From Pseudomonadales bacterium (GTDB lineage: Bacteria; Pseudomonadota; Gammaproteobacteria; Pseudomonadales; Pseudohongiellaceae): a DNA stretch of 62,750 bases. The stretch covers positions 1 through 62,750 of the forward strand of contig JANQJM010000076.1 of the NCBI GenBank assembly GCA_028281635.1, in the 5' to 3' direction. The number at the start of each line of letters is the position of its first letter. The stretch's first letter is position 1. The position numbers and the translations under genes are program-made. The notes under the pieces were generated by a model. It was not told where the DNA came from, made no database searches, and was given only the letters and a program-made list of their open reading frames with translations. Below are positions 1 to 62,750 of this stretch, one piece after another.

Positions 1-518
1 TTAGCGATCAGGCAATCGCCGAGGCAGAACATTTTCCCAGGCTCAATCTCTCGGCCAGCGGTGGATTGCAGGCTCTCGATCTGGGTAATCTGGTCGATAC
101 CGATTCGGAAGTGTTTTCAATTACACCCATCTTCACCTGGCGCTTATTGGACGGGCGACGCATTGAAGCCGAAATCGCCGTTGCCGATGCTCGCACTCAG
201 GCCGCTGCCGCCCAATACGAAGCGATTGTGGTTAACGCGCTGGTGGAGGCCGAAAACTCTTTCGCGCAAGTGACCGCAGCGCGGGACCGTACCCAACAGC
301 AAGTCCAGTCTCTGGATTCCAATCAGGAAATAGTGGCCTTGCAGGAATTGCGATTCACCACTGGAGATATTAACCGCAGCGAATTGATCGAAGCCCAGCT
401 GGAACTGGTGCAGGCTCAGGATCTGCTGGAGTCAAGAAAGGCTGAGCAAGCCACCAGCCTCGTGCGACTGTTCAAGGCGCTTGGTGGTGGCTGGGTTTCC
501 TCAACTCAGGGTAGCTAA
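1..518 (+). CDS. Outer-membrane efflux factor (TolC/NodT family), C-terminal part
   Basis: The frame is open from base 3, so the 5' part lies outside the window and only the last 171 residues are visible. The opening motif FPRLNLSASGG, the glutamine- and alanine-rich helical stretch (AQAAAAQYE, LVEAENSFAQV) and the closing LQELRFTTGDINRSELIEA block are typical of the second half of TolC/NodT-type outer-membrane factors. These form a trimeric barrel and periplasmic tunnel that pairs with an RND or ABC inner-membrane pump. The pump partner is presumably upstream. The MacAB-like operon at the far right edge is not shown to be its partner. The gene converges on the lipoprotein gene at 700, and no clear terminator is visible in the 180-base gap. 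Confidence 0.85.
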   Translation, partial: SDQAIAEAEHFPRLNLSASGGLQALDLGNLVDTDSEVFSITPIFTWRLLDGRRIEAEIAVADARTQAAAAQYEAIVVNALVEAENSFAQVTAARDRTQQQVQSLDSNQEIVALQELRFTTGDINRSELIEAQLELVQAQDLLESRKAEQATSLVRLFKALGGGWVSSTQGS

Positions 519-699
519 TTTTGAAGTTAAGAACGGTCCGGCAGCGTAGAGGGAGTTACACGCATTCAGTCTTGAAATAGTCGCCAGATAGTCTTTCCTG
601 GCAGGATTTGCTGCGGGAAAGTTAACGCGGACACAAAGTGGTAGAGGTAGAGTAGTAAGCACTGAGAATTGCGCGACTGTTAGAACTATCGGCTGCAGC

Positions 700-2130
700 T
701 TAGTCGGGGAATGGCTGAAAATATCTATCGAAGAGATAGGCATCATTAAAATGCTGCCTGGCAACAAAACCTGTCGCGTGCGTTCCCCACTGACGCATGG
801 CGCCCACATTATTGATACCGGTAGGCCACAGGGTGAGTCGCTCCAGGCGCTCACTGCCACTAATAATGCCATCGCTGGCAAACAGACTCTGAGTTCCGTT
901 ACTGACACCGAGATTATAGAGCTGGGAATAGGGCGCCAGAGAATAAGCTTGAGCATCTTCAACGACCTCATTATTAAGACCAACGATATAGTGTTCGTTG
1001 GAAGTCACAAGCAGGTGCAAGCCCTTGTCATGTTGTAGCTCTGAAACGTCAAAAACATTGGCGGGTTCTGCCCGCTCTGGGCTGCTTCGGCTAATGATTG
1101 CGTTCGATGCCAGGTAATACTTGTGGTAACAGCCACAGCTATGGATGCTGTCATAGAGTAGTACTTCACCTGATTCATTCAGTGTGATGCGCCAGATCAG
1201 ACTGTCGATTCGCCCGGAATACAGATCAATCCAGTTTCGTGGTTCACGGGCGGGAAACCAGAACACATAGTTGAGTTGCAACAGGTTGCGACCTGCGAAG
1301 CGAGTGTAGGAAGGCAAGTAGAACGCAGCGGCTAGCTGGGTTTCGACTTGCGCGTTACCGTTTTCAATAGTCGGTATGCCCAGAAGGTCCTGCTCACCCA
1401 GGGTCTCTATCGTCAAACGGGGAGCGAAGCGTGTAAACAAGCTGAGCAGGCCTTCATCGGACAAGCTCGGAAGCTTCAGGGCGCTGTTAGAGTAGGCAGA
1501 ATCGAAACTTGATGCAGCCAGCAGTTCAGCGCGCTCATCCTCGAATTCATAGGAGACACTGGTAGTAAACGATTCCTCTGCCGCGAACCAGCTTTGTTCT
1601 TCAGCATGCAGTAAGGCGATGCGCCAATTGAAAACCGGGCGCAACAGTGGCAGGAGACCAAGCCATTGCGCAGTGCTGCTGTAGTGATCTTTCACAACAG
1701 GATTGCTGCGCAGCGCTGCCAGCAGTTGCTGACGCAGTGGAGCCTGGCGCACATCGTTGGCGATGATAAAGCTGCATTGGCTGATCGCATTAAGACGATT
1801 GCCATCGTCTGGTTCGTCCAGATTTTCGTTTTCACTGCGACGAATGCGATCACCCAGGCGTGCCATGGCGGACAAGAGTTCACGGGCTTGAGAGTCATCG
1901 ATCACTTCGTGTGCCAGGGCATCATAGAAACGTGTGCTGTGTAGAAATGGTGCGGAGTCAAAATGTGGAAAACCTGCGTTCATCACATCATCGCGTTCCA
2001 CCTCATTACGAAATTCCTGAGCGATTGCTGCACATTCTTGCCAGTAGACATCGTTGTAGAGGACTGTCGGCGGAGATGACTGGCAAGCAGCAAGCAAGAG
2101 TAAAGTCAGTAACAGAAAGACACGCTGCAT
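700..2130 (-). CDS. Large lipoprotein of unknown function with an HxCxCxH motif
   Basis: I do not recognise this 476-residue protein. The start at 2130 is chosen because it gives a short lipoprotein signal (MQRVFLLLTLLLLAAC, lipobox LAAC); an in-frame upstream start at 2184 would add 18 residues before it. The middle is a helical, charged region. Near residues 300-350 lies a conserved-looking segment containing NYVFWFPAR, YSGRIDSLIWRITL and then YDSIHSCGCYHKYY, in which His, two Cys and a second His form a compact possible metal site. Tryptophans and tyrosines are abundant. It is probably anchored in the outer or inner membrane facing the periplasm. It lies downstream of the iorAB pair on the same strand with an 87-base gap, so co-transcription is possible but unproven. 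Confidence 0.8.
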   Translation of the reverse strand: MQRVFLLLTLLLLAACQSSPPTVLYNDVYWQECAAIAQEFRNEVERDDVMNAGFPHFDSAPFLHSTRFYDALAHEVIDDSQARELLSAMARLGDRIRRSENENLDEPDDGNRLNAISQCSFIIANDVRQAPLRQQLLAALRSNPVVKDHYSSTAQWLGLLPLLRPVFNWRIALLHAEEQSWFAAEESFTTSVSYEFEDERAELLAASSFDSAYSNSALKLPSLSDEGLLSLFTRFAPRLTIETLGEQDLLGIPTIENGNAQVETQLAAAFYLPSYTRFAGRNLLQLNYVFWFPAREPRNWIDLYSGRIDSLIWRITLNESGEVLLYDSIHSCGCYHKYYLASNAIISRSSPERAEPANVFDVSELQHDKGLHLLVTSNEHYIVGLNNEVVEDAQAYSLAPYSQLYNLGVSNGTQSLFASDGIISGSERLERLTLWPTGINNVGAMRQWGTHATGFVARQHFNDAYLFDRYFQPFPD

Positions 2131-2217
2131 TTGAAAGATTCGAAATTTATTTCCGCACAGGGCACACAAAAAAGGGAAACGCACGAGGTTTCCCTTTCCG
2201 ACTTCACTGCGACGAAG

Positions 2218-4434
2218 CTACACCGATGCAATCGGCGTTGATTGTCGAAGATCGTATTTATTCAGAGGTAATTCCCGAATGCGCTGACCGGTCAGGATAT
2301 AGATCGCATTCGTCACTGCTGCGGTGATCGGCGGAGTAGCCGGTTCACCCAATCCTCCAAGGGACTCACCGGATTCAATGATATGCACATCGATCTCGGG
2401 CGAGGTGGCCATACGAACCATCTCGTAATCCGGGAAATTATTCTGCGCAACCCGCCCATTTTCGATGGAAATCTCACCATACAGCGCAGCAGTGAGTCCG
2501 TAGATGATGCCACTCTCTATTTGCTGTTCCACCGTATCTGGATTTACCGCCCAGCCACAATCAATGGCGGCCGTCACTTTGTGCACGATAGCCTGGCCAT
2601 CGTCGCCAATGGAGACCTCGGCTACTTCTGCACAGATACTGTTGAAACTCTCTTGCACAGCCAGACCCAGGGCATGCCCCTCGGGTAAATTGCGTCCATA
2701 GCCAGCGGCTTCTGCGGCGACTTCCAGCGCTTTGCGATGGCGAGGATGGTCCTGCAGCATGTCCATGCGAAACTGGTACGGATTCTTGCCAGCACGGTGT
2801 GCCAGCTCGTCGATGAAGGACTCGATGAAGAATGTCTGTTGGGTATGATCAACACTTCGCCATGCAGCTACTGGAACGTGGGTGTCGCCGTCGACAACCC
2901 GAATCGATTGATTCTCAATGGCATAGGCCGGGTGCGAGGCGCCCGGTACCTGAATGGGCCCGGTGAATCGATTATGCCAGGCAATCAAGTTGCCGTTACT
3001 ATCCAGCCCGCCCTTAAAGTTGGAAATCACCGCCGGTCGGTAATAGTCTTGTTGTAAGTCGTCTTCCCGGCTGAATACAGTCTTCACCGGCACATCGAAT
3101 TCCATTGCGATCTGGGTTGCGTGATCAATACAATTCCAATTGAAAGGAAGACGACGACCAAAACCGCCTCCGCAATAACTGGGATGATGGGTCACATCGT
3201 TTTCATTAAGACCTGCAACTGAAGCCACACGACCACGCATTGAAAGTGGATCCTGGGTACTGGTCCACAAGTCTGCCTTGCCGTCTTTAATATGCACCGT
3301 GCAGTTCATAGGTTCCATCGGAGCATGAGCCAGGTAGGGAACGCGATAACTGGCTTCGACGACATCGGCTGCCGCTTCGAGTCCAGCCTCGGCATCGCCC
3401 TGTTCCAAATCCTTGCTGCCATTGCTTTCCGATAATTCTCGTTCGAACCTCGCTGCGAGGTCGGCGCTGGATACATCATCATGCGCTGAAGCTTCAAATT
3501 CTGACTTCACCAATTTCAATGCTTCTTTAGCGCGCCAGTAATTGTCGGCGACAACCGCAACTGAATCCTCTAATTCAATGACACGTTTAACACCTCGTTG
3601 TTGCAATGCCTCGCTGGCATCTACCGATACCAGTTTGGTGCCAAACACTGGCGCCAGTCGAATCGCGGCATACAGCATATCCTCGGAGTGGACATCGATG
3701 CCATAAGGCGCAGTCCCATCGACCTTGGGAGGAATGTCACTGCGAGACATTGCCTTACCCATGATATTGAACTGAGATCTGTCTTTGAGCATGGGTTCTG
3801 CGGGAGGTTCAAGTTCCGCGGCAGCGCTTGCCAATTCACCGTAGCTGAGAGATTGGCCCGAGGCATTGTGTTGCACATGGCTAAGGACAGTGGTGCACTC
3901 TGCTGCTGGCACACCCCAGCGTTCTGCTGCGCATTGAATCAACATTTCCCGCGCAGCCGCTCCCGCCACACGCATGCCATGCTGACCGGTAAAACGCACA
4001 GAGGCACTGCCGCCGGTAGTCTGCAGATTAGCGATTTGCGCCACTTTCATTGAGCTGGCTTCTACCAGGGGCATGAGTACCGAGGGGACACCAAACTCCT
4101 CTGCGAAACCTGTTGCCAGGTCACCCGCCGCATACAAATCGGTAGCGGGTGCTTGTTCGATGTGGACATTCTCCCAATCGGCATCCAACTCATCGGCAGC
4201 CATCATGGCCAATGCCGTGTGGATTCCCTGACCCATCTCTGAATGCAGTACATAGATGGTGATCTCGTTGTCAGGATCGATCTTGATGAAGGAAGTGAGA
4301 TATTTCTCACCATTCCTTGCAAGTTCTGAATTCGCGACGCGGTGTCCACTGGGTCGAGTCGCTGCATAGCCGATGAGAACGCCGCCGCCTACAACTGCGG
4401 TGCTAAGGATGAATCGTCGTCGAGAAATCTTCAT
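2218..4434 (-). CDS. iorB: Molybdopterin-binding large subunit, isoquinoline 1-oxidoreductase beta type (xanthine dehydrogenase family)
   Basis: This 738-residue protein binds the molybdenum cofactor of a periplasmic hydroxylase or aldehyde oxidoreductase. A twin-arginine signal is visible at residues 4-10 (SRRRFIL), followed by a hydrophobic segment. Family motifs include GGGFGRR (422-428) in the cofactor-binding domain and GLGEP with the catalytic glutamate at about 697. The closest family type is the two-subunit IorAB class, in which electrons leave through the small iron-sulfur subunit to a cytochrome and no FAD subunit is needed; none is present here. A strong ribosome site (GGAGG, 8 bases before the ATG) supports the start. 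The gene follows the small subunit by 12 bases. The substrate cannot be read from sequence; aldehydes or N-heterocycles are typical. Confidence 0.88.
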   Translation of the reverse strand: MKISRRRFILSTAVVGGGVLIGYAATRPSGHRVANSELARNGEKYLTSFIKIDPDNEITIYVLHSEMGQGIHTALAMMAADELDADWENVHIEQAPATDLYAAGDLATGFAEEFGVPSVLMPLVEASSMKVAQIANLQTTGGSASVRFTGQHGMRVAGAAAREMLIQCAAERWGVPAAECTTVLSHVQHNASGQSLSYGELASAAAELEPPAEPMLKDRSQFNIMGKAMSRSDIPPKVDGTAPYGIDVHSEDMLYAAIRLAPVFGTKLVSVDASEALQQRGVKRVIELEDSVAVVADNYWRAKEALKLVKSEFEASAHDDVSSADLAARFERELSESNGSKDLEQGDAEAGLEAAADVVEASYRVPYLAHAPMEPMNCTVHIKDGKADLWTSTQDPLSMRGRVASVAGLNENDVTHHPSYCGGGFGRRLPFNWNCIDHATQIAMEFDVPVKTVFSREDDLQQDYYRPAVISNFKGGLDSNGNLIAWHNRFTGPIQVPGASHPAYAIENQSIRVVDGDTHVPVAAWRSVDHTQQTFFIESFIDELAHRAGKNPYQFRMDMLQDHPRHRKALEVAAEAAGYGRNLPEGHALGLAVQESFNSICAEVAEVSIGDDGQAIVHKVTAAIDCGWAVNPDTVEQQIESGIIYGLTAALYGEISIENGRVAQNNFPDYEMVRMATSPEIDVHIIESGESLGGLGEPATPPITAAVTNAIYILTGQRIRELPLNKYDLRQSTPIASV

Positions 4435-4446
4435 TGGCGTTCCTCC

Positions 4447-4929
4447 CTAGGCGTTGGCAATGGCACGAATGGCGCGCCGGATTCTGGGATAGGAACCACA
4501 GCGACAGACGTTCGTCACACTGGCATCGATTTCCGCATCGGTGGGATTGGGATTGCTGGCTAACAACGAAGACACCGCCATCACCATGCCAGATTGGCAG
4601 TAGCCGCACTGCGGTACCTGATGATCAATCCAGGCCTGCTGCACCTGGGTAAGTGAGACTGCATTGGAATCTGCTGGGTTGTTGTCTTCAGCAGCGTAAG
4701 CCAGGCCTTCAATGGTGGTGATCTCCTGCCCTTCTACTGCCGAGACCGGCAGTACGCAGCTACGTACCGCGCTGCCATTAACATGGACAGTGCAAGCGCC
4801 GCAGGACGCTATACCACAGCCGAACTTCGTCCCCGTCATGCCCAGCTCGTCCCGTAACACCCACAGCAGCGGCATTTCCGGTTCGACGTCAACGTTCCGT
4901 TCAACACCATTTACTTTGAAAGTTGCCAT
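4447..4929 (-). CDS. iorA: (2Fe-2S)-binding small subunit, isoquinoline 1-oxidoreductase alpha type
   Basis: This 160-residue protein carries two [2Fe-2S] clusters and hands electrons from the molybdenum subunit onward. Cysteines at 38, 43, 46 and 58 form the plant-ferredoxin-type cluster. Cysteines at 108, 111, 142 and 144 (QCGYCQSG and CRCG) form the second cluster in the helical Fer2_2 domain. It has no signal peptide. In this family the small subunit is exported bound to the Tat-carrying large subunit, so that is the likely route here. It is the first gene of the iorA-iorB pair. The 160-base gap upstream, shared with the divergent alcohol dehydrogenase gene, holds a perfect palindrome that may be the operator. 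Confidence 0.9.
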
Positions 4930-4988
4930 GTCTCTACCCCCGAATCTGTTCTTGTGCTGATTGGCATTGTAACTCCACTCTCTTTGGA

Positions 4989-5004
4989 AATGCGACGTCG
5001 CATT
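4989..5004. promoter_or_regulatory. Perfect 16-bp palindrome in a divergent promoter region (operator candidate)
   Basis: The sequence AATGCGACGTCGCATT is its own reverse complement. It sits about 60 bases upstream of iorA on the minus strand and about 86 bases upstream of the alcohol dehydrogenase start on the plus strand, the usual place for a shared operator bound by a dimeric regulator. A ten-base direct repeat, GATTGGCATT, flanks it at 4959-4968 and 5065-5074. No regulator gene is adjacent, so the binding protein is unknown. Confidence 0.5.
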
Positions 5005-5089
5005 ACCTGCAAACGGGGCAGAAATTTGGCGTGTCAGGTGACAGCCCGTAAACTCCGGTCAGGAGATTGGCATTCAATGGGAACGACGA

Positions 5090-6265
5090 TTGCGCTTTAA
5101 ATACACAGCTTTGGAAACCGTTACATTAGGCGAGCCTGTGGCGGAAGCCCTGCCAAAACTGGCGGAAGAAAAAGCAGTGCAGCGCCTGTTTCTGGTGGCT
5201 TCTGCCTCGCTGTCGCAAGCAACGGATCAACTGTCACATCTGACACAAGCACTTGGAGACCGTTTCGTTGGTCTGAGTACCAACATTGGCAGCCACACAC
5301 CACGGCAAGATGTGTTGGCCGTACTGGAAGAGGTGCGCGATAGTAGAGCAGACCAGCTTGTCGCTATCGGTGGAGGTTCAGTGATCGATGGCTGCAAGAC
5401 TATTCAGTTGGCTATCGATCAGGATATTAAGTCCGCTGATCAGTTGCTGGAGTTTGCTCAACGTTCCGATGGCAGCAGAGGTTCCAAGTTTGGTGACCCA
5501 AGTTTGTTTTCCGCGCCGCCAAATATTCGTCAAATTGCCGTGCCTACTACCCTATCCGGTGCCGAGTTCAGCAACGCTGCTGGAGTATTGGATACGGAAA
5601 GTCGATCTAAAGAGGGATATCGGGCACCATCTATCTGCGCTCAAGCGATAATATATGATCCCGCACTAACACTACACACGCCTCAATGGTTATTTCTCTC
5701 GACGGCAATCCGTTCCCTGGATCATGCTATAGAGGGTTACTGTTCGACGGACAGCACGCCTTATCACGATAGCCACTTTCTGCAAGCGATACGGTTATTT
5801 AGTGAAGCACTACCCATGGTGGTAGACGAGCCGGAAGACCTGACTGCTCGCAGCCTGAGTCAACAGGCCGTTTGGCACGCATGTTGTGGTTTAGGTACCG
5901 TCACTCATGGCGCCAGTCACGGTATTGGTTACATTCTTGGCAGTCTCTGTGGAGTGCCCCACGGCCATACCTCCTGTGTTATGCTGCCAGCCGTTCTTCA
6001 CTGGAATAGCAGCGAAAATTTACAGTGCCAGCATACAATTGCTGAGGCCCTAGGAGGCAGCGGTGAATCGGCTGCAACCTTATTGAAACATTTGATTGAG
6101 AGACTTCAGTTACCGTCTACTTTGCAAGCTGTGGGTGTAGACGAATCGCAGCTGGAAGAAATCGCAGAAAGAGCCTTTCAACATCCAGTAGTAAAGAGAA
6201 ATCCTAAACCTATTTCCAGTGTTCAACATGTGAGAGAGATTCTGGAACTCGCTTGGGATCAGTAA
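5090..6265 (+). CDS. Iron-containing alcohol dehydrogenase (maleylacetate reductase-like subgroup)
   Basis: This 391-residue group III dehydrogenase should oxidise an alcohol or reduce an aldehyde or keto acid with NAD(P). GGGSVID (94-100) is the pyrophosphate-binding loop. The metal ligands expected for the family are visible as the aspartate in IIYDP (190), His212 in SLDHAIEG, His277 in GASHGIGY and His291 in GVPHGHTSCVMLP. The phrase SHGIGYILG..GVPHG.TSCVMLP resembles maleylacetate-reductase-like members. The start is uncertain: the frame opens with TTG at 5090, while the best AGGAG site (5061) precedes an out-of-frame ATG at 5077 that encodes only seven codons. The aquaporin gene follows 29 bases downstream, and the Mo-oxidoreductase pair diverges upstream, suggesting one alcohol/aldehyde oxidation locus. 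Confidence 0.85.
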   Translation: MRFKYTALETVTLGEPVAEALPKLAEEKAVQRLFLVASASLSQATDQLSHLTQALGDRFVGLSTNIGSHTPRQDVLAVLEEVRDSRADQLVAIGGGSVIDGCKTIQLAIDQDIKSADQLLEFAQRSDGSRGSKFGDPSLFSAPPNIRQIAVPTTLSGAEFSNAAGVLDTESRSKEGYRAPSICAQAIIYDPALTLHTPQWLFLSTAIRSLDHAIEGYCSTDSTPYHDSHFLQAIRLFSEALPMVVDEPEDLTARSLSQQAVWHACCGLGTVTHGASHGIGYILGSLCGVPHGHTSCVMLPAVLHWNSSENLQCQHTIAEALGGSGESAATLLKHLIERLQLPSTLQAVGVDESQLEEIAERAFQHPVVKRNPKPISSVQHVREILELAWDQ

Positions 6266-6294
6266 ACAGAAGTCATAAAGAGAAAATCAACCCC

Positions 6295-6990
6295 ATGACT
6301 GCCATTGATAGAAAGCAGATAGTCACCGCCGAAATAATCGGCACTTACTTACTGGTCTTCGCTGGCTGTGGAGCCATCATTGTCAACGATTTATACGGAG
6401 GTGTGTTGGGTCACGTGGGAGTGAATGCGGTGTTCGGTCTGGTTGTCATGGCTGTCATCTATTCACTGGGAAATATCTCCGGTGCACACATTAATCCAGC
6501 GGTGACTATAGGATTCTACTTCGCCGGTAGAATTCCCGCCCATGACCTGCCTCCTTATATCGCCGCACAACTAGTTGGCGCAATAGCCGCAGGACTGACA
6601 TTACTGATTATGTTCCCGGACCACTCGACCTATGGGTCAACGCTGCCAGCAATTAGTGTGGAGAGAGCGTTTCTGATGGAGGTGTTGATCTCATTCAGTC
6701 TCATGTTCGTTATTCTTAATGTTTCAACTGGCCATCAGGAAAAAGGCATGATGGCGGGGGCGGCTATCGGCGGTACTGTGACCTTGTTTGCGCTGTTTGC
6801 GGGACCAGTCACTGGGGCCTCTATGAATCCTGCCAGATCGATTGGCCCAGCTGTTGCCGCATTGGATTTTCAGAGCTTGTGGATTTATCTGTTGGCGCCA
6901 GTTCTGGGGATGTGTCTTACCAGCCCATTCTGCAAGCTAATCCAGGGTAGTGAATGTTGTCCCGGTGGCAAGTTGCAAACTGAAAGTTGA
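6295..6990 (+). CDS. Aquaporin / MIP-family channel
   Basis: This is a 231-residue inner-membrane channel with six hydrophobic segments and two half-helices carrying intact NPA motifs (HINPAVT and SMNPARS). It should conduct water or a small neutral solute. The second loop (GASMNPARSIGPAV) and the cysteine-rich C-terminus (SECCPGG) resemble bacterial members near the NIP/arsenite-associated group more than E. coli GlpF, so glycerol or metalloid transport is possible but not shown. ATG at 6295 is preferred over a TTG at 6253 because the latter overlaps the dehydrogenase gene and only adds polar residues. It follows the alcohol dehydrogenase gene closely and is probably co-transcribed with it. 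Confidence 0.87.
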   Translation: MTAIDRKQIVTAEIIGTYLLVFAGCGAIIVNDLYGGVLGHVGVNAVFGLVVMAVIYSLGNISGAHINPAVTIGFYFAGRIPAHDLPPYIAAQLVGAIAAGLTLLIMFPDHSTYGSTLPAISVERAFLMEVLISFSLMFVILNVSTGHQEKGMMAGAAIGGTVTLFALFAGPVTGASMNPARSIGPAVAALDFQSLWIYLLAPVLGMCLTSPFCKLIQGSECCPGGKLQTES

Positions 6991-7056
6991 GAACTTGCTA
7001 TTGACCTGGAAATACTTCAGTTAGACTCATTTCAGTAATTCAGCTAACTATTAACC

Positions 7057-7923
7057 ATGCACGCTAAAGTCTTTCTGTTCGCGCTCGTCTGCTCGTTGTT
7101 TTGTGCTGCAAATCTGTCAGCACAACAAGAATCTTATTTGCGATTTATCGACGGCGAGGAAGAATGGCAAGGGGAACTACAGACTTCCATCACCAGTTAT
7201 CGCAATGAAGTTGGTCAAACTGTGGAGTTGATTGCTGCAATACATATCGGTGATAACAATTACTATGAACAGTTAAACCAATATTTCCTGGACCTGGACG
7301 TTCTGTTGTATGAATTGGTTGGCGACGAGGAGCAACTAAAGAACTCAAGCAATGCAAGTGCGGGCTCATCGCTAAGCCTGGTACAAACCCTGTTGGCCAG
7401 CTACCTGGAACTGGAATTTCAGTTATCAGCTATCGACTACCGCGCCAGTAATTTTCGCCATGCAGACCTCAGTGCCAGGGAACTGCAGAACATCATGGCC
7501 TCTAAAGAAGAATCTTTCTTTTCGATGTTTATGAGTATGGCAATGGCGCTACTGGCTGCTGAACAACAGGCAATCGCATCCAATTCAGTTCAGCCCAGTA
7601 CACTGTCTTTTATGTCGCTTATCACAGCGCTCTCTGCTGATAGCCAATCGCAGGCATTGAAATACTTGTTGGCCCAGGAGCTGGGTCGAACCGGTGGTTT
7701 AGTACTTAGCGCTGAAATTGAATCTGGACTCACAATTCTCGGTGATCGTAATCGGGTGGCACTGGAGGTATTAGCCGATGTGCTTGCAGCAGGAGATGAC
7801 TACATAGGCTTGTTCTATGGTGCTGCTCATATGCCGGGCTTGGCTCGCGAATTGGTGCGTGAAATGGGATTTCAGCGTGTCGATCAGCGTTGGTTGACGG
7901 CATGGCAGATAGCGCCTCGATAG
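7057..7923 (+). CDS. Secreted TraB/GumN-like (Tiki superfamily) protein
   Basis: This 288-residue protein has a cleavable signal peptide (residues 1-22, ending LSAQQ). After it comes AAIHIGDNNYYEQLN and DVLLYELV, matching the histidine-containing first motif and the acidic strand of TraB/GumN-type proteins. Near the C-terminus is FYGAAHMPGLARELV, matching the second conserved Gly-His element. This superfamily includes metal-dependent proteases such as Tiki and the ChaN and erythromycin esterase folds. The precise activity of bacterial GumN/TraB members is unknown. It stands alone, about 65 bases after the aquaporin gene. The assignment rests on motifs only. Confidence 0.6.
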   Translation: MHAKVFLFALVCSLFCAANLSAQQESYLRFIDGEEEWQGELQTSITSYRNEVGQTVELIAAIHIGDNNYYEQLNQYFLDLDVLLYELVGDEEQLKNSSNASAGSSLSLVQTLLASYLELEFQLSAIDYRASNFRHADLSARELQNIMASKEESFFSMFMSMAMALLAAEQQAIASNSVQPSTLSFMSLITALSADSQSQALKYLLAQELGRTGGLVLSAEIESGLTILGDRNRVALEVLADVLAAGDDYIGLFYGAAHMPGLARELVREMGFQRVDQRWLTAWQIAPR

Positions 7924-8150
7924 GAGTGGTTTTTCCGGCGGATTGCCATCGATTGCAGTTGTTAGTGGTTGACTGGGCCATCATTAACAGGACAATAGGC
8001 GGACCGTTTCGCAATTGAGGCAACTCCACGTAGAAGGGGGGTGGGGCTAGAGACAGGGCCAGCTACGGGCTGCTCCGGACGGTAACTCCAAGCTTTCGTT
8101 GTAAAACAAGAGTGAAAAATTCTGTTTGATTGAGAAAGGTAAATCTTAGT

Positions 8151-8510
8151 ATGAAAAAATTAATGAGCGGATGGTTGGTTTTATCTCTGGCTGTTCTTGT
8201 GGGATGTGCGGCCTCGACACCTGCTGGCGTTGGTGTTTGGGACGTGGAAATGAACACTCCATTGGGCCCTTTGCCTGCCACATTAACTCTGAATGCAGAT
8301 GGCAGTGGTATTATGGGCTCTGATCAGCTTGGTGAAGCACCAATCGATGGCATCACCTATGATGGCAACGGCATTGCCTTCACTGCAGAAGTAGATGCCC
8401 AAGGCCAAACTCTGGTTCTGGAATTCTCAGGCGCAGTTGAAGGTGATTCTCTGAGCGGTGAATTCGGCAGTGACTTCGGTGCATTTGCTGTGACAGGTTC
8501 TCGACAGTAA
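8151..8510 (+). CDS. Small lipoprotein, function unknown
   Basis: This 119-residue protein has a lipoprotein signal (LAVLVGC, with Cys as the likely lipidated residue at about 19). The mature part is glycine- and aspartate-rich and reads like a single small beta-barrel or beta-sandwich (VGVWDVEMNTPLGPLPATLTL, LEFSGAVEGDSLSGEF), similar in style to small lipocalin-like repeats that measure change against a reference. ATG at 8151 is chosen over a TTG at 8130 because it starts directly before the basic residues of the signal. A strong terminator follows. It is a single-gene transcription unit; I do not recognise a named family. Confidence 0.7.
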   Translation: MKKLMSGWLVLSLAVLVGCAASTPAGVGVWDVEMNTPLGPLPATLTLNADGSGIMGSDQLGEAPIDGITYDGNGIAFTAEVDAQGQTLVLEFSGAVEGDSLSGEFGSDFGAFAVTGSRQ

Positions 8511-8532
8511 AACTGTTCAGCAACACAAAACG

Positions 8533-8559
8533 AAAGGGGTGCAATTGCACCCCTTTTTT
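8533..8559. terminator. Rho-independent terminator between convergent genes
   Basis: A perfect stem AAAGGGGTGCAA / TTGCACCCCTTT runs straight into a six-T tract on the plus strand. The A-run on its left gives a T-run on the minus strand, so it can terminate both the small lipoprotein gene (ends 8510) and the TPR gene on the minus strand (ends 8585). Confidence 0.9.
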
Positions 8560-8584
8560 GTGTCTGTGATTCCATCGTAAAGTT

Positions 8585-9133
8585 TCATATAACATTGATT
8601 AGCAATTGTTCGGTAACGAATCGTAGATTCTCTTGCGCGCTGGGGCTGTTAGGATGCACAGCAATCAGATCTTCAAAGGCTTGTTTGGCCTTGGCCAACT
8701 CCTCCCGCTGTAAATACACCAGACCTAGTCCGGATAGGGCCCCAAAATGTCTTGGTTCCAATTTCAGGGTTTCTTCAATATCAGCAATTGATTCCTCATA
8801 ACTTCCTAACAGGTAATATAGGGTTGCCCGTTGGTTCCAACCTTCTGCATAGTTGGGGAAGTTGGCTACAACCTGATTAAAGACCAGCAATGCTTCCGGA
8901 AACTGTCGGCTGTTCATCCGCTGCGTACCGATTTCCATTAGTCTTTCCAGATCTTCGTTGGGATGTTCCAGCCAAATCTGCCAGATTCGATTTTCAGTTG
9001 CTCGAATCAGCGTGGGGTCTTCGCTTGCAGCGAGTTGCGTAAACAGCGCATCCAACCGCTGATCTGATTGATCGGCATGGTTGCTGTTCGAGAACACAAG
9101 CAACAAACAGAATATGAAAGCTTGAAAGCGCAT
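8585..9133 (-). CDS. Exported TPR-repeat protein
   Basis: This 182-residue protein has an N-terminal signal peptide (MRFQAFIFCLLLVFSNSNHA). It is followed by about three tetratricopeptide repeats, seen in PEALLVFNQVVANFPNYAEGWNQRATLYYLLGSYEESI and the next helices. It probably works in the periplasm as a protein-protein adaptor. TPR proteins of this length are widespread in gammaproteobacteria without a fixed role. It is monocistronic, with a terminator shared with the gene on the opposite strand and a glutamate-synthase-like gene ending 90 bases upstream on the same strand. Confidence 0.8.
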   Translation of the reverse strand: MRFQAFIFCLLLVFSNSNHADQSDQRLDALFTQLAASEDPTLIRATENRIWQIWLEHPNEDLERLMEIGTQRMNSRQFPEALLVFNQVVANFPNYAEGWNQRATLYYLLGSYEESIADIEETLKLEPRHFGALSGLGLVYLQREELAKAKQAFEDLIAVHPNSPSAQENLRFVTEQLLINVI

Positions 9134-9223
9134 TCGGATGGCTCTAAAGGGGGCGCGAAACTCGTGACGAGATTAGTATGCCCAGATCATCATCGATGCG
9201 CCAGCCCCGAGTTTGCGCCCGAA

Positions 9224-10843
9224 CTAAAACGAGGCACTACTGGCCCTGGCCCAATCTTCTCGATATTGTTTCGGGATATCGCCACTCAGTAATTGACCTG
9301 GACCCAGTTCGCAGTAGATTTGCGGAAAAGACTTGATGCCGTCGTCACAGCGTCTTAGTAAATCTGCTGGTGTCAGATCGTCGGGATCTTCCAGCCCCAT
9401 TGCACCGCAGAGCTCAAGAAAGGCCTCCACTGTCGCCTGATGAAAGTTTTTAACTCGAAGCGATTTTTCTTCTACGTCTACCGCTCTGGCGCGGAACGGG
9501 TCCTGAGTTGCAACGCCGGTAGGACAATGATTGGTATTGCAATGACGGGCCTGGATACAGCCCAGGGCTAACATCATTGAACGCGCTGCGTTTACCGTAT
9601 CCGCCCCTACCGCTACTTTTTCCAGTAGATCGAAGCCAGTGGCTGTCATACCTGAGCTGATGAGACGTATCTGCTCCCGCAGGCCGGCCCCGATCAATAC
9701 CTGGTTCACGTAGTAGGTCGCCTCCAAACAAGGGACACCCAGGCGATTGGTAAATTCAGCAGGTGCCGCTCCGGTACCACCTTCTGAGCCATCGATGGTG
9801 ATGAAGTCCGGCAAGATTTGCGTATCCAACATTGCCTTGACGATGGACAGAAACTCATAGTTGCGCCCGATGCACAGTTTGAATCCAACAGGTTTGCCAC
9901 CGGATCCTTCTCTCAGGCGTTGCACAAACTCAAGCAATCCAGTGGGTGTAGAAAATTCGGGGTGGGTAGGTGGGCTGTTCACAGTCTTACCCACTTCCAC
10001 TAACCGGATGTCTGCGATTTCCTGCGTAACCTTAGCTCCCGGCAACACTCCCCCATGGGAAGGTTTGGCGCCCTGGGAAATCTTGATTTCCACCATCTTT
10101 ACTGCGTCTCTGGCTGCACGTTCGTTGAACGCAACATCATCGAAGCGACCATCTTTGTTGCGACAACCGAAATATCCGGTACCAATTTGCCAGATCAGGT
10201 CCCCGCTGTGCTTCAGATGGTGGGGGCTCATTCCGCCTTCCCCGGTGTTGTGAGCGAAACCTCCAAGTTTGGCACCCTTGTTGAGGGCCTGAATAGCATT
10301 ACCACTGAGGGCACCAAAACTCATGGCGGATACATTGAGACGCGATGCACTATAGGGCTTGCTGCATTGAGGTCCGCCAAACGCTACTCGTGCGTGTTCT
10401 TCTCCAACGTGGGTTGCCTTAATCGAATGCAGCAAACTTCGATAGCCTTCCGCCAGAATGTCCTGCTCCGTGCCGAAGGGTATGGTGTCATCCACACCTT
10501 TGGCTCGACGGTAGATCATGTCACGCCGCTCTCGCGAAAATGGTCGTTCTTCCTGATTGTTCGAGATGAAATACTGTTGAATCTCTGGTCGGAAGAATTC
10601 CAGTAAGTAGCGAATGTTTGCCAATACCGGATAATTGCGTCGCAAATTGCTGACGCAAAACACCAGCTCATAACCACCCTCCAGTGCCCAGACCAGACAG
10701 ACCAGGAACAGAATCAGTGGCAGAGGATGTTGGCCAAGAGAAGAGAAGGAGTAGTCACCACCGATACTGTTGTGTAACCACAGCAGAGTCAGCGGTAGAA
10801 AAAATAGAGTAATTATCCAATAAAGACGAACAACTGGTGTCAT
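9224..10843 (-). CDS. FMN-binding glutamate synthase-like protein
   Basis: This 539-residue protein contains the FMN-binding (alpha/beta-barrel) domain of the glutamate synthase large subunit, without the glutaminase domain. Two hydrophobic segments at residues 8-25 and 40-57 anchor it in the membrane. Motifs visible are MSFGALSGNAIQALNKGA, NTGEGGMSPHH, the SHGGVLPG loop, TIDGSEGGTGAAP and the cysteine cluster ARHCNTNHCPTGVAT, which in GltB holds a [3Fe-4S] cluster. Stand-alone proteins of this type are common, and their substrate is not established; amino-acid oxidoreductase activity is an inference. The first gene of its unit starts at 10843. It is separated from the DUF481 gene by 64 bases. 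Confidence 0.85.
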   Translation of the reverse strand: MTPVVRLYWIITLFFLPLTLLWLHNSIGGDYSFSSLGQHPLPLILFLVCLVWALEGGYELVFCVSNLRRNYPVLANIRYLLEFFRPEIQQYFISNNQEERPFSRERRDMIYRRAKGVDDTIPFGTEQDILAEGYRSLLHSIKATHVGEEHARVAFGGPQCSKPYSASRLNVSAMSFGALSGNAIQALNKGAKLGGFAHNTGEGGMSPHHLKHSGDLIWQIGTGYFGCRNKDGRFDDVAFNERAARDAVKMVEIKISQGAKPSHGGVLPGAKVTQEIADIRLVEVGKTVNSPPTHPEFSTPTGLLEFVQRLREGSGGKPVGFKLCIGRNYEFLSIVKAMLDTQILPDFITIDGSEGGTGAAPAEFTNRLGVPCLEATYYVNQVLIGAGLREQIRLISSGMTATGFDLLEKVAVGADTVNAARSMMLALGCIQARHCNTNHCPTGVATQDPFRARAVDVEEKSLRVKNFHQATVEAFLELCGAMGLEDPDDLTPADLLRRCDDGIKSFPQIYCELGPGQLLSGDIPKQYREDWARASSASF

Positions 10844-10907
10844 GGCTGAGCCCCAGACATTAAAACACCAACTTCATTCCCGGGGCCCAGAAGCCAGTGA
10901 CCAAGTG

Positions 10908-11621
10908 TTAGAAATTCATAACAAAAGTTATGGCGGTTTCTGTGTCAGTCTTCTCGCGCCCGACAGGAACGTCGGTTTGATGTTTTATATTAACGGAAAA
11001 ACGTAGCGATAGATTGTCTAGTATCTGTGTTTCAATACTACTCTCAGACCGGAAAATGCTGGTTTCATTACCAGATTCTGAACTTAATAGTTGACCAAAG
11101 GTGGCCGTCTGCGAAATTGCCCACTCATAGTCTGCGGCCAGGCGAACAATCGCCTCATCGAAATCATCTTCTTCACTGCGGCTTTGACGAGCACCGATAC
11201 CGGCGTTGAGCGTCAATGTCATATTTTCTCGGTTGGTTAACAGATTGCGACCATAGTTGACTGAGATGTCGGTTTGACTGTCATAGCCGCTGAATTCATC
11301 GTCTTCATGGGCGAGTCTAGTGAGGATGAAACTCTGCTCGCTAAAATCGTAATTGGCTTCGGCCACATAGTAGACCCGTTGCGCCGTGCGGATATCATCC
11401 TGCGATGCGCGAAAGCCATCCAGTAGGAATCCATACTCCCAAGAGTCTCGTCGCCAGTCGATCTCACCGCGAAAATTGATACTTTCGTTTTCAGTGTTAC
11501 CACTGGTGAATACAGCACCCAATTCAACTTCACTGCTGAGGCCATTCTCCTCTTGCGCCTGAGCGTCAAGGCTAAGACTCAGGGCAAAGGCAGCAATGAA
11601 TGGTGAAAGATGTTTTTGCAT
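10908..11621 (-). CDS. DUF481 outer-membrane protein (YdiY-like)
   Basis: This 237-residue protein has a signal peptide (MQKHLSPFIAAFALSLSLDAQA), and its mature part consists of alternating beta strands ending in a terminal phenylalanine (ITFVMNF), the usual C-terminal signal of outer-membrane barrels. Family phrases include VELGAVFTSGNTENESINFRGEI and NYGRNLLTNRENMTLTLNAGIG, typical of DUF481 / salt-induced outer-membrane proteins. The start at 11621 has a good AGGAG site 9 bases upstream; an in-frame ATG at 11651 would only add ten residues before the signal. Function unknown. The gene is divergent from sixA. Confidence 0.85.
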   Translation of the reverse strand: MQKHLSPFIAAFALSLSLDAQAQEENGLSSEVELGAVFTSGNTENESINFRGEIDWRRDSWEYGFLLDGFRASQDDIRTAQRVYYVAEANYDFSEQSFILTRLAHEDDEFSGYDSQTDISVNYGRNLLTNRENMTLTLNAGIGARQSRSEEDDFDEAIVRLAADYEWAISQTATFGQLLSSESGNETSIFRSESSIETQILDNLSLRFSVNIKHQTDVPVGREKTDTETAITFVMNF

Positions 11622-11855
11622 GGAAATACTCCTGGCTAATGGCGCAATCAAATGCCCATCCCTCCGGTTAACGCCATCTCACACCAGAGTGATGCCAATA
11701 CTGTGTCGGCACTCTGTAAAGTATCGGTAGGGGATGAACTTTTCTGGAGTTGGGTTTGTATTTGCGGTATAAGGCAGCAATGCTGCATGGCCGATGTTTA
11801 CGGGCCTGTAGAGCGATCCTATGATTTCGCTCAGAGCCTGGTTGCCACAAATCCT

Positions 11856-12350
11856 ATGAAAATTTTGTATCTGCTACGTCACGCGAAATCCAGTTGGGAC
11901 GACCCCGACCTGAAGGATTTTGAACGCCCACTCAGTGATCGCGGATTTCGAGATGTTCCGGAAATGGGCAAGCGCTTCGCCGATGGCGGCAACCAGTTGC
12001 AATGCATCATCACCAGTCCGGCGATGCGAGCAAAGACAACAGCCAAGTTGTTCGCCGAAAACATCGGCTTTCCGGCGGACGATATCGCCAGCAATCCTGA
12101 GCTGTACTTTGCCGGGACGGGTATGTTCTTGAAGGCGGCGAGCTTGCTTGATGAAAGCTGTAACGATGCCATGCTGGTAGGACACAATCCGGCGATTACT
12201 GAATTTGCCAACTTGATGGCCAATTGTGACATAGACAATGTGCCAACCTGCGGTCTGGTAAAGCTCGGGCTGGATATCGATAACTGGTCGGAGATCACTG
12301 CTGGCGTAGCTGAGTTGCTCGACTTCGATTACCCAAAGAAATCGAGTTGA
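11856..12350 (+). CDS. sixA: Phosphohistidine phosphatase SixA
   Basis: This 164-residue histidine-phosphatase removes phosphate from phosphohistidine on signalling or phosphotransfer proteins. The catalytic phosphate loop LRHAKSSW at residues 6-13 holds the nucleophilic histidine. A later VGHNPAI segment holds the second catalytic histidine. ERPLSDRG is also characteristic. ATG 11856 is chosen because it places the catalytic motif at the usual distance from the N-terminus; the frame stays open 204 bases further upstream without family similarity. The cytochrome c gene starts 3 bases after the stop, so the two are probably translated from one message. Confidence 0.9.
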   Translation: MKILYLLRHAKSSWDDPDLKDFERPLSDRGFRDVPEMGKRFADGGNQLQCIITSPAMRAKTTAKLFAENIGFPADDIASNPELYFAGTGMFLKAASLLDESCNDAMLVGHNPAITEFANLMANCDIDNVPTCGLVKLGLDIDNWSEITAGVAELLDFDYPKKSS

Positions 12351-12353
12351 AGG

Positions 12354-12809
12354 ATGAATCGATTAAAGTGCTCTCTGCTGCTATTAGCACTTGTTTGCGT
12401 AGCTTGCCGTGAGGCTCAGCACAATGATTCAGGTACTGACAATCCAAGTTTCAGCGGTGAGCGTTGGTATAGTGATGAGCAGGTCGCAGCGGGGGCGTTA
12501 GTTTTTCAACAAAATTGTGCCGTTTGTCATGGGAGCAGTGCGCAGGGCACTGTTGACGATTGGCGCGAGCGTCTTCCGGATGGGTCGTTCCCTCCGCCGC
12601 CATTGGATGGTTCCGCACACGCCTGGCACCATCCTCGTTCTGTATTGATTCAAGTAATCAACGAAGGAGGCGTGGAATTAGGAGGGAAGATGCCTGGCTT
12701 TGACTCGGTATTGGTAGCGGATGAGAAGCTTGCGGCTATCGCTTATTTTCAAGATTTCTGGAGTGATGAAATCTATGCAAACTGGTTACAGATGGGCGGT
12801 GTCAATTAG
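12354..12809 (+). CDS. Mono-haem c-type cytochrome lipoprotein
   Basis: This 151-residue protein begins with a lipoprotein signal (LLLLALVCVAC). It contains one haem-attachment site, CAVCH, in the context VFQQNCAVCHGSSAQGT. A methionine in GKMPGFDSVL is a likely distal haem ligand. It is predicted to be a membrane-tethered periplasmic electron carrier of the cytochrome c class I type. It lies directly behind sixA and its 3' end overlaps the chaN-like gene by 35 bases. The electron partner is unknown. Confidence 0.88.
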   Translation: MNRLKCSLLLLALVCVACREAQHNDSGTDNPSFSGERWYSDEQVAAGALVFQQNCAVCHGSSAQGTVDDWRERLPDGSFPPPPLDGSAHAWHHPRSVLIQVINEGGVELGGKMPGFDSVLVADEKLAAIAYFQDFWSDEIYANWLQMGGVN

Positions 12810-13725
12810 CCGTCTTGTTTTAGCGCTGCCGTTTTTGGTTGCTTGTGCGCAAACAACGACAGCCAATAATTGGGAGTCGCCGCTTTATGCTGACCATCCT
12901 TTGGTGGGTAAGCTCTGGCATAGTGCCAGTGGTGAGTTTGTCGAACGGACTGAGCTTTGGAACAGATTAGACACCGCACAATATCTGATCCTGGGTGAAA
13001 AGCATGACAATCCAGATCACCATACCCTGCAACTGCAACTTCTCAATGAGCTGATTGCTCAAGACCATCTGTCCCGCCTGACGTTAGAGATGCTGGATTC
13101 TTCAAGCACTGAAGCTCTTTCAAATCTGTATGCACAACGATTCAGCAACCTAGATGAGATAGGTGACTATCTCGCCTGGGATAAGGAAGGCTGGGATTGG
13201 GACTTTTATGGACCGCTTGTGAAATCTGCCTACCAGGCTTCCCTGCCAATATATGCCGGAAACATTAGTGGTGAAACTGTGGGACGTGTTTATGGAGAAC
13301 CAACACCACCGGAGATAGCGTCAGTGTTTGATGATGCAGTCATGCAACGATTAACCACTGACATTGATGAAAGCCATTGTGGCATGTTGCCAGAATCACA
13401 ATTTGCTTCCATGGTGCGAGTACAACAAACTCGCGACTACAGGATGGCGCAGCAACTGGCTTCCAACGGTTCTTCAAAGCTGGCATTGTTGGTCGCTGGA
13501 AACTACCACGCACGCCATGACCTTGGGGTGCCAAACTATCTGTTGGCACAGGAGCAGAATCTGAACCGAGACGCGATTGTGAGTCTTTCATTTATGGAAG
13601 TGCAGCCAGGGGAGCTGGATCCGGCTGTTTATCTTGATCGATTTAGTGATCAGACAGCTTACGATTTTATCTGGTTTACACCTGCCGTCACTTCAGAAGA
13701 CTATTGTGCTTCATTGCGGCAGTGA
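12775..13725 (+). CDS. ChaN-family haem-binding lipoprotein
   Basis: This 316-residue protein matches the ChaN-like family (haem-binding, Tiki superfamily fold). The conserved YLILGEKHDNPDHH segment and a second GNYHARHDLGVP segment carry the glutamate and histidines expected to bind metal or haem. The N-terminus MQTGYRWAVSISRLVLALPFLVAC is a lipoprotein signal. The start at 12775 lies inside the cytochrome gene, so translation is probably coupled. Family members such as Campylobacter ChaN bind haem for iron uptake. Pairing with a cytochrome c gene suggests haem handling here, which is inference. Confidence 0.82.
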   Translation: MQTGYRWAVSISRLVLALPFLVACAQTTTANNWESPLYADHPLVGKLWHSASGEFVERTELWNRLDTAQYLILGEKHDNPDHHTLQLQLLNELIAQDHLSRLTLEMLDSSSTEALSNLYAQRFSNLDEIGDYLAWDKEGWDWDFYGPLVKSAYQASLPIYAGNISGETVGRVYGEPTPPEIASVFDDAVMQRLTTDIDESHCGMLPESQFASMVRVQQTRDYRMAQQLASNGSSKLALLVAGNYHARHDLGVPNYLLAQEQNLNRDAIVSLSFMEVQPGELDPAVYLDRFSDQTAYDFIWFTPAVTSEDYCASLRQ

Positions 13726-13851
13726 GCGTCCACGCGGCAAAAAACACGCTAAGTGGAGTTTTTCCGGACCGCAATGAGAGGCTTGTCGCTTGCAGTTTGG
13801 AAGTGCCTAACACAGAATAGATTCAAGATTTATCCCGCAAAACTTCCGTTA

Positions 13852-14649
13852 ATGAAACAATCACTTACTATCTTCTGTTCCTGCTTTATATTTTTGCTTT
13901 GCAATATCGGATTGCTGCAAGCTCAAGTGTATCCCCAGATTTCTGGTGCCGATGCAGATGTCTACGATCTCGGTTACGATGATGCTGGCGAGTTCAATTT
14001 CGTGCGAGTGCAGTTCGATAGTTACTATGGCGGCGGCGGTTTCGGTTATGGCACCTGGTCTATCGATTTTCCCGATGCTGATATGAATTTCCTACGTGGG
14101 GTTTCCCGGCTCACGAATATTCGTGTCATGAGCGATCCTATAGTCTTGCGTTTTGACGATGAAAAGATTTTCGATTATCCCTTCCTTTATATGCTCGAGG
14201 TAGGCCAGGGTGGTGGCATGGTCATGAGCCCCAAGGAAATTGAGAATTTGCGTGAGTATTTACTCCGCGGGGGGTTTCTGCTGATAGATGACTTCTGGGG
14301 CCAACGGCAGTGGGATAATTTCTATGCCAGTTTTAGTCAGGTGTTTCCTGATCGTGAGATCATCGAACTACAACCTGACCATGAGATCTTCCATGTTTAC
14401 TACGACATCGATGGTCCGCAGTTGATTCCAGCTTTGTTTCGCAGTGATGAGTATGGTGAACAGGGGATCGATTATGCAAGCAATCATGCCATTCTGGATG
14501 ATGAAGGCCGGGTAATGGTGTTGATCAACTGGAATTCTGATATGGGCGACGGTTGGGAGCATACTTACCATCCGGCCTATCCAACGAGATATGCAAATTC
14601 TGCTTATCGGTTGGGTATTAATTACTTAATGTATTCCATGACGCATTAA
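13852..14649 (+). CDS. DUF4159 domain protein, exported
   Basis: This 265-residue protein has a signal peptide (MKQSLTIFCSCFIFLLCNIGLLQA), then a DUF4159 domain. Recognisable elements are VSRLTNIRVMSDPIVLRFDDEKIFDYPFLYM, LREYLLRGGFLLIDDFWG, and the Q-P-D-H-E-I-F-H segment. DUF4159 proteins are often found with AAA ATPase and von Willebrand-factor modules, where the domain resembles glutamine-amidotransferase-like folds; here it is alone. The ATG at 13852 was preferred over a TTG at 13753 because it opens the signal peptide. It converges on aceE across a long palindromic element that starts at its stop codon. Confidence 0.85.
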   Translation: MKQSLTIFCSCFIFLLCNIGLLQAQVYPQISGADADVYDLGYDDAGEFNFVRVQFDSYYGGGGFGYGTWSIDFPDADMNFLRGVSRLTNIRVMSDPIVLRFDDEKIFDYPFLYMLEVGQGGGMVMSPKEIENLREYLLRGGFLLIDDFWGQRQWDNFYASFSQVFPDREIIELQPDHEIFHVYYDIDGPQLIPALFRSDEYGEQGIDYASNHAILDDEGRVMVLINWNSDMGDGWEHTYHPAYPTRYANSAYRLGINYLMYSMTH

Positions 14650-14650
14650 C

Positions 14651-14819
14651 GGAGCTACTGCGCTTATGTCCATGGATGGAAGGTATGCCGACAATGCAGG
14701 AGCAATTGTCGGCGGGCACTGGCTTCGTTATGAAAGTTTTTGAGCCAGTCATTTAACATTAGTAAACTCCTGACTCAAAAAACTTCCATGCCTCGCATTG
14801 CCGGCGCTCGTAACGCTCC
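14651..14819. repeat. Long imperfect palindrome, copy A of a paired intergenic element
   Basis: This non-coding element fills most of the 229-base gap between two convergent genes. The outer arms are GGAGCTACTGCGC (from 14651) and GGCGCTCGTAACGCTCC (to 14819). The inner stem is 14731-14747 against 14771-14788. The 23-base loop starts GTCATTTA and ends TAAACTCC. A roughly 50-base insert in the left arm carries its own nine-bp hairpin, GCCGACAAT / ATTGTCGGC (14687-14713). Compared with copy B at 57100-57218, the loop ends, the CTTCGTTAT and ATGCCTCG joints and the outer arms are shared, while stem bases change in pairs. It is not a classical terminator, because the stem is followed by A, not T. 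Confidence 0.8.
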
Positions 14820-14878
14820 TCGAAGCTGGGACTCCAGTAGCTAAAGAACGATAGCTATATAGTTTTTTACAGAAATCC

Positions 14879-17551
14879 CTAGCGCAACGCTGGATCAGAT
14901 TTGTCTGGATCGATATTTAATTGCGCAGAGAATTTTTTGAGCTGTTTGCTGTCAATTTCACCTGCTCTCAGTAAACCTACCAGCGCTGCGTGGCAGATAT
15001 AATCGGGACTGATTTCGAAATAGTCTCTTAGGGTTTCTCTGGATTCGCTCAGGCCATAGCCGTCAGTTCCTAACGCAAGATAGTTATCGGGCATCCACGG
15101 TGCGATACTCCTGGGTAAGGCCTTCATCCAGTCCGAGACGGCGACGTAAGTTCCCTGGGTCTTTCCAAACAAGGTCGAAACATAAGGCTTCTTATCTTTC
15201 TGTTGTGGGTGTAAGCGATTGTCACGTTCGCAGGCTTCGGCATCCCGATACAGTTCGTTATAACTGGTGACACTCCAAACGGAAACTTTGAATCCAAAGT
15301 CTTCCAGCTTACTCTGTGCGGACAGAACTTGCTGCATGATCGATCCACTTCCCAACAGGTGCACGGTGGAGTCACTCTCCTTAGCAGTAGACTGAAGCAG
15401 GTATGCCCCTTTGATGATGCCTGCAGGTGCTGATTTACTTTTTGGCATCGCTGGCATTGCATAGTTTTCATTGTAGGCAGTCAGGTAATAGAAAATGTTC
15501 TCCTGTTCCTGGTACATCCTACGAATGCCTTCTCTTACAATAACAACCAGTTCATAAGCAAAGGCAGGGTCATAGCTCTTCAGGTTGGGATAGGTATTGG
15601 CAATCACCTGTGAATGCCCATCCTGATGTTGAATGCCTTCGCCATTCAGGGTGGTGCGCCCTGCGGTGCCTCCAATCAGGAAACCTCGGCACAGCATGTC
15701 GCCACAAGACCAGATCATGTCCCCCACGCGCTGAAAGCCGAATATCGAATAAAAGAAATAGAAGGGGATCATTGGCAGGCCGTGCACTGAGTAGGCAGTA
15801 CCGGCGGCCATAAAAGAAGCCAATGCTCCGGTTTCACAAATGCCTTCCTGCAGGATTTGACCGTCTTTGGCCTCCCGATAGGCTACCAGGGTGTCAGCAT
15901 CCACTGGCGTGTAGTGTTGTCCCTGCAAGGAGAAGATACCGGCGATCTTAAACAAAGCCTCGAGACCAAAAGTGCGCGCCTCATCGGGCACTATAGGTAC
16001 TATGTATTTGTTAAGTGACTTGTCTCGCATCAAGATTGAGAGAATGCGGACCAGTGCCATGGTGGTAGACATGGGCCGGCTATTGCTGCTTTCTGTTAAG
16101 GCTTCGAAAGCACTTAAAGGTGGCGGTTTCAGCTTTTTACTCTCGGTTTGTCGTTTGGGAATTGCACCACCAAGTTCCGCGCGTCTGGCCTTCAGGTATT
16201 TGATCTCGTCGCTGTCGGCCGCCGGTTTATAAAACTGTGCCTGCCTGATTGCCTCGCTGCTCAGCGGGATGTCGAAATTCCTGGCGATCATGAGGCGTTG
16301 CTCTTCATCGAAGTTCTTCTTCTGATGTACCGTATTGCTGCCGGCGGCATCGACCAGGCCATCACCTTTAACAGTCTTGATGAGAATGACCGTAGGTTTG
16401 CCATTACTTTTAACTGCACGAGCATAGGCCGCATAAATTTTTTCTACGTCTTGGCCGCCACGCTTAATCTGTTTAACTTCTTCATCCGATAGCTCATTCA
16501 TCATGCCTTCGAGTTCAGCATTTCCATCCACCCAATGTTCCCGTTGTTGATTGCCAGGTAACACAGAGTAGCGCTGGTAATCACCATCCACACACTCTTC
16601 CATGCGTCGGCGCAGCGTTCCATTGATGTCCGCTTGCAGGAGCTTGTCCCAACCGCCTCCCCAAATGACTTTGATCACGTTCCAGCCTGAACCGATAAAC
16701 GAAGCCTCCAGTTCTTGTATGATTTTTCCATTGCCACGTACAGGGCCATCCAAACGTTGTAAATTGCAATTGATCACCAGAATTAGGTTGTCCAGTCGCT
16801 CTCGTGATGCGATGTTGATGGTGCCGAGGACTTCAGGCTCATCGGCTTCACCATCACCAATAAAACACCAAACCTTGCCTCCGAGCTTAGGCTTCAATCC
16901 CCGGTTTTCCAGGTACTTTGCGAAGCGTGCCTGATAGATTGCTGTTGGCGTAGAAAGCCCCATGGAAGCATTTGGAACTTGCCAATAATCTGGCATGGAA
17001 CGCGGGTGGGGATAGGAAGTTATGCCGCCTTCAGGCTGCAGTTCCCGCCGGAAATTTTTGATCTGTTTCTCTTCGAGTTCACCTTCCAACCAGGAACGCG
17101 CATAGATGCCCGGGCTGGTGTGAGGTTGCAAGATGACCAGATCACCGCCGTAGTCCTCGGATTTATTGCGGAAGAAATGATTGAATCCCACTTCCATCAA
17201 GGTGGCAGCTGAGGCGTAGGTTGCAATATGTCCACCTACACCTGTTCCTGCATCCTGCCCCTGCAGGACCATTGCCATGGCATTCCAGCGCAGGATATTT
17301 TCCAGGCGTTGTTCGACTGCTGTATCGCCGGGATATTCTGGTTGTTCAGAGACCGGGATAGTATTGAGATAAGGCGTATTAACAGCGACCTGTTGAGTAT
17401 CGATATGATGTTCGCTGCACCAGGAAGAGAGGCAATTCAGAATTTCCCGCACGCCGTCATCACCATATTCTTCGAGAATATTGGTCAGCGCTTCGCGCCA
17501 TTCCTCTTTATCTTGCTCGATTGCAGCGTCGGGTTGGAGTTGCTTATTCAA
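14879..17551 (-). CDS. aceE: Pyruvate dehydrogenase E1 component, homodimeric type
   Basis: This 890-residue thiamine-diphosphate enzyme decarboxylates pyruvate and passes the acetyl group to lipoyl E2. The length and order fit the AceE family: an N-terminal ThDP-binding part with GGHIATYASAATLMEVGFNHFF, the GDGEADEPEVLGTI motif (GDG...N type, binding Mg-ThDP), then the pyrimidine-binding part with YEGIxETG-like EGICETGALASFMAAGTAY, and the C-terminal domain ending at VGLLRAGEI. The start is TTG at 17551, with only a weak ribosome site; no better start is nearby. The E2 and E3 genes are not adjacent in this window, which is unusual for gammaproteobacteria. Confidence 0.95.
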   Translation of the reverse strand: MNKQLQPDAAIEQDKEEWREALTNILEEYGDDGVREILNCLSSWCSEHHIDTQQVAVNTPYLNTIPVSEQPEYPGDTAVEQRLENILRWNAMAMVLQGQDAGTGVGGHIATYASAATLMEVGFNHFFRNKSEDYGGDLVILQPHTSPGIYARSWLEGELEEKQIKNFRRELQPEGGITSYPHPRSMPDYWQVPNASMGLSTPTAIYQARFAKYLENRGLKPKLGGKVWCFIGDGEADEPEVLGTINIASRERLDNLILVINCNLQRLDGPVRGNGKIIQELEASFIGSGWNVIKVIWGGGWDKLLQADINGTLRRRMEECVDGDYQRYSVLPGNQQREHWVDGNAELEGMMNELSDEEVKQIKRGGQDVEKIYAAYARAVKSNGKPTVILIKTVKGDGLVDAAGSNTVHQKKNFDEEQRLMIARNFDIPLSSEAIRQAQFYKPAADSDEIKYLKARRAELGGAIPKRQTESKKLKPPPLSAFEALTESSNSRPMSTTMALVRILSILMRDKSLNKYIVPIVPDEARTFGLEALFKIAGIFSLQGQHYTPVDADTLVAYREAKDGQILQEGICETGALASFMAAGTAYSVHGLPMIPFYFFYSIFGFQRVGDMIWSCGDMLCRGFLIGGTAGRTTLNGEGIQHQDGHSQVIANTYPNLKSYDPAFAYELVVIVREGIRRMYQEQENIFYYLTAYNENYAMPAMPKSKSAPAGIIKGAYLLQSTAKESDSTVHLLGSGSIMQQVLSAQSKLEDFGFKVSVWSVTSYNELYRDAEACERDNRLHPQQKDKKPYVSTLFGKTQGTYVAVSDWMKALPRSIAPWMPDNYLALGTDGYGLSESRETLRDYFEISPDYICHAALVGLLRAGEIDSKQLKKFSAQLNIDPDKSDPALR

Positions 17552-17645
17552 GTGACTTACCGATACCTAAGGGCATTGTGCTTTGTATGCCTCTAAAGCT
17601 ACACCCGACTGAGCCAAGAACCAAGTCGGAAAACGTCAGCTTTAA

Positions 17646-18242
17646 CTAGGGAGCGGAATGGCTGCCCGGATTTGAATCCAAAGAAGAAAGATAGCTGTAA
17701 ATCGTATTAGCATCTTCATCCACACAGCTACCACTTTCAGTAAAGATGAAGTCAGCAGAAACCTCCTGAATAGAAGGTGCCTTGGCGATAGTGGCTTTGA
17801 ATGTTTCGATTGCCATCGGTGGCAGTCCCAGGTCTCGATAAAAATCGATCAGGATCAGCATCTCCTCATCGCTGAGTTGCTGCGCCAGTATCAGTGCTAT
17901 GCCGTCTTCAAAGTTTTCCCATGCGTACACTCGCTGGTAGCAACTTCTGATGCTGGACAACACATGCTGTGGAAGCCTGACATCCGCTTCCATGTTTACG
18001 ATACTGGTGTAGGAGCGAATGATATTGCTGGTTTGATGAGATGTGCGCGCTGCGAAATGTTCTGCTGTGCCGCTGACACGCAGAAGACGTTTGGCGTAAC
18101 GCAGCGAATTGTCGGATTCTGCGTGCAGCGCTGATCCACCAAAGTTCAGGAGCAGCGCCAGCACTGACAATCCAACAGCGAAATTCTTTCTAGTTCTGAT
18201 TCTCGCTGACAATTTCGAACACCACAGTAACGGATGTCGCAT
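17646..18242 (-). CDS. DUF2059-like exported protein
   Basis: This 198-residue protein has an internal hydrophobic stretch at residues 23-40 (VGLSVLALLLNFGGSALHA), which looks like a signal peptide or anchor after a basic N-tail. The segment LSDEEMLILIDFYRDLGLPPMAIETFKATI matches the DUF2059 helical pattern (a Lxx-E-hxxhxxFYxx-hG-type motif). Function unknown, likely periplasmic. Its start overlaps the 3' end of the SIMPL gene by 53 bases, so it is probably translated as the second gene of that unit. Starting further downstream at a GTG near residue 23 would shorten the overlap and cannot be excluded. Confidence 0.65.
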   Translation of the reverse strand: MRHPLLWCSKLSARIRTRKNFAVGLSVLALLLNFGGSALHAESDNSLRYAKRLLRVSGTAEHFAARTSHQTSNIIRSYTSIVNMEADVRLPQHVLSSIRSCYQRVYAWENFEDGIALILAQQLSDEEMLILIDFYRDLGLPPMAIETFKATIAKAPSIQEVSADFIFTESGSCVDEDANTIYSYLSSLDSNPGSHSAP

Positions 18243-18987
18243 ATTCTACTTCATCGAAACTGGGTGCAACACTGGCAGCGGTAGACCCCTGACTCGCTAA
18301 GCTGCTGTCTTGAAGAGCTTCAACCGCTATCGACTCGCTCATGGCTGCCATGGGCATCGCTCGTTGCATCTGGCGGATACCGCCGTAGAAAAAGTTTACA
18401 GCTCTAAGTTCCAATCTCAGATTGCTTTCATAGAAGGCCTTTTGTTCCATCACGTCTTGCAGTGCTAACTCTCTCACTTCCTGTTCGAATACTTCTTCCT
18501 CGCTGTGTTCAAATTCGATACGTTCGAATTCCACTTCCTCGCTCTCATCCGCTGCGGCAGCCAACAGCTGTAAGTGGGATTCATCGGACACATCAACATC
18601 CAGCCGTGCACTTACTTCAAACGAGGAAGGATTGCGGCCGAACAAACCGTACTGTGGTGAACTGGCAAATTTGGAATTGTTGATGTCTTCGTTGGCGATT
18701 CCCGCGGCCATAAATTGATCGATCAAACCCCTGCGTAATTCCTGATTCTGAGTCATTGCCGCGTTCAGTGAGCGTGCTTCAGTGGTGATCAGCAGACTGA
18801 CTTTCGCGACATCCTTGTAGGCAGTGAGTTCGGCATCCCCATTGATATTAACCGTATTGGGACGAGGGAACAGAAATCCTCTGAGTTCATCCGGGGTTCC
18901 AGAAAGTTGCGGTTGAGCGGAGGCAGAGTGAACCAAGCAAAGGCTGGAAGCAGTAAATACCAGCAATGCCTTAAGCTGTTTCGTCAT
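18190..18987 (-). CDS. SIMPL-domain (DUF541) periplasmic protein
   Basis: This 265-residue protein has a signal peptide (MTKQLKALLVFTASSLCLVHSASA) followed by a SIMPL/DUF541 domain. Recognisable features are the opening strand VNINGDAELTAYKDVAKVSLLITTEARSL, then LRRGLIDQFMAAGIANEDINNSKF and the FEVSARLDVDV strand. An acidic linker (ESEEVEFERIEFEHSEEEVFEQ) is prominent. This domain type occurs in E. coli YggE and related oxidative-stress-linked proteins of uncertain function. ATG 18987 has an AAGGAC ribosome site; the frame continues upstream to 19050 without family similarity. It is divergent from the MarR-type regulator gene, which is therefore a candidate controller. Confidence 0.85.
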   Translation of the reverse strand: MTKQLKALLVFTASSLCLVHSASAQPQLSGTPDELRGFLFPRPNTVNINGDAELTAYKDVAKVSLLITTEARSLNAAMTQNQELRRGLIDQFMAAGIANEDINNSKFASSPQYGLFGRNPSSFEVSARLDVDVSDESHLQLLAAAADESEEVEFERIEFEHSEEEVFEQEVRELALQDVMEQKAFYESNLRLELRAVNFFYGGIRQMQRAMPMAAMSESIAVEALQDSSLASQGSTAASVAPSFDEVEYATSVTVVFEIVSENQN

Positions 18988-19169
18988 GATGTTGTCCTTT
19001 GTGCGCCGGAGCGCCACAGATGTGTTTGGGAGCAAGGGATAACTTGCCATTACTATTCAAGACGCAGGTCGGGCGACGAAAGTTTGCCTCGGATTTAGCG
19101 GCTTTCCGATTGACTGCCCACTCTGCGAATGACAACATGCTGACATAAGACGATTGAATGGAGTAAGTA

Positions 19170-19607
19170 GTGCATTCGTCCAAACGTGTTCTTTTTCTGG
19201 ACCTGGTCCTGTCAATTTTTCGCCTCAACGGTTTACTCATCGCCGAAGGCGATGCCATGACCGAAAAACTCGGTCTCACCCATGCCCGATGGAAAGTTAT
19301 CGGTGCTATCGCGCTTTCAAGTTCTGGTTTGACCGTACCGGGTGTTGCCAGGGTCCTTGGTCAATCGCGACAAGCGGTACAACGCATTACCGATGTCATG
19401 GTTGCTGATGGATTATTGGTCTACGCAGCGAATCCCAAGCATAAGCGTTCAATGCTGGTGACACTTAGCGATAAAGGTAAAGACGTCTACAATGTTCTGC
19501 GAGAAGTTCAGGACCCCTGGGCCATCGAGTCCACCGAAGACATTCCCATCGAAGAGCTGGAGTCTGCTCTCCGACTCATTCACCGGTTGATCAAGAGATT
19601 TAATTAA
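19170..19607 (+). CDS. MarR-family transcriptional regulator
   Basis: This 145-residue winged-helix protein shows the MarR pattern: an N-terminal dimerisation helix (LFLDLVLSIFRLNGLLIAEGD), a helix-turn-helix in LTVPGVARVLGQSRQAVQRITDVMVADGLLVYA, and the wing strand ANPKHKRSMLVTLSDKGKDVY. It should bind DNA as a dimer and respond to a small ligand or oxidation. The GTG start at 19170 is set by a GGAG site 6 bases upstream. The gene is divergent from the SIMPL/DUF2059 pair and lies 16 bases before nnr; whether it regulates either is inference. Confidence 0.88.
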   Translation: MHSSKRVLFLDLVLSIFRLNGLLIAEGDAMTEKLGLTHARWKVIGAIALSSSGLTVPGVARVLGQSRQAVQRITDVMVADGLLVYAANPKHKRSMLVTLSDKGKDVYNVLREVQDPWAIESTEDIPIEELESALRLIHRLIKRFN

Positions 19608-19623
19608 GCACAGGGCAAAAACC

Positions 19624-21189
19624 ATGTCCTCGCCCCATAGCACAATACCTCGCGATCTGTACTTGGCAGCTCAAGTGCAGCAGTTAGATCGAATTGCCAT
19701 CGAACAGTTCGGGATTGAGGGCTTTACACTCATGCGCCGGGCTGGTTTGGTGTGTTTTCAGGCATTGATTGAGCAGTGGCCCGATACTCGACGAGTAATA
19801 GTTTTTGCAGGCGGCGGCAACAACGGGGGCGATGCCTATATCGTTGCCGGTTTAGCTCACGAACAGGGCCAGCAGGTGCAGGTGGTTTTCCTGAGTGACC
19901 CGCAAAACCTGAAAGGAGACGCCAGTCTGGCATGGCAATGGGCGGTGTCGCGCAACGTTCCAATGCTTTCGTTTGCCGCATTCGCTGACACCACGATGCC
20001 GGACAATCAACAGACTGTTATCGTCGATGGTCTGCTGGGCACAGGCCTGGATAGAGAAGTCGCAGGTGATTATCGAAGCGCCATCGATTTTATTAATAGT
20101 AACCAGACACCAGTGCTGGCCATCGATATTCCGTCTGGCTTGAACGCTGACACTGGCATGCCGATGGGCATGGCCGTCATAGCAGACGTCACCGCTTCCT
20201 TTATAGGGATGAAACAGGGTCTGCTGACGGGTGTTGCGGGTAATCATGTCGGTACCCTCTTGTTTAGTGACCTAGATGTGCCGCCGGAGGTGTATTCTCA
20301 CACCAGTGCGCCAAAGTCACCGACGACTCGGATCGACATCCTCAATGCCAGCAAACAGCTTGGGCCGCGCGCCACCGCCGCTCACAAAGGTGACTTTGGT
20401 CATGTGGTAGTCGTTGGTGGAGATTATGGCTTCGGCGGTGCTGCATTAATGGCTGCTGAGACAGCTTTGAGGTCCGGCGCCGGATTAGTAAGTGTCATCA
20501 CCCGTTCCCAACATCGCTCCGCCATGCTGGCACGTCGGCCGGAATTGATGGTCGCGGGCAGCGAGGATGAAACTCACGATAGCGCCGCGCTTCTGCAAAA
20601 AGCCAATGTGATTGTAGTTGGCCCCGGTCTGGGCAGAGGGGAATGGTCAAGGGCACAGCTCCAGGCCTGCCTGAGTGTTCAGCTTCACCATAACATTCCT
20701 CTTGTAATCGATGCGGATGGATTGAATCTCCTCGCTGAAAGAGATCAGGGTGAATCTAACGCAACCCAGATAAAAAGAGACAACTGGATACTTACGCCAC
20801 ATCCAGGTGAGGCTGCACGCTTGCTGCAATGTGAAAACAGCCAGGTTGCAGAAAATAGATTCGCGGCAGTGCGGAAACTGCAGGAGAAATGGGGTGGGCA
20901 GTGTTTGTTGAAAGGTCACGGCTCACTTGTTGCGAACAAAGGCGAAAGTGAAAGAGTGTATCTGTGCAGCGAAGGCAATCCTGGCATGGCTACCGGAGGT
21001 ATGGGCGATGTGCTGGCGGGATTGATCGGTGGTCTGATTGCGCAGCGCCTGGAGCCAGCCCGGGCTTTACGGGCGGCGGTCTGTATCCACGGTGAAGCCG
21101 CCGATCTTGCCGCTCAACCTGGTGAGCGGGGGTTAATCGCGACAGATCTGTTGCCGCACATTCGACAACTGGTCAATACCCAATACTGA
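19624..21189 (+). CDS. nnr: Bifunctional NAD(P)H-hydrate epimerase / ADP-dependent dehydratase
   Basis: This 521-residue cytosolic enzyme repairs damaged NAD(P)H hydrates. The N-terminal YjeF-N epimerase half (about 1-220) contains VFAGGGNNGGDAYIVAGLA and VDGLLGTGLDREV. The C-terminal half is the ribokinase-like dehydratase, with HKGDFGHVVVVGGDYGFGGAALMAAE, VVGPGLGRG, VIDADGLN, TPHPGEAARLL and GNPGMATGGMGDVLAGLIGGL. Both halves look complete. It precedes tsaE by 23 bases, the order commonly seen in gammaproteobacteria, so it is probably the head of an nnr-tsaE-amidase unit. Confidence 0.95.
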   Translation: MSSPHSTIPRDLYLAAQVQQLDRIAIEQFGIEGFTLMRRAGLVCFQALIEQWPDTRRVIVFAGGGNNGGDAYIVAGLAHEQGQQVQVVFLSDPQNLKGDASLAWQWAVSRNVPMLSFAAFADTTMPDNQQTVIVDGLLGTGLDREVAGDYRSAIDFINSNQTPVLAIDIPSGLNADTGMPMGMAVIADVTASFIGMKQGLLTGVAGNHVGTLLFSDLDVPPEVYSHTSAPKSPTTRIDILNASKQLGPRATAAHKGDFGHVVVVGGDYGFGGAALMAAETALRSGAGLVSVITRSQHRSAMLARRPELMVAGSEDETHDSAALLQKANVIVVGPGLGRGEWSRAQLQACLSVQLHHNIPLVIDADGLNLLAERDQGESNATQIKRDNWILTPHPGEAARLLQCENSQVAENRFAAVRKLQEKWGGQCLLKGHGSLVANKGESERVYLCSEGNPGMATGGMGDVLAGLIGGLIAQRLEPARALRAAVCIHGEAADLAAQPGERGLIATDLLPHIRQLVNTQY

Positions 21190-21212
21190 TCAGAATTATT
21201 GGGCGATCAAAG

Positions 21213-21752
21213 ATGACTGGTCAGTACTCTGAAGAACTGGACGACGAGCAAGCGACACTTGACTTTGGGGCGCGACTGGCTCGCACAACTTTCCTGGAAG
21301 CGAATCAAAAGCCAATTGAGCATGCTGGTTCTACTACCACCCCTGGTCATTCGTCACTGGGTGGTATTATTCATTTGCAGGGCGATCTGGGCGCGGGAAA
21401 AACTACCCTGACCCGAGGCATTCTCCGTGGTTTCGGATTCGAAGGTGCCGTTAAGAGTCCAACCTACACTCTGGTGGAACCTTATGAGTTTGAACTCTGT
21501 AACATCTATCATTTCGATCTCTATCGACTGGCCGATGCAGAAGAAGTCTCGTACCTGGGAGCAGAAGACTATTTTCAGGATGCTAATCTGTGCATCGTGG
21601 AATGGCCCGAGAAGGGCTTGGATTTCATACCTCCGGCGGATCTCAGTATTCAGTTGCAAGGCACTGGAACAGCGCGCCATTTGAGCTGTCAAACCAAGTC
21701 TGAAAAAGGCGAAACCATAGCCAAAAGATTGTGGGGATCGGGCCGAAGTTAA
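21213..21752 (+). CDS. tsaE: tRNA threonylcarbamoyladenosine biosynthesis ATPase TsaE
   Basis: This 179-residue ATPase is needed for t6A37 modification of ANN-reading tRNAs, working with TsaB and TsaD. The P-loop GDLGAGKTTLTRGILRGFG, then VKSPTYTLVEPYE, FDLYRLADAEEVSYLGAEDYF and CIVEWPEKG, are the standard TsaE landmarks. At 179 residues it is longer than the roughly 155 usual for the family. The extra part is a polar insertion before the P-loop (about residues 29-48, rich in Thr, Gly and Pro). It sits between nnr and the amidase gene as in related genomes. Confidence 0.93.
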   Translation: MTGQYSEELDDEQATLDFGARLARTTFLEANQKPIEHAGSTTTPGHSSLGGIIHLQGDLGAGKTTLTRGILRGFGFEGAVKSPTYTLVEPYEFELCNIYHFDLYRLADAEEVSYLGAEDYFQDANLCIVEWPEKGLDFIPPADLSIQLQGTGTARHLSCQTKSEKGETIAKRLWGSGRS

Positions 21753-21789
21753 TAGACAACCCAGAGAAGCACTCAAGGGCGCCGTAATA

Positions 21790-23307
21790 GTGTGTTTGAC
21801 CAAGATGTTTAGGTCTTTGTTAAAGAACGTCAGTTTAATCCCAGCTCTGACTCTATTCGTTCCATTTGTCTATGGCGCAGATGTCGAAGACCTGCGCATG
21901 TGGCGCGCGCCGGACCATACTCGCCTGGTTTTTGATCTTAGTGAGTCTGTCAGATACAACTTATTTACATTAGATAGTCCTGATCGGGTTGTTATCGATA
22001 TCGAAAATTCCACCACATCGAACCAGTTCAACGGTCTCGATTTCACTGGCAGTCCGATTGAGTCAATCCGAAGTGGCGCCAGAGAGGGGGACACGCTACG
22101 AATCGTGCTTGATCTCAATGCTGAAGTACGGCCTTCGAGTTTTAGTTTGGCTCCCAACAGTGAGTTCGGAAATCGTCTTGTAGTAGATTTGTACGACCTG
22201 GCGCCGGCACCAGGAAGCAGTTCACGAGTGCCGGTATCAGCGCCAGCTGTTTCAGATGAGAAGCGAGATATCGTAGTGGCAATATCAGCCGGCCATGGTG
22301 GCGAAGATCCAGGCGCTATTAGCTCCGATGGGCGCATCAAGGAAAAAAACATCACGCTCGCTATTTCCAAAGCTCTCTACAATCGCCTTTCAAGTGCGCC
22401 TGGATATTCACCGGTCATGATCAGAGAAGGAGATTATTACGTTGAGTTAAAGAAGCGACCGGAGATTGCACGGCAGCGGCGAGCCGATCTGTTTGTGGCA
22501 ATACACGCCGATTGGTATCGCAACTCGCGAGCACGAGGAGCCACTATCTACGCGTTATCAGGTGACAGGGCAGACCGCGAAAACTCTGCGCGTGTAGCGG
22601 AAAAGGAAAACAGTTCCGATTTGCTAGGCGGTGTTAGTGGCGATTTGACACTAGGTAACCTGGCAGATGATGTGGCTTTAACGCTGGTGTCTTTGCAAAT
22701 GGCATGGAGCATGGAGCAAAGCCTGATAGCCGGTACCAGAATTCTTGAAAGCCTCGACGGCATAACGCAAATTCGTCGCGATAAAGTTCAACAAGCTTCA
22801 CTGCAAGTGCTTAACTCACCGGATATCCCTTCTATTCTTATCGAAACCGGTTACCTGACTAATCCAGAGGAGGCGCGGCGCCTCAATACTTCCGGGTTCC
22901 AGGAGCGCATGGCTGGCGCCTTGGCCCAAGGCATCATGAACTATTTTTACGATGCGCCGCCGGAGGGCACACTGCTAGCCTGGCAGAAAGAGAACGGTAT
23001 CGTACCTGGCTCATACGCAGTGAAACGCGGTGATAGCCTGTCCGTTATTGCGCAACGATTTGGCGTCTCCACGAGCGACTTGAAAACAGTCAATCAATTG
23101 AACACTGACACCATCCATATCGGTCAGGTGCTTACTATTCCGGGCGGTGAAACACTCGCAGTTTCCGAACATACTATTCGCCGAGGCGAGACCCTATCAG
23201 AGATTGCGCAGCTTTATCGTGTTAGCGTTGCGAGTATTCGCGAAGCCAACGATTTGTCCAACGACCGTATCCTGGTCGGACAGGTGCTTAAAATCCCTAC
23301 ACTTTAG
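21790..23307 (+). CDS. amiC: N-acetylmuramoyl-L-alanine amidase with AMIN and two LysM domains
   Basis: This 505-residue periplasmic Zn enzyme cleaves the bond between muramic acid and the stem peptide during cell separation. Order: signal peptide (to about 30), AMIN targeting domain (about 30-140, starting VEDLRMWRAPDHTRLVFDL), amidase_3 domain (about 155-380) with SAGHGGEDPGA, RIKEKNIT, LFVAIHADW and the catalytic SILIETGYLTN, then two LysM repeats (YAVKRGDSLSVIAQRFGV and HTIRRGETLSEIAQLYRV) that bind glycan. The LysM pair is the AmiB-like layout of Pseudomonas, so amiB would be an equal name. The GTG at 21790 has an AAGGG site; an ATG at 21805 is the alternative start. Confidence 0.92.
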   Translation: MCLTKMFRSLLKNVSLIPALTLFVPFVYGADVEDLRMWRAPDHTRLVFDLSESVRYNLFTLDSPDRVVIDIENSTTSNQFNGLDFTGSPIESIRSGAREGDTLRIVLDLNAEVRPSSFSLAPNSEFGNRLVVDLYDLAPAPGSSSRVPVSAPAVSDEKRDIVVAISAGHGGEDPGAISSDGRIKEKNITLAISKALYNRLSSAPGYSPVMIREGDYYVELKKRPEIARQRRADLFVAIHADWYRNSRARGATIYALSGDRADRENSARVAEKENSSDLLGGVSGDLTLGNLADDVALTLVSLQMAWSMEQSLIAGTRILESLDGITQIRRDKVQQASLQVLNSPDIPSILIETGYLTNPEEARRLNTSGFQERMAGALAQGIMNYFYDAPPEGTLLAWQKENGIVPGSYAVKRGDSLSVIAQRFGVSTSDLKTVNQLNTDTIHIGQVLTIPGGETLAVSEHTIRRGETLSEIAQLYRVSVASIREANDLSNDRILVGQVLKIPTL

Positions 23308-23370
23308 TCTGTAACAGACTGGAGTGTCTGTTGGTCCATTTCTCCATAAATCTAGCCTCGTCATAAGTAG

Positions 23371-23379
23371 TGCTACAAT
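23371..23379 (+). promoter_or_regulatory. Extended -10 promoter element upstream of mutL
   Basis: TGCTACAAT matches the extended -10 form (TG, one base, TACAAT). No good -35 is present, as is usual for this class. Transcription would start near 23387, about 24 bases before the mutL ATG at 23411. Confidence 0.4.
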
Positions 23380-23410
23380 GCTTGCTTTGCTACCCATCGC
23401 CAAGCCCACC

Positions 23411-25249
23411 ATGCACCGCATCAATCTTCTCAACCAAAGACTCGCAAACCAGATCGCTGCGGGAGAGGTGGTTGAGCGCCCGGCATCGGTAATCAAGGAA
23501 CTGATGGAGAACAGTCTGGATGCCGGAGCAACTCAATTGACTATTGACGTCGAGCAGGGTGGAAGCAAGCTGATGCGGGTGCGCGACAATGGCAGTGGTA
23601 TTCTGAAAGCCGACATGGAGTTGGCACTCAGCCGCCATGCCACCAGCAAGATTAGTGAATTGCAGGATCTGGAAGCCATTGGCAGCTTGGGTTTTCGTGG
23701 TGAAGCACTGGCTAGTATCAGTTCTGTTTCCCGACTACGCATGCAATCTAAGGCTCAGGACGAAACAGACTCCGCTGGTTGGCAGATTCAGGCTGAAGGT
23801 CAGGACATGGCGACTCGACTGGAGCCAAGCGCTCACCCTAAGGGCACAACTGTGGAAGTGCGAGATCTGTTTTTCAACACACCGGCACGTAAGAAGTTTC
23901 TGAAAACCGAGAAGACTGAGTTCACTCGAATCGACGAAGTAGTGAAACGTTTGGCGCTAAGTCGATTCGGTGTCGAACTTAATCTCAATCACAATCAACG
24001 TGTTGTGCACAAAATGCTGGCAGCCAAAACTGAACATGAAAAACAGCGGCGTGTTGGTTTGGTTTGCGGTCCTGCCTTCGTTGAGAATTCAGTTACTGTC
24101 GATGTTGAGCGAGCAGGCCTTCGCTTATGGGGGTGGGTAAGTTTGCCAACATTCTCACGCAGTCAAGCGGATCTTCAGTACTTCTATGTCAATGGCCGCA
24201 TTATTCGCGACAAGTTAGTGGCCCACGCCATCAAGCAGGCATATCGCGACGTACTCTTTCATGGCAGGCATCCGGCCTATGTCTTATATCTGGAACTGGA
24301 TCCGGCAACCGTAGACGTTAATGTGCACCCAACCAAGCACGAAGTCAGATTTCGTGACAGCCGTCTGGTTCATGATTTCCTGTTTAGTGCTCTGCATAAG
24401 GCCCTGGCGGAGGTGAGTCCCGCTGATCAACTTCCCGACCAACAAGCAGTGGTTGGTTTGGAGCAGTCAACGAGCAATGGATTTGTGGAAATCGAAGCGC
24501 AAAGTTCTCTGGGTCTGCGTGATGCGCCGGCGAGCTATCAAGCTGTTGATCGTGGTGCAGTATACGGTGATGGTCGTTCGGTAAACCCGCAACAAGTGCG
24601 AGCGCAGTTGGCGGGGCTCTCTCAACTCTCGCAACTATCAGAAACACAACAAGAAGACACTGAAGTACCACCGCTGGGTTATGCTATAGCTCAGTTGCAT
24701 GGCATTTACATCCTGGCACAGAACAAAGAAGGTCTGATCATCGTCGACATGCATGCGGCACACGAACGCATCACTTATGAACGAATGAAGCTTGCAGCGC
24801 AGCAAGAAGAAATCAAGATGCAGCCCTTATTGGTTCCTGTATCCATTGCTGTGAGTCAGGCCGAAGCGGACTGCGCAGAGCAGCAAACACAGGCCCTGCA
24901 TGATTTGGGTATGGCCATCGAACGGGTTGCTGAAGAGTCTATAGTGGTGAGACAGGTACCCAGCTTGCTTAAAGACTCCAACGTGGAACAGTTGGTGCGT
25001 GATGTGTTGTCGGATCTTCTCGAATACGGAAGCAGCGAACGCATTCAATCCCATCAGGACGAGTTGCTCTCAACCATGGCCTGTCATGGTTCGGTCAGGG
25101 CGAATCGCCATCTCACCATCCCCGAGATGAATGCACTGCTGCGCGACATGGAAGCCACTGAACGCAGTGGCCAATGCAATCACGGCCGCCCAACCTTCAT
25201 CTATCAGAGTCTGGACGAACTGGACAAACTGTTCCTGCGCGGACAATAA
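23411..25249 (+). CDS. mutL: DNA mismatch repair protein MutL
   Basis: This 612-residue protein is the ATP-driven coordinator of mismatch repair. The GHKL ATPase part shows [31 protein letters not shown] and [10 protein letters not shown]. The C-terminal dimerisation domain carries [12 protein letters not shown], which fits the D-x-H-A-x2-E-x4-E endonuclease metal motif, with supporting ACHGSVRA and CNHGRP elements. The protein should therefore nick DNA itself, unlike E. coli MutL, which needs MutH. ATG 23411 is chosen because homologues begin with the [20 protein letters not shown] segment; the frame also offers an ATG at 23378, which overlaps the -10 element. Confidence 0.95.
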
Positions 25250-25252
25250 ACC

Positions 25253-26215
25253 GTGCCGAATTCGGAGAAGAAACCCATAGCAATTTGCCTAATGGGACCC
25301 ACCGCCTCCGGCAAAACCGACCTCGCCCTCCGCCTCGCCGATTTAAAGGACACCCATTTAATTAACGTGGATTCAGCCCAGGTTTACCGCGGTATGGACA
25401 TCGGTTCCGGTAAATTAAGCCCGGACTTGCTGCAGCAATATCCCCATGCCCTGATCGATATCCGGGATCCGTCTCAACCCTACTCAGCGAGCGAATTCCG
25501 CAGCGACGCACTTAACGAGCTAAGAAGTATTGCTGGCTCAGGAAAGATTCCAGTCCTCGTCGGCGGCACCATGCTCTACTACAAAGCGCTCCGCGACGGC
25601 CTGGCAGACATGCCCACTGCGGACTCTGAAGTGAGAGCGGAAATTGAGAACATGGCCGCCGAGTCCGGTTGGGAGGCGGTGCATCGGAAGCTTGCGCAAG
25701 TCGATCCCGAATCCGCCGCACGCATTCATCCTAACGACCCACAACGCCTGCAACGGGCGCTAGAGGTGTTCCTGCTTACTGGCAAATCACTATCGGAATA
25801 CCACCGGCAGGAAAGGCTGGCGGCGACAGACCCGGAGAATGATCTACCCTGTGAGTTAGCCTGGTTTGCAATCCAGCCGGCAGACCGGGCCGTATTACAT
25901 GAGAGGATTGGTCGACGCTTTCATCAGATGTTGGCTGACGGTTTTGTTGATGAAGTGCAGAATTTGTTCGATCGCGGAGATCTGGCAGACTCGCTTCCAT
26001 CAATAAAATCAGTAGGTTACAGGCAGGTTTGGCAATATCTGGCTGGTGAATTGGACTATGACGGTATGGTGGAAAGGAGTATCATTGCCACCCGGCAACT
26101 CGCCAAGCGTCAACTGACCTGGTTGCGCAGCTGGCCTGACTTACAGCCACTTGACGAGTCCCCGACCAATTCCATCGAGCGCATCTTGAATTACGTGGAT
26201 TCCAACTCAATATAG
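25253..26215 (+). CDS. miaA: tRNA dimethylallyltransferase MiaA
   Basis: This 320-residue enzyme adds the dimethylallyl group to A37 of tRNAs reading UNN codons. Visible motifs are the P-loop [11 protein letters not shown] (14-24), [40 protein letters not shown] and the tRNA-binding region with [15 protein letters not shown] and [14 protein letters not shown]. The GTG start lies 3 bases after the mutL stop. Oddly, 25345-25361 within the gene (residues 32-37, KDTHLI) is an exact 17-base copy of the palindrome arm that flanks the transposase at 33.1-34.7 kb. Confidence 0.95.
25345..25361 (+). repeat. Copy of the REP-like repeat arm inside miaA
   Basis: AAAGGACACCCATTTAA here is identical to 34620-34636 and shares 14-15 bases with 33149-33165 and 33182-33195. 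It is read in frame as part of MiaA in a variable loop and has no inverted partner next to it. Confidence 0.7.
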
Positions 26216-26415
26216 ACCTTATCTCAGCGTGGAGCGGGAAGATTTTGGTGTGTTGAGGGTTTTTTAAGAGAGTTTCTCGAACTTTATTGGGCATACCCCA
26301 GTCACATTAGAGTACTAACGCGATTTTGCTCGTTTACAGCAGCGGGCGTTCCTTGAAATGGCGGGCTTTCGGGTCGCTGGATTCAAGATATCTTAGAAAG
26401 TTAAGGAGAAAAACA

Positions 26416-26685
26416 ATGTCCAAAGGACATACGCTACAAGACCCCTTCCTGAATGTGCTACGGAAAGAGCGCATTCCGGTGTCAATTTATCTGGTAAGCG
26501 GAATTAAACTGCAGGGACAGATCGAATCCTTTGACCAGTTTGTCATTTTGCTGAAGAACGCTGTAAGCCAGATGGTGTATAAGCATGCCATCTCCACTGT
26601 GGTACCGGCACGCATGGTGAAAGTTCCCATGCAAGGTCAAAGCGATGCCGGCGAAGATGGAGGCGGCGAACCAGGGAATTCCTGA
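26416..26685 (+). CDS. hfq: RNA chaperone Hfq
   Basis: This 89-residue hexameric Sm-like protein pairs small RNAs with mRNAs. The Sm1 block begins [40 protein letters not shown], and Sm2 contains the [12 protein letters not shown] motif that lines the proximal RNA-binding face. The C-terminal tail is short and Gly/Glu-rich. The ATG at 26416 is set by the AAGGAG site at 26403. It sits between miaA and hflX, the classic order. The 200-base gap before it may hold its own promoter. Confidence 0.97.
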
Positions 26686-26698
26686 TTCGAGGTTTTGA

Positions 26699-28084
26699 TT
26701 GTTTTTTGATAGGCCGGATTCCGGCGAAGTCTCAATTCTCGTTCATATCACGATCGATTCAGAGTCAGAACGAGACGATCCATCTGAATTCGAAGAACTC
26801 GCGCTATCTGCAGGTGCGATGCCGGTGGACTACATCACCGGCACGCGCCGGCAACCTTCCCCAAGTTATTTCGTAGGTACTGGAAAGCTGGAAGAGATCG
26901 CGGAAGCGGTGCGCGCTCATAAAGCCGAGCTCGTGCTCTTCAATCATTCCTTGTCCCCCAGCCAGGAGCGTAACCTGGAAAAGCATTTGAATTGCCGCGT
27001 ATTGGATCGCACCGGTTTAATCCTGGATATCTTTGCGCAGCGCGCACGCAGTCACGAAGGCAAACTGCAGGTTGAATTGGCGCAGTTGCAGCATCTAAGC
27101 ACTCGCCTCAAACGAGGCTGGACGCACCTTGATCGACAGAAAGGGGGTATCGGACTTCGTGGTGCTGGTGAGACTCAGCTCGAGTTGGACCAACGTATGA
27201 TCCGGCAGCGCATCAAGTCTATCAATAAAAGTTTGGACAAGGTGCGAGGACAGCGCGAACAGGGTCGACGTGCACGTAAGCGGGCGGAGATTCCAACCGT
27301 GTCACTTGTGGGTTACACCAATGCTGGCAAATCCACTCTCTTTAATAAAATTACCGAAGCGCAAACTTACGCAGCGGACCAGTTGTTTGCCACTCTGGAT
27401 TCGACCCTGCGCCGCATAAACCTACCGAACTTTGGAGCAACGATCATTGCAGATACGGTGGGCTTCATCAGTCATCTTCCCCACCAATTGGTTGAGGCCT
27501 TTCGTGCGACTCTGGAAGAGACGGCTTCTGCAAATTTGTTGCTCCATGTCGTTGATGCGGCAAACGATGAACATACGCACCTGATGGATGAAGTGAACTC
27601 TGTGTTGCGGGAAATCGAAGCGCAATCAGTTAAGCAGTTACAGGTATTTAATAAGATCGATCTGTTATCAGATGTGCAACCGCATATTCAGCGCGATGGC
27701 GAAGGCAGACCATTTCGGGTTTGGTTGTCTGCCAAGACTGGAGCAGGATTGGAGTTACTTGAACAAGCGATGACTGAACTTCTGGCAGGCACTCAAGTGT
27801 GCGAAGAAGTGTTGCTGCGCCCCGATCAGGCACGTCTGCGCAGTCAGTTGTATGCCAAAGAGTTTGTAGAGAGCGAAAATGTAGATGAAGCAGGTAACTA
27901 CCATCTAGAACTACGCATGCCTAAAGCGGAATTCAGCCGAATGCTGGCTCAGCAGGAGTTAGTATCAGTGAACTCAGCTAAGGGCGAGGAAACCCAGCAA
28001 ATCTGGGCTAAAGAAGACTTATCAGAGAAGGCAAAAGACGAGCAATTAGCGGCAGTTAACGCCCCAAAATACTGTGTTAACTAG
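26699..28084 (+). CDS. hflX: GTPase HflX
   Basis: This 461-residue ribosome-associated GTPase splits stalled 70S ribosomes. It has the HflX N-terminal domain (MFFDRPDSGEVSILVHI, YFVGTGKLEEI, FNHSLSPSQERNLE), the RTGLILDIFAQRARSHEGKLQVELAQL helix, then the G domain with GYTNAGKSTLFN (G1), DTVGFISHLPHQLVEAF (G3) and FNKIDLL (G4). The TTG start at 26699 is supported by a GAGG site 6 bases upstream and by agreement with the usual N-terminus. It has an unusually long C-terminal region ending KYCVN. It is 13 bases after hfq. Confidence 0.95.
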   Translation: MFFDRPDSGEVSILVHITIDSESERDDPSEFEELALSAGAMPVDYITGTRRQPSPSYFVGTGKLEEIAEAVRAHKAELVLFNHSLSPSQERNLEKHLNCRVLDRTGLILDIFAQRARSHEGKLQVELAQLQHLSTRLKRGWTHLDRQKGGIGLRGAGETQLELDQRMIRQRIKSINKSLDKVRGQREQGRRARKRAEIPTVSLVGYTNAGKSTLFNKITEAQTYAADQLFATLDSTLRRINLPNFGATIIADTVGFISHLPHQLVEAFRATLEETASANLLLHVVDAANDEHTHLMDEVNSVLREIEAQSVKQLQVFNKIDLLSDVQPHIQRDGEGRPFRVWLSAKTGAGLELLEQAMTELLAGTQVCEEVLLRPDQARLRSQLYAKEFVESENVDEAGNYHLELRMPKAEFSRMLAQQELVSVNSAKGEETQQIWAKEDLSEKAKDEQLAAVNAPKYCVN

Positions 28085-28137
28085 CGATAATTGGATAAAA
28101 TTGTTGTTCTGCCTCTGAAAAAGCTATGGAGAAACCA

Positions 28138-29343
28138 ATGGCTTGGAATGAACCTGGAAACAACGGCAAAGATAGCGACCCTTGGGGTGGTGGTGGCCGA
28201 CGTGGTGGAGACCAGGGTCCACCTGACATCGACGAAGTCATCAAGAACCTCACCAAGAAATTCAATAGTCTGTTCGGTGGAGCAGGCGGTGGTGGCACGG
28301 GCACGAGCAGTGGGCAGCAACCTGGGGGCATGTCTCCTGGTCTGCTGGCCGGCATGGTGGCCGTAGTTGCCATAGTTTGGGGATTCTTAGGCTTTTACAT
28401 GGTCGACGAGGCCGAGCGCGGAGTGGTGCTGCGCTTTGGACGCGTGCTCGATAATGTAGTGCAACCTGGGCTGCACTGGAATCCACGGATTGTTGACGAA
28501 GTTAGCTTGGTTAATGTGTCTGAATTGAACACCAAGACTTATGACAATCGCGCCATGCTTACAACCGATGAAAACATCATCGACATCACAGTAACCGTAC
28601 AGTATCGCATCGAAGATCCCGTCAACTATGTCATAGCAGTATCTGACCCAGAGCGAAGTCTCGACAACGCAGCAGAATCCGCGATTCGCCATGAAGTTGG
28701 CAGCAATTTCATGGATCAAATCCTGACGACTGGACGTGAACAGATGGCGGCCTCAGTTGAAGAGCGGCTGCAGGAATACATGGGTATCTACAATACGGGT
28801 ATACGTGTGGCGCGGGTCAACGTTGTCGACGCACAACCACCCGATGCAGTGCGGCCGGCATTCGATGACGTGATTCGTGCTCGAGAGGACGAACAACGAG
28901 CACAGAACCAGGCTCAGCAGTATGCTAACCAGCGTATTCCGGAAGCCCGCGGTGAAGCCCAGCGTCAAATCGAACAGGCTAACGCTTACAAGCAGGAAGT
29001 CATTGCAAAAGCCGAAGGTGAAGCCTCACGGTTTAATCAGCTTTACACTGAATATGAAAAGGCGCCAGAAGTCACACGGCAGCGCCTCTATATTGACGCC
29101 ATGCAGGATGTCATGACAGCGAGCAGCAAGATCATGATTGACGTAGAAGGCGGCAGTAACATGCTGTATGTACCGCTTGATAAAATACTGGAACAAAATG
29201 CAAGTACAGGCCGTCTTGCTGCAGGGTCTTCGCAAGAGCTGCGAGATTTGGCTAACCAGCTAGCACCTTATTTGCCTGCGCCCACGTCCGCAACGGCAGT
29301 TGATCGATCTCGACTAGGCAGCGGCAGAGGAGGAAGACAATGA
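28138..29343 (+). CDS. hflK: FtsH-modulating protease subunit HflK
   Basis: This 401-residue inner-membrane SPFH protein forms a periplasmic cage with HflC around FtsH. A Gly-rich cytosolic head begins MAWNEPGNNGKDSDPWGGGG. One transmembrane segment (about residues 68-88) is followed by the SPFH domain (ERGVVLRFGRVLDNVVQPGLHW) and a long coiled-coil (REDEQRAQNQAQQYANQRIPEARGEAQRQIEQA). The ATG at 28138 is preferred over one at 28126 because GGAG lies 6 bases before it and homologues begin MAWN. The gene overlaps hflC by 4 bases. Confidence 0.95.
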   Translation: MAWNEPGNNGKDSDPWGGGGRRGGDQGPPDIDEVIKNLTKKFNSLFGGAGGGGTGTSSGQQPGGMSPGLLAGMVAVVAIVWGFLGFYMVDEAERGVVLRFGRVLDNVVQPGLHWNPRIVDEVSLVNVSELNTKTYDNRAMLTTDENIIDITVTVQYRIEDPVNYVIAVSDPERSLDNAAESAIRHEVGSNFMDQILTTGREQMAASVEERLQEYMGIYNTGIRVARVNVVDAQPPDAVRPAFDDVIRAREDEQRAQNQAQQYANQRIPEARGEAQRQIEQANAYKQEVIAKAEGEASRFNQLYTEYEKAPEVTRQRLYIDAMQDVMTASSKIMIDVEGGSNMLYVPLDKILEQNASTGRLAAGSSQELRDLANQLAPYLPAPTSATAVDRSRLGSGRGGRQ

Positions 29344-30209
29344 AGAATTTTATCGCAGTAGGACTGTTATTCCTTGTTCTGCTCCTTGCGGGCAATTCGC
29401 TATTCGTAGTTAAAGAGACTGAGCGCGCTGTGATGTTGCAGTTCGGTGAATTGGTGAACGCAGATATCGCTCCGGGACTGCATGTGAAAATACCCTGGGT
29501 TAACACGGTGCGGAAATTCGATGCGCGAATTCAAACAGAAGATGCCCCTTCCGAGCGTTTTTTGACCTTGGAGCAGAAAGCGCTGGAGGTTGATTCCTAT
29601 GCCAAGTGGCGCATTGTCGATGTTGGTCAATTTTATGTATCCACTAGAGGTAATGTGGGAACTGCCGGTAGCCTTCTTGCAGAGCGAATCAACGATGGCC
29701 TGCGTGACCAAATTGGTGCACGTACGCTGATTGAAGTAGTTGCAGGCGAACGCGACGAGCTCATGATGGCACTGACTGCAGAGTTGAATCAGACTACCGC
29801 TTCCGATATTGGTATCGAAGTCATCGATGTGCGGGTTAAGCGAATCGACTTGCCAGATGACGTACGATCTTCAGTTTATGACCGTATGATCACTGAGCGA
29901 AACAGAGAAGCTCAGCAGTTACGATCCAGTGGAGAAGAGCTTGCGATTGGTATTAGAGCAGATGCTGATCGGCAAGCAGTAATTTTCGAAGCCGAAGCTT
30001 ATCGTGACGCCGAGCGAATTCGAGGTGAGGGAGACGCGGAAGCTACAGCGATTTATGCTGACGCCTATAATAGAGACACTGAGTTCTATGCGTTTATTCG
30101 TAGTTTGAACTCATACAGAGAAACGTTTAGCTCGAAAGGTGACGTACTCCTTCTGGATCCAGAGAGTGATTACTTCAAGTACCTCAAAGACGGGGTGCCA
30201 GTACAGTAA
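29340..30209 (+). CDS. hflC: FtsH-modulating protease subunit HflC
   Basis: This 289-residue partner of HflK has an N-terminal membrane anchor (FIAVGLLFLVLLLAGNSLFVV) and an SPFH domain (KETERAVMLQFGELVNADIAPGLHVKIPWVNTV). The coiled-coil region contains DRMITERNREAQQLRSSGEE and ends with AYRDAERIRGEGDAEATAIYADAY. The start ATG overlaps the hflK stop (ATGA-type), so translation is coupled. A 179-base gap holding a hairpin and a terminator follows before the DUF2065 gene. Confidence 0.95.
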   Translation: MKNFIAVGLLFLVLLLAGNSLFVVKETERAVMLQFGELVNADIAPGLHVKIPWVNTVRKFDARIQTEDAPSERFLTLEQKALEVDSYAKWRIVDVGQFYVSTRGNVGTAGSLLAERINDGLRDQIGARTLIEVVAGERDELMMALTAELNQTTASDIGIEVIDVRVKRIDLPDDVRSSVYDRMITERNREAQQLRSSGEELAIGIRADADRQAVIFEAEAYRDAERIRGEGDAEATAIYADAYNRDTEFYAFIRSLNSYRETFSSKGDVLLLDPESDYFKYLKDGVPVQ

Positions 30210-30222
30210 AGTAGAATGAAAA

Positions 30223-30260
30223 GTTTGGTCTTACAGCGAATCCAACAGATCAGACCAAAC
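30223..30260 (+). other. Stem-loop in the hflC 3' untranslated region
   Basis: GTTTGGTCT (30223-30231) and AGACCAAAC (30252-30260) form a perfect nine-bp stem with a 20-base loop, 13 bases after the hflC stop. No T-run follows, so it is not itself a terminator. It may protect the mRNA end or be part of a 3'-derived small RNA that ends at the terminator below. Confidence 0.55.
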
Positions 30261-30288
30261 GCAGCTAAAATCCATCAACACCATAGAG

Positions 30289-30326
30289 AACCTGAATCGC
30301 AAACTGCGGTTCAGGTTTATTTTTGT
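30289..30326 (+). terminator. Rho-independent terminator after hfq-hflXKC
   Basis: The stem AACCTGAA ... TTCAGGTT with an inner CGCA/TGCG pair and a short loop runs into TTATTTTT. It lies about 80 bases after hflC and ends that operon before the DUF2065 gene. Confidence 0.75.
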
Positions 30327-30388
30327 GGACTATTTAGAACAAGAATAAGCAACTCATTTACAAAAAAGATCATTGATAGCGGAAACGC

Positions 30389-30574
30389 ATGTGGCATGAA
30401 CTGGCAATAGCATTCTGTCTGATGCTGGTAATAGAAGGCATATTGCCCTTCATCGACCCGAAACGTTGGCGGCGAATGCTCATGATGATGGACCAGGTAG
30501 ATGACACGAGTATGCGGCTTATCGGATTGGCAAGCATGCTAACAGGGATGATCCTCCTGTTAATTATTAACTGA
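30389..30574 (+). CDS. DUF2065 membrane protein (YjeT-like)
   Basis: This 61-residue inner-membrane protein has two hydrophobic segments (WHELAIAFCLMLVIEGILPF and LIGLASMLTGMILLLIIN) separated by the basic, conserved DPKRWRRMLMMMDQVDD loop. This matches E. coli YjeT and its relatives, which always sit between hflC and hisZ/purA. Function unknown. It starts 31 bases before the hisZ start region and probably shares its transcript. Confidence 0.9.
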   Translation: MWHELAIAFCLMLVIEGILPFIDPKRWRRMLMMMDQVDDTSMRLIGLASMLTGMILLLIIN

Positions 30575-30605
30575 GTAGAGACAAACTAAAGAAAGCGGAA
30601 CCAAC

Positions 30606-31799
30606 ATGACTTCTGCAAAGCGCTGGCTTTTGCCTGACGGTGTTGAAGAGATACTGCCGGCTGAAGCAAACAAACTGGAATTATTACGCAGAGAGCTCCT
30701 CGACCTCTATCGGGCCTGGGGATACGAGCTGGTGATTACTCCATTGATCGAATTTCTTGATTCCCTCTTGGTAGGCACTTCGCAAGATCTCGATATCCAT
30801 ACCTTCAAAATTACCGATCAGCTCAGTGGTCGCATGATGGGAATTCGGGCCGATATAACACCGCAAGCTGCACGCATTGATGCCAATTGTTTAAACCGGG
30901 ATGCGCCAGTCCGTCTCTGTTATTCCGATAATGTGTTACACACCAAACCCAGGGGCTTGATGACCTCCAGGGTTCCCATTCGAATTGGTGCGGAGCTGTA
31001 TGGACATGCTGGTGTTAGCTGCGACATCGAGCTTATCTGCCTCATGCAGGAAACTCTGCGCGTGGTTGGGATAGACGATTGCCGAATCGTTTTGGGTCAT
31101 GTTGGTATCTTCCGCTCATTACTTGTGGAAGCGAATCTGGATTCAGAAACTGAGCAGCGGCTCTTCGATGCAGTGCAACGTAAAGCATATGATGAGATAG
31201 ATGAGGTGGTGGCAGACGCAGTCGCTGATACAGCTTTGCGAGAAAGCCTTCGACAACTTACCCGCTTGAGTGGTGATGAGAGCGTATTGGAGCAAGCAAA
31301 AGCCGTATTCGCGAATGCTTCTTCAGCCGTACAGGTTGAGCTGGAGGAGTTGGTTGCGATTGCAGAGGGCGTCAAGCAGCGCAATCCGCAAACTGTCCTG
31401 GGCTTCGATCTTTGTGAACTCAGAGGCTATGCCTACCACACCGGAATAGTTTTTGCGGCTTATACACCCAGCTATGGGCGGGCGGTTGCTAAGGGTGGTC
31501 GTTATGATGATATTGGAGAGGTGTTCGGCCGTGCGCGTCCGGCATCAGGTTTCGACAGTGATCTGAAGACACTGGCTAAACTGACCAGTCGAGCATTTCC
31601 TTTGTCCACTGGCATTCTCGCACCACTGAGTGACGATCCCGACTTGCTCACTGCTGTGAATCAGTTGCGCGAGGCTGGGGAAATAGTCATTCAGCGGCTG
31701 ACAGTCCAGGAGGCTGACGCAGAGGAGTGTGCCTCGATGAATTGTGATCGGAGAATCGTGAAGCAAGGCGGCGATTGGATAGTTGAAGCAGTCGATTGA
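30606..31799 (+). CDS. hisZ: ATP phosphoribosyltransferase regulatory subunit HisZ
   Basis: This 397-residue protein is a histidyl-tRNA synthetase paralogue that supports short-form HisG in the first step of histidine synthesis. The synthetase-like motifs are WLLPDGVEEILPAEANKLELLRR, the motif 2 region MMGIRADITPQAARID and VRLCYSDNVLHTKPRG, and GRAVAKGGRYDDIGEVFGRARPASGFDSDL. The anticodon-binding domain of a real HisRS is lacking, which separates the two. It lies in the usual place between DUF2065 and purA. The partner hisG is not in this window. Confidence 0.93.
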   Translation: MTSAKRWLLPDGVEEILPAEANKLELLRRELLDLYRAWGYELVITPLIEFLDSLLVGTSQDLDIHTFKITDQLSGRMMGIRADITPQAARIDANCLNRDAPVRLCYSDNVLHTKPRGLMTSRVPIRIGAELYGHAGVSCDIELICLMQETLRVVGIDDCRIVLGHVGIFRSLLVEANLDSETEQRLFDAVQRKAYDEIDEVVADAVADTALRESLRQLTRLSGDESVLEQAKAVFANASSAVQVELEELVAIAEGVKQRNPQTVLGFDLCELRGYAYHTGIVFAAYTPSYGRAVAKGGRYDDIGEVFGRARPASGFDSDLKTLAKLTSRAFPLSTGILAPLSDDPDLLTAVNQLREAGEIVIQRLTVQEADAEECASMNCDRRIVKQGGDWIVEAVD

Positions 31800-31823
31800 T
31801 TGGGCAACAGAGTAATTCACTAA

Positions 31824-33143
<1,320 letters not shown>

Positions 33144-33148
33144 GCGCC

Positions 33149-33165
33149 AGGACACCCATTTAAAT
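33149..33165 (+). repeat. REP-like single arm downstream of purA
   Basis: AGGACACCCATTTAAAT matches the arms of the palindromes at 33182-33213 and 34620-34656. It begins 6 bases after the purA stop and lacks an adjacent inverted partner. Confidence 0.7.
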
Positions 33166-33181
33166 TACCTTCTCGATTTTT

Positions 33182-33213
33182 AGGACACCCATTTATTTTT
33201 GATTGGGTGTCCT
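33182..33213. repeat. REP-like palindrome, also a probable purA terminator
   Basis: AGGACACCCA and TGGGTGTCCT form a perfect ten-bp stem with a 12-base T-rich loop. It is followed by TTTCTCTTT, so on the plus strand it can also end transcription from purA. It lies on the 5' side of the Y1 transposase gene. Confidence 0.8.
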
Positions 33214-33284
33214 TTCTCTTTATGCATAATCGACCTTGAAAACATCAGTTGTGTCACTGTCACGAAACTCTTTTTGTCGATTTC

Positions 33285-33312
33285 TTGCATAGTGACATAA
33301 AGCAACTACAAT
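33285..33312 (+). promoter_or_regulatory. Sigma-70-type promoter of the Y1 transposase gene
   Basis: TTGCAT (33285-33290) and TACAAT (33307-33312) are spaced 16 bases apart, giving a start near 33319, 43 bases before the gene. Two TGTCAC copies (33252-33263) lie just upstream and an inverted GTGACA (33292-33297) lies in the spacer, which could allow repression. Confidence 0.55.
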
Positions 33313-33361
33313 TCTTGATCCCTGTTGCTAAGAATTTGCCTCAATTCAAGATATCCGAGCT

Positions 33362-34456
33362 GTGACTCGCGCCCGATCTCAACAAGTATCATTGGAAGAT
33401 ACTCCCTACTACCACTGCATCTCTCGCTGTGTTCGTCGGGCCTATTTATGCGGTGACGATCCGGTCACGGGGAAAAACTTTGATCATAGAAAACGTTGGT
33501 TAGTGCAACGCACAAAGGAGCTAGCCAGCTACTTCGCTATTGATATCTGTGCTTATGCAGTGATGAGCAACCATTATCACTTGGTATTGCATGTCGATTC
33601 AGAGAGGGCCGCCGATTGGAGCGACGAAGAAATCATTAAGCGCTGGGTTGCACTTTTTCCAGGCCACTCAACCTTGGTCGAAACCCTGATTCTGAACGAA
33701 AAGTCGAAAGCCGCGCAAAAAATGCTTGATAGAAAGATCGACGAATGGCGAACACGCCTGACTGACTTGAGTTGGTTCATGCGTTGCCTGAATGAAACAA
33801 TAGCGCGTCGAGCAAATAGAGAGGACGAGTGTACTGGTCGATTCTGGGAAGGCAGGTTTAAAAGCCAGGCACTACTCGATGAAAAGGCCCTGGTAACTTG
33901 TATGGCTTATGTAGACTTGAATCCCATACGTGCCGGAGTCACTGATTCCTTAGATAGTAGTGATTTCACATCCATCCAGGAGCGACTGATTGATCATGCC
34001 AAGCGCTCGAAGAAACGAAACTATCGCCAACACAGACTTCTCACAAGGCGGGGCGCAAAACATCTATTGGGGAAGAAGAATGCCGGTAAGCAATCTGCAT
34101 TGAAGTCTCTAGCTGGCATGCCTGGAATCGGCATCGATGCGCTTCCAATAAACCAGCAGAGCTATTTCGAACTCCTGGATATTACTTGTAAAGCACTAAG
34201 CCTTGTGAAGTCAGACAGGGAAAAAGCGATTCACCTGGTTGATGAAAAACAGACAACTCTAGACAGCCTCAAAGTCGGAGCAGAATCCTGGCTGGCTGGT
34301 GTCTCTAGATTTGAGCGTTTCTACGGTGTAGCTGCAGGAACGGAGAGCTCGCTTGTGAATTTCCATAATTCAAGAATAGGTTCAGGTGTGAAGCTCAAAC
34401 ACCCGGACAAATGGATTCGCGGTACAACTCCCGCCAAACAATTCTTCGGTACCTGA
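33362..34456 (+). CDS. REP-associated (RAYT-like) Y1 transposase
   Basis: This 364-residue protein belongs to the HUH/Y1 transposase group related to IS200/IS605. It shows the N-terminal YYHCISRCVRRAYLC strand, the HUH-type motif MSNHYHLVLHV (His-x-His), and the tyrosine in CMAYVDLNPIRAGV expected to attack DNA, followed by a basic C-terminal extension. It is longer than the small RAYTs of E. coli and resembles long marine-gammaproteobacterial members. It is bracketed by GGACACCCA palindromes, the hallmark arrangement of a RAYT with its REP sequences. The GTG start at 33362 has only a weak ribosome site. It has no terminal repeats of a normal insertion sequence. Confidence 0.87.
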   Translation: MTRARSQQVSLEDTPYYHCISRCVRRAYLCGDDPVTGKNFDHRKRWLVQRTKELASYFAIDICAYAVMSNHYHLVLHVDSERAADWSDEEIIKRWVALFPGHSTLVETLILNEKSKAAQKMLDRKIDEWRTRLTDLSWFMRCLNETIARRANREDECTGRFWEGRFKSQALLDEKALVTCMAYVDLNPIRAGVTDSLDSSDFTSIQERLIDHAKRSKKRNYRQHRLLTRRGAKHLLGKKNAGKQSALKSLAGMPGIGIDALPINQQSYFELLDITCKALSLVKSDREKAIHLVDEKQTTLDSLKVGAESWLAGVSRFERFYGVAAGTESSLVNFHNSRIGSGVKLKHPDKWIRGTTPAKQFFGT

Positions 34457-35005
34457 ATATCCATTCAGACTAACTCAGTTGCTGCCAACTCAATTTGGCA
34501 GTGCACAGCCGTGTTTATTTACGAAAAGCTGATCAATTTTCCAACAACTAACGAGCATTTCTTGGTCGCGATGCAAGCTGGTTTGGCCTAGTCGGATTTC
34601 TTTTCTGCTTGATCATAATAAAGGACACCCATTTAAATATTAAATGGATGTCCTTTAAATTGGATTTGTATGCGAAGCTCGCTGTTCTCGTAAGTATCAG
34701 AAATTAAAAGGCTTATTTGATTTGCGCTTGGCGTGGATTTTGGCGGAAGTTGCTAAATCATTGATTTCTTACTACATATTGTTTGACTTTGATAGGTCAA
34801 CACTATATGTTGCGCTGCATGCAGTGACACACTTTTCGAAGTGAATTTAAGAAAATACCCAATGTGAATCGTGCAATTCGGTTTGTGGAATAAGAGAACA
34901 ACAATAAAAAAGCGGCAACGACTCGGGAATTACGCACAGAACTTTTTGAAAACATCACATTTCCCTGGTTGTTGATCATTAAAGAGATGTTGGAGTTAGT
35001 GGCGG
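34457..35005. other. AT-rich intergenic stretch with one REP-like hairpin
   Basis: This 549-base gap holds the palindrome at 34620-34656 and otherwise no convincing gene. A possible TTGACT (34783) and TATATG (34804) pair has a short 15-base spacer. An inverted TTGAC/GTCAA pair overlaps it, and the palindrome CTGCATGCAG follows near 34815-34824. These could drive the small ORF at 35006. Confidence 0.4.
34620..34656. repeat. REP-like palindrome downstream of the Y1 transposase
   Basis: AAAGGACACCCATTTAA pairs with TTAAATGGATGTCCTTT across a three-base loop: 17 paired positions with one C-A mismatch that becomes a G-T wobble on the minus strand. Its left arm is identical to 25345-25361 in miaA. 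Confidence 0.8.
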
Positions 35006-35182
35006 ATGGCAAAACCTGCTGAAGTAATCAATGATGGCCAGACAAAAGACGTCCTTCAGGATGAGGGGGTTGATGGCGATAAGCTTTTTCTGCGCCAACT
35101 GAAAGAAGAAGAAATTAGAGCAAAGCTCGATGCCTTTGCCCGCGAACTAGCTGAGGCAAAAGCGAAAAGAGACAGAAGCTAA
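35006..35182 (+). CDS. Small charged protein, unknown (58 residues)
   Basis: A short open frame, ATG to TAA, encodes 58 residues beginning MAKPAEVINDGQ and ending with a strongly charged, probably helical segment LRQLKEEEIRAKLDAFARELAEAKAKRDRS. GGAG at 34992 stands about 10 bases before the ATG. The regular helix with alternating acidic and basic residues looks protein-like, but no family is recognised. It lies alone in the accessory block behind the RAYT gene. It may be chance coding; the evidence is ribosome site, composition and the lack of anything else in the gap. Confidence 0.45.
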   Translation: MAKPAEVINDGQTKDVLQDEGVDGDKLFLRQLKEEEIRAKLDAFARELAEAKAKRDRS

Positions 35183-35348
35183 CCCGCCAGGCACGAACCA
35201 GGTCCGTATGCTGTTGTCCGCATGGGCAACGATTTCCCTTCCTCAACCAAGAAGCCAGCCACCGCGACCTCATGTGGCTTCGAAGCTATGGTGAATTCCA
35301 ATCCAGATGAGGCTAAACTAAATCCTGTAGCAAAGGAGGATCTTCTGA

Positions 35349-35723
35349 GTGAAGATGTTTTCAAGGATCATTGGCCCCTGTGTCCTGCTCGGGCTCAGCG
35401 CCTGCGCAAGCAATCAAGACTATTCACCACTGCTTAGAGCCGAGCCGGAAATCGGAGCTACTTTGACCCGTGCTCCAAGAACTTTACGGCTTTTTTACAG
35501 TGCACTACCCGATGTGGACCAGAGTAGTCTGCGCCTGGTGGGACCCACGGGTGAGCATAACCTCCGTGGGTTGCACACGATGGCTGCAGACGATCTAATG
35601 ATTGAGATAATGGATCCACTACAGAATGGCAGCTACATCGTCGAATGGACCACGGTCGTGGCTGACGACCCAAACACCTATTCGGGTTCATTCGAGTTTG
35701 ATGTTGCAGTTAGTAATCAGTGA
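35349..35723 (+). CDS. CopC-like copper-resistance domain lipoprotein
   Basis: This 124-residue protein has a lipoprotein signal (GPCVLLGLSAC) and a CopC/YobA-type beta-sandwich: SPLLRAEPEIGATLTRAPRTLRLFYSALPDVDQSSLRLVG and GSYIVEWTTVVADDPNTYSGSFEFDV. The usual mature N-terminal copper ligand (H at position 1) is absent, since the mature protein begins at the lipid cysteine, and HxP-type ligands near the start are replaced (SPLLRAEP). Copper binding is therefore doubtful. The GTG at 35349 is set by an excellent AGGAGG site 9 bases upstream. It precedes the cbb3 oxidase operon, whose CuB centre needs copper; a link is inference. Confidence 0.78.
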   Translation: MKMFSRIIGPCVLLGLSACASNQDYSPLLRAEPEIGATLTRAPRTLRLFYSALPDVDQSSLRLVGPTGEHNLRGLHTMAADDLMIEIMDPLQNGSYIVEWTTVVADDPNTYSGSFEFDVAVSNQ

Positions 35724-35742
35724 CGGTCATAACATTGGGTCT

Positions 35743-35756
35743 TTGAGACAGATCAA
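35743..35756. promoter_or_regulatory. FNR/ANR-type operator of the Yip1-ccoNOQP operon
   Basis: TTGAGACAGATCAA matches TTGAT-N4-ATCAA with one mismatch. Its centre (35749.5) lies about 41 bases before the start site predicted from the -10 at 35778, the exact position of class II FNR activation. Low-oxygen induction of the downstream oxidase is the expected outcome. Confidence 0.7.
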
Positions 35757-35777
35757 ATCCAATGATATACCGTACTC

Positions 35778-35783
35778 TATAAT
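35778..35783 (+). promoter_or_regulatory. Consensus -10 box for the Yip1-ccoNOQP operon
   Basis: A perfect TATAAT lies downstream of the FNR-type site, and no good -35 is present, as expected of an activator-dependent promoter. Transcription would start near 35790, leaving a 120-base leader before the GTG at 35910. Confidence 0.65.
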
Positions 35784-35909
35784 CAACATTCACTGGCTTG
35801 AGAGCACTGCGAATCTGCGCAAACATCTCCAGTGAAAAATTTTAGAATTTTGAAATTGAGCGCTAACTGGAATAGCTGAGTTGCGCTCCGTTAGGCGGAT
35901 TGTAGTCGC

Positions 35910-36524
35910 GTGGGCTCTACTCTTTATTCTTACTTGCTGCTTAAGTCGCTCTATGAGCCGACTTCTGCTTTTGAGGAACTGGCGAAATCCGAACCGGGTC
36001 CGGTAGCGATGTTTTTCCGCTACTCGATTTGGCTACTGCTCTTGCCCCCCTGTTTCGCATTGATCGGTGCGGCCAACTTCGGCTGGCGAATTGGCGCGGC
36101 CGAGCCTTTGATGCTCGATATGCAGTCCTTGATTCTGGTGAGTCTTGGCTATTTTCTGGTCCTGGTTTTCGGGCTTTTCAGCACCGCTCTCATCAGCAGT
36201 TGGATGGCGTCCACCTATGGCGCCGATGCAAATCTTGGCAAGCATGTAGCACTGATCACTATCGTCGGTGAGCCGCTGGCTATCGCTAGCATCGCTCACC
36301 TTTTTCCCGATGTGTTAGTCAACGTGTTGGTTCTGATTCCCACCATGATCTGGAGCATGTATCTGCTCTATAAGGGCATTCCAATCGTGCTCAGCACACC
36401 GCCAGAGCGCGGCATGCTCATGGCCTCATCCCTGGTGGGTTGGCTGCTGGTCGCAGCAGTAAGCTTATTAGGAATCAGCATGGCAATGTGGACTATGGGC
36501 GTAGGCCCTTTGTTAGGTGTTTAG
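35910..36524 (+). CDS. Yip1-family membrane protein
   Basis: This 204-residue inner-membrane protein has five to six hydrophobic segments: about 30-50, 70-95, 110-135, 140-160 and 175-195. The opening LLKSLYEPTSAFEELAKSEPG and the later DANLGKHVALITIVGEPLAIASIAHLFPD are typical of bacterial Yip1 domain proteins, which are of unknown function. The GTG at 35910 has an AGGCGGA site. It is the first gene behind the FNR-type promoter, 34 bases before ccoN, and so is probably expressed together with the oxidase, which suggests a role in its assembly or under low oxygen. Confidence 0.8.
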   Translation: MGSTLYSYLLLKSLYEPTSAFEELAKSEPGPVAMFFRYSIWLLLLPPCFALIGAANFGWRIGAAEPLMLDMQSLILVSLGYFLVLVFGLFSTALISSWMASTYGADANLGKHVALITIVGEPLAIASIAHLFPDVLVNVLVLIPTMIWSMYLLYKGIPIVLSTPPERGMLMASSLVGWLLVAAVSLLGISMAMWTMGVGPLLGV

Positions 36525-36558
36525 GTAGCAGCGGATACAGACAGAGCGCAGAGTCACC

Positions 36559-37995
36559 ATGGATCAGAGTAGTCAAAACACATATCACGACAAGGTCGTC
36601 ATTCGATTGATTCAGTTTTCCATTTTTTGGGCAGTAGCTGCGATGTTGGCTGGAGTTTATCTGTCGGCGGAACTGGTGTGGCCATGGATCGATTTCGGGC
36701 AGTTCTGGCTTTCCTTTGGCCGTCTGCGACCGCTGCATACGAACGGCATTATTTTCGGATTCGGTGTTTCTGCCCTCATGGCGACTGCGTTCTACAGTGT
36801 CCAGCGAACCTCTCATACGCCGCTTTTCTTGCCCAAGCTTGCCTGGTTTTGCTGCTGGGCCTGGCAATTACTGGTATTGCTCGGGGGGTTGTCACTGCTT
36901 GCTGGCTACACCTCCGCCAAGGAATACGCCGAGCTTGAATGGCCATTCGATATTGTGATTGCAGTGATCTGGGTCTGCTTTGGTGTGGTGTTTTTCGGCA
37001 CCATCTACAACCGCAAGATCAAACCGATTTACATCTCTAATTGGTTCTATGGGGCTTTGATCATCGTCATCGCCATGTTGCACATTGTGAACAACCTGGC
37101 GATTCCGGTAACCCTGGGTAAATCCTATTCTCTTTATGCCGGTGCACAGGACGCTATCGTGCAATGGTGGTATGGACACAATGCGGTAGGTTTCCTCCTG
37201 ACAGGTGGTTTTCTGGGAATGCTCTATTACTTTTTGCCCAAGCATGCCGAACGTCCGATCTGGAGCTACCGTTTGTCGATTGTTGCTTTCTGGGCTTTCG
37301 TCTACAGTTATATTTGGGCTGGCCCTCATCATCTCCACTACAGTTCCATTCCTGAATGGGTGCAGTCCCTGGGGATGGTAATGAGTGTCATCCTGCTTGC
37401 TCCTTCCTGGGCGACAATGATCAATGGCATCATGACCGTGAGTACTGCCTGGGAGAAGCTACGTACCGATCCAGCCCTCAAGTTTATTGTTCTCTCACTG
37501 GCGTTCTATGGTTTGGCGACGTTTGAGGGTCCGATGATGTCCATTCGTAGCGTCAACGTGGTGAGCCACTTTACCGACTGGACTATTGGCCACGTGCATT
37601 CAGGTGCACTCGGTTGGAACGCTATGATCACCTACGGCACTTTCTATTTTATGGTACCTCGACTGGTGGGTCGTGAACTGTTTAGCACTCAGCTTGCAAA
37701 CATTCACTTTTGGTTGGCGTTAGCTGGGACCATGCTCTATATCATGGCGATGTGGGCCGCCGGAGTATCGCAAGGTTTACTCTGGTTGAGTGTCGATCAG
37801 ATTGGTGAGCTTAGCTTCAGCTTCAAGGACATCATGGCCAGCATGACTCCTTACTACGTTTTGCGATTGGTAGCCGGCATCATCTTTCTGCTTGGCACAG
37901 TGCTCATGGGATATAACCTGTTCATGACTCTGAAAGGCCAGCACGCGGTTCGCGTAACAGCACCTCCTGTAAATCCAGCCTACGGAGTGAGCTAA
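36559..37995 (+). CDS. ccoN: cbb3-type cytochrome c oxidase subunit I
   Basis: This 478-residue catalytic subunit reduces oxygen at the haem b3-CuB site and pumps protons. It is hydrophobic throughout (about 12 membrane helices). Haem- and copper-ligand histidines are visible in RLRPLHTNGIIFGFG, WWYGHNAVGFLLTGGFLGMLYYFLPK, YIWAGPHHLHY and FTDWTIGHVHSGALGWNAMITYG. The tyrosine in the YSYIW segment is the one cross-linked to histidine in the family. It begins the ccoNOQP cluster. The ccoGHIS assembly genes are not in this window. Confidence 0.97.
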   Translation: MDQSSQNTYHDKVVIRLIQFSIFWAVAAMLAGVYLSAELVWPWIDFGQFWLSFGRLRPLHTNGIIFGFGVSALMATAFYSVQRTSHTPLFLPKLAWFCCWAWQLLVLLGGLSLLAGYTSAKEYAELEWPFDIVIAVIWVCFGVVFFGTIYNRKIKPIYISNWFYGALIIVIAMLHIVNNLAIPVTLGKSYSLYAGAQDAIVQWWYGHNAVGFLLTGGFLGMLYYFLPKHAERPIWSYRLSIVAFWAFVYSYIWAGPHHLHYSSIPEWVQSLGMVMSVILLAPSWATMINGIMTVSTAWEKLRTDPALKFIVLSLAFYGLATFEGPMMSIRSVNVVSHFTDWTIGHVHSGALGWNAMITYGTFYFMVPRLVGRELFSTQLANIHFWLALAGTMLYIMAMWAAGVSQGLLWLSVDQIGELSFSFKDIMASMTPYYVLRLVAGIIFLLGTVLMGYNLFMTLKGQHAVRVTAPPVNPAYGVS

Positions 37996-38624
37996 TGAGC
38001 GGCCTGTCGATTCATAGGAAGATAGAAGAGAACACTGGTCTGCTCATCTTTGGTATTCTGTTCGTATCGGCTATTGGTGGTCTGGTGCAGTTGCTGCCAG
38101 TGCTCAACCAGGAAAGCCTCGAGACCGCTACGGAGAACTCCAGACTTTACAATGCAGTCGAGCTCACCGGTCGCGATATTTATATAAGAGAAGGCTGTCA
38201 TGTATGCCACACGCAGCAGGTTCGACCACTGATAGCTGAGGTCGAACGCTACGGGCCTTACTCCCGTGCCGATGAGTTCGTCTATGATCGACCGTTCTTA
38301 TGGGGGTCCAAAAGAACGGGCCCAGACCTGCATCGTCTGGGCGGAAAGTTTTCCGACGATTGGCATCGAATTCACTTAATCGATCCGCGGGCAGTTGTTC
38401 CGAACAGCATCATGCCCGCCTACCCATGGCTTGATGAAAGACCAGCGAGCGCCGCCGGGAACATCACAGCGAAACTAAGAGCGCTTTCAATTCTGGGCCA
38501 CCCCTACACAGAAGATGACATTAATAATGCCGAAGCAGATTTGGAAGGCGTGACCGAAATGCAGGCTCTGATTGTCTACCTGCAAATGCTAGGGACTGGT
38601 TACAGCGAGGAGTCCGGGGTATGA
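37995..38624 (+). CDS. ccoO: cbb3-type cytochrome c oxidase subunit II
   Basis: This 209-residue membrane-anchored mono-haem cytochrome c carries electrons to CcoN. It has an N-terminal anchor (TGLLIFGILFVSAIGGLVQLLPV), the haem site EGCHVCHTQQVRP, and the later PDLHRLGGKFSDDWH and NSIMPAYPWL, where Met is the axial ligand. It overlaps ccoN by one base and ccoQ by four, so the operon is translated in tight coupling. Confidence 0.97.
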   Translation: MSGLSIHRKIEENTGLLIFGILFVSAIGGLVQLLPVLNQESLETATENSRLYNAVELTGRDIYIREGCHVCHTQQVRPLIAEVERYGPYSRADEFVYDRPFLWGSKRTGPDLHRLGGKFSDDWHRIHLIDPRAVVPNSIMPAYPWLDERPASAAGNITAKLRALSILGHPYTEDDINNAEADLEGVTEMQALIVYLQMLGTGYSEESGV

Positions 38625-38764
38625 CCTGGTTTATCTTCGCCGGTGACATGTTGGTCATGGCTTTCATGATCGGGCTCGCCATTTGGGTTGGCAGCCGCGC
38701 CAATGACGAACAAATCAGGGAAGCCGCATCCATTCCATTGCAAGACGAGGAAGCTCATGGCTGA
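38621..38764 (+). CDS. ccoQ: cbb3-type cytochrome oxidase subunit CcoQ
   Basis: This 47-residue protein is encoded between ccoO and ccoP, overlapping both (4 and 8 bases). It has one membrane helix (MTWFIFAGDMLVMAFMIGLAIWV), then a polar tail with the SIPLQDEEA segment that resembles the PFxDD/E end of CcoQ/FixQ proteins. CcoQ stabilises the CcoP-CcoNO complex. The identification rests on position, length and topology. Confidence 0.85.
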   Translation: MTWFIFAGDMLVMAFMIGLAIWVGSRANDEQIREAASIPLQDEEAHG

Positions 38765-39635
38765 TTTGCCCACAGGATTTTGGAGTGGTTGGATAATGGT
38801 GGTCACCCTGGTTTCACTCGCCGCCGTGGCTTGGCTCACCTATAGCCTCTATTTTTCCGCGGACGCAGAGGAAAAACCCGAAGTCGAACCGGTTTGGGAT
38901 AATGATCTGCGCGAGGGTTCAAAAGCGCCTCCTATGTGGTGGTTCTGGCTTTTGTTTGCCGCACTGATTTTCACCCTGGTCTATTTGATGCTCTATCCCG
39001 GACTGGGCAGCTTTACCGGATTCCTGAACTGGTCCCAGGGTAGCCGTGTAGCCGAGAGCTATGAGAATTTCGAGCTCAATTTTGCTGAAGTGCGAAGCGA
39101 GATTTCAGCCATGAGTCTTGCGGAGATGCAGAATGATCTGGCCTTAATGGATACCGCCGAAAGAATTTTTGCCAGAGAATGCGCTGCATGTCATGGTCCG
39201 GATGGTAGGGGTCAAGCCTCACTCTTTCCAAATCTGCATGATATAGACTGGCAGTGGGGAGCGTCAGCAGAACAGATCGAACAATCGATCAGAAATGGCA
39301 GGCAGGCACAGATGATCGCCTGGGAACCATTGTTGGGTGTAGAAGGCGTGCAGCAAGTTTCTGAGTACGTGCTGCTTCTGGGAAGAGAGGGCAACGAAAA
39401 TCATCCGGGTAAGCCGGCCTACGACCAGAATTGTATTGCTTGCCACGGTCTAGATGGCGCGGGTAACCCGCTGCTTGGAGCGCCAAGAATCTCCGATGAC
39501 ATCTGGCTTTACGGCGGTGATCTGGAATCCATCAAGACAACCGTTCGAGAGGGTAGGTTCGGAGTTATGCCTGCGTTTAATGAGCGACTGGACGACTTGC
39601 AGATTAAGTTGTTGGTCGCCTTACTGGTACGCTAG
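38757..39635 (+). CDS. ccoP: cbb3-type cytochrome c oxidase subunit III (di-haem)
   Basis: This 292-residue protein brings electrons into the oxidase from soluble cytochrome c. The FixP_N part (about 1-85) has two membrane helices and contains VWDNDLREGSKAPPMWW and LYPGLGSFTGFLNWSQGS. The periplasmic part has two haem sites, ECAACHGPDGRG and NCIACHGLDGAG, with methionines in MIAWEPLL and GVMPAF as likely ligands. The ATG at 38757 has GAGGA 7 bases before it and overlaps ccoQ. It converges with the renalase-like gene, overlapping it by 4 bases. Confidence 0.95.
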   Translation: MADLPTGFWSGWIMVVTLVSLAAVAWLTYSLYFSADAEEKPEVEPVWDNDLREGSKAPPMWWFWLLFAALIFTLVYLMLYPGLGSFTGFLNWSQGSRVAESYENFELNFAEVRSEISAMSLAEMQNDLALMDTAERIFARECAACHGPDGRGQASLFPNLHDIDWQWGASAEQIEQSIRNGRQAQMIAWEPLLGVEGVQQVSEYVLLLGREGNENHPGKPAYDQNCIACHGLDGAGNPLLGAPRISDDIWLYGGDLESIKTTVREGRFGVMPAFNERLDDLQIKLLVALLVR

Positions 39636-40615
39636 TCTGCGATTAGTTCTTTTAGGCGCGTAGCCAAGCCCCATCCGCTTGTAAAAGCATCTTCTACTCG
39701 ATTGCCGAGACACCAGTCCCCGCAGGTGGCGATGTGTTTTTCTTCATCCAGCAAAAAACTCTCGTTTAATGCCTGCTCTACACGTGCGTATCGCCAACGA
39801 TGTAATGCGCAGTAATCGAGTTTTGTGAGATCAAGGTCGGTCAACTCCGCAAGTTCATCAAGAAGAACCTTGCGAACTTCTGCTTCAGCAGTTTCCAGTT
39901 GAGAGTCAGCCCAATAGTTATCGCTGTGCAATACAATTGAGAAAACACTGTCACGACCGGGTTTCGTGGCATTATTGGCTATTAGACTTAGGGGCGAGTC
40001 GCGAACAATAGCTGCTTCAAAATTCAGACTCTGGTGTTCTTGAAAACCAAGCAATAACGCGTAGCAGGCTGAAAGTTTTGGTCTGTCAAGTTCAGCTACG
40101 AGAGAGGTGGAATCTTGCAGTAGTTCACGCGCCTGATTCGGTGGTATAGCCAATACGACCCAGTCAAATGGTTGCCAATTGTTTTGAGCAGTATCGGTGA
40201 TTGTCCATTTCCCCGCAGAATAGGAGAGTTGGGAGACTTTGGTATTCAATAACGTAGATACATCGCGCGCTGCATAACGAGCAAGTGAAGGCATCGTCGG
40301 AACAGCAACATAATGTGGTTCAAACCATTTTCGTTTAAATGGTTTCTTTCCTCGTTCAAGTGTCACTATTTTTGGTTGCCATTCCTGCACCAGGCCTGTT
40401 TCCAGTAGCGGCCTGAGATAGTTGGCGAATGCAGTAGTTCGGGCAGTGAAGAACTGCGCACCATGATCGAAATGAAGGTGCTTAACTCTTCGAGTAGCCA
40501 CGCGTCCTCCGAATCCGCGTGATTTTTCGAATAAGGTAATTTTTGCGAAAGGAGATAGCTTCTCGGCAATTATTACCCCTGCGATGCCGGCTCCGACTAT
40601 TGCGATTGAAATCAT
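39632..40615 (-). CDS. Renalase-like FAD-dependent oxidoreductase
   Basis: This 327-residue flavoprotein starts with the dinucleotide fold IAIVGAGIAGVIIAEKLS, then the family-diagnostic KSRGFGGRVATRR, DHGAQFFTART and, near the end, CGDWCLGNRVEDAFTSGWGLA. Bacterial renalases oxidise off-register isomers of NAD(P)H (dihydro forms) back to NAD(P)+. That role fits with the NAD(P)H-hydrate repair enzyme nnr elsewhere in the window, although the two are not linked. Length is right. The stop overlaps ccoP by 4 bases. Confidence 0.8.
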   Translation of the reverse strand: MISIAIVGAGIAGVIIAEKLSPFAKITLFEKSRGFGGRVATRRVKHLHFDHGAQFFTARTTAFANYLRPLLETGLVQEWQPKIVTLERGKKPFKRKWFEPHYVAVPTMPSLARYAARDVSTLLNTKVSQLSYSAGKWTITDTAQNNWQPFDWVVLAIPPNQARELLQDSTSLVAELDRPKLSACYALLLGFQEHQSLNFEAAIVRDSPLSLIANNATKPGRDSVFSIVLHSDNYWADSQLETAEAEVRKVLLDELAELTDLDLTKLDYCALHRWRYARVEQALNESFLLDEEKHIATCGDWCLGNRVEDAFTSGWGLATRLKELIAD

Positions 40616-40686
40616 GGATTGCTAGCTATAAGAAAATTGATGTTGGTGAGTGTTAGAGTTTGGTCAGAGATATGGTTTGCGCGTCG

Positions 40687-40790
40687 GAGGGGGCTAGCGA
40701 GAGATGATTTTTGGCTTTAGAGTCTACAATCGCACGTTGATTCATCCCTCGAAGGGACCTAGCAAGAGATGCTCTTTGGCTTCGAAGTCT
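40687..40790. repeat. Pair of diverged direct repeats downstream of tRNA-Leu
   Basis: A unit of about 39-40 bases occurs at 40687-40725 and 40751-40790. Both copies share CTAGC, AGAGATG, TTTGGCTT and AGTCT in the same order and spacing. They lie in the 3' trailer side of tRNA-Leu, non-coding. A CCCTTCGAGGG hairpin lies at the start of the second copy. Confidence 0.6.
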
Positions 40791-40829
40791 GGCTAGCACG
40801 CGAGAAAGGTGTTCGTAAGCTAGTTGAGT

Positions 40830-40916
40830 TGGTGCCCAGGGGGAGACTTGAACTCCCACGACCTTTCGGCCACTAGCACCTGAAGCTAGCGCGTCTACCA
40901 ATTCCGCCACCTGGGC
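40830..40916 (-). tRNA. tRNA-Leu (anticodon CAG)
   Basis: The minus strand folds as a class II tRNA of 87 bases. The acceptor stem is GCCCAGG/CCTGGGC with encoded CCA. The D arm has GGAATTGGTAGACGC. The anticodon stem is CTAGC/GCTAG with loop TTCAGGT, giving anticodon CAG. The extra arm is TGGCCGAAAGGTCG, and the T arm contains GTTCAAGTC. It reads CUG. It sits in the tRNA-Leu slot between purA and rnr known from related genomes. Confidence 0.95.
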
Positions 40917-40956
40917 AACAATGTTTTAAGTGCCTGTTGAGCGCACTGAGCTTGCT

Positions 40957-41082
40957 GATTGGCATCTGGCAGCCTTGCGGCTGCTTTACCAATTCCCCCG
41001 GCTGCCAATCGCAGATTGACGTCGTTCGCCCGTCGCTGAAAGCTTTCGCTTTCAATACACTAGGGCTCACCCACCTGGGCAA
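40957..41082. other. Structured gap upstream of tRNA-Leu with tRNA-like fragments
   Basis: On the minus strand this region holds two hairpins with GNRA loops: GCAGCC-GCAA-GGCTGC (40969-40984) and TGAAAGC-GAAA-GCTTTCA (41037-41054). The first is enclosed by GATTGGCA/TGCCAATC. It also repeats parts of the adjacent tRNA: the 12-mer CCACCTGGGCAA at 41071-41082 equals 40907-40918, and TACCAATTCC at 40987-40996 equals 40896-40905 (plus-strand reading). It may be the relic of a second tRNA-Leu or a precursor leader. Confidence 0.5.
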
Positions 41083-41138
41083 GGGGAGCGCAACAATACC
41101 CAGCCGCCTTCATCCTGTCAACTTTCCGAGTACTGTCA

Positions 41139-41167
41139 CAGACAGGGCGGGTTACGGCGTGTATACT
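41139..41167 (+). promoter_or_regulatory. Promoter candidate for rnr
   Basis: CAGACA (41139-41144) and TATACT (41162-41167) are spaced 17 bases. Transcription would start near 41174, only about 7 bases before the ATG at 41181, and no ribosome site precedes that ATG. Confidence 0.5.
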
Positions 41168-41180
41168 GCGCCCAATCCTC

Positions 41181-43724
41181 ATGCCCTCCCGCAAAAAATC
41201 ACAGAAAAACCTGCCCAGTAGCACTGATCCTTTCGCTTCCCGTGAGGCAGCGAAGTACGCCAATCCCATTGCGAGTCGCGAACATATCCTTGCGCAACTC
41301 GAAAAAATAGGCGAGCCAGTTTACCTGGATGAGTTGGCTGAAAATCTGCAAGTAGAGACAGAAGAGCAAATCGAAGCTCTCCGACGTCGGCTTATTGCGA
41401 TGTCGCGAGATGGGCAGATCATCAGTAATCGTCGGGGTGCTTATGGGTTAACCGCCCACATGGATCTTGTGAAGGGATCGGTACAGGGAACCAAGGACGG
41501 CGCCGGCTACTTCATTCCGGACAATGACGAATCGGACATGTTCCTCTCTTTGCGTGAGATGGCTCGCTTGTTCGATGGTGACAAAGTGCTGGCTCGGTTT
41601 TCTGGCATCGATTCCCGAGGCCGAAGAGAGGCTTCGGTAGTCGAGATACTTGAACGCCGGCACGAAGAGGTCGTGGGACGCTTCTATCTGGAAGATGGAT
41701 TCGGATTGCTGGTCCCGGATAACAAGCGCATTCAGCATGAGATATTGATTGCTCCAAGCAAGTCCGGCTCAGCGAAAGACGGGCAATACGTGCTGGCGAA
41801 AATACTCGAGTATCCCAGCAGGCGTCGCAAGGCGATCGCCGAAGTTATCGAGGTGCTTGGTGATGTGGCAACGCCGGGTATAGAGATCGACATTGCCTTA
41901 CACAGTTTTGCTATCCCAAATCAGTGGCCGTCTGCAGTAAAGAAGGAAGCCGCCCGATTACCAAAGCACGTCGCTGAACACGATCTGGCGGGCCGGCATG
42001 ATCTCAGAGATATTCTGTTTGTCACCATCGATGGTGATGATGCGAAAGACTTTGATGATGCTGTCTTCGCCACCGCAAATAAAGGTGGGGGCTGGACACT
42101 CTTCGTTGCCATCGCTGATGTGTCGCACTATGTGAGTGTGGGCTCGGCCTTGAATGAGGAGGCGCAATCTCGAGGCACCTCAGTGTATTTTCCAGGTCAT
42201 GTTGTGCCCATGTTGCCTGAGAAAATCTCCAATGGTTTGTGCTCTCTAAAGCCGGACTGTGATCGGTTAGCGATGGTTTGCGAGCTAAACATCTCTGCGG
42301 ATGGGGAGACCAAAAGTTACAGGTTCTTCGAGGCTGTAATTCATTCTCACGCCAGACTCACCTATACCGAAGTCGCTGACATGTTGCAGCGACCCGCGAC
42401 AGCCGCACAGGAAAAAGTTCGATCTAAACTTCGTAGACGCTATCGCAATGTCATCCCAGGCGTTGATGAACTCTACGCGCTTTACAATTCTTTGCATAAA
42501 GCCAGGATAAGTCGCGGCGCAATGGATTTTGATTCCACTGAAACACGAATGGTGTTTGGGGAAGATAGAAAGATACGAGAGATTGTTCCCGTCGAACGTA
42601 ACGATGCACATCGTTTAATTGAGGAGTGTATGCTGAGTGCGAACGTTGCCGCCGCGAAATTACTGCAGCACAGTGAACTGCCCGCGCTCTATCGCGTTCA
42701 TGCCGGGCCAAACCCGGACAAGCTGGAAGGCTTGCGAGAGTTTCTTTCCGAAATGGGCTTGTTCCTGGGGGGTGGTGACGACCCATCACCTGCTGACTAT
42801 CAAAAGACTATTCAGCAGATAGGGGAAAGACCAGATAGACATATGCTGCAGACCATGTTGATCAAATCCATGATGCAGGCAGTCTACCAGCCGGAAAACA
42901 CCGGGCACTTTGGGTTGGGTTTTACCGCCTACACCCATTTTACTTCTCCTATTCGGCGCTTTCCCGATTTATTGGTGCACCGGGCGATTCGATATTTGAT
43001 TCGCAATAAAAAGCTGAAACAGCTCGATCCTCATCCAGACCAGCGCCCGCTAGCTAAAAATTCAATCTACCCCTATAGCGCGGTAGACCTCGATCGACTG
43101 GGTGAATCTTGCTCGGCACAAGAGCGCCGCGCTGATGCGGCCAGCTATAGCGTCACCGATTGGTTAAAGTGTGAGTACATGCAAGATCGTGTTGGTGAAG
43201 AATACACAGGTACCATTACCTCGGTCACCAGCTTTGGCTTGTTTGTAGAATTGCAGGGAATCTATATTGAAGGTCTGGTGCATATTACAGAATTGAGCAA
43301 TGACTATTATCATTTTGACCCGATTCGTCACAGCCTGGAGGGCGAACGCAGCCGACAAGTGTATAGACTTGGGGATTCAGTTTCCGTGCGTGTCGCAAGA
43401 GTGGATCTCGAAGAGAAGAAGATCGACCTGCAAATGCTGGATTCGAAGTTGAACAAAACAAACTCACGAGCTACCAAGGAAAATAAAAAGAAAGGCAAAA
43501 ACACCAAAAGCAGAACGAGTGCTAATCCTAAAAGAGGATCTTCTTCTAAGGGTACTCGAGAGAGGTTGCGTAGCAACCCAAAGTCAAAGAAAAGCAGCAA
43601 GAAGAAAGGCAACAAGAAGAAAAGCAGTAGGAATACAGGTAAAAAGAATTCAAGCGGAAAGAACAAAGCGAATGCTAAGAATAGACGTACGCCGAAATCA
43701 CCTACTAAAAGACGCAGGCGGTAG
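41181..43724 (+). CDS. rnr: Ribonuclease R
   Basis: This 847-residue 3'-5' exoribonuclease degrades structured RNA and matures rRNA. Order: N-terminal helix-turn-helix (about 30-95, LAQLEKIGEPVYLDELAENL), cold-shock domains, the RNB catalytic domain with FVTIDGDDAKDFDDAV (metal-binding aspartates), SRGTSVYFPGHVVPMLPE and YTHFTSPIRRFPDLLVHR, then an S1 domain (about 650-735). The last 90 residues are a strongly basic Lys/Ser/Arg tail (from about 755), longer and more charged than usual, expected to bind RNA. It is followed 6 bases later by rlmB, the standard pair. Confidence 0.97.
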   Translation: MPSRKKSQKNLPSSTDPFASREAAKYANPIASREHILAQLEKIGEPVYLDELAENLQVETEEQIEALRRRLIAMSRDGQIISNRRGAYGLTAHMDLVKGSVQGTKDGAGYFIPDNDESDMFLSLREMARLFDGDKVLARFSGIDSRGRREASVVEILERRHEEVVGRFYLEDGFGLLVPDNKRIQHEILIAPSKSGSAKDGQYVLAKILEYPSRRRKAIAEVIEVLGDVATPGIEIDIALHSFAIPNQWPSAVKKEAARLPKHVAEHDLAGRHDLRDILFVTIDGDDAKDFDDAVFATANKGGGWTLFVAIADVSHYVSVGSALNEEAQSRGTSVYFPGHVVPMLPEKISNGLCSLKPDCDRLAMVCELNISADGETKSYRFFEAVIHSHARLTYTEVADMLQRPATAAQEKVRSKLRRRYRNVIPGVDELYALYNSLHKARISRGAMDFDSTETRMVFGEDRKIREIVPVERNDAHRLIEECMLSANVAAAKLLQHSELPALYRVHAGPNPDKLEGLREFLSEMGLFLGGGDDPSPADYQKTIQQIGERPDRHMLQTMLIKSMMQAVYQPENTGHFGLGFTAYTHFTSPIRRFPDLLVHRAIRYLIRNKKLKQLDPHPDQRPLAKNSIYPYSAVDLDRLGESCSAQERRADAASYSVTDWLKCEYMQDRVGEEYTGTITSVTSFGLFVELQGIYIEGLVHITELSNDYYHFDPIRHSLEGERSRQVYRLGDSVSVRVARVDLEEKKIDLQMLDSKLNKTNSRATKENKKKGKNTKSRTSANPKRGSSSKGTRERLRSNPKSKKSSKKKGNKKKSSRNTGKKNSSGKNKANAKNRRTPKSPTKRRRR

Positions 43725-43730
43725 GGCATC

Positions 43731-44483
43731 GTGAGTAATGACAATTACTGGGTCACCGGAATTCATGCGGTGACTGAATTGATTCGACAACGACCAGATT
43801 CGATTACGCGACTCCTCATCAATGCAGATCGTGAAGACACACGCCTGCGGTCGGTACGCCAATTGGCGACCGGGCAAAACATTTCTGTGCAAGAGGTGAA
43901 GCCGGAAGAGCTTGCAGCAGTCAGCGAAGACAGCCACCAAGGTGTTGCTGCGCAAGTCAGCGCCAACAAAGCGGTTCTGGATGAGAAACAGTTACTGAGC
44001 TACATCGATGCACTGAATCACGCACCTTTGTTGCTGGTGCTCGATGGTGTCACCGATCCGCATAATCTGGGCGCCTGTTTACGCACCGCTGATGCCGCGG
44101 GAGTGGATGCAGTAGTCATTCCTAAAGATAAGTCCGTGGGTCTCAATGCCACTGTCAGTCGTGTGGCTAGTGGGGCCGCGGAAACTGTAATGCTCGCAAC
44201 CGTGACCAATCTGGCACGTTGCCTGAAGTCGCTACAAGAGCGCAATATGTGGATTGTTGGCACCGATGATTCCGCCGAAACCAGTTTGTTTGACCAGGAT
44301 CTCAAAGGTCCATTGGCCATTGTCATGGGTTCTGAGGGTTCTGGAATGCGCCGGCTTACCAGAGAAAACTGCGACTATCTGGTTTCCGTTCCCATGGCTG
44401 GAGAGATTAGTAGTTTAAATGTCTCGGTAGCGGCGGGTGTCTTCCTATTCGAGGCAATCCGGCAACGATCTGCCGAACCTTAA
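43731..44483 (+). CDS. rlmB: 23S rRNA (guanosine-2251-2'-O)-methyltransferase RlmB
   Basis: This 250-residue SpoU-class enzyme methylates G2251 of 23S rRNA. The N-terminal substrate-binding domain begins YWVTGIHAVTELIRQRPDSI. The knotted catalytic domain has DPHNLGACLRTADAAGVDAVVIP (motif 1), IVMGSEGSGMRRL (motif 2) and SLNVSVAAGVFLFEAIRQR (motif 3). The GTG start at 43731 matches homologue length. It ends convergent to the histidine kinase gene. Confidence 0.96.
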   Translation: MSNDNYWVTGIHAVTELIRQRPDSITRLLINADREDTRLRSVRQLATGQNISVQEVKPEELAAVSEDSHQGVAAQVSANKAVLDEKQLLSYIDALNHAPLLLVLDGVTDPHNLGACLRTADAAGVDAVVIPKDKSVGLNATVSRVASGAAETVMLATVTNLARCLKSLQERNMWIVGTDDSAETSLFDQDLKGPLAIVMGSEGSGMRRLTRENCDYLVSVPMAGEISSLNVSVAAGVFLFEAIRQRSAEP

Positions 44484-44534
44484 TGATCAATCTCTAGTCT
44501 CACTTGCCAAAAGTGATAGATTCGGACCAACAAA

Positions 44535-46820
44535 CTAGCTGGCTTGCTGCTGCAACATTGAGTCAATTAAGCCTGGCAACTCTTCTATATCATAGGGCTT
44601 GGAGATACAGATTACATTGCTTTCGCCTTCTACCCGATCCTTCAACATCTTTTCCGCGTATCCGGTGGCCAGTAGGACAGGGATTGGTTTTATACTCTGG
44701 ATTTTTTTGGCCATTTCCACACCGGTCATGCCGCCTGGCATGATGATATCGGAGAACACCAGATCGATGTTCCGGTGTTTTTGAAACTGTTCGAGCCCTT
44801 TGTTGCCGTTTTCTGCAAGTAACACCTGGTAACCAGCGTCCAATAGAGTCTGACTTGCAATATCCCTCACGTCATCGTCATCTTCTACAACCAGAATAGT
44901 TCCGTTGTAGCTCATGAGATCTGCATCATCTTCATACAAACCGGCATCCTGCTCCAATTCTTCGTGCACCAGGGGCAAAACCAGAACAAACGTTGCACCC
45001 TCACCAGGTGCGCTTTCAACTCGGATACTACCGCCCGATTGCTGCAGAAAACCATAAGCCGTACTCAGGCCGAAGCCGGTTCCTTTTCCGCGTTCTTTCG
45101 TTGTGAAAAAGGGATCAAAGATTTTTTCCTGAATGTCCAATGGAACTCCGGAACCGGTATCTGCAAAGATGAGTTCCAGGTATTCACCGGTTGCTTCCTC
45201 TTCCTCATGGCTTGCGCCCAGTTTTATTACCGGGCTTTCGTCGAGTACCACTCTTCGGCTTCCTATAGTCAAGGTTCCACCTTCAGGCATGGCATCACGG
45301 GCATTAAGGCAAAGATTGATCACTACGTTTTCAAACTGGCTGCGATCAATCATCACCGCAGCAGATGACTCATCAAATCTGAATCTGACCTCGATCTGCT
45401 CACCAAGAATACGTTGCAGGAATTTGTTCATGTCCAGCAACAGCTTCTTGAGATCTGTCAATTCATTCTGCAGTGACTGCTCACGGGAATAGCTCAAGAG
45501 GCGGCTGTTCAGATCGGCCCCGCTTTTTGCGGCGGACATAATTTTGTCCACTAACTCGACACCATTGCCTTCGGTATTCCTGAAATACCGACGCTTGAGA
45601 AATTGCAGGTTGCCAAGTATCACCGTGAGCAAGTTATTAAAGTCGTGGGCAACACCCCCAGTTATTCGACCCATCGCTTCCATCTTTTGAGACTGCACCA
45701 GTTTCGCTTCCATATCTTTGCGCTGCGTCTCATCTGTAAAACTAAGGACCGCGCCAATGAGCGATTCGTCTTTCTTTATCGGACGACAGGCAAAGCTGAC
45801 GGGAAGCAGTTGATGATCTGCACCGGAGAACAGTCCTTGCACTCCCTCGACAGCAGCGCCTTCGTTGACACAAGAACTCAATACACGACGCGTCTCAGCC
45901 TCGAGGCCTGTCACCGTTGTGCTCTTGCACAACAAGCCCACTGCATTTTGATTCAGCGTGTCCAGCTCTGAGTAATTCAACATAGCTAGTGCTGCGGGAT
46001 TGATGAAAGTAATGTTGCCTCTACTATTGATTCCCAAAATGCCCTCACCGATAGCATCCAGTAACAGCAGTTTCTCTTCGTTTGCCTCCCGTAGTTTGTG
46101 ATCTGAAAGTTGTTTGGCTTCTATCAGGCGTTCTTCGCGATCGATTCGTTCCAGCAATTCCGCTTCTTTGTCTTTGAGGGTTCGCTCATCCCGAATCAGA
46201 TCCTCACGCAGCTTTTGCACTAGCATATCTGCTCGGGTGGCGCGCAAGCGGTCCCGATAGATGTGTAGAGCCACTAAAGAAGCAACCGCGACTAACACCA
46301 CATAGCCGGCTGCAATCTGCAGATTTCGTTCCTCTCCCAGGTAGATCAGGTGCGCTACCTGTCCGCAGGTGGCGGTGATGGCGAGGGTGAAGAATGCTTC
46401 CCGACAGGGCCCATAGTAGATGGCTGCTGTAAAGATGATGAAAGTGGGCCATGAGAGTAGTGCCCCTCGGGGCGCATCAAATTCAACCAGGGTGGGATGC
46501 ATCAACCAGGTGGTGCCCCAGATACATCCAGATATCAGGGCGGAAGCGATTATTAATGCAGCAGTAGATTTGAGATTGTCACTGTATCCCAGGACGCGAT
46601 CCGAAAAGTAAATGATCGCGGCCCTGCTGACGCAGAGGGCAACTGTCCCACCGATCCACAGGTAAGCGGTCGATTCATAGTTACCGGTAGCGAATACGAC
46701 GAATAGAAAGAGCACAATAGCTGCCAGCGCGTCCACGCCAGTGAACAGCAGGAGATTCGGCAGCAGGTCCTGAATCTGCCTGTCTCTTACAACGGAACTG
46801 GGAATTCTATGCTCATTCAT
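44535..46820 (-). CDS. Hybrid sensor histidine kinase with response-regulator domain
   Basis: This 761-residue membrane kinase has about five to six hydrophobic segments in residues 20-185. A coiled-coil (about 190-250) follows, then a PAS domain (about 250-365, AIGEGILGINSRGNITFINPAALAML), a HisKA-like dimerisation domain with phospho-acceptor His392 (GGVAHDFNNLLTVI), HATPase (about 480-615; N box NLCLNARDAM, G1 DTGSGV, G2 GKGTGFGLST) and a receiver domain (640-760; EDDDD, phospho-acceptor Asp691 in FSDIIMPG, Lys741). There is no partner regulator gene beside it, so output probably goes through another protein. It sits between rlmB and rpsF on the opposite strand, breaking the conserved order. 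Confidence 0.93.
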   Translation of the reverse strand: MNEHRIPSSVVRDRQIQDLLPNLLLFTGVDALAAIVLFLFVVFATGNYESTAYLWIGGTVALCVSRAAIIYFSDRVLGYSDNLKSTAALIIASALISGCIWGTTWLMHPTLVEFDAPRGALLSWPTFIIFTAAIYYGPCREAFFTLAITATCGQVAHLIYLGEERNLQIAAGYVVLVAVASLVALHIYRDRLRATRADMLVQKLREDLIRDERTLKDKEAELLERIDREERLIEAKQLSDHKLREANEEKLLLLDAIGEGILGINSRGNITFINPAALAMLNYSELDTLNQNAVGLLCKSTTVTGLEAETRRVLSSCVNEGAAVEGVQGLFSGADHQLLPVSFACRPIKKDESLIGAVLSFTDETQRKDMEAKLVQSQKMEAMGRITGGVAHDFNNLLTVILGNLQFLKRRYFRNTEGNGVELVDKIMSAAKSGADLNSRLLSYSREQSLQNELTDLKKLLLDMNKFLQRILGEQIEVRFRFDESSAAVMIDRSQFENVVINLCLNARDAMPEGGTLTIGSRRVVLDESPVIKLGASHEEEEATGEYLELIFADTGSGVPLDIQEKIFDPFFTTKERGKGTGFGLSTAYGFLQQSGGSIRVESAPGEGATFVLVLPLVHEELEQDAGLYEDDADLMSYNGTILVVEDDDDVRDIASQTLLDAGYQVLLAENGNKGLEQFQKHRNIDLVFSDIIMPGGMTGVEMAKKIQSIKPIPVLLATGYAEKMLKDRVEGESNVICISKPYDIEELPGLIDSMLQQQAS

Positions 46821-47115
46821 TGCTTTATTTTGCCATTGCCGGATTGATACTCATAAAGAGTTTTAACTAAATGGCTTGTTCGGAATCTCCGGCTGCCAAT
46901 CTGTGGGAAAGTTTCGCATCATTTGCACCCAATATCCGCCAGAACTTGCCAGAATTTTTGGAAGTGGGCTATTCGTCACTAAAATTGCTGATATGAGAAG
47001 AATTATTAGCAGACGGGATTCTTGCTTGTGTCACTGTGCCAGCGTTGGTAACGATGGCGGCGGATTTGAACGCTGCCTGGAGGCCATGCCTATCTCATCA
47101 TGATTCCACCGATGC
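46821..47115. other. Gap between the histidine kinase gene and the rpsF promoter, nothing firm
   Basis: The kinase gene and the rpsF operon diverge from this gap. Apart from the rpsF promoter at its right end I see no tRNA-like, repeat or convincing coding signal. A 75-codon open frame at 46876-47103 has no ribosome site and an unlikely cysteine-rich composition. Confidence 0.5.
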
Positions 47116-47144
47116 TTGCATGTAGCCCCCATATTCTCTAGAAT
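47116..47144 (+). promoter_or_regulatory. Sigma-70 promoter of the rpsF operon
   Basis: TTGCAT (47116-47121) and TAGAAT (47139-47144) are exactly 17 bases apart. The start near 47151 leaves a GC-rich leader of about 97 bases before rpsF, where the S6:S18 leader control RNA known from other bacteria could form; I could not confirm its motif. Confidence 0.65.
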
Positions 47145-47247
47145 CCCCGCTCTTTTGTTGGCCCGGCCCCGGCTGAGCCCCACATAACTCCTTGCTTCAC
47201 CACGCGCGCCAGCGTTTGATGGGAAGCCTGAACCAAGAGGAGTCTCT

Positions 47248-47778
47248 ATGAGACACTATGAAGTGGTATTCCTGGTGCACCCTGATCAATCAGAGCAGGT
47301 GCCTGGAATGATTGAACGCTACACCCAGTTAATGACCGATAGTGGCGGCCGAGTTCACCGGATGGAGGACTGGGGTCGTCGTCAGCTAGCTTACCCGATC
47401 AATAAGATTCACAAGGCGCACTACGTCATGATGAATATTGAATGTGGTGGCGAAACCCTCGAAGAACTTTCTACTCTATTCCGCTACAACGATGCGGTGT
47501 TGCGTAATCTAGTGATCAAACGCAAGGATGCTGTCACGGAAGAATCGTTGATTCTCAAGCAAGAGCGTGAGAGCAAAGAACGCAAAGCGCGTGCAGAACA
47601 GAAGCGCAAGGAAGAAGAGGTTGCCGCAGCAGAAGCTGCTGCCAAGACAGATGATGTAGAACTTAAGGCTGATGCCGCCGAAGAAGCGCCGGCCGCAGAA
47701 GCTGCTACTGAAGAAGTTGCCGAAGCACCTGCCGAAGACGCCGCCGCTGATGACGCGGACACAGATAAAGCTGAATAA
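47248..47778 (+). CDS. rpsF: Small ribosomal subunit protein bS6
   Basis: This 176-residue 30S protein binds S18 and 16S rRNA. The core (1-100) is standard: [56 protein letters not shown] and [19 protein letters not shown]. After a basic helix ([18 protein letters not shown]) comes a 45-residue Ala/Glu tail ending DADTDKAE. E. coli bS6 has a short variable acidic tail that RimK extends; here a long acidic tail is encoded. GAGGAG lies 8 bases before the ATG. Confidence 0.96.
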
Positions 47779-47809
47779 GCTGAAACAGAATTCTTAATAG
47801 GAAAACACC

Positions 47810-48040
47810 ATGGCTCGTTATTTTCGTCGACGTAAGTTCTGCAAATTCACCGCAGAAGGCACCAAAGAAATCGACTACAAAGATCTCGAAACACTGAAGG
47901 CCTATGTGTCAGAAACTGGCAAGATCGTACCTAGCCGTATAACAGGTACCAAGGCGCGCTACCAGCGACAATTGGCAACCGCAATTAAGAGAGCTCGTTA
48001 CCTGGCACTGATTCCTTATACTGATAGTCATCAGGTTTAA
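47810..48040 (+). CDS. rpsR: Small ribosomal subunit protein bS18
   Basis: This 76-residue 30S protein forms a dimer with bS6. The sequence [67 protein letters not shown] is complete and typical. An AGGA site precedes the ATG. It follows rpsF by 31 bases, in the conserved order. Confidence 0.97.
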
Positions 48041-48071
48041 GCAGTCACTTACGAGGTTTTAAGGAAACATA

Positions 48072-48899
48072 ATGCGCGGTCTAGCTGAATATGTGATGAC
48101 CGGCCGCAGACAGGCCATTATCGCCGTTGTGCTTCTGGGTCTGATACCACTGGTGAATCTGTTGAGTCCGGTGGTTGTAGGATTGGTAATCCTACGCAAA
48201 GGTTTGAGCGAAGGAACAATAATTTTCGCTTGGGCCGTTTTGCCGTTGATTGGTTGGGCAACAGCAGTTGGGGATCTGGTTCCTCTGATCATGTTGCTTG
48301 GTGTCACCGGCTTGGGACTCTTGTTGAGAGAAACTGAGTCCTGGGAGTTCACGCTGCTGGCAGCCATCGTTGTTGGCATTTGTGTTGAATTCTATTTTCG
48401 ATTACAGCCCGCAGTGCTGGATGTACTGATGTTGCAGGTAGAAGATTATCTGCAGAACAACGGGCAGCAGGATCTGGCAATCGAAGACATAAGAAGGGTA
48501 ATGACCAGCGTTATTGGCGCGGTCTACATGTTTCTCTCAATTGTTTTGTTAATGCTGTCACGTTGGATGCAGGCAGCATTGTTCAATCCAGGTGGATTTC
48601 AGAAGGAATTCCATAGTTTAAGGATTGAACAAAGAGTCGCACTCGTTTTGCTTGCGGCGATGTTGTTATCCACCTTCGAAGTGATTATCCCTTCGAGTTG
48701 GGTGCTGTATTTGGTACTGCCTTTGGTGTTTTCTGGTATTGCACTGGTTCACGCTACGGTAGAGAAGAAGAAGTTATCCAGCATGTGGCTGGTAACTTTT
48801 TACATACTGTTAATGCTTCCGGTTGTAGTGCAATTGCTGATCCTGGCGGCACTGGTAGACAGCTGGTACGATTTTCGATCGCGACTGCAGAATAGTTAG
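48072..48899 (+). CDS. DUF2232 membrane protein
   Basis: This 275-residue inner-membrane protein has about eight hydrophobic segments and the YybS/DUF2232 features: an N-terminal MTGRRQAIIAVVLLGLIPLVNLLSPVVVGLVILRKG and later LFNPGGFQKEFHSLRIEQRVALVLL. It sits between rpsR and rplI exactly as in Pseudomonas (there an uncharacterised gene). Function unknown. AAGGA stands 7 bases before the ATG at 48072. Confidence 0.87.
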   Translation: MRGLAEYVMTGRRQAIIAVVLLGLIPLVNLLSPVVVGLVILRKGLSEGTIIFAWAVLPLIGWATAVGDLVPLIMLLGVTGLGLLLRETESWEFTLLAAIVVGICVEFYFRLQPAVLDVLMLQVEDYLQNNGQQDLAIEDIRRVMTSVIGAVYMFLSIVLLMLSRWMQAALFNPGGFQKEFHSLRIEQRVALVLLAAMLLSTFEVIIPSSWVLYLVLPLVFSGIALVHATVEKKKLSSMWLVTFYILLMLPVVVQLLILAALVDSWYDFRSRLQNS

Positions 48900-48950
48900 A
48901 GAGTAGCTTTCAGTTCTGGCAGCGCAAAGAAAGACAAAGAGGGTGAAAAA

Positions 48951-49547
48951 ATGAACGTAATCTTGCTGGAAAAAATTGGCAAGCTTGGAGAAATCGGCGA
49001 TACCGCATCGGTCAAGTCCGGTTATGCGCGGAACTTCTTGTTCCCGCAAGGCAAAGCCATTCCAGCTACCAAGGAAAATCTTGCCGAGTTCGAACAGCGC
49101 AAAGCCGAACTGATGGCGGCACACAATGAGAAGGTAGCCGTTGCTCAGGGTAGAGCGGGCAAAGTAAACGGTGCCAAGCTCACTATTGAGGTGAATGCCA
49201 GCGACGAGGGTAAGTTATTCGGGTCCGTGGGCACCAGAGATATTGCTGATGCCCTGAATGCCCAGACCGGCAGTGATCTGCAGAAGAGCGAAGTATTGAT
49301 GCCTCACGGTGTTATTCGTGAACTGGGAGATTACGAGCTGCAGCTTGATCTTGGCTACGATGTCACAGCGGATATCAGTGTCTCAGTCGTTGGTCTGCAG
49401 TCTGCAGCAGGCGTTGATGCCGACGGCAGCATCATCGAAGAGATCGATGAGGCGGAAGCTGCGGCAGTAGAAGAGGCTGAGCAGACTGAAGTTGCAGAGG
49501 CACCAGTCGAGGAAGCGGAAGCAGAGAAACCGGCGGCTGACGCCTAG
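48951..49547 (+). CDS. rplI: Large ribosomal subunit protein bL9
   Basis: This 198-residue 50S protein binds 23S rRNA domain V. The N-terminal part MNVILLEKIGKLGEIGDTASVKSGYARNFLFPQGKAIPAT is canonical, then the long helix and the C-domain with LFGSVGTRDIADAL and MPHGVIRELGDYELQLDLGYDV. Past residue about 150 it has an unusual 45-residue acidic Glu/Ala tail (to KPAADA) resembling the tail of bS6 encoded two genes upstream. Family length is usually about 150. Confidence 0.96.
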   Translation: MNVILLEKIGKLGEIGDTASVKSGYARNFLFPQGKAIPATKENLAEFEQRKAELMAAHNEKVAVAQGRAGKVNGAKLTIEVNASDEGKLFGSVGTRDIADALNAQTGSDLQKSEVLMPHGVIRELGDYELQLDLGYDVTADISVSVVGLQSAAGVDADGSIIEEIDEAEAAAVEEAEQTEVAEAPVEEAEAEKPAADA

Positions 49548-49602
49548 TACCGACCCATAAGCCAATCAGCCGCTCGCAGTGTCCAGAGTGGCTCGAACAA
49601 CG

Positions 49603-49641
49603 AAGCACCATTCTGTAGTACACTCAGATGGTGCTTTTTTT
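49603..49641 (+). terminator. Rho-independent terminator after rplI
   Basis: AAGCACCAT (49603-49611) pairs with ATGGTGCTT (49628-49636) and runs into a T-tract. It lies 55 bases after the rplI stop and closes the rpsF-rpsR-DUF2232-rplI operon. dnaB begins 33 bases later. Confidence 0.85.
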
Positions 49642-49673
49642 ATTGCCTGAATATTCGCTAATTTTTCCTTCTG

Positions 49674-51095
49674 ATGTCTGAAACCTACGAACCCAGTGGT
49701 CCCTCCAGCTCGTCTTCCTCGACGTCCAGTAACCTGACCACTTTGAAAGTGCCACCCCATTCCGTGGAAGCGGAACAAGCGGTGTTGGGCGGCCTGATGT
49801 TGGATAACAGTGAATGGGACAATATTGCCGACGTACTGCTTCCCGAAGATTTCTATCGCGCCGAGCATCAATTGATATACAAGATGATGATGCAACAAAG
49901 CGAAGCCAACAGTCCGATTGATGTGGTGACGCTGGTTGAGGCTCTGAACAGCCTGGGTGAACTGGCTACCGCTGGCGGCATCGATTACCTGAGTGAACTA
50001 GCCGGTAATGCGCGGGGTACTGCCAATATCCAGGCTTATGCAGACATTATTCGCGAACGGGCCATCCTGCGTCGCTTGATCAGCGTAGCTAACGGCATCG
50101 CCGATTCGGGTTACAACACCGGAGGTAAGAAAGCCGCTGCAATTCTGGACGAAGCGGAGCAGCAGGTTTTCAATATTGCTGATGAGCGCCCCCAGGATCA
50201 GGGCCCGGTGTTTATTAATCCGCTGCTGGCGAAAGCTGTTGATCGCATCGATGAATTGGCAGGTTCAGATGGAGATCTCACGGGATTATCCAGTGGCTAC
50301 AAAGATCTGGATGAGATGACCTCTGGTTGGCAAAAATCGGATCTGGTCATCGTCGCCGGCAGACCCTCTATGGGTAAAACTGCCTTCGCCATGAATCTGG
50401 TAGAGCATGCCATTCTCAACGGCGATCACCCAGCGCTGGTATTCAGTCTGGAGATGCCAGCGGAGAGTTTGATCTTTCGTTTGCTTTCTTCTATCGGCAA
50501 GATTGATCAAAGCAAATTGCGAACCGGTAATCTGAGCGAAGATGATTGGCCTGGATTCAATGATGCTGTCGGAAAGTTAAAAGACCGCCCGCTGTTTATT
50601 GATGACAGTCCGGGCATCAGTCCCATGGAAATGCGCTCACGAGCGCGTCGCATAGTGCGAGAACACGGTGCTATCGGAATGATCGTGGTGGACTATTTGC
50701 AACTCATGCAGATTAAAGGCACTTCTGAAAATCGAGTAAATGAAATTTCTGAAATCTCTCGCTCACTGAAACTACTGGCGAGAGAATTCGAATGTCCGGT
50801 TATCGCGTTGTCGCAGCTCAATCGTGGATTGGAACAGCGGCCTAATAAACGGCCCGTCATGTCTGATCTGCGTGAATCGGGTGCTATAGAACAAGATGCT
50901 GATGTCATTACCTTCATCTATCGTGATGAGGTGTATAACGAAGACTCACCGGACAAAGGCATTGCTGAGATCATCATAGGCAAGCAGCGAAATGGACCAA
51001 TAGGTACGGTGAGGCTTAGCTATCTTGGCCATTTCACCCGTTTCGAGAATTTTGCTCAGCCTCGCTATGACGAGAGTTACACTCACGGAATGTAG
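49674..51095 (+). CDS. dnaB: Replicative DNA helicase DnaB
   Basis: This 473-residue hexameric helicase unwinds the replication fork. It has the N-terminal domain (about 25-130: VPPHSVEAEQAVLGGLMLDN, RAEHQLIYKMM), a linker, and the RecA-like ATPase with GRPSMGKTAFAMN (Walker A), EMPAESLIFRLLSSIGKIDQ, MIVVDYLQLMQ (Walker B) and LRESGAIEQDADVITFIYRDEVY. A Ser-rich N-tail (to about 22) is an addition. It lacks a good ribosome site. It starts just after the rplI terminator and is followed by alr. Confidence 0.97.
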   Translation: MSETYEPSGPSSSSSSTSSNLTTLKVPPHSVEAEQAVLGGLMLDNSEWDNIADVLLPEDFYRAEHQLIYKMMMQQSEANSPIDVVTLVEALNSLGELATAGGIDYLSELAGNARGTANIQAYADIIRERAILRRLISVANGIADSGYNTGGKKAAAILDEAEQQVFNIADERPQDQGPVFINPLLAKAVDRIDELAGSDGDLTGLSSGYKDLDEMTSGWQKSDLVIVAGRPSMGKTAFAMNLVEHAILNGDHPALVFSLEMPAESLIFRLLSSIGKIDQSKLRTGNLSEDDWPGFNDAVGKLKDRPLFIDDSPGISPMEMRSRARRIVREHGAIGMIVVDYLQLMQIKGTSENRVNEISEISRSLKLLAREFECPVIALSQLNRGLEQRPNKRPVMSDLRESGAIEQDADVITFIYRDEVYNEDSPDKGIAEIIIGKQRNGPIGTVRLSYLGHFTRFENFAQPRYDESYTHGM

Positions 51096-51119
51096 TAATA
51101 CCAGGCCTAAGAACTTCCC

Positions 51120-52268
51120 ATGACTATTGCAAGCCGTCGCGCCTGGGCGACCATCGATCTCAACGCCCTGCGCAAGAATCTCACTCGCGTGCGTTCTCTG
51201 TGTCCAACTTCCAAGATCTATCCGGTCATTAAATCCAACGCGTATGGTCACGGTGTGGCCGAGGCTGCCGCAGCGGTTAAGAATAGTCATACCAATATTG
51301 CAGGTTATGGTGTCGCTACAGTGGATGAAGCAATTAGTCTGCGAGAACTGGATCCGGAGCTGCCTATTCTATTGCTTAATGGTTTCATGACAGCGGAAGA
51401 GCTGAAGGAGTGTTTGCATCTGCGAGTGGAACCGGTAGTGCATAGCGATTATCAGGTTCAACTTATCGAAGCGCTTTTCACGGATGAAATCCTGGGCGAT
51501 CAACGTAAGTTTTGGATCAAATACAACACCGGCATGAACCGTTTGGGCATGGATCGGGAGCTGAGCCGGGAGAGTTATCTCAAACTGCTGGGGTTTCCCG
51601 GCACAGAGTTGGTGTTGATGTCTCACCTCGCTTGCGCCGATGATCCGGACAATGAAAAGTTTGCCGGGTTTACCCATCAGCAACTCAATGATTTGCTGAG
51701 CCTGCGCGGTGAGCTGGTTGCCAGCAGTCATCGTGATGTGCCCAGCAGTATGGCAGCGTCAGCAGGTATTCTGCATTGGCCTGATTCCCATTTAGATATA
51801 GTAAGACCCGGGGTCATGCTGTATGGCAGCTCGCCGATGGCGAATGAAACCGGGGAAGAGCTGGGCTTGCAAGCCGTGATGACATTGTCGTCACGCCTTA
51901 TCACCATTCGCACCCTGCAGGCTGGAGATAGTATCGGTTACGGCGCGACCTATGTATGTGACAGGGAAACCAAGGTCGGTACAGTATCGATTGGCTACGG
52001 TGATGGTTATCCTCGCAGCGCCGAGAATGGCACGCCTGTCATAGTCAAGACGGCTGCCGGCAATACTCGCACCCGACTCATTGGCAGAGTATCCATGGAT
52101 ATGATTACCATTGATCTGACCGGGATAGACGATGTGCAGATTGATGATGAGGTTGTGCTTTGGGGGGATGGGCTCTGCGCCGATGAGGTGGCTCGTTCGA
52201 CCGGGACCATTTCTTACGAATTGTTTTGCAAAGTCACCTCTCGTGTGCCATTTGAATATAAGAACTAA
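51120..52268 (+). CDS. alr: Alanine racemase
   Basis: This 382-residue PLP enzyme makes D-alanine for peptidoglycan. The PLP lysine is in YPVIKSNAYGHGV (about residue 39). Other landmarks are YNTGMNRLGMD, SAGILHWPDSHLDIVRPGVMLYGSSP, the second catalytic tyrosine in IGYGATYVCDRE, VSIGYGDGYPRS and VSMDMITIDLT. It follows dnaB by 24 bases as in related species, and precedes radA by 19 bases. Confidence 0.96.
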   Translation: MTIASRRAWATIDLNALRKNLTRVRSLCPTSKIYPVIKSNAYGHGVAEAAAAVKNSHTNIAGYGVATVDEAISLRELDPELPILLLNGFMTAEELKECLHLRVEPVVHSDYQVQLIEALFTDEILGDQRKFWIKYNTGMNRLGMDRELSRESYLKLLGFPGTELVLMSHLACADDPDNEKFAGFTHQQLNDLLSLRGELVASSHRDVPSSMAASAGILHWPDSHLDIVRPGVMLYGSSPMANETGEELGLQAVMTLSSRLITIRTLQAGDSIGYGATYVCDRETKVGTVSIGYGDGYPRSAENGTPVIVKTAAGNTRTRLIGRVSMDMITIDLTGIDDVQIDDEVVLWGDGLCADEVARSTGTISYELFCKVTSRVPFEYKN

Positions 52269-52287
52269 CTCTATCGTCTAACACCAA

Positions 52288-53661
52288 ATGGCGAAATCGA
52301 AAATAGCTTTTGTCTGTACCGAATGCGGCGCTGAACATGGTCAGTGGCAGGGTCAATGTTCGTCCTGCAAGGCGTGGAACACGCTCACGCAAATTAATCT
52401 CGGCAGCTCTTCTTCACCGGCGACTAAAGCTGAATTTCGACGCAAGGGCTATGCAGGCGAGCAGTCCAATGTGCAGACGCTATCGGAAATCGATGTGCAG
52501 TCATTACCAAGATTTTCCAGCACCATTGGCGAACTTGACCGGGTGTTGGGAGGAGGTCTGGTTCCCGGTTCGGTGGTACTGATTGGCGGCAATCCTGGAG
52601 CCGGCAAGAGCACCTTGCTCTTGCAGATCATGTGCTTGTTGGCTGATGCACAAAAATCCGCTCTCTATGTCACCGGTGAAGAATCTCTGCAACAAGTAGG
52701 TATGCGTGCTCAGCGACTGGGCTTACCGAAAGACGATCTGAAGATGTTGGCGGAAACCAACGTCGAGCAAATTACCCAGGCGGCTCAGGAACACAGTCCG
52801 GAGTTGCTGGTTGTAGATTCCATTCAAGTGATGCATAGCGCCGATGTTCCCTCAGCACCGGGCAGCGTTTCGCAGGTACGGGAGTGCGCCGCTTACCTTA
52901 TTCAATATGCGAAACAAACCAACACCGTATTGTTCCTGGTTGGACACGTTACCAAGGAAGGCAATCTGGCTGGTCCGAAGGTGCTGGAGCATATGATTGA
53001 TTGCTTCATCATGCTGGAGGGCGGCACAGACAGTAAGTATCGCATCCTGCGAAGTCAGAAAAACCGATTTGGTGCTGTCAACGAACTTGGCGTGTTTGCC
53101 ATGACTGAGCAAGGCATGAGGGAAGTGAAAAATCCTTCGGCGATTTTTCTTGCCCGTACTGAAGAAGACAGCGCAGGTTCTCTGGTCATGGTGCTCTGGG
53201 AAGGAACTCGCCCACTGTTGGTGGAGATTCAGGCACTGGTCGATAGCAGCCCGCTAGGCAATCCACGGCGAGTAGCTGTGGGTTTGGAACAGAATCGTTT
53301 AGCCATGTTGTTGGCCGTACTGCATCGCCATGGCGGTTTATACATGGCCGATCAAGATGTCTTCGTGAATGTGGTAGGGGGCGTCAAAGTGAGTGAAACC
53401 AGTGCCGACCTCGCGCTGCTGCTGGCAATTGTTTCCAGTTTCAAAGATTCGGCCATCGATAAGCGCACAGTCGTATTTGGAGAAGTTGGACTCGCCGGTG
53501 AAATCCGTCCAGTGCCTGGAGGCCAGGAACGTTTGCAAGAGGCCGCCAAGCACGGCTTCACTCGCGCCATCGTGCCTAAAGCCAATGTGCCCAAGGCAAA
53601 GATTGATGGCCTGGAGATCGTCGGTGTTACCAAGATTTCTCAGGCACTGGATGCGCTTTGA
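52288..53661 (+). CDS. radA: DNA repair protein RadA
   Basis: This 457-residue RecA-family ATPase/helicase acts in branch migration. It has the N-terminal zinc finger (CTECGAEHGQWQGQCSSC), Walker A GGNPGAGKSTLLLQ, the diagnostic SQKNRFGAVNELG (KNRFG), and the C-terminal Lon-protease-like domain with VGGVKVSETSADLALLLAI and FGEVGLAGEIRPVPGG. Length is normal. Its stop lies only 3 bases from that of the convergent MFS gene. Confidence 0.96.
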   Translation: MAKSKIAFVCTECGAEHGQWQGQCSSCKAWNTLTQINLGSSSSPATKAEFRRKGYAGEQSNVQTLSEIDVQSLPRFSSTIGELDRVLGGGLVPGSVVLIGGNPGAGKSTLLLQIMCLLADAQKSALYVTGEESLQQVGMRAQRLGLPKDDLKMLAETNVEQITQAAQEHSPELLVVDSIQVMHSADVPSAPGSVSQVRECAAYLIQYAKQTNTVLFLVGHVTKEGNLAGPKVLEHMIDCFIMLEGGTDSKYRILRSQKNRFGAVNELGVFAMTEQGMREVKNPSAIFLARTEEDSAGSLVMVLWEGTRPLLVEIQALVDSSPLGNPRRVAVGLEQNRLAMLLAVLHRHGGLYMADQDVFVNVVGGVKVSETSADLALLLAIVSSFKDSAIDKRTVVFGEVGLAGEIRPVPGGQERLQEAAKHGFTRAIVPKANVPKAKIDGLEIVGVTKISQALDAL

Positions 53662-53664
53662 GAA

Positions 53665-55023
53665 TCAGTCAGGCGCCCGTTCAAAATCCTGCTTGATCGT
53701 TTTGGCTGCAAACCAATAGTGTATAGCGCACCATACATTAACCATCACCGTAAGTGACATGGCATAGCGCAGAGCATTATCACCAAACTGCGGTGTCAGA
53801 AAATCACTGGCAAAGCCAGTTAGCATTGGCCCCAATCCCAGGCCGATCAAGTTAAGCATGAACAGGAGTACAGCCGAGCCCAGGGCGCGCATACGAATGC
53901 CCACCAGAAAATGGGTGGATGCGATGCAAGGAGCCAGGTACCAACCACCACAGAAAGAAGTGAAGAGATAGGAGTAAACAGCGTAGTAGCCGTCAGGCAT
54001 GATCAGAAACGTGTTGAGCGCAAATGGAATGGCCAACACTGTGGAGACAAAAGGTATCCACATATACCAGGTTGTATCTCCAGTCCGCTGCTTGAGTTTA
54101 TCAGTGACCCAGCCACCGAAAAATGTCCCGCTCAAACCACCAATACCGGCAATCATTCCGTAATACCAGCCAACGTCCAGGATGGGCATGCCATGTACGC
54201 GTCCAAGAAATAGTGGCATAAAGTTACCGATGCCATAGGTTACAAACGCATGTAAGGCGCAGGCGAAAGACAGATGTCGAAATGATTTACGTTGCCACAG
54301 GAAGCCCATTACACCGAAGAAACTTGGTGGCGATTGATCTCTGCGATTCTCAGCGAGGCCTCTGGGTGGTTCCTTAACAACAAATCGAACCAACAGAGAA
54401 AGAAACAGTCCCGGAATGGCGACCACCACAAATGCGGTTCGCCAGTCGAAGTACTGCACGAGATAGGCACCGCCAACAGTGCCGACCAGAATTCCCCCAT
54501 AGACACCCAGCGAATAGATGGAAAGGGCCGTCGCGCGTTGTTCCGCGGGAAAGATATCAGAGACGATTGAATGGGAGGGTGGGGAGCCACCAGCTTCACC
54601 GACACCCACGCCGAAGCGAGCAAGAAACAATTGCAAAAAGTTCTGAGCTGCACCACACAGCGCAGTCATGAAACTCCATACTGCTACTGCAATCGCGACT
54701 ATGTTGCGACGATTCCCCACATCAGCCCAGCGAGCGATGGGAATGCCGAGTGTTGTGTAGATGAAGGCAAAGGCCAACCCGGAAAGCATCCCGAACTGCC
54801 CATCGGAAATCTGTAAATCCTCGATAATGGGTTGGGCGAGAACATTGATTACCTGTCGGTCGACGAAATTGCAGATGTAAACAACGGTGAGGATGCCGAG
54901 GACAAGATAGCGGTAAGCCGGCCTTTGGTAAGCTTTGGCTATAGCAGCATCTTCATGCGAGAGCCCACTATTTTCTTTCTCAGTAATGGCCGCTGAAGAC
55001 GCTTGCTCGCTTAGTTCAGACAT
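53665..55023 (-). CDS. MFS transporter, Spinster-like
   Basis: This 452-residue membrane protein has 12 predicted helices. Motif A-like IARWADVGNRRN lies between helices 2 and 3, together with FVDRQVINVLAQPIIEDLQISDGQFGMLSGLAFAFIYTTLG and GVGVGEAGGSPPSHSIVSDIFP, which mark the Spinster-like MFS branch common in marine and aromatic-degrading proteobacteria. The substrate is unknown (members of this branch have been linked to lipids and small carboxylates). An acidic N-tail precedes the first helix. It is monocistronic and divergent from the ABC exporter pair. Confidence 0.85.
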   Translation of the reverse strand: MSELSEQASSAAITEKENSGLSHEDAAIAKAYQRPAYRYLVLGILTVVYICNFVDRQVINVLAQPIIEDLQISDGQFGMLSGLAFAFIYTTLGIPIARWADVGNRRNIVAIAVAVWSFMTALCGAAQNFLQLFLARFGVGVGEAGGSPPSHSIVSDIFPAEQRATALSIYSLGVYGGILVGTVGGAYLVQYFDWRTAFVVVAIPGLFLSLLVRFVVKEPPRGLAENRRDQSPPSFFGVMGFLWQRKSFRHLSFACALHAFVTYGIGNFMPLFLGRVHGMPILDVGWYYGMIAGIGGLSGTFFGGWVTDKLKQRTGDTTWYMWIPFVSTVLAIPFALNTFLIMPDGYYAVYSYLFTSFCGGWYLAPCIASTHFLVGIRMRALGSAVLLFMLNLIGLGLGPMLTGFASDFLTPQFGDNALRYAMSLTVMVNVWCAIHYWFAAKTIKQDFERAPD

Positions 55024-55344
55024 TAGCCAGCTCCCTTGTTAATTCCTGATTCTTGTTTCTTTTTCTGGAATCGCAGGGCGCATGTAAGCATGTATTCCTG
55101 GCAGAGTCTATGTAGCAGATTGCAGTGAAATTGCTGTCAAGCTGACAACGATCTACTCTGTATTGTCTTCCTTACCGAATCGAATCCAGCTCCCATCATC
55201 GACCGACATTGGATCTTGTCATACGCTAAACAGAGTCCATCCCAGATAGAAACAGGGGATAGCTGAACTCAATGCGCCGATGGCCATAACCCCATAACTA
55301 CTGTATGGATTACTCACATATAGCCCCTCTGCATAGAGCTGGCA
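55024..55344. other. Divergent intergenic region, no gene seen
   Basis: This region separates the minus-strand MFS gene from the plus-strand ABC exporter genes. Apart from the exporter promoter at its right edge I see no convincing gene, repeat or hairpin. A long in-frame open stretch before the ABC gene (from 55305) has no ribosome site. Confidence 0.5.
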
Positions 55345-55373
55345 TTGTAATTGATCTGCGGTGGTTGCATAAT
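55345..55373 (+). promoter_or_regulatory. Sigma-70 promoter of the ABC-2 exporter genes
   Basis: TTGTAA (55345-55350) and CATAAT (55368-55373) are 17 bases apart. The start near 55380 would lie only about 3 bases before the ATG at 55383, and there is no ribosome site, so the message would be nearly leaderless. Confidence 0.55.
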
Positions 55374-55382
55374 TTTGCGCCC

Positions 55383-56321
55383 ATGGGCGCAGTATCAGAG
55401 CCAATTCTCACCGTCTCCAACCTCAATAAAACCTATGAAGGTGGATTTCAGGCACTCAAGGCAGTCAATCTTGAGATTGCTAAAGGCGAAATCCTCGCCC
55501 TTCTGGGTCCCAATGGTGCCGGTAAAACCACACTAATCTCGACCATCTGTGGCATCGTGAGCCCCACAGCGGGCAGCGTTCGGGTGGCTGGCTTCGATAT
55601 CGTCAAAGATTTTCGCAGAACCCGTTCCCTCATTGGTCTGGTGCCTCAGGAATTGACAACGGATTCATTCGAATCGGTTTGGAGTACTGTGTCGTTCAGC
55701 CGAGGGCTGTTCGGCAAACCACCGAATGCTGCTCACATTGAGAAAGTGCTCAGGGAACTCTCTCTTTGGGACAAGAAAGACGACATGATTCGCACTCTGT
55801 CGGGGGGTATGAAGCGCAGAGTGTTGATTGCGAAAGCACTATCCCATGAGCCTTCAATCTTGTTTCTCGATGAACCCACTGCCGGAGTTGATGTTTCGTT
55901 GCGTAAGGATATGTGGAAGATCGTCAACGATCTTCGCGCTAGTGGAGTAACTATTATTCTGACCACACATTACATTGAGGAGGCAGAGGAAATCGCAGAT
56001 CGAATCGGTGTCATCAACAATGGTGAGATTATTCTTGTCGAAGAGAAAAACAACCTGATGCAAAAGTTGGGCAAGAAGCAGCTGATACTTGAACTCGATC
56101 AGGCACTCGCTGAGTTACCAGCGAAACTCGCCGCTTATCAATTGGAGCTTGCTAACGATGGGAATCGCCTTGTTTACACCTTCGACAACCAGAGTAATCA
56201 TAGTGGAATCACCGAACTTTTGGATGATCTCAAAGCAGCGGGAATTGTTTTTACGGATTTAAATACTTCACAGAGCTCACTGGAAGAGATTTTCGTGAGC
56301 CTGGTGGCCGAGTCTTCTTAA
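55383..56321 (+). CDS. ABC-2 type exporter ATP-binding protein
   Basis: This 312-residue ATPase has [14 protein letters not shown] (Walker A), LVPQELTTD (Q-loop), [15 protein letters not shown] (signature), [12 protein letters not shown] (Walker B and D-loop) and the switch histidine in [11 protein letters not shown]-terminal extension of about 70 residues resembles that of DrrA/YadG-type ATPases that drive ABC-2 permeases. ATG 55383 is chosen because upstream codons carry no family similarity and lack a ribosome site. The permease gene follows 9 bases after. The substrate is unknown; drugs, polysaccharides or lipids are typical. Confidence 0.9.
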
Positions 56322-56330
56322 GGAAAGTTG

Positions 56331-57092
56331 ATGAATATCTACGGCATCCTGGCCATTTACAAATTCGAAATGGCACGTACCAAGCGCACCTTGCTGCAGA
56401 GCATTGTAGCGCCTGTAATTACGACGTCACTGTATTTTATTGTCTTCGGAGCCGCGATTGGATCTCGTATACAGCAAGTGGAAGGGGTGAGTTACGGTGC
56501 ATTCATCGTACCAGGCTTAATTATGCTGAACCTGCTCACCCACAGCATCTCCAATGCATCGTTTGCCATCTATTTTCCCAAATTTGTAGGGACTGTTTAC
56601 GAAATGCTCTCTGCGCCGATTTCGACGCTTGAAGTTGTTTTGGGCTATGTCGGCGCAGCTGCAACCAAATCCATATTGCTTGGCTTAATCATTCTAATCA
56701 CGGCCTCATTTTTCATCGAGATGCGGATCGCCCACCCATTTATCATGCTGGCCTTCGTCGTATTGACGGCAGTCTCATTTAGTCTCCTGGGCTTCATCCT
56801 GGGTATTTGGGCCGATAATTTTGAGAAACTCTCCGTAGTGCCTATGCTGGTAATTACGCCGTTGGTGTTTTTGGGCGGGAGCTTTTATTCCACCGACATG
56901 TTACCGGCTTTCTGGCAATCGATTTCATTACTCAATCCGGTGTTATATCTGGTGAGCGGATTGCGTTGGAGTTTCTATGAGATTTCGGAAGTGAACGTGT
57001 GGATCAGCCTGATCAGCATTACGGCTTTTATGCTGGCTTGCTTCAGTGTGGTGGTGATGATGTTTAAAACAGGCTACAAACTGCGATCTTAA
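56331..57092 (+). CDS. ABC-2 type exporter permease
   Basis: This 253-residue membrane protein has six hydrophobic segments and ABC-2 family phrases: [66 protein letters not shown], and [37 protein letters not shown], close in layout to E. coli YadH. The ATG at 56331 has AGGAAAG 4 bases upstream. It pairs with the ATPase directly before it. It ends 8 bases before the long palindrome at 57100. Confidence 0.88.
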
Positions 57093-57099
57093 CTTTAAC

Positions 57100-57218
57100 G
57101 GGCTACTGAGCTTGCAATCTCTTCGTTATAGGAAGATTTTGGGCGAGTCATTTACCAATACATAAACTCCTCGCCCAAAATTTTCCTATGCCTCGACCTT
57201 GCGGCGCTCAGTACGCCC
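57100..57218. repeat. Long imperfect palindrome, copy B of a paired intergenic element
   Basis: Outer arms GGGCTACTGAGC (57100-57111) and GCTCAGTACGCCC (57206-57218) pair apart from one bulged base. The inner stem ATAGGAAGATTTTGGGCGA (57128-57146) pairs with 57171-57189 over 19 positions with a single G-T wobble. The 24-base loop starts GTCATTTA and ends TAAACTCC, as in copy A (14651-14819). It fills the gap between convergent genes. It has no T-run after the stem. Confidence 0.8.
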
Positions 57219-57258
57219 TTGGCTGTGGTGCGCTAAGTTACGTCGCGTAGGGATCGAT

Positions 57259-58206
57259 TTAACTAACTCGGCGGCCGCCGCGGTATTCTATTTGCTGACT
57301 ATTGCCGTTCGCATCGTAGTAGACACCCGGGCCATCCCTTTCACCTCTTAGCCAGGGCCCGACATAGCGATCACCATTGGAAAAGAAATAGGTGCCTTGC
57401 CCATTTAACTGGTCGTCGCGGAAACCACCTTCAAAACGATTACCATTGACGTAGTAGAAAGTACCCTGACCATTCATGGCATCTCCTTGCCATTGTCCTT
57501 CATATCGATCGCCGTTTGCCCAGTACTTGGTGCCCTGTCCGTGTTGCATACCGTTGCGCCACTGACCTTCATAGCGATTGTCGTTAGTCCAGTAAAAGGT
57601 ACCCATGCCATTACGGGTGTTATTCTGAAATTCACCTTCGTAACGATTTCCGTTCGCCCAGGTGAAAGTTCCTTGTCCTGATTGCTGGCCGGCTGTCCAG
57701 TTACCGCTGTATTCATCGCCGTTGTTGAATGAGTAGACTCCCTGCCCCTCAAACTGATCGGCAACCCAATTGCCCTCGTAGCGGTCACCGTTTATAAAGA
57801 AGTAGGATCCACGGCCATTCTTTTGATCGTTCAGGTAGTTGCCAATGTAGCGTTCGCCATTGGCTCGATAAAGAGTGCCGCGACCATTGCGCTGCCCATT
57901 GCGAAACTGACCCTCGAACCGATCACCGTTGGCGAAGAAGTAAGTCCCATTGCCGTTTTTCTGATCACCACTGAAGGTACCTTCAAAACGGTCGCCATTG
58001 GTCAAATAGAGAGTGCCTTGTCCTTGAAAGTAGTTGTTACGGCACTGTCCTTCATAACGGTTGCCATCAGTCCAGCGATAGACACCCGAGCCGGCTTCAC
58101 AACTACCCCTGAGCCAACCGTTGTCAGCCGCTTCCGCCGGACGCATTAGAACCACCAGTATCAGGGGAATCAAAATACTGCAGGCGAACAAGAGTCTATG
58201 GCGCAT
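57259..58206 (-). CDS. Secreted MORN-repeat protein
   Basis: This 315-residue protein has a signal peptide (MRHRLLFACSILIPLILVVLMRPAEA) and then 11 tandem 23-residue MORN repeats with the pattern GTxYxxNGDRYEGxWxxxxxNGQ, and a degenerate twelfth ending GGRRVS. The repeats fold as a long beta-hairpin ribbon that binds membranes or proteins. A short disulfide-capable lead-in (GSCEAGSG) precedes repeat one. The ATG at 58206 is chosen for the signal peptide; an in-frame frame continues upstream to 58317. Function unknown. Repeat 8 has Asp in place of the conserved Gly (TNDNRYEG). Confidence 0.87.
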   Translation of the reverse strand: MRHRLLFACSILIPLILVVLMRPAEAADNGWLRGSCEAGSGVYRWTDGNRYEGQCRNNYFQGQGTLYLTNGDRFEGTFSGDQKNGNGTYFFANGDRFEGQFRNGQRNGRGTLYRANGERYIGNYLNDQKNGRGSYFFINGDRYEGNWVADQFEGQGVYSFNNGDEYSGNWTAGQQSGQGTFTWANGNRYEGEFQNNTRNGMGTFYWTNDNRYEGQWRNGMQHGQGTKYWANGDRYEGQWQGDAMNGQGTFYYVNGNRFEGGFRDDQLNGQGTYFFSNGDRYVGPWLRGERDGPGVYYDANGNSQQIEYRGGRRVS

Positions 58207-58411
58207 GGTTGTAACAAGGTGGAAGTGGGTGAATTGTGAAAGCATAGCGTAAATAGCTGAGGGAATTCGGTACTGTTTCGCATTTTGAGTATCCAGCGAA
58301 CACTCCCACTGAGTCAACTGTAAGACTTGGGGAGTCAGAATGCGATTTAATGCTGATTAGCGCTGCGTATAGAGGCCTGAGTCAGGCAGCCCCTGCACCT
58401 TTCATGCGGAA

Positions 58412-59626
58412 CTATACCGAGCGAGTGGCGATGGCTGGCTCTATTCTCGCGGCACCCGATGAAGGGCCCAGAACGGCTATCTGGCCTATTAGCAAGAGTG
58501 CCAGCATTCCTACAGGTGTGTAGTACCAGGCCATTGTTGGCATATTAAAGTTTGTAGTAAGGACGATGCTGAAGCCTATGGTCAGTGCTGCCCCAACCAG
58601 CACGCCGACACTGGTAATCAGCAAGTTTTCAAGCATGAAATGGCGAAGTATTTCAGGCCGGGTGGCACCCAGAGCGCGGCGGGTGCCGATTTGTTTGCGC
58701 CGGCGATTGATGCCGAAAACAGCCAGACCAACGATGCCCATACAAGTGATAAACACCAGAGTAATGATGATGACCCACAGTACAGTGCTCATGGCGCTGT
58801 CAATGCGATAGGTTTCTTCACGGGTATCTTCGAGTGAGCGCAGTGATCGCAACACGCGATTGGGATTATCAGCCAGCAGCAGATCTTCGATTTCGGCCAT
58901 GACCCGGTCGCGCTCTCCTGGCTCAGTGCGCACAACATAAAGCGACGAAGTATCTACAAACATCTCAGGAACGATCATCGACCTTTCGATTAATGAACTT
59001 TGCGGCCAGGGAGCTTGCAGGGTGTCTACGATGCCAATGATTTGCACTTCCACACCACCGGGCAAGAACACAGTTTCCCCTACAATCTGGTTAAGAGGCT
59101 TGTCCGGAAACAAGTTCTCAGCGGTAGCGCGAGAAACCACGGTTTTGTCAGCCAGGGTGGCGCCGGATTCCGAACGATAGCGCATATCAGATTCGGTGAA
59201 TCCTTCTCCCGCAATCAGATCCAGATTCAATGTGTCAATCAGCTGATCGTCGGTGCGATAGATGGCGACACCAACACTAGGCTGTGACTCATCGAATTCC
59301 AGTCGCACGCCGGTGGAAGAGCCGCTACCACTAACGGGGATCGCGTTGGTCGTACTGGCATTTACTACTCCGGGCAACTGTCGAATCATTGCCAGGTCAT
59401 CAGCCACAACAATTCGTTCATTGTAGTCATCGCCAAAACCGATACTGGTGAAATGAAACAGATTTACTTCATCAGCCCCACTTGGCCGGGCCATCATGCG
59501 ATTCCTTTCATTAATGATAAAGATGGCATTGATCATGACTGTCATGGTGAAGGCGATCTGCAAGGCGATCAGCACCACACCCAGTTTGTTCCTTGTCATC
59601 GCGCGGAGAATTGGGCCGATTTCCAT
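58412..59626 (-). CDS. MacB/FtsX-type ABC permease, second copy
   Basis: This 404-residue inner-membrane protein has one N-terminal helix (LGVVLIALQIAFTMTVMINAIFII), a periplasmic MacB-type domain of about 230 residues, and three C-terminal helices in the FtsX domain (WVIIITLVFITCMGIVGLAVFGINRRRKQIGTRRALGATRPEIL). The conserved IGTRRALGA coupling loop is intact. It is the last gene of the operon adaptor-ATPase-permease-permease. A heterodimer with the other permease is likely. Confidence 0.88.
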   Translation of the reverse strand: MEIGPILRAMTRNKLGVVLIALQIAFTMTVMINAIFIINERNRMMARPSGADEVNLFHFTSIGFGDDYNERIVVADDLAMIRQLPGVVNASTTNAIPVSGSGSSTGVRLEFDESQPSVGVAIYRTDDQLIDTLNLDLIAGEGFTESDMRYRSESGATLADKTVVSRATAENLFPDKPLNQIVGETVFLPGGVEVQIIGIVDTLQAPWPQSSLIERSMIVPEMFVDTSSLYVVRTEPGERDRVMAEIEDLLLADNPNRVLRSLRSLEDTREETYRIDSAMSTVLWVIIITLVFITCMGIVGLAVFGINRRRKQIGTRRALGATRPEILRHFMLENLLITSVGVLVGAALTIGFSIVLTTNFNMPTMAWYYTPVGMLALLLIGQIAVLGPSSGAARIEPAIATRSV

Positions 59627-59678
59627 AGTAGTTCTCTTTCAGTAGTGAGCGTAATGAGGGATGGCAATTTGGAATTCG

Positions 59679-60986
59679 CTACTGCGTCTTTAAGTGAATC
59701 GCTGGATTAACATTGCAGGCCCGCCAAATGGGATAGAGCCCGGCCACGATTGTCGATGCGATTGCCAGCACGATAGTAACGAACACCACAGGCACGTTGA
59801 GCTGAATCCAATCAGTGACCATGACTTCTTGTCCCAAAAGAACCTTGATCCCTTCCAGACCCAGAGCAGCAACGCCGAGTCCTAACAGGCCACCCAGCAA
59901 ACCGATAAATCCTGCTTCGATCACATGTTGTATAAACAATGAGCCTTTGTGAGCGCCCAAGGCCTGGCGTACACCAATCTCTGCAGATTTTCCGAGAAAC
60001 TTTGATAGCAGCAATCCGATGGTGTTGAGCAGGCATACGGCCAGTAACATGGCGGCCAGTGCAGACAATATTTGCGTCTCGTCTGGCAACACTTCCTGCT
60101 CCACCATCCACTCCTCAACGTCGAACAGTGCGTTGTTTAGTGGACGCCCAAAACGACCCAGTTGCTTTTGTTCCGCCGCATAACTGTTGAGGAAATCCAG
60201 GTAAGCTTGTTCCTCTCCACCGTTAGGCAGCTCTACCCAAAACTGGATCCATGTGCATTCGGAATTGAGGAAGGCCTGCAATCCTGTGCCATCAATCGCT
60301 TTCCAGCAATTGGTGTTGCCCGCTCTGCCATAATTTTTATCGACGATATGGTGCCACGGTACCAATAAGTCTTCACCTGGATCGAATGGGCCATTGTTGA
60401 CGTCATAGAATTTCGGTATCGGTTGCCAATCGTCTAAAACACCGACAACCCGAAAAACTTCTCCGTTCATTACCAGATTCTCGCCCACAGAGTCTGCACC
60501 ACCATATAGCCGTTCATTCATCTCGCGAGACAACACCACAACCTGTTCGAGACTGTCGTCGGAGCTGCTGTCCCAACCCCCTCCATACAGGAATGGGACG
60601 TCAAACATTGGAAAGAAGTCAGCCATGACTCCGCGATTATTGGTAATCATCGGTCTTATTTCTGGATTAGCCGGTTCCACTATCGCCGTGAATTTCGAAC
60701 TCGCGGTCTGCCTTTGAGCACGCTTAGCGTCCAGCAAGGCCATGGAGTCGAGGTAGGTTAGCTGTTCCGGTGCATCGTTATCCCGGTTTGGGTCGCCGGT
60801 ATCCAATTGCACATGAAACAGTTGCGCGCTCTTTTGGGGAATCGGATTACCACCCATGGTGTAGTTGAGCGTGTAGATGACCATGTAGGCGCCAATACCG
60901 ATGGCTACAGCCAGCACCATCAGTGAGCTCAAAATGGGATTGCGCTTATAGCTTAATGCGCTTAACCGTAGGTAGTAGAGAAACAT
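59679..60986 (-). CDS. MacB/FtsX-type ABC permease, first copy
   Basis: This 435-residue protein has the same layout: an N-terminal helix (NPILSSLMVLAVAIGIGAYMVIYTL), a large periplasmic domain rich in Asp, Gly and Trp with two close cysteines (TNCWKAIDG and NSECTWIQF), and three C-terminal helices with the coupling loop EIGVRQALGAHKGSLF. It lies 19 bases after the ATPase gene in the operon. Its periplasmic domain differs clearly from that of the second permease, as expected of two half-transporters with different faces. Confidence 0.88.
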   Translation of the reverse strand: MFLYYLRLSALSYKRNPILSSLMVLAVAIGIGAYMVIYTLNYTMGGNPIPQKSAQLFHVQLDTGDPNRDNDAPEQLTYLDSMALLDAKRAQRQTASSKFTAIVEPANPEIRPMITNNRGVMADFFPMFDVPFLYGGGWDSSSDDSLEQVVVLSREMNERLYGGADSVGENLVMNGEVFRVVGVLDDWQPIPKFYDVNNGPFDPGEDLLVPWHHIVDKNYGRAGNTNCWKAIDGTGLQAFLNSECTWIQFWVELPNGGEEQAYLDFLNSYAAEQKQLGRFGRPLNNALFDVEEWMVEQEVLPDETQILSALAAMLLAVCLLNTIGLLLSKFLGKSAEIGVRQALGAHKGSLFIQHVIEAGFIGLLGGLLGLGVAALGLEGIKVLLGQEVMVTDWIQLNVPVVFVTIVLAIASTIVAGLYPIWRACNVNPAIHLKTQ

Positions 60987-61004
60987 GAGAAAGGCTCTCC
61001 GAGG

Positions 61005-61718
61005 TTAGGCAACCGCATCGACAGCTGACGTTGTGCGACTACCCGTAGCATCGCTGGTATCACTGATACTGCCATCGAGTATGTGTATATTGCGCGGTGA
61101 CTGGTTAGCCAGCTCCTGATCATGGGTAACCATGATGATCGTAGTTCCGGCCTTGTTGATTTCCTGTAACAACTCCATGACACCCTTGGCAGTATTTGAA
61201 TCCAGGTTTCCGGTTGGTTCATCTGCCAACAAAAACAAGGGGTCGCCTACCAAGGCTCGGGCTATAGCGACGCGTTGCTGCTGGCCACCTGAAAGTTGAG
61301 CAGGAAGATGTTTTTTGCGAGCCAGTAAGCCGACCGATTCCAGCGCGCGGTCGATGCGCTGCTTACGCTCACCCGCTCTCATGCCACGATATCGAAGCGG
61401 TACGTCGATGTTGTCGAACAGATTAAGGTCTGGCATCAGATTGAAGCTTTGAAAAATGAAACCGATCTTCTGATTTCGCAACTTGGCTCTCTGGTAGTCG
61501 CTGAGCTGCGAAACATTAACGCCATCCAGCAGATATTCACCAGAAGTCATGGTTTCGAGGAGTCCAGCAATATTCAAGAATGTTGTCTTACCGCAGCCTG
61601 AAGGTCCCGTAATGGTGACAAACTCCCCTTCATTAACAGTGAGCGAAAGATTCTTCAGCGCATGAGTCTCTACCAGTTCCGTGCGAAAAACTTTGCTTAC
61701 ATCAGTCATCTGCAGCAT
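61005..61718 (-). CDS. MacB/LolD-type ABC ATPase
   Basis: This 237-residue ATPase shows GPSGCGKTTFLNIAGLLE (Walker A), QSFNLMPDL (Q-loop), LSGGQQQRVAIARAL (signature), LLADEPTGNLD (Walker B and D-loop) and the switch histidine in MVTHDQELA. The SDYQRAKLRNQKIGFIFQ stretch is typical of the MacB/LolD/FtsE branch. It lies between the adaptor gene (16-base gap) and the permeases, and should power the efflux complex from the cytosol. Confidence 0.93.
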   Translation of the reverse strand: MLQMTDVSKVFRTELVETHALKNLSLTVNEGEFVTITGPSGCGKTTFLNIAGLLETMTSGEYLLDGVNVSQLSDYQRAKLRNQKIGFIFQSFNLMPDLNLFDNIDVPLRYRGMRAGERKQRIDRALESVGLLARKKHLPAQLSGGQQQRVAIARALVGDPLFLLADEPTGNLDSNTAKGVMELLQEINKAGTTIIMVTHDQELANQSPRNIHILDGSISDTSDATGSRTTSAVDAVA

Positions 61719-61733
61719 GGGTAATGGCCTCCT

Positions 61734-62750
61734 TTAGTAATTTATAAGCACCGTTTCAGCGCCGTTGAATTGATCGGTTGCTGATACGATGATGGTGTTG
61801 CCTGCTTCCAGCCCTTCGATGATCTCGATGTTATTGAGGCTGGTGGCACCAGTAAGAATAGGAGTACGGTAAGCAATACCGTCTTCAACGCGATACGCGA
61901 CTCTGCCATTGCCACTGTCAAAAAACTGACCGCGCTGAACCATTAGTACATCAAGTTTCTCTTCCAGCAATATGCGCGTGGATAAGCGTTGGTTCTGACG
62001 CAGGCCAGCAGGTACTTCACCGGCGAAGCGAACGCGACCGGTAACCTGGTTTTCGATGATCTCAGGGCTGACAGCAACCAGGGTGGCAGCAAAGGTTTCA
62101 CTGCCTGCGCGGACTTCAGCCTGCATACCAATTGCGAGGTCATCTGCATAGCTTTCTGAGATTTGTACTTCGACTTCGAAGGCGGAAAGATCAACGACAC
62201 TTAGAATAGCCTGGTTCTTTGCAACGTTGGTTTTCTGATCGACGGCCAGGTTGCCAACGATGCCATCAACAGGAGAGCGAATGGTTAGTTCTTCAACTTG
62301 CCGCTTCAGGTCCTGCACTAATAACTCTTGCTGTTCAACACTTAGCTGACGAGTTTGCAGCTCGAATTCCAAGCGCTCGTTGTCCAGCTCTTTATCCATC
62401 AGGGAATGCTTATGCAGCAATTCTGCAGTAAGCAGATCATCCTGGGCTTTTACGTAATCTACTTCTGTCACTGCGCCCTGGGTGTAGGCAAGCTCGGCCC
62501 GGTTCATTTCCCGTTGAGCGGCTTTTAGAGTGATGGAAGCAGAGTCTTCAGTTTTCTGGTTTTCCAGTTGCTGTTGGCGGGTGGTAATTCTCTGTCTGTC
62601 CAGTTCTACCTCCAATGATGAAAGTCGCGCCTCTTCCAGCAGTAACTGGTTCTGAATTTCGGGGCTTTCAATGTCTGCCAGCACATCACCGGTCTTGACC
62701 GAATCTCCCGATTCAACTGTAAAAGTGACAGTGCCCGTTTGTGTTGCATA
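61734..62750 (-). CDS. Periplasmic adaptor (MacA/HlyD family), N-terminus beyond the window
   Basis: The frame is open to the right edge; 338 residues are visible. The first lipoyl half-motif (TFTVESGDSVKTGDVLADIESPE), a coiled-coil hairpin of about 120 residues rich in Glu, Gln and Leu, the second lipoyl half (IRSPVDGIVGNLAVDQKTNVAKNQAILSVVD) and a beta-barrel (VQISESYADDLAIGMQAEVRAGSETFAATLVAVSPEIIENQVTGRVRF) are in family order. It bridges the ABC permeases and an outer-membrane factor. It is the first gene of the minus-strand efflux operon. Confidence 0.9.
   Translation of the reverse strand, partial: YATQTGTVTFTVESGDSVKTGDVLADIESPEIQNQLLLEEARLSSLEVELDRQRITTRQQQLENQKTEDSASITLKAAQREMNRAELAYTQGAVTEVDYVKAQDDLLTAELLHKHSLMDKELDNERLEFELQTRQLSVEQQELLVQDLKRQVEELTIRSPVDGIVGNLAVDQKTNVAKNQAILSVVDLSAFEVEVQISESYADDLAIGMQAEVRAGSETFAATLVAVSPEIIENQVTGRVRFAGEVPAGLRQNQRLSTRILLEEKLDVLMVQRGQFFDSGNGRVAYRVEDGIAYRTPILTGATSLNNIEIIEGLEAGNTIIVSATDQFNGAETVLINY

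Follow-up and report, generated by a model that had tools for sequence, protein, structure and literature searches.

Two imperfect palindromes between convergent genes are probable copies of an ERIC-related family of non-autonomous mobile elements

Elements A and B, located in a window of 62,750 nucleotides (the whole stretch of DNA that was analysed), are very probably non-autonomous mobile elements (MITEs) belonging to an ERIC-related superfamily. Both belong to one structured family with paired changes. Direct reading confirmed the two positions originally noted; the elements had been described on the plus strand, and this has to be corrected, as the conserved fold (GGAG...TGAC) lies on the minus strand. 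The elements, their parts and the adjoining genes are as follows:

13753..14649, plus strand: DUF4159 gene; stop codon TAA (14647-14649) abuts the 3' end of element A
14651..14819, minus strand (conserved fold): element A, with outer arms GGAGCGTTACGAGCGCC ... GCGCAGTAGCTCC, one arm with an extra module of about 50 bases
14667..14717, strand unassigned: extra module of A with its own hairpin (CCGACAATGCAGGAGCAATTGTCGG), by direct reading
14701-14816: match of A to covariance model R1, 64.5 bits
14723..14731, minus strand: right box of A, ATAACGAAG on that strand (AACGMAG in the family)
14747..14770, minus strand: apical motif of A (GGAG-TTTA...TAAA-TGACT), a helix interrupted by a GAG/TGA internal loop
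14788..14795, minus strand: left box of A, CGAGGCAT on that strand (CRAGGC in the family)
56328..57092, plus strand: ABC-2 permease gene; stop codon TAA (57090-57092) near the 3' end of element B
57100..57218, minus strand: element B, a complete copy that lacks the extra module
57100-57217: match of B to R1, 67.5 bits
57121..57129, minus strand: right box of B, ATAACGAAG
57146..57170, minus strand: apical motif of B
57188..57195, minus strand: left box of B, CGAGGCAT

The joints and the loop said to be common to A and B were read in both: CTTCGTTAT is found at 14723 and 57121, ATGCCTCG ends at 14795 and 57195, and the loop GTCATTTA...TAAACTCC occupies 14748-14770 and 57147-57170, respectively. 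The loop pattern has these two matches in the window and at most 0 in any of 100 dinucleotide shuffles. The inner stems change in pairs as described, and the suggested re-pairing of TTTA with TAAA at the loop tip fits the apical helix of A, which has a GAG/TGA internal loop. On the minus strand, predicted folding energies are -70.7 kcal/mol for A (z -6.94) and -64.4 kcal/mol for B (z -10.14), and the plus strand of B gives z -10.64; in each case none of 200 shuffles was as good. The extra 50 or so bases of A are real; they recur beside elements in loci L130, L137 and L138 and at the orthologous site L349 in relative G971.

Both elements start, as noted before, within about 8 bases of a stop codon, the gap being 1 base behind the DUF4159 gene and 7 bases behind the ABC-2 permease gene. 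The genes facing A and B, a pyruvate dehydrogenase E1 gene and a MORN-repeat gene, lie on the opposite strand, so both gaps are convergent. In the closest relative, G971, both orthologous sites are occupied by copies from which the hairpin apex (core) is deleted, while in the other nine orthologues read per gene no full element was seen by eye behind the gene (L370 is a possible remnant). Presence and absence at orthologous sites, which is expected of a MITE, was thus found. The DUF4159 protein has an identical end residue in the 10 orthologues read, as does the permease in eight of ten, being one codon longer in the other two. Direct reading revealed a target-site duplication at neither window copy.

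Covariance model R1 was built from 63 copies (62 distinct), including one (L116, Photobacterium) from Vibrionaceae, in which ERIC was known before. The loci were picked by the apical motif, and 8 of 100 loci with the motif alone match neither R1 nor a second model, R2, derived from nine ERICs. As the exact-pattern scan required particular letters at the apex, their invariance in the alignment (A1) is a result of that selection. Across the 63 copies, 80.7% of cells are paired, compared with 61.8% after shuffling and 38-51% when slid by 1-3 columns; the covariation score is 0.472 vs 0.174, a value reached by none of 500 shuffles. The window's own genome holds eight copies, and R1 matches were obtained in 24 of 58 genomes, namely this one and those treated as its relatives, with 0-14 copies per relative. 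The proposed covariance-model scan of the genome and its relatives thereby gave the opposite of a similarity confined to two places, and the suggestion of a mobile or selected structured family was borne out, covariation exceeding both controls.

Beyond the relatives, R1 matched 51 of 299 sampled genomes of the phylum of the window genome, 23 of 296 of the phylum of a Bacteroidetes MAG and 5 of 299 of that of a Clostridia MAG. By record title, hosts include Bacteroidota, Bacillota, Deferribacterota and Chlorobiota, and nine carriers have at least 4 to 145 copies each. Mucispirillum is among the carriers. Two viral contigs contain a slightly stricter apex pattern, one as a full element (L126) and one as the apex alone (L125); with only these two, a viral origin was rejected.

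These distributions bear on the alternative that A and B are ordinary bidirectional terminators or chance palindromes that resemble each other by local duplication. Their location between convergent genes would fit this explanation, and some clostridial copies adjoin intrinsic terminators by eye. However, direct reading found no U-run after the hairpin at the ends of A or B, which upholds the earlier argument against an ordinary terminator; in addition, mismatched internal loops are conserved, covarying copies occur in many genomes and phyla, and genome-wide searches already contradict a local duplication. We regard this explanation as extremely improbable.

The conserved fold is strand-specific. 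Isolated G-T oppositions outnumber A-C by 136 to 48, and A-G outnumber C-T by 132 to 7. Overall, the folded strand has its 3' end toward a stop codon in 160 cases and toward a start in 72, with 37 of 39 in Bacillota (37 stops, 2 starts); this stop-codon polarity was found in Bacillota and Bacteroidota. By count no polarity was seen in the window's own order (30 stops and 12 starts on the 3' side, 29 and 13 on the 5' side) or in five complete genomes (15 stops to 14 starts on each side), and little in the Bacteroidetes genome G060 (25 stops to 21 starts vs 26 to 21). In the five complete genomes, copies were distributed 26 vs 15 with respect to the replication strand (p 0.12), and 10 vs 2 in convergent gaps, which is no more than suggestive of replication as the cause of polarity.

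The marked tolerance of G-U and G-A, specific to one strand, would fit a fold that works as RNA. In that case transcription of the GGAG strand, reaching it from the far gene or starting at its own promoter, would expose internal loops to an RNase, the ribosome or a chaperone and alter the stability of neighbouring mRNA, as has been proposed for ERIC in Yersinia. There, according to the available parts of PMC2229807 and PMC10969869, ERIC lowers upstream mRNA via an RNase E site and its orientation is crucial. However, at 59 of 81 places between tandem genes (only 11 of 19 in the window's order), the GGAG strand runs antisense to the neighbouring genes, so that read-through transcripts mostly contain its complement. 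The conserved fold usually lies on the strand opposite to the mRNA of the adjoining gene, something that the simplest 3'-UTR interpretation does not predict. Moreover, no matching Rfam family was found: the window gave only a tRNA at gathering score, and eight loci (44,029 bases) gave no match at E ≤ 1. A function as RNA is a serious possibility, to which we assign roughly one chance in three; that the fold is read as DNA is slightly likelier, at somewhat under an even chance.

Evidence for mobility comes from two genomes. In G060, identical 6-base TANNTA duplications flank 37 of 45 copies (9.3 expected), and in relative G052, 4-base YTAR duplications were seen by eye at 8 of 10 copies. The copies in G052 have AGGCTGTTGAAA ends in common with an insertion sequence (IS) of about 1.27 kb encoding DUF772 and DDE_Tnp_1, a partnership based on about 12-15 common bases in this one genome. 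In the loci examined, no inverted pair of exact TGTCCATAAAGT ends 600-2500 bases apart, as an IS would have, was detected. A recurrent neighbouring gene as mobiliser was rejected, as the widest cluster among 577 ORFs of element-bearing loci is present in four loci at scattered distances. Likewise rejected was a mini-ORF starting at the conserved NTG behind GGAG. This triplet is ATG or GTG in 119 of 121 non-redundant copies, but the frame after it is open no more than by chance, with 72 of the 121 reaching a stop within 20 codons (about 75 expected for random codons); like other MITEs, the elements have no coding capacity.

A different route of movement would be single-strand recombination at sites of the attC type, or mobilisation of the hairpin by an HUH transposase (IS200/RAYT-like). 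If the elements were recognised by shape, stems could vary while internal loops stay fixed, and polarity and arrays in head-to-tail order would be explained as well; stems conserved in shape while variable in sequence, a one-strand signature and such arrays (e.g. six copies in L031) were indeed observed. The 4- and 6-base target duplications, however, point to a DDE enzyme, and no gene cluster lies beside copies in more than four loci; this route therefore appears improbable. In the preferred explanation of a MITE, the element is an imperfect palindrome of about 115-170 bases composed of (i) an outer arm; (ii) a CRAGGC/AACGMAG internal loop; (iii) a variable inner stem; (iv) a GGAG/TGAC internal loop; (v) a short apical stem. 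DDE transposases of resident IS presumably act on its ends and copy it in trans, and short targets containing TA are duplicated, as YTAR in G052 and as TANNTA in G060. Copies often adjoin a stop codon, the AACG end on the folded strand pointing to the end of the gene. Compensatory change preserves the folding of the GGAG strand, boxes and internal loops do not vary, and a protein probably reads the folded single strand.

The comparison with ERIC, drawn originally for the extra module, proved to be more than an analogy. Of 13 enterobacterial ERIC loci, R1 detects 12, representing 8 of 9 distinct sites, and it missed L264 in both searches. Conversely, R2 picks up family members in other phyla (55 matches, 54 in common with R1) and detects the own-genome copies L133 (3.3e-6) and L132 (3.5e-4), but neither window copy at E ≤ 1 (79,910 bases searched). 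In R1 alignments (model positions 1-118), the parts of the window copies and of E. coli ERIC follow one another identically, from the outer arm through the AAGGC/AACG box loop, the inner stem and the GGAG/TGAC loop to the apical stem. As the models find each other but R2 misses the window copies, the elements are relatives of ERIC, not ERIC proper; the range of family hosts likewise differs from Enterobacteriaceae and Vibrionaceae, i.e. the enteric bacteria and vibrios named for ERIC in the available part of PMC10969869. In the consulted portions of the literature on ERIC and MITEs, PMC2267715 and PMC4383904 among them, no report of such elements outside Gammaproteobacteria and no transposase named for ERIC were found, and a literature search with the core sequence letters returned no relevant paper.

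ERIC has long been in use for typing bacteria. An ERIC-like fold is also found in Bacteroidota, Clostridia, Legionella and other groups, in many cases directly behind a gene's stop codon. Should ERIC and the elements of Bacteroidota and Bacillota have the structured core in common, then either ERIC arose much earlier or it moves between phyla. We tentatively propose, with a chance of about one in three, that ERIC is one branch of ancient pan-bacterial mobile hairpins whose conserved unit is a one-strand DNA shape rather than a sequence, with fixed internal loops, recognised by a conserved protein of either the host or the element, packaged between the IS ends of each lineage and placed in near-strict polarity behind stops in some lineages. 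High-copy carriers with clear duplications and the IS-sharing relative make the mobilising enzyme directly testable, and the one-strand signature and stop-codon polarity are two measurable clues to function.

REP/BIME elements of RAYT transposases are palindromic, intergenic and arranged in arrays, and carry a terminal GTAG/CGTC tag. The family resembles them in the first three respects, but is much longer, lacks the tag and has target duplications. Integron attC sites keep their shape while stems vary, and one strand matters, as in the family; their boxes differ from those of the family, and no recurrent integrase or cassette gene was found beside copies (577 ORFs; widest cluster four loci). 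With IS-derived MITEs, as described in the available part of PMC10969869, the family shares small size, lack of coding capacity, a mostly intergenic location, a duplicated target in two genomes and, in one of these, ends in common with a resident IS; unlike them, it has a conserved structured core between ends that vary by lineage. The closest likeness is to ERIC (IRU, RU-1) in length, in the single long imperfect hairpin with its GGAG-stem-TGAC apex, in AAGGC and AACGCA boxes, and in being intergenic, multi-copy and MITE-like; the ERIC sequence printed in PMC2759123 has the same parts. Differences concern arms, ends, hosts outside Enterobacteriaceae and Vibrionaceae, the apical stem (CTTAC/GTAAG in ERIC, TTTA/TAAA in the window family) and the target, with YTAR or TANNTA duplications in the family and, for ERIC, a duplication along with TA at the ends in the table of PMC2229807.

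The two long imperfect palindromes of the window, each in a gap between convergent genes and with the GGAG strand on the minus strand, matched the original prediction in their loop, boxes and paired stem differences:

Element A, 14651-14819, long imperfect palindrome in the gap between the DUF4159 gene and the opposing pyruvate dehydrogenase E1 gene
Element B, 57100-57218, long imperfect palindrome in the gap between the ABC-2 permease gene and the opposing MORN-repeat gene

One base separates the TAA of the DUF4159 gene from the start of A, and seven bases separate the TAA of the permease gene from the start of B. Both elements sit behind natural stop codons, as the neighboring proteins end on the same final residue as their orthologs (10 of 10 at A, 8 of 10 at B). 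Predicted folding energies were -70.7 kcal/mol for A (z -6.94) and -64.4 kcal/mol for B (z -10.14); in neither case was a value as low reached in 200 shuffles. The extra 50-base module of A also adjoins elements L130, L137 and L138 and the orthologous copy L349, and a weaker match is present in L275, away from the element of that locus.

The exact loop pattern occurred three times in the 4.24-Mb genome, and a reversed control pattern did not occur. A nearly identical pattern, scanned against genome_contigs (84,980 species, one genome each), matched at least 117 stretches. In GGAG orientation, many of them carry a CRAGGC box on the left and an AACGMAG box on the right, with stems between the boxes that differ yet pair and an outer arm that is paired too. 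Among the matches listed, both box anchors were present in 83 of 119 rows by a loose rule, and 63 of these 83 formed alignment A1 (by record title, 36 Bacteroidota, 17 Bacillota, two Mucispirillum, one Chlorobiota, three copies from the own genome, and four Pseudomonadota, namely two Legionella feeleii, one Photobacterium and one Chromatiaceae). Apex letters in A1 were fixed by the search pattern; the stems were free. In a tree of A1, which rests on few columns, the Legionella and Photobacterium copies fall inside those of marine Bacteroidota (Cryomorphaceae), a grouping that may hint at transfer between phyla.

Pairing in A1 amounted to 80.7% of 2270 cells, compared to 61.8% with shuffled 3' letters, a control that ignores relatedness, and to 38-51% when the pairing partners were shifted by 1-3 columns, which corrects for relatedness but favors the given structure. 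The covariation score was 0.472 versus 0.174 in shuffled alignments (0 of 500 shuffles reached it). By two-sided changes, found in 31 of 37 pairs versus 28.7 when shuffled, the contrast was weak. Within the box loop, columns 24 and 105 covary as well, in a non-Watson-Crick manner (A-C in 31 and G-A in 22 of 63 rows). Apical stems vary in pairs among own-genome copies outside the scan: CTTAC/GTAAG in L132 and L133, CATAC/GTATG in L130; L134 has a gap at this position. Isolated mismatches between two Watson-Crick pairs were unevenly distributed, with 136 G-T versus 48 A-C, and 132 A-G (some of them fixed motif positions) versus 7 C-T. Equal weight on both strands would balance these numbers; therefore, selection appears to maintain the folding of a single strand, the GGAG strand, and the mismatch data fit RNA or DNA alike.

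A covariance model built from A1 (R1) detected eight copies in the own genome, all with E ≤ 2.6e-6, and at least one match (E ≤ 0.001) in 24 of 58 genomes taken as relatives, own genome included. Relatives contained 0-14 copies, patchily distributed inside the genus. In phylum samples (E ≤ 1e-4, center genome included), R1-positive genomes numbered 51 of 299 for the phylum of the window, 23 of 296 for that of the Bacteroidetes MAG G060 and 5 of 299 for that of the Clostridia MAG G062; these are likely lower bounds because 12 candidates were scored per genome and filters were strict. Nine carriers reached via loci had at least 4 to 145 matches each (E ≤ 0.01), including at least 145 in G060, 108 in genome G059 and 25 in L. 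feeleii. A copy on a Sulfurovum plasmid scored 35.4 bits. Only two viral contigs carried a slightly stricter apex pattern; by R1, L126 (82.9 bits) holds a complete element and L125 (21.9 bits) the apex only.

G971 is the closest relative at the two sites of the window (protein identity 91% and 98%). Both sites are occupied there (L349, L369) with the hairpin apex deleted, as expected from palindrome instability. No full element was seen by eye at nine further orthologous sites per gene. Behind the same permease gene, L370 (genome G011) contains a possible diverged or remnant element with CTTTGTC, GTCGTTTAC, CTCC and GCCTTG.

Both ends were parsed in 45 of 53 copies in G060, and 37 of these 45 are flanked by an identical hexamer, mostly TANNTA (9.3 expected; at most 19 in 2000 shuffles). 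In G052, from the order of the window, ten near-alike copies terminate in CAGGCTGTTGAAATTC or a close variant, and eight of them are flanked by an identical YTAR tetramer, as judged by eye. This genome has 54 occurrences of the 12-base end AGGCTGTTGAAA. Two pairs of ends, 1.26 and 1.30 kb apart (L213, L214), flank a transposase gene with Pfam domains DUF772 and DDE_Tnp_1 which is open in L213 and has a broken frame in L214; the two loci correspond to an IS of about 1.27 kb bearing AGGCTGTTGAAA ends. Given the shared ends and the enclosed DDE transposase, the structured element of G052 resembles a MITE that belongs to a DDE-type IS. Longer copies of this element, with a further piece inside apex or arm, are present in G052 at L215, L219, L220 and L224. 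Head-to-tail arrays spaced by 117-128 bases comprise six (L031), four (L049) or three copies (L161 and L147); in these loci and in L310 and L327 the orientation is single within each array. Adjacent copies in G060 arrays have one TANNTA in common.

The position relative to genes was counted at 257 distinct places (11 within an ORF) by naive ORF calling. Gene ends faced the element 160 times and gene starts 72 times on the 3' (AACG) side of the folded strand, compared with 111 and 115 times on its 5' side. The stop codon was no more than 15 bases from the model end in 85 of 160 cases on the 3' side versus 6 of 111 on the 5' side (Mann-Whitney p 2.9e-13). Model end and element end differ (the true left end in G060 is about 24 bases further outward), but with a limit of 100 bases the counts were still 132 versus 58. 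Stop-codon polarity is claimed only for Bacillota and Bacteroidota.

Ratio of gene ends (stop) to gene starts facing the element
Bacillota: 3' side 37 to 2; 5' side 12 to 24
Bacteroidota (by title): 3' side 38 to 16; 5' side 22 to 31
Own order: 3' side 30 to 12; 5' side 29 to 13
G060: 3' side 25 to 21; 5' side 26 to 21
Five complete genomes: 15 to 14 on either side

The own order thus showed no polarity by count; stops within 15 bases were nevertheless 16 versus 3. Either insertion preference or selection fits the counts. In five clostridial loci (L098, L059, L086, L070, L040) copies adjoin an apparent intrinsic terminator, and in L098 and L059 one terminator arm is repeated in the left flank, both by eye. 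The elements themselves are unlikely to be terminators, as a U-run is absent, and a coding role was not supported.

Of 81 tandem gene pairs, 59 have the GGAG strand in antisense orientation. With the leading strand assigned from local GC skew in the five complete genomes, the GGAG strand was opposed to it in 26 of 41 cases (p 0.12), and convergent gaps showed this in 10 of 12 cases. Because the mRNA of the abutted gene often carries the complement of the GGAG strand, we lean slightly towards a fold that acts as DNA, during transposition or replication; action as RNA, against which this orientation speaks, follows close behind.

The ERIC sequence in Table 1a of PMC2759123, read in the other orientation, contains an AAGGC box, CAGGAGCTTACATAAGTAAGTGACTGGGG and AACGCAG, and thus the same parts as the family in the same order. 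The alignment behind R1 includes no Enterobacteriaceae and one Vibrionaceae sequence. Of 13 loci with an ERIC copy (from E. coli, Klebsiella, Enterobacter and Lelliottia), this model detected 12 (30.6 to 64.1 bits), or eight of nine distinct sites; L264 was missed in both runs. A K-12 stretch picked regardless of ERIC (L229) gave no R1 match. Conversely, a model of nine Enterobacteriaceae ERICs (R2) yielded, across 707 kb from 100 loci of Bacteroidota, Bacillota, Legionella and others, 55 matches at E ≤ 0.1 (best 1e-5), and 54 of them coincided with R1 matches; part of the R2 score is built in, as these loci had been selected by the apical motif. Even so, half of the 100 loci had no R2 match, among them the eight that carry the apical motif and lack an R1 match. 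Counting against the link, R2 matched only L133 and L132 in the own genome and found neither A nor B, which are accordingly relatives of ERIC rather than ERIC. The host range of ERIC is stated as Enterobacteriaceae and Vibrionaceae in the review PMC10969869, and a 40-genome survey of stem-loop families (PMC2267715) reports it from E. coli, Yersinia pestis and Vibrio cholerae. The ERIC kind is already known; its breadth, covariation, duplications with an IS partner and polarity are undescribed in the literature as far as searched. The family of A and B is a real, distant branch of this kind.
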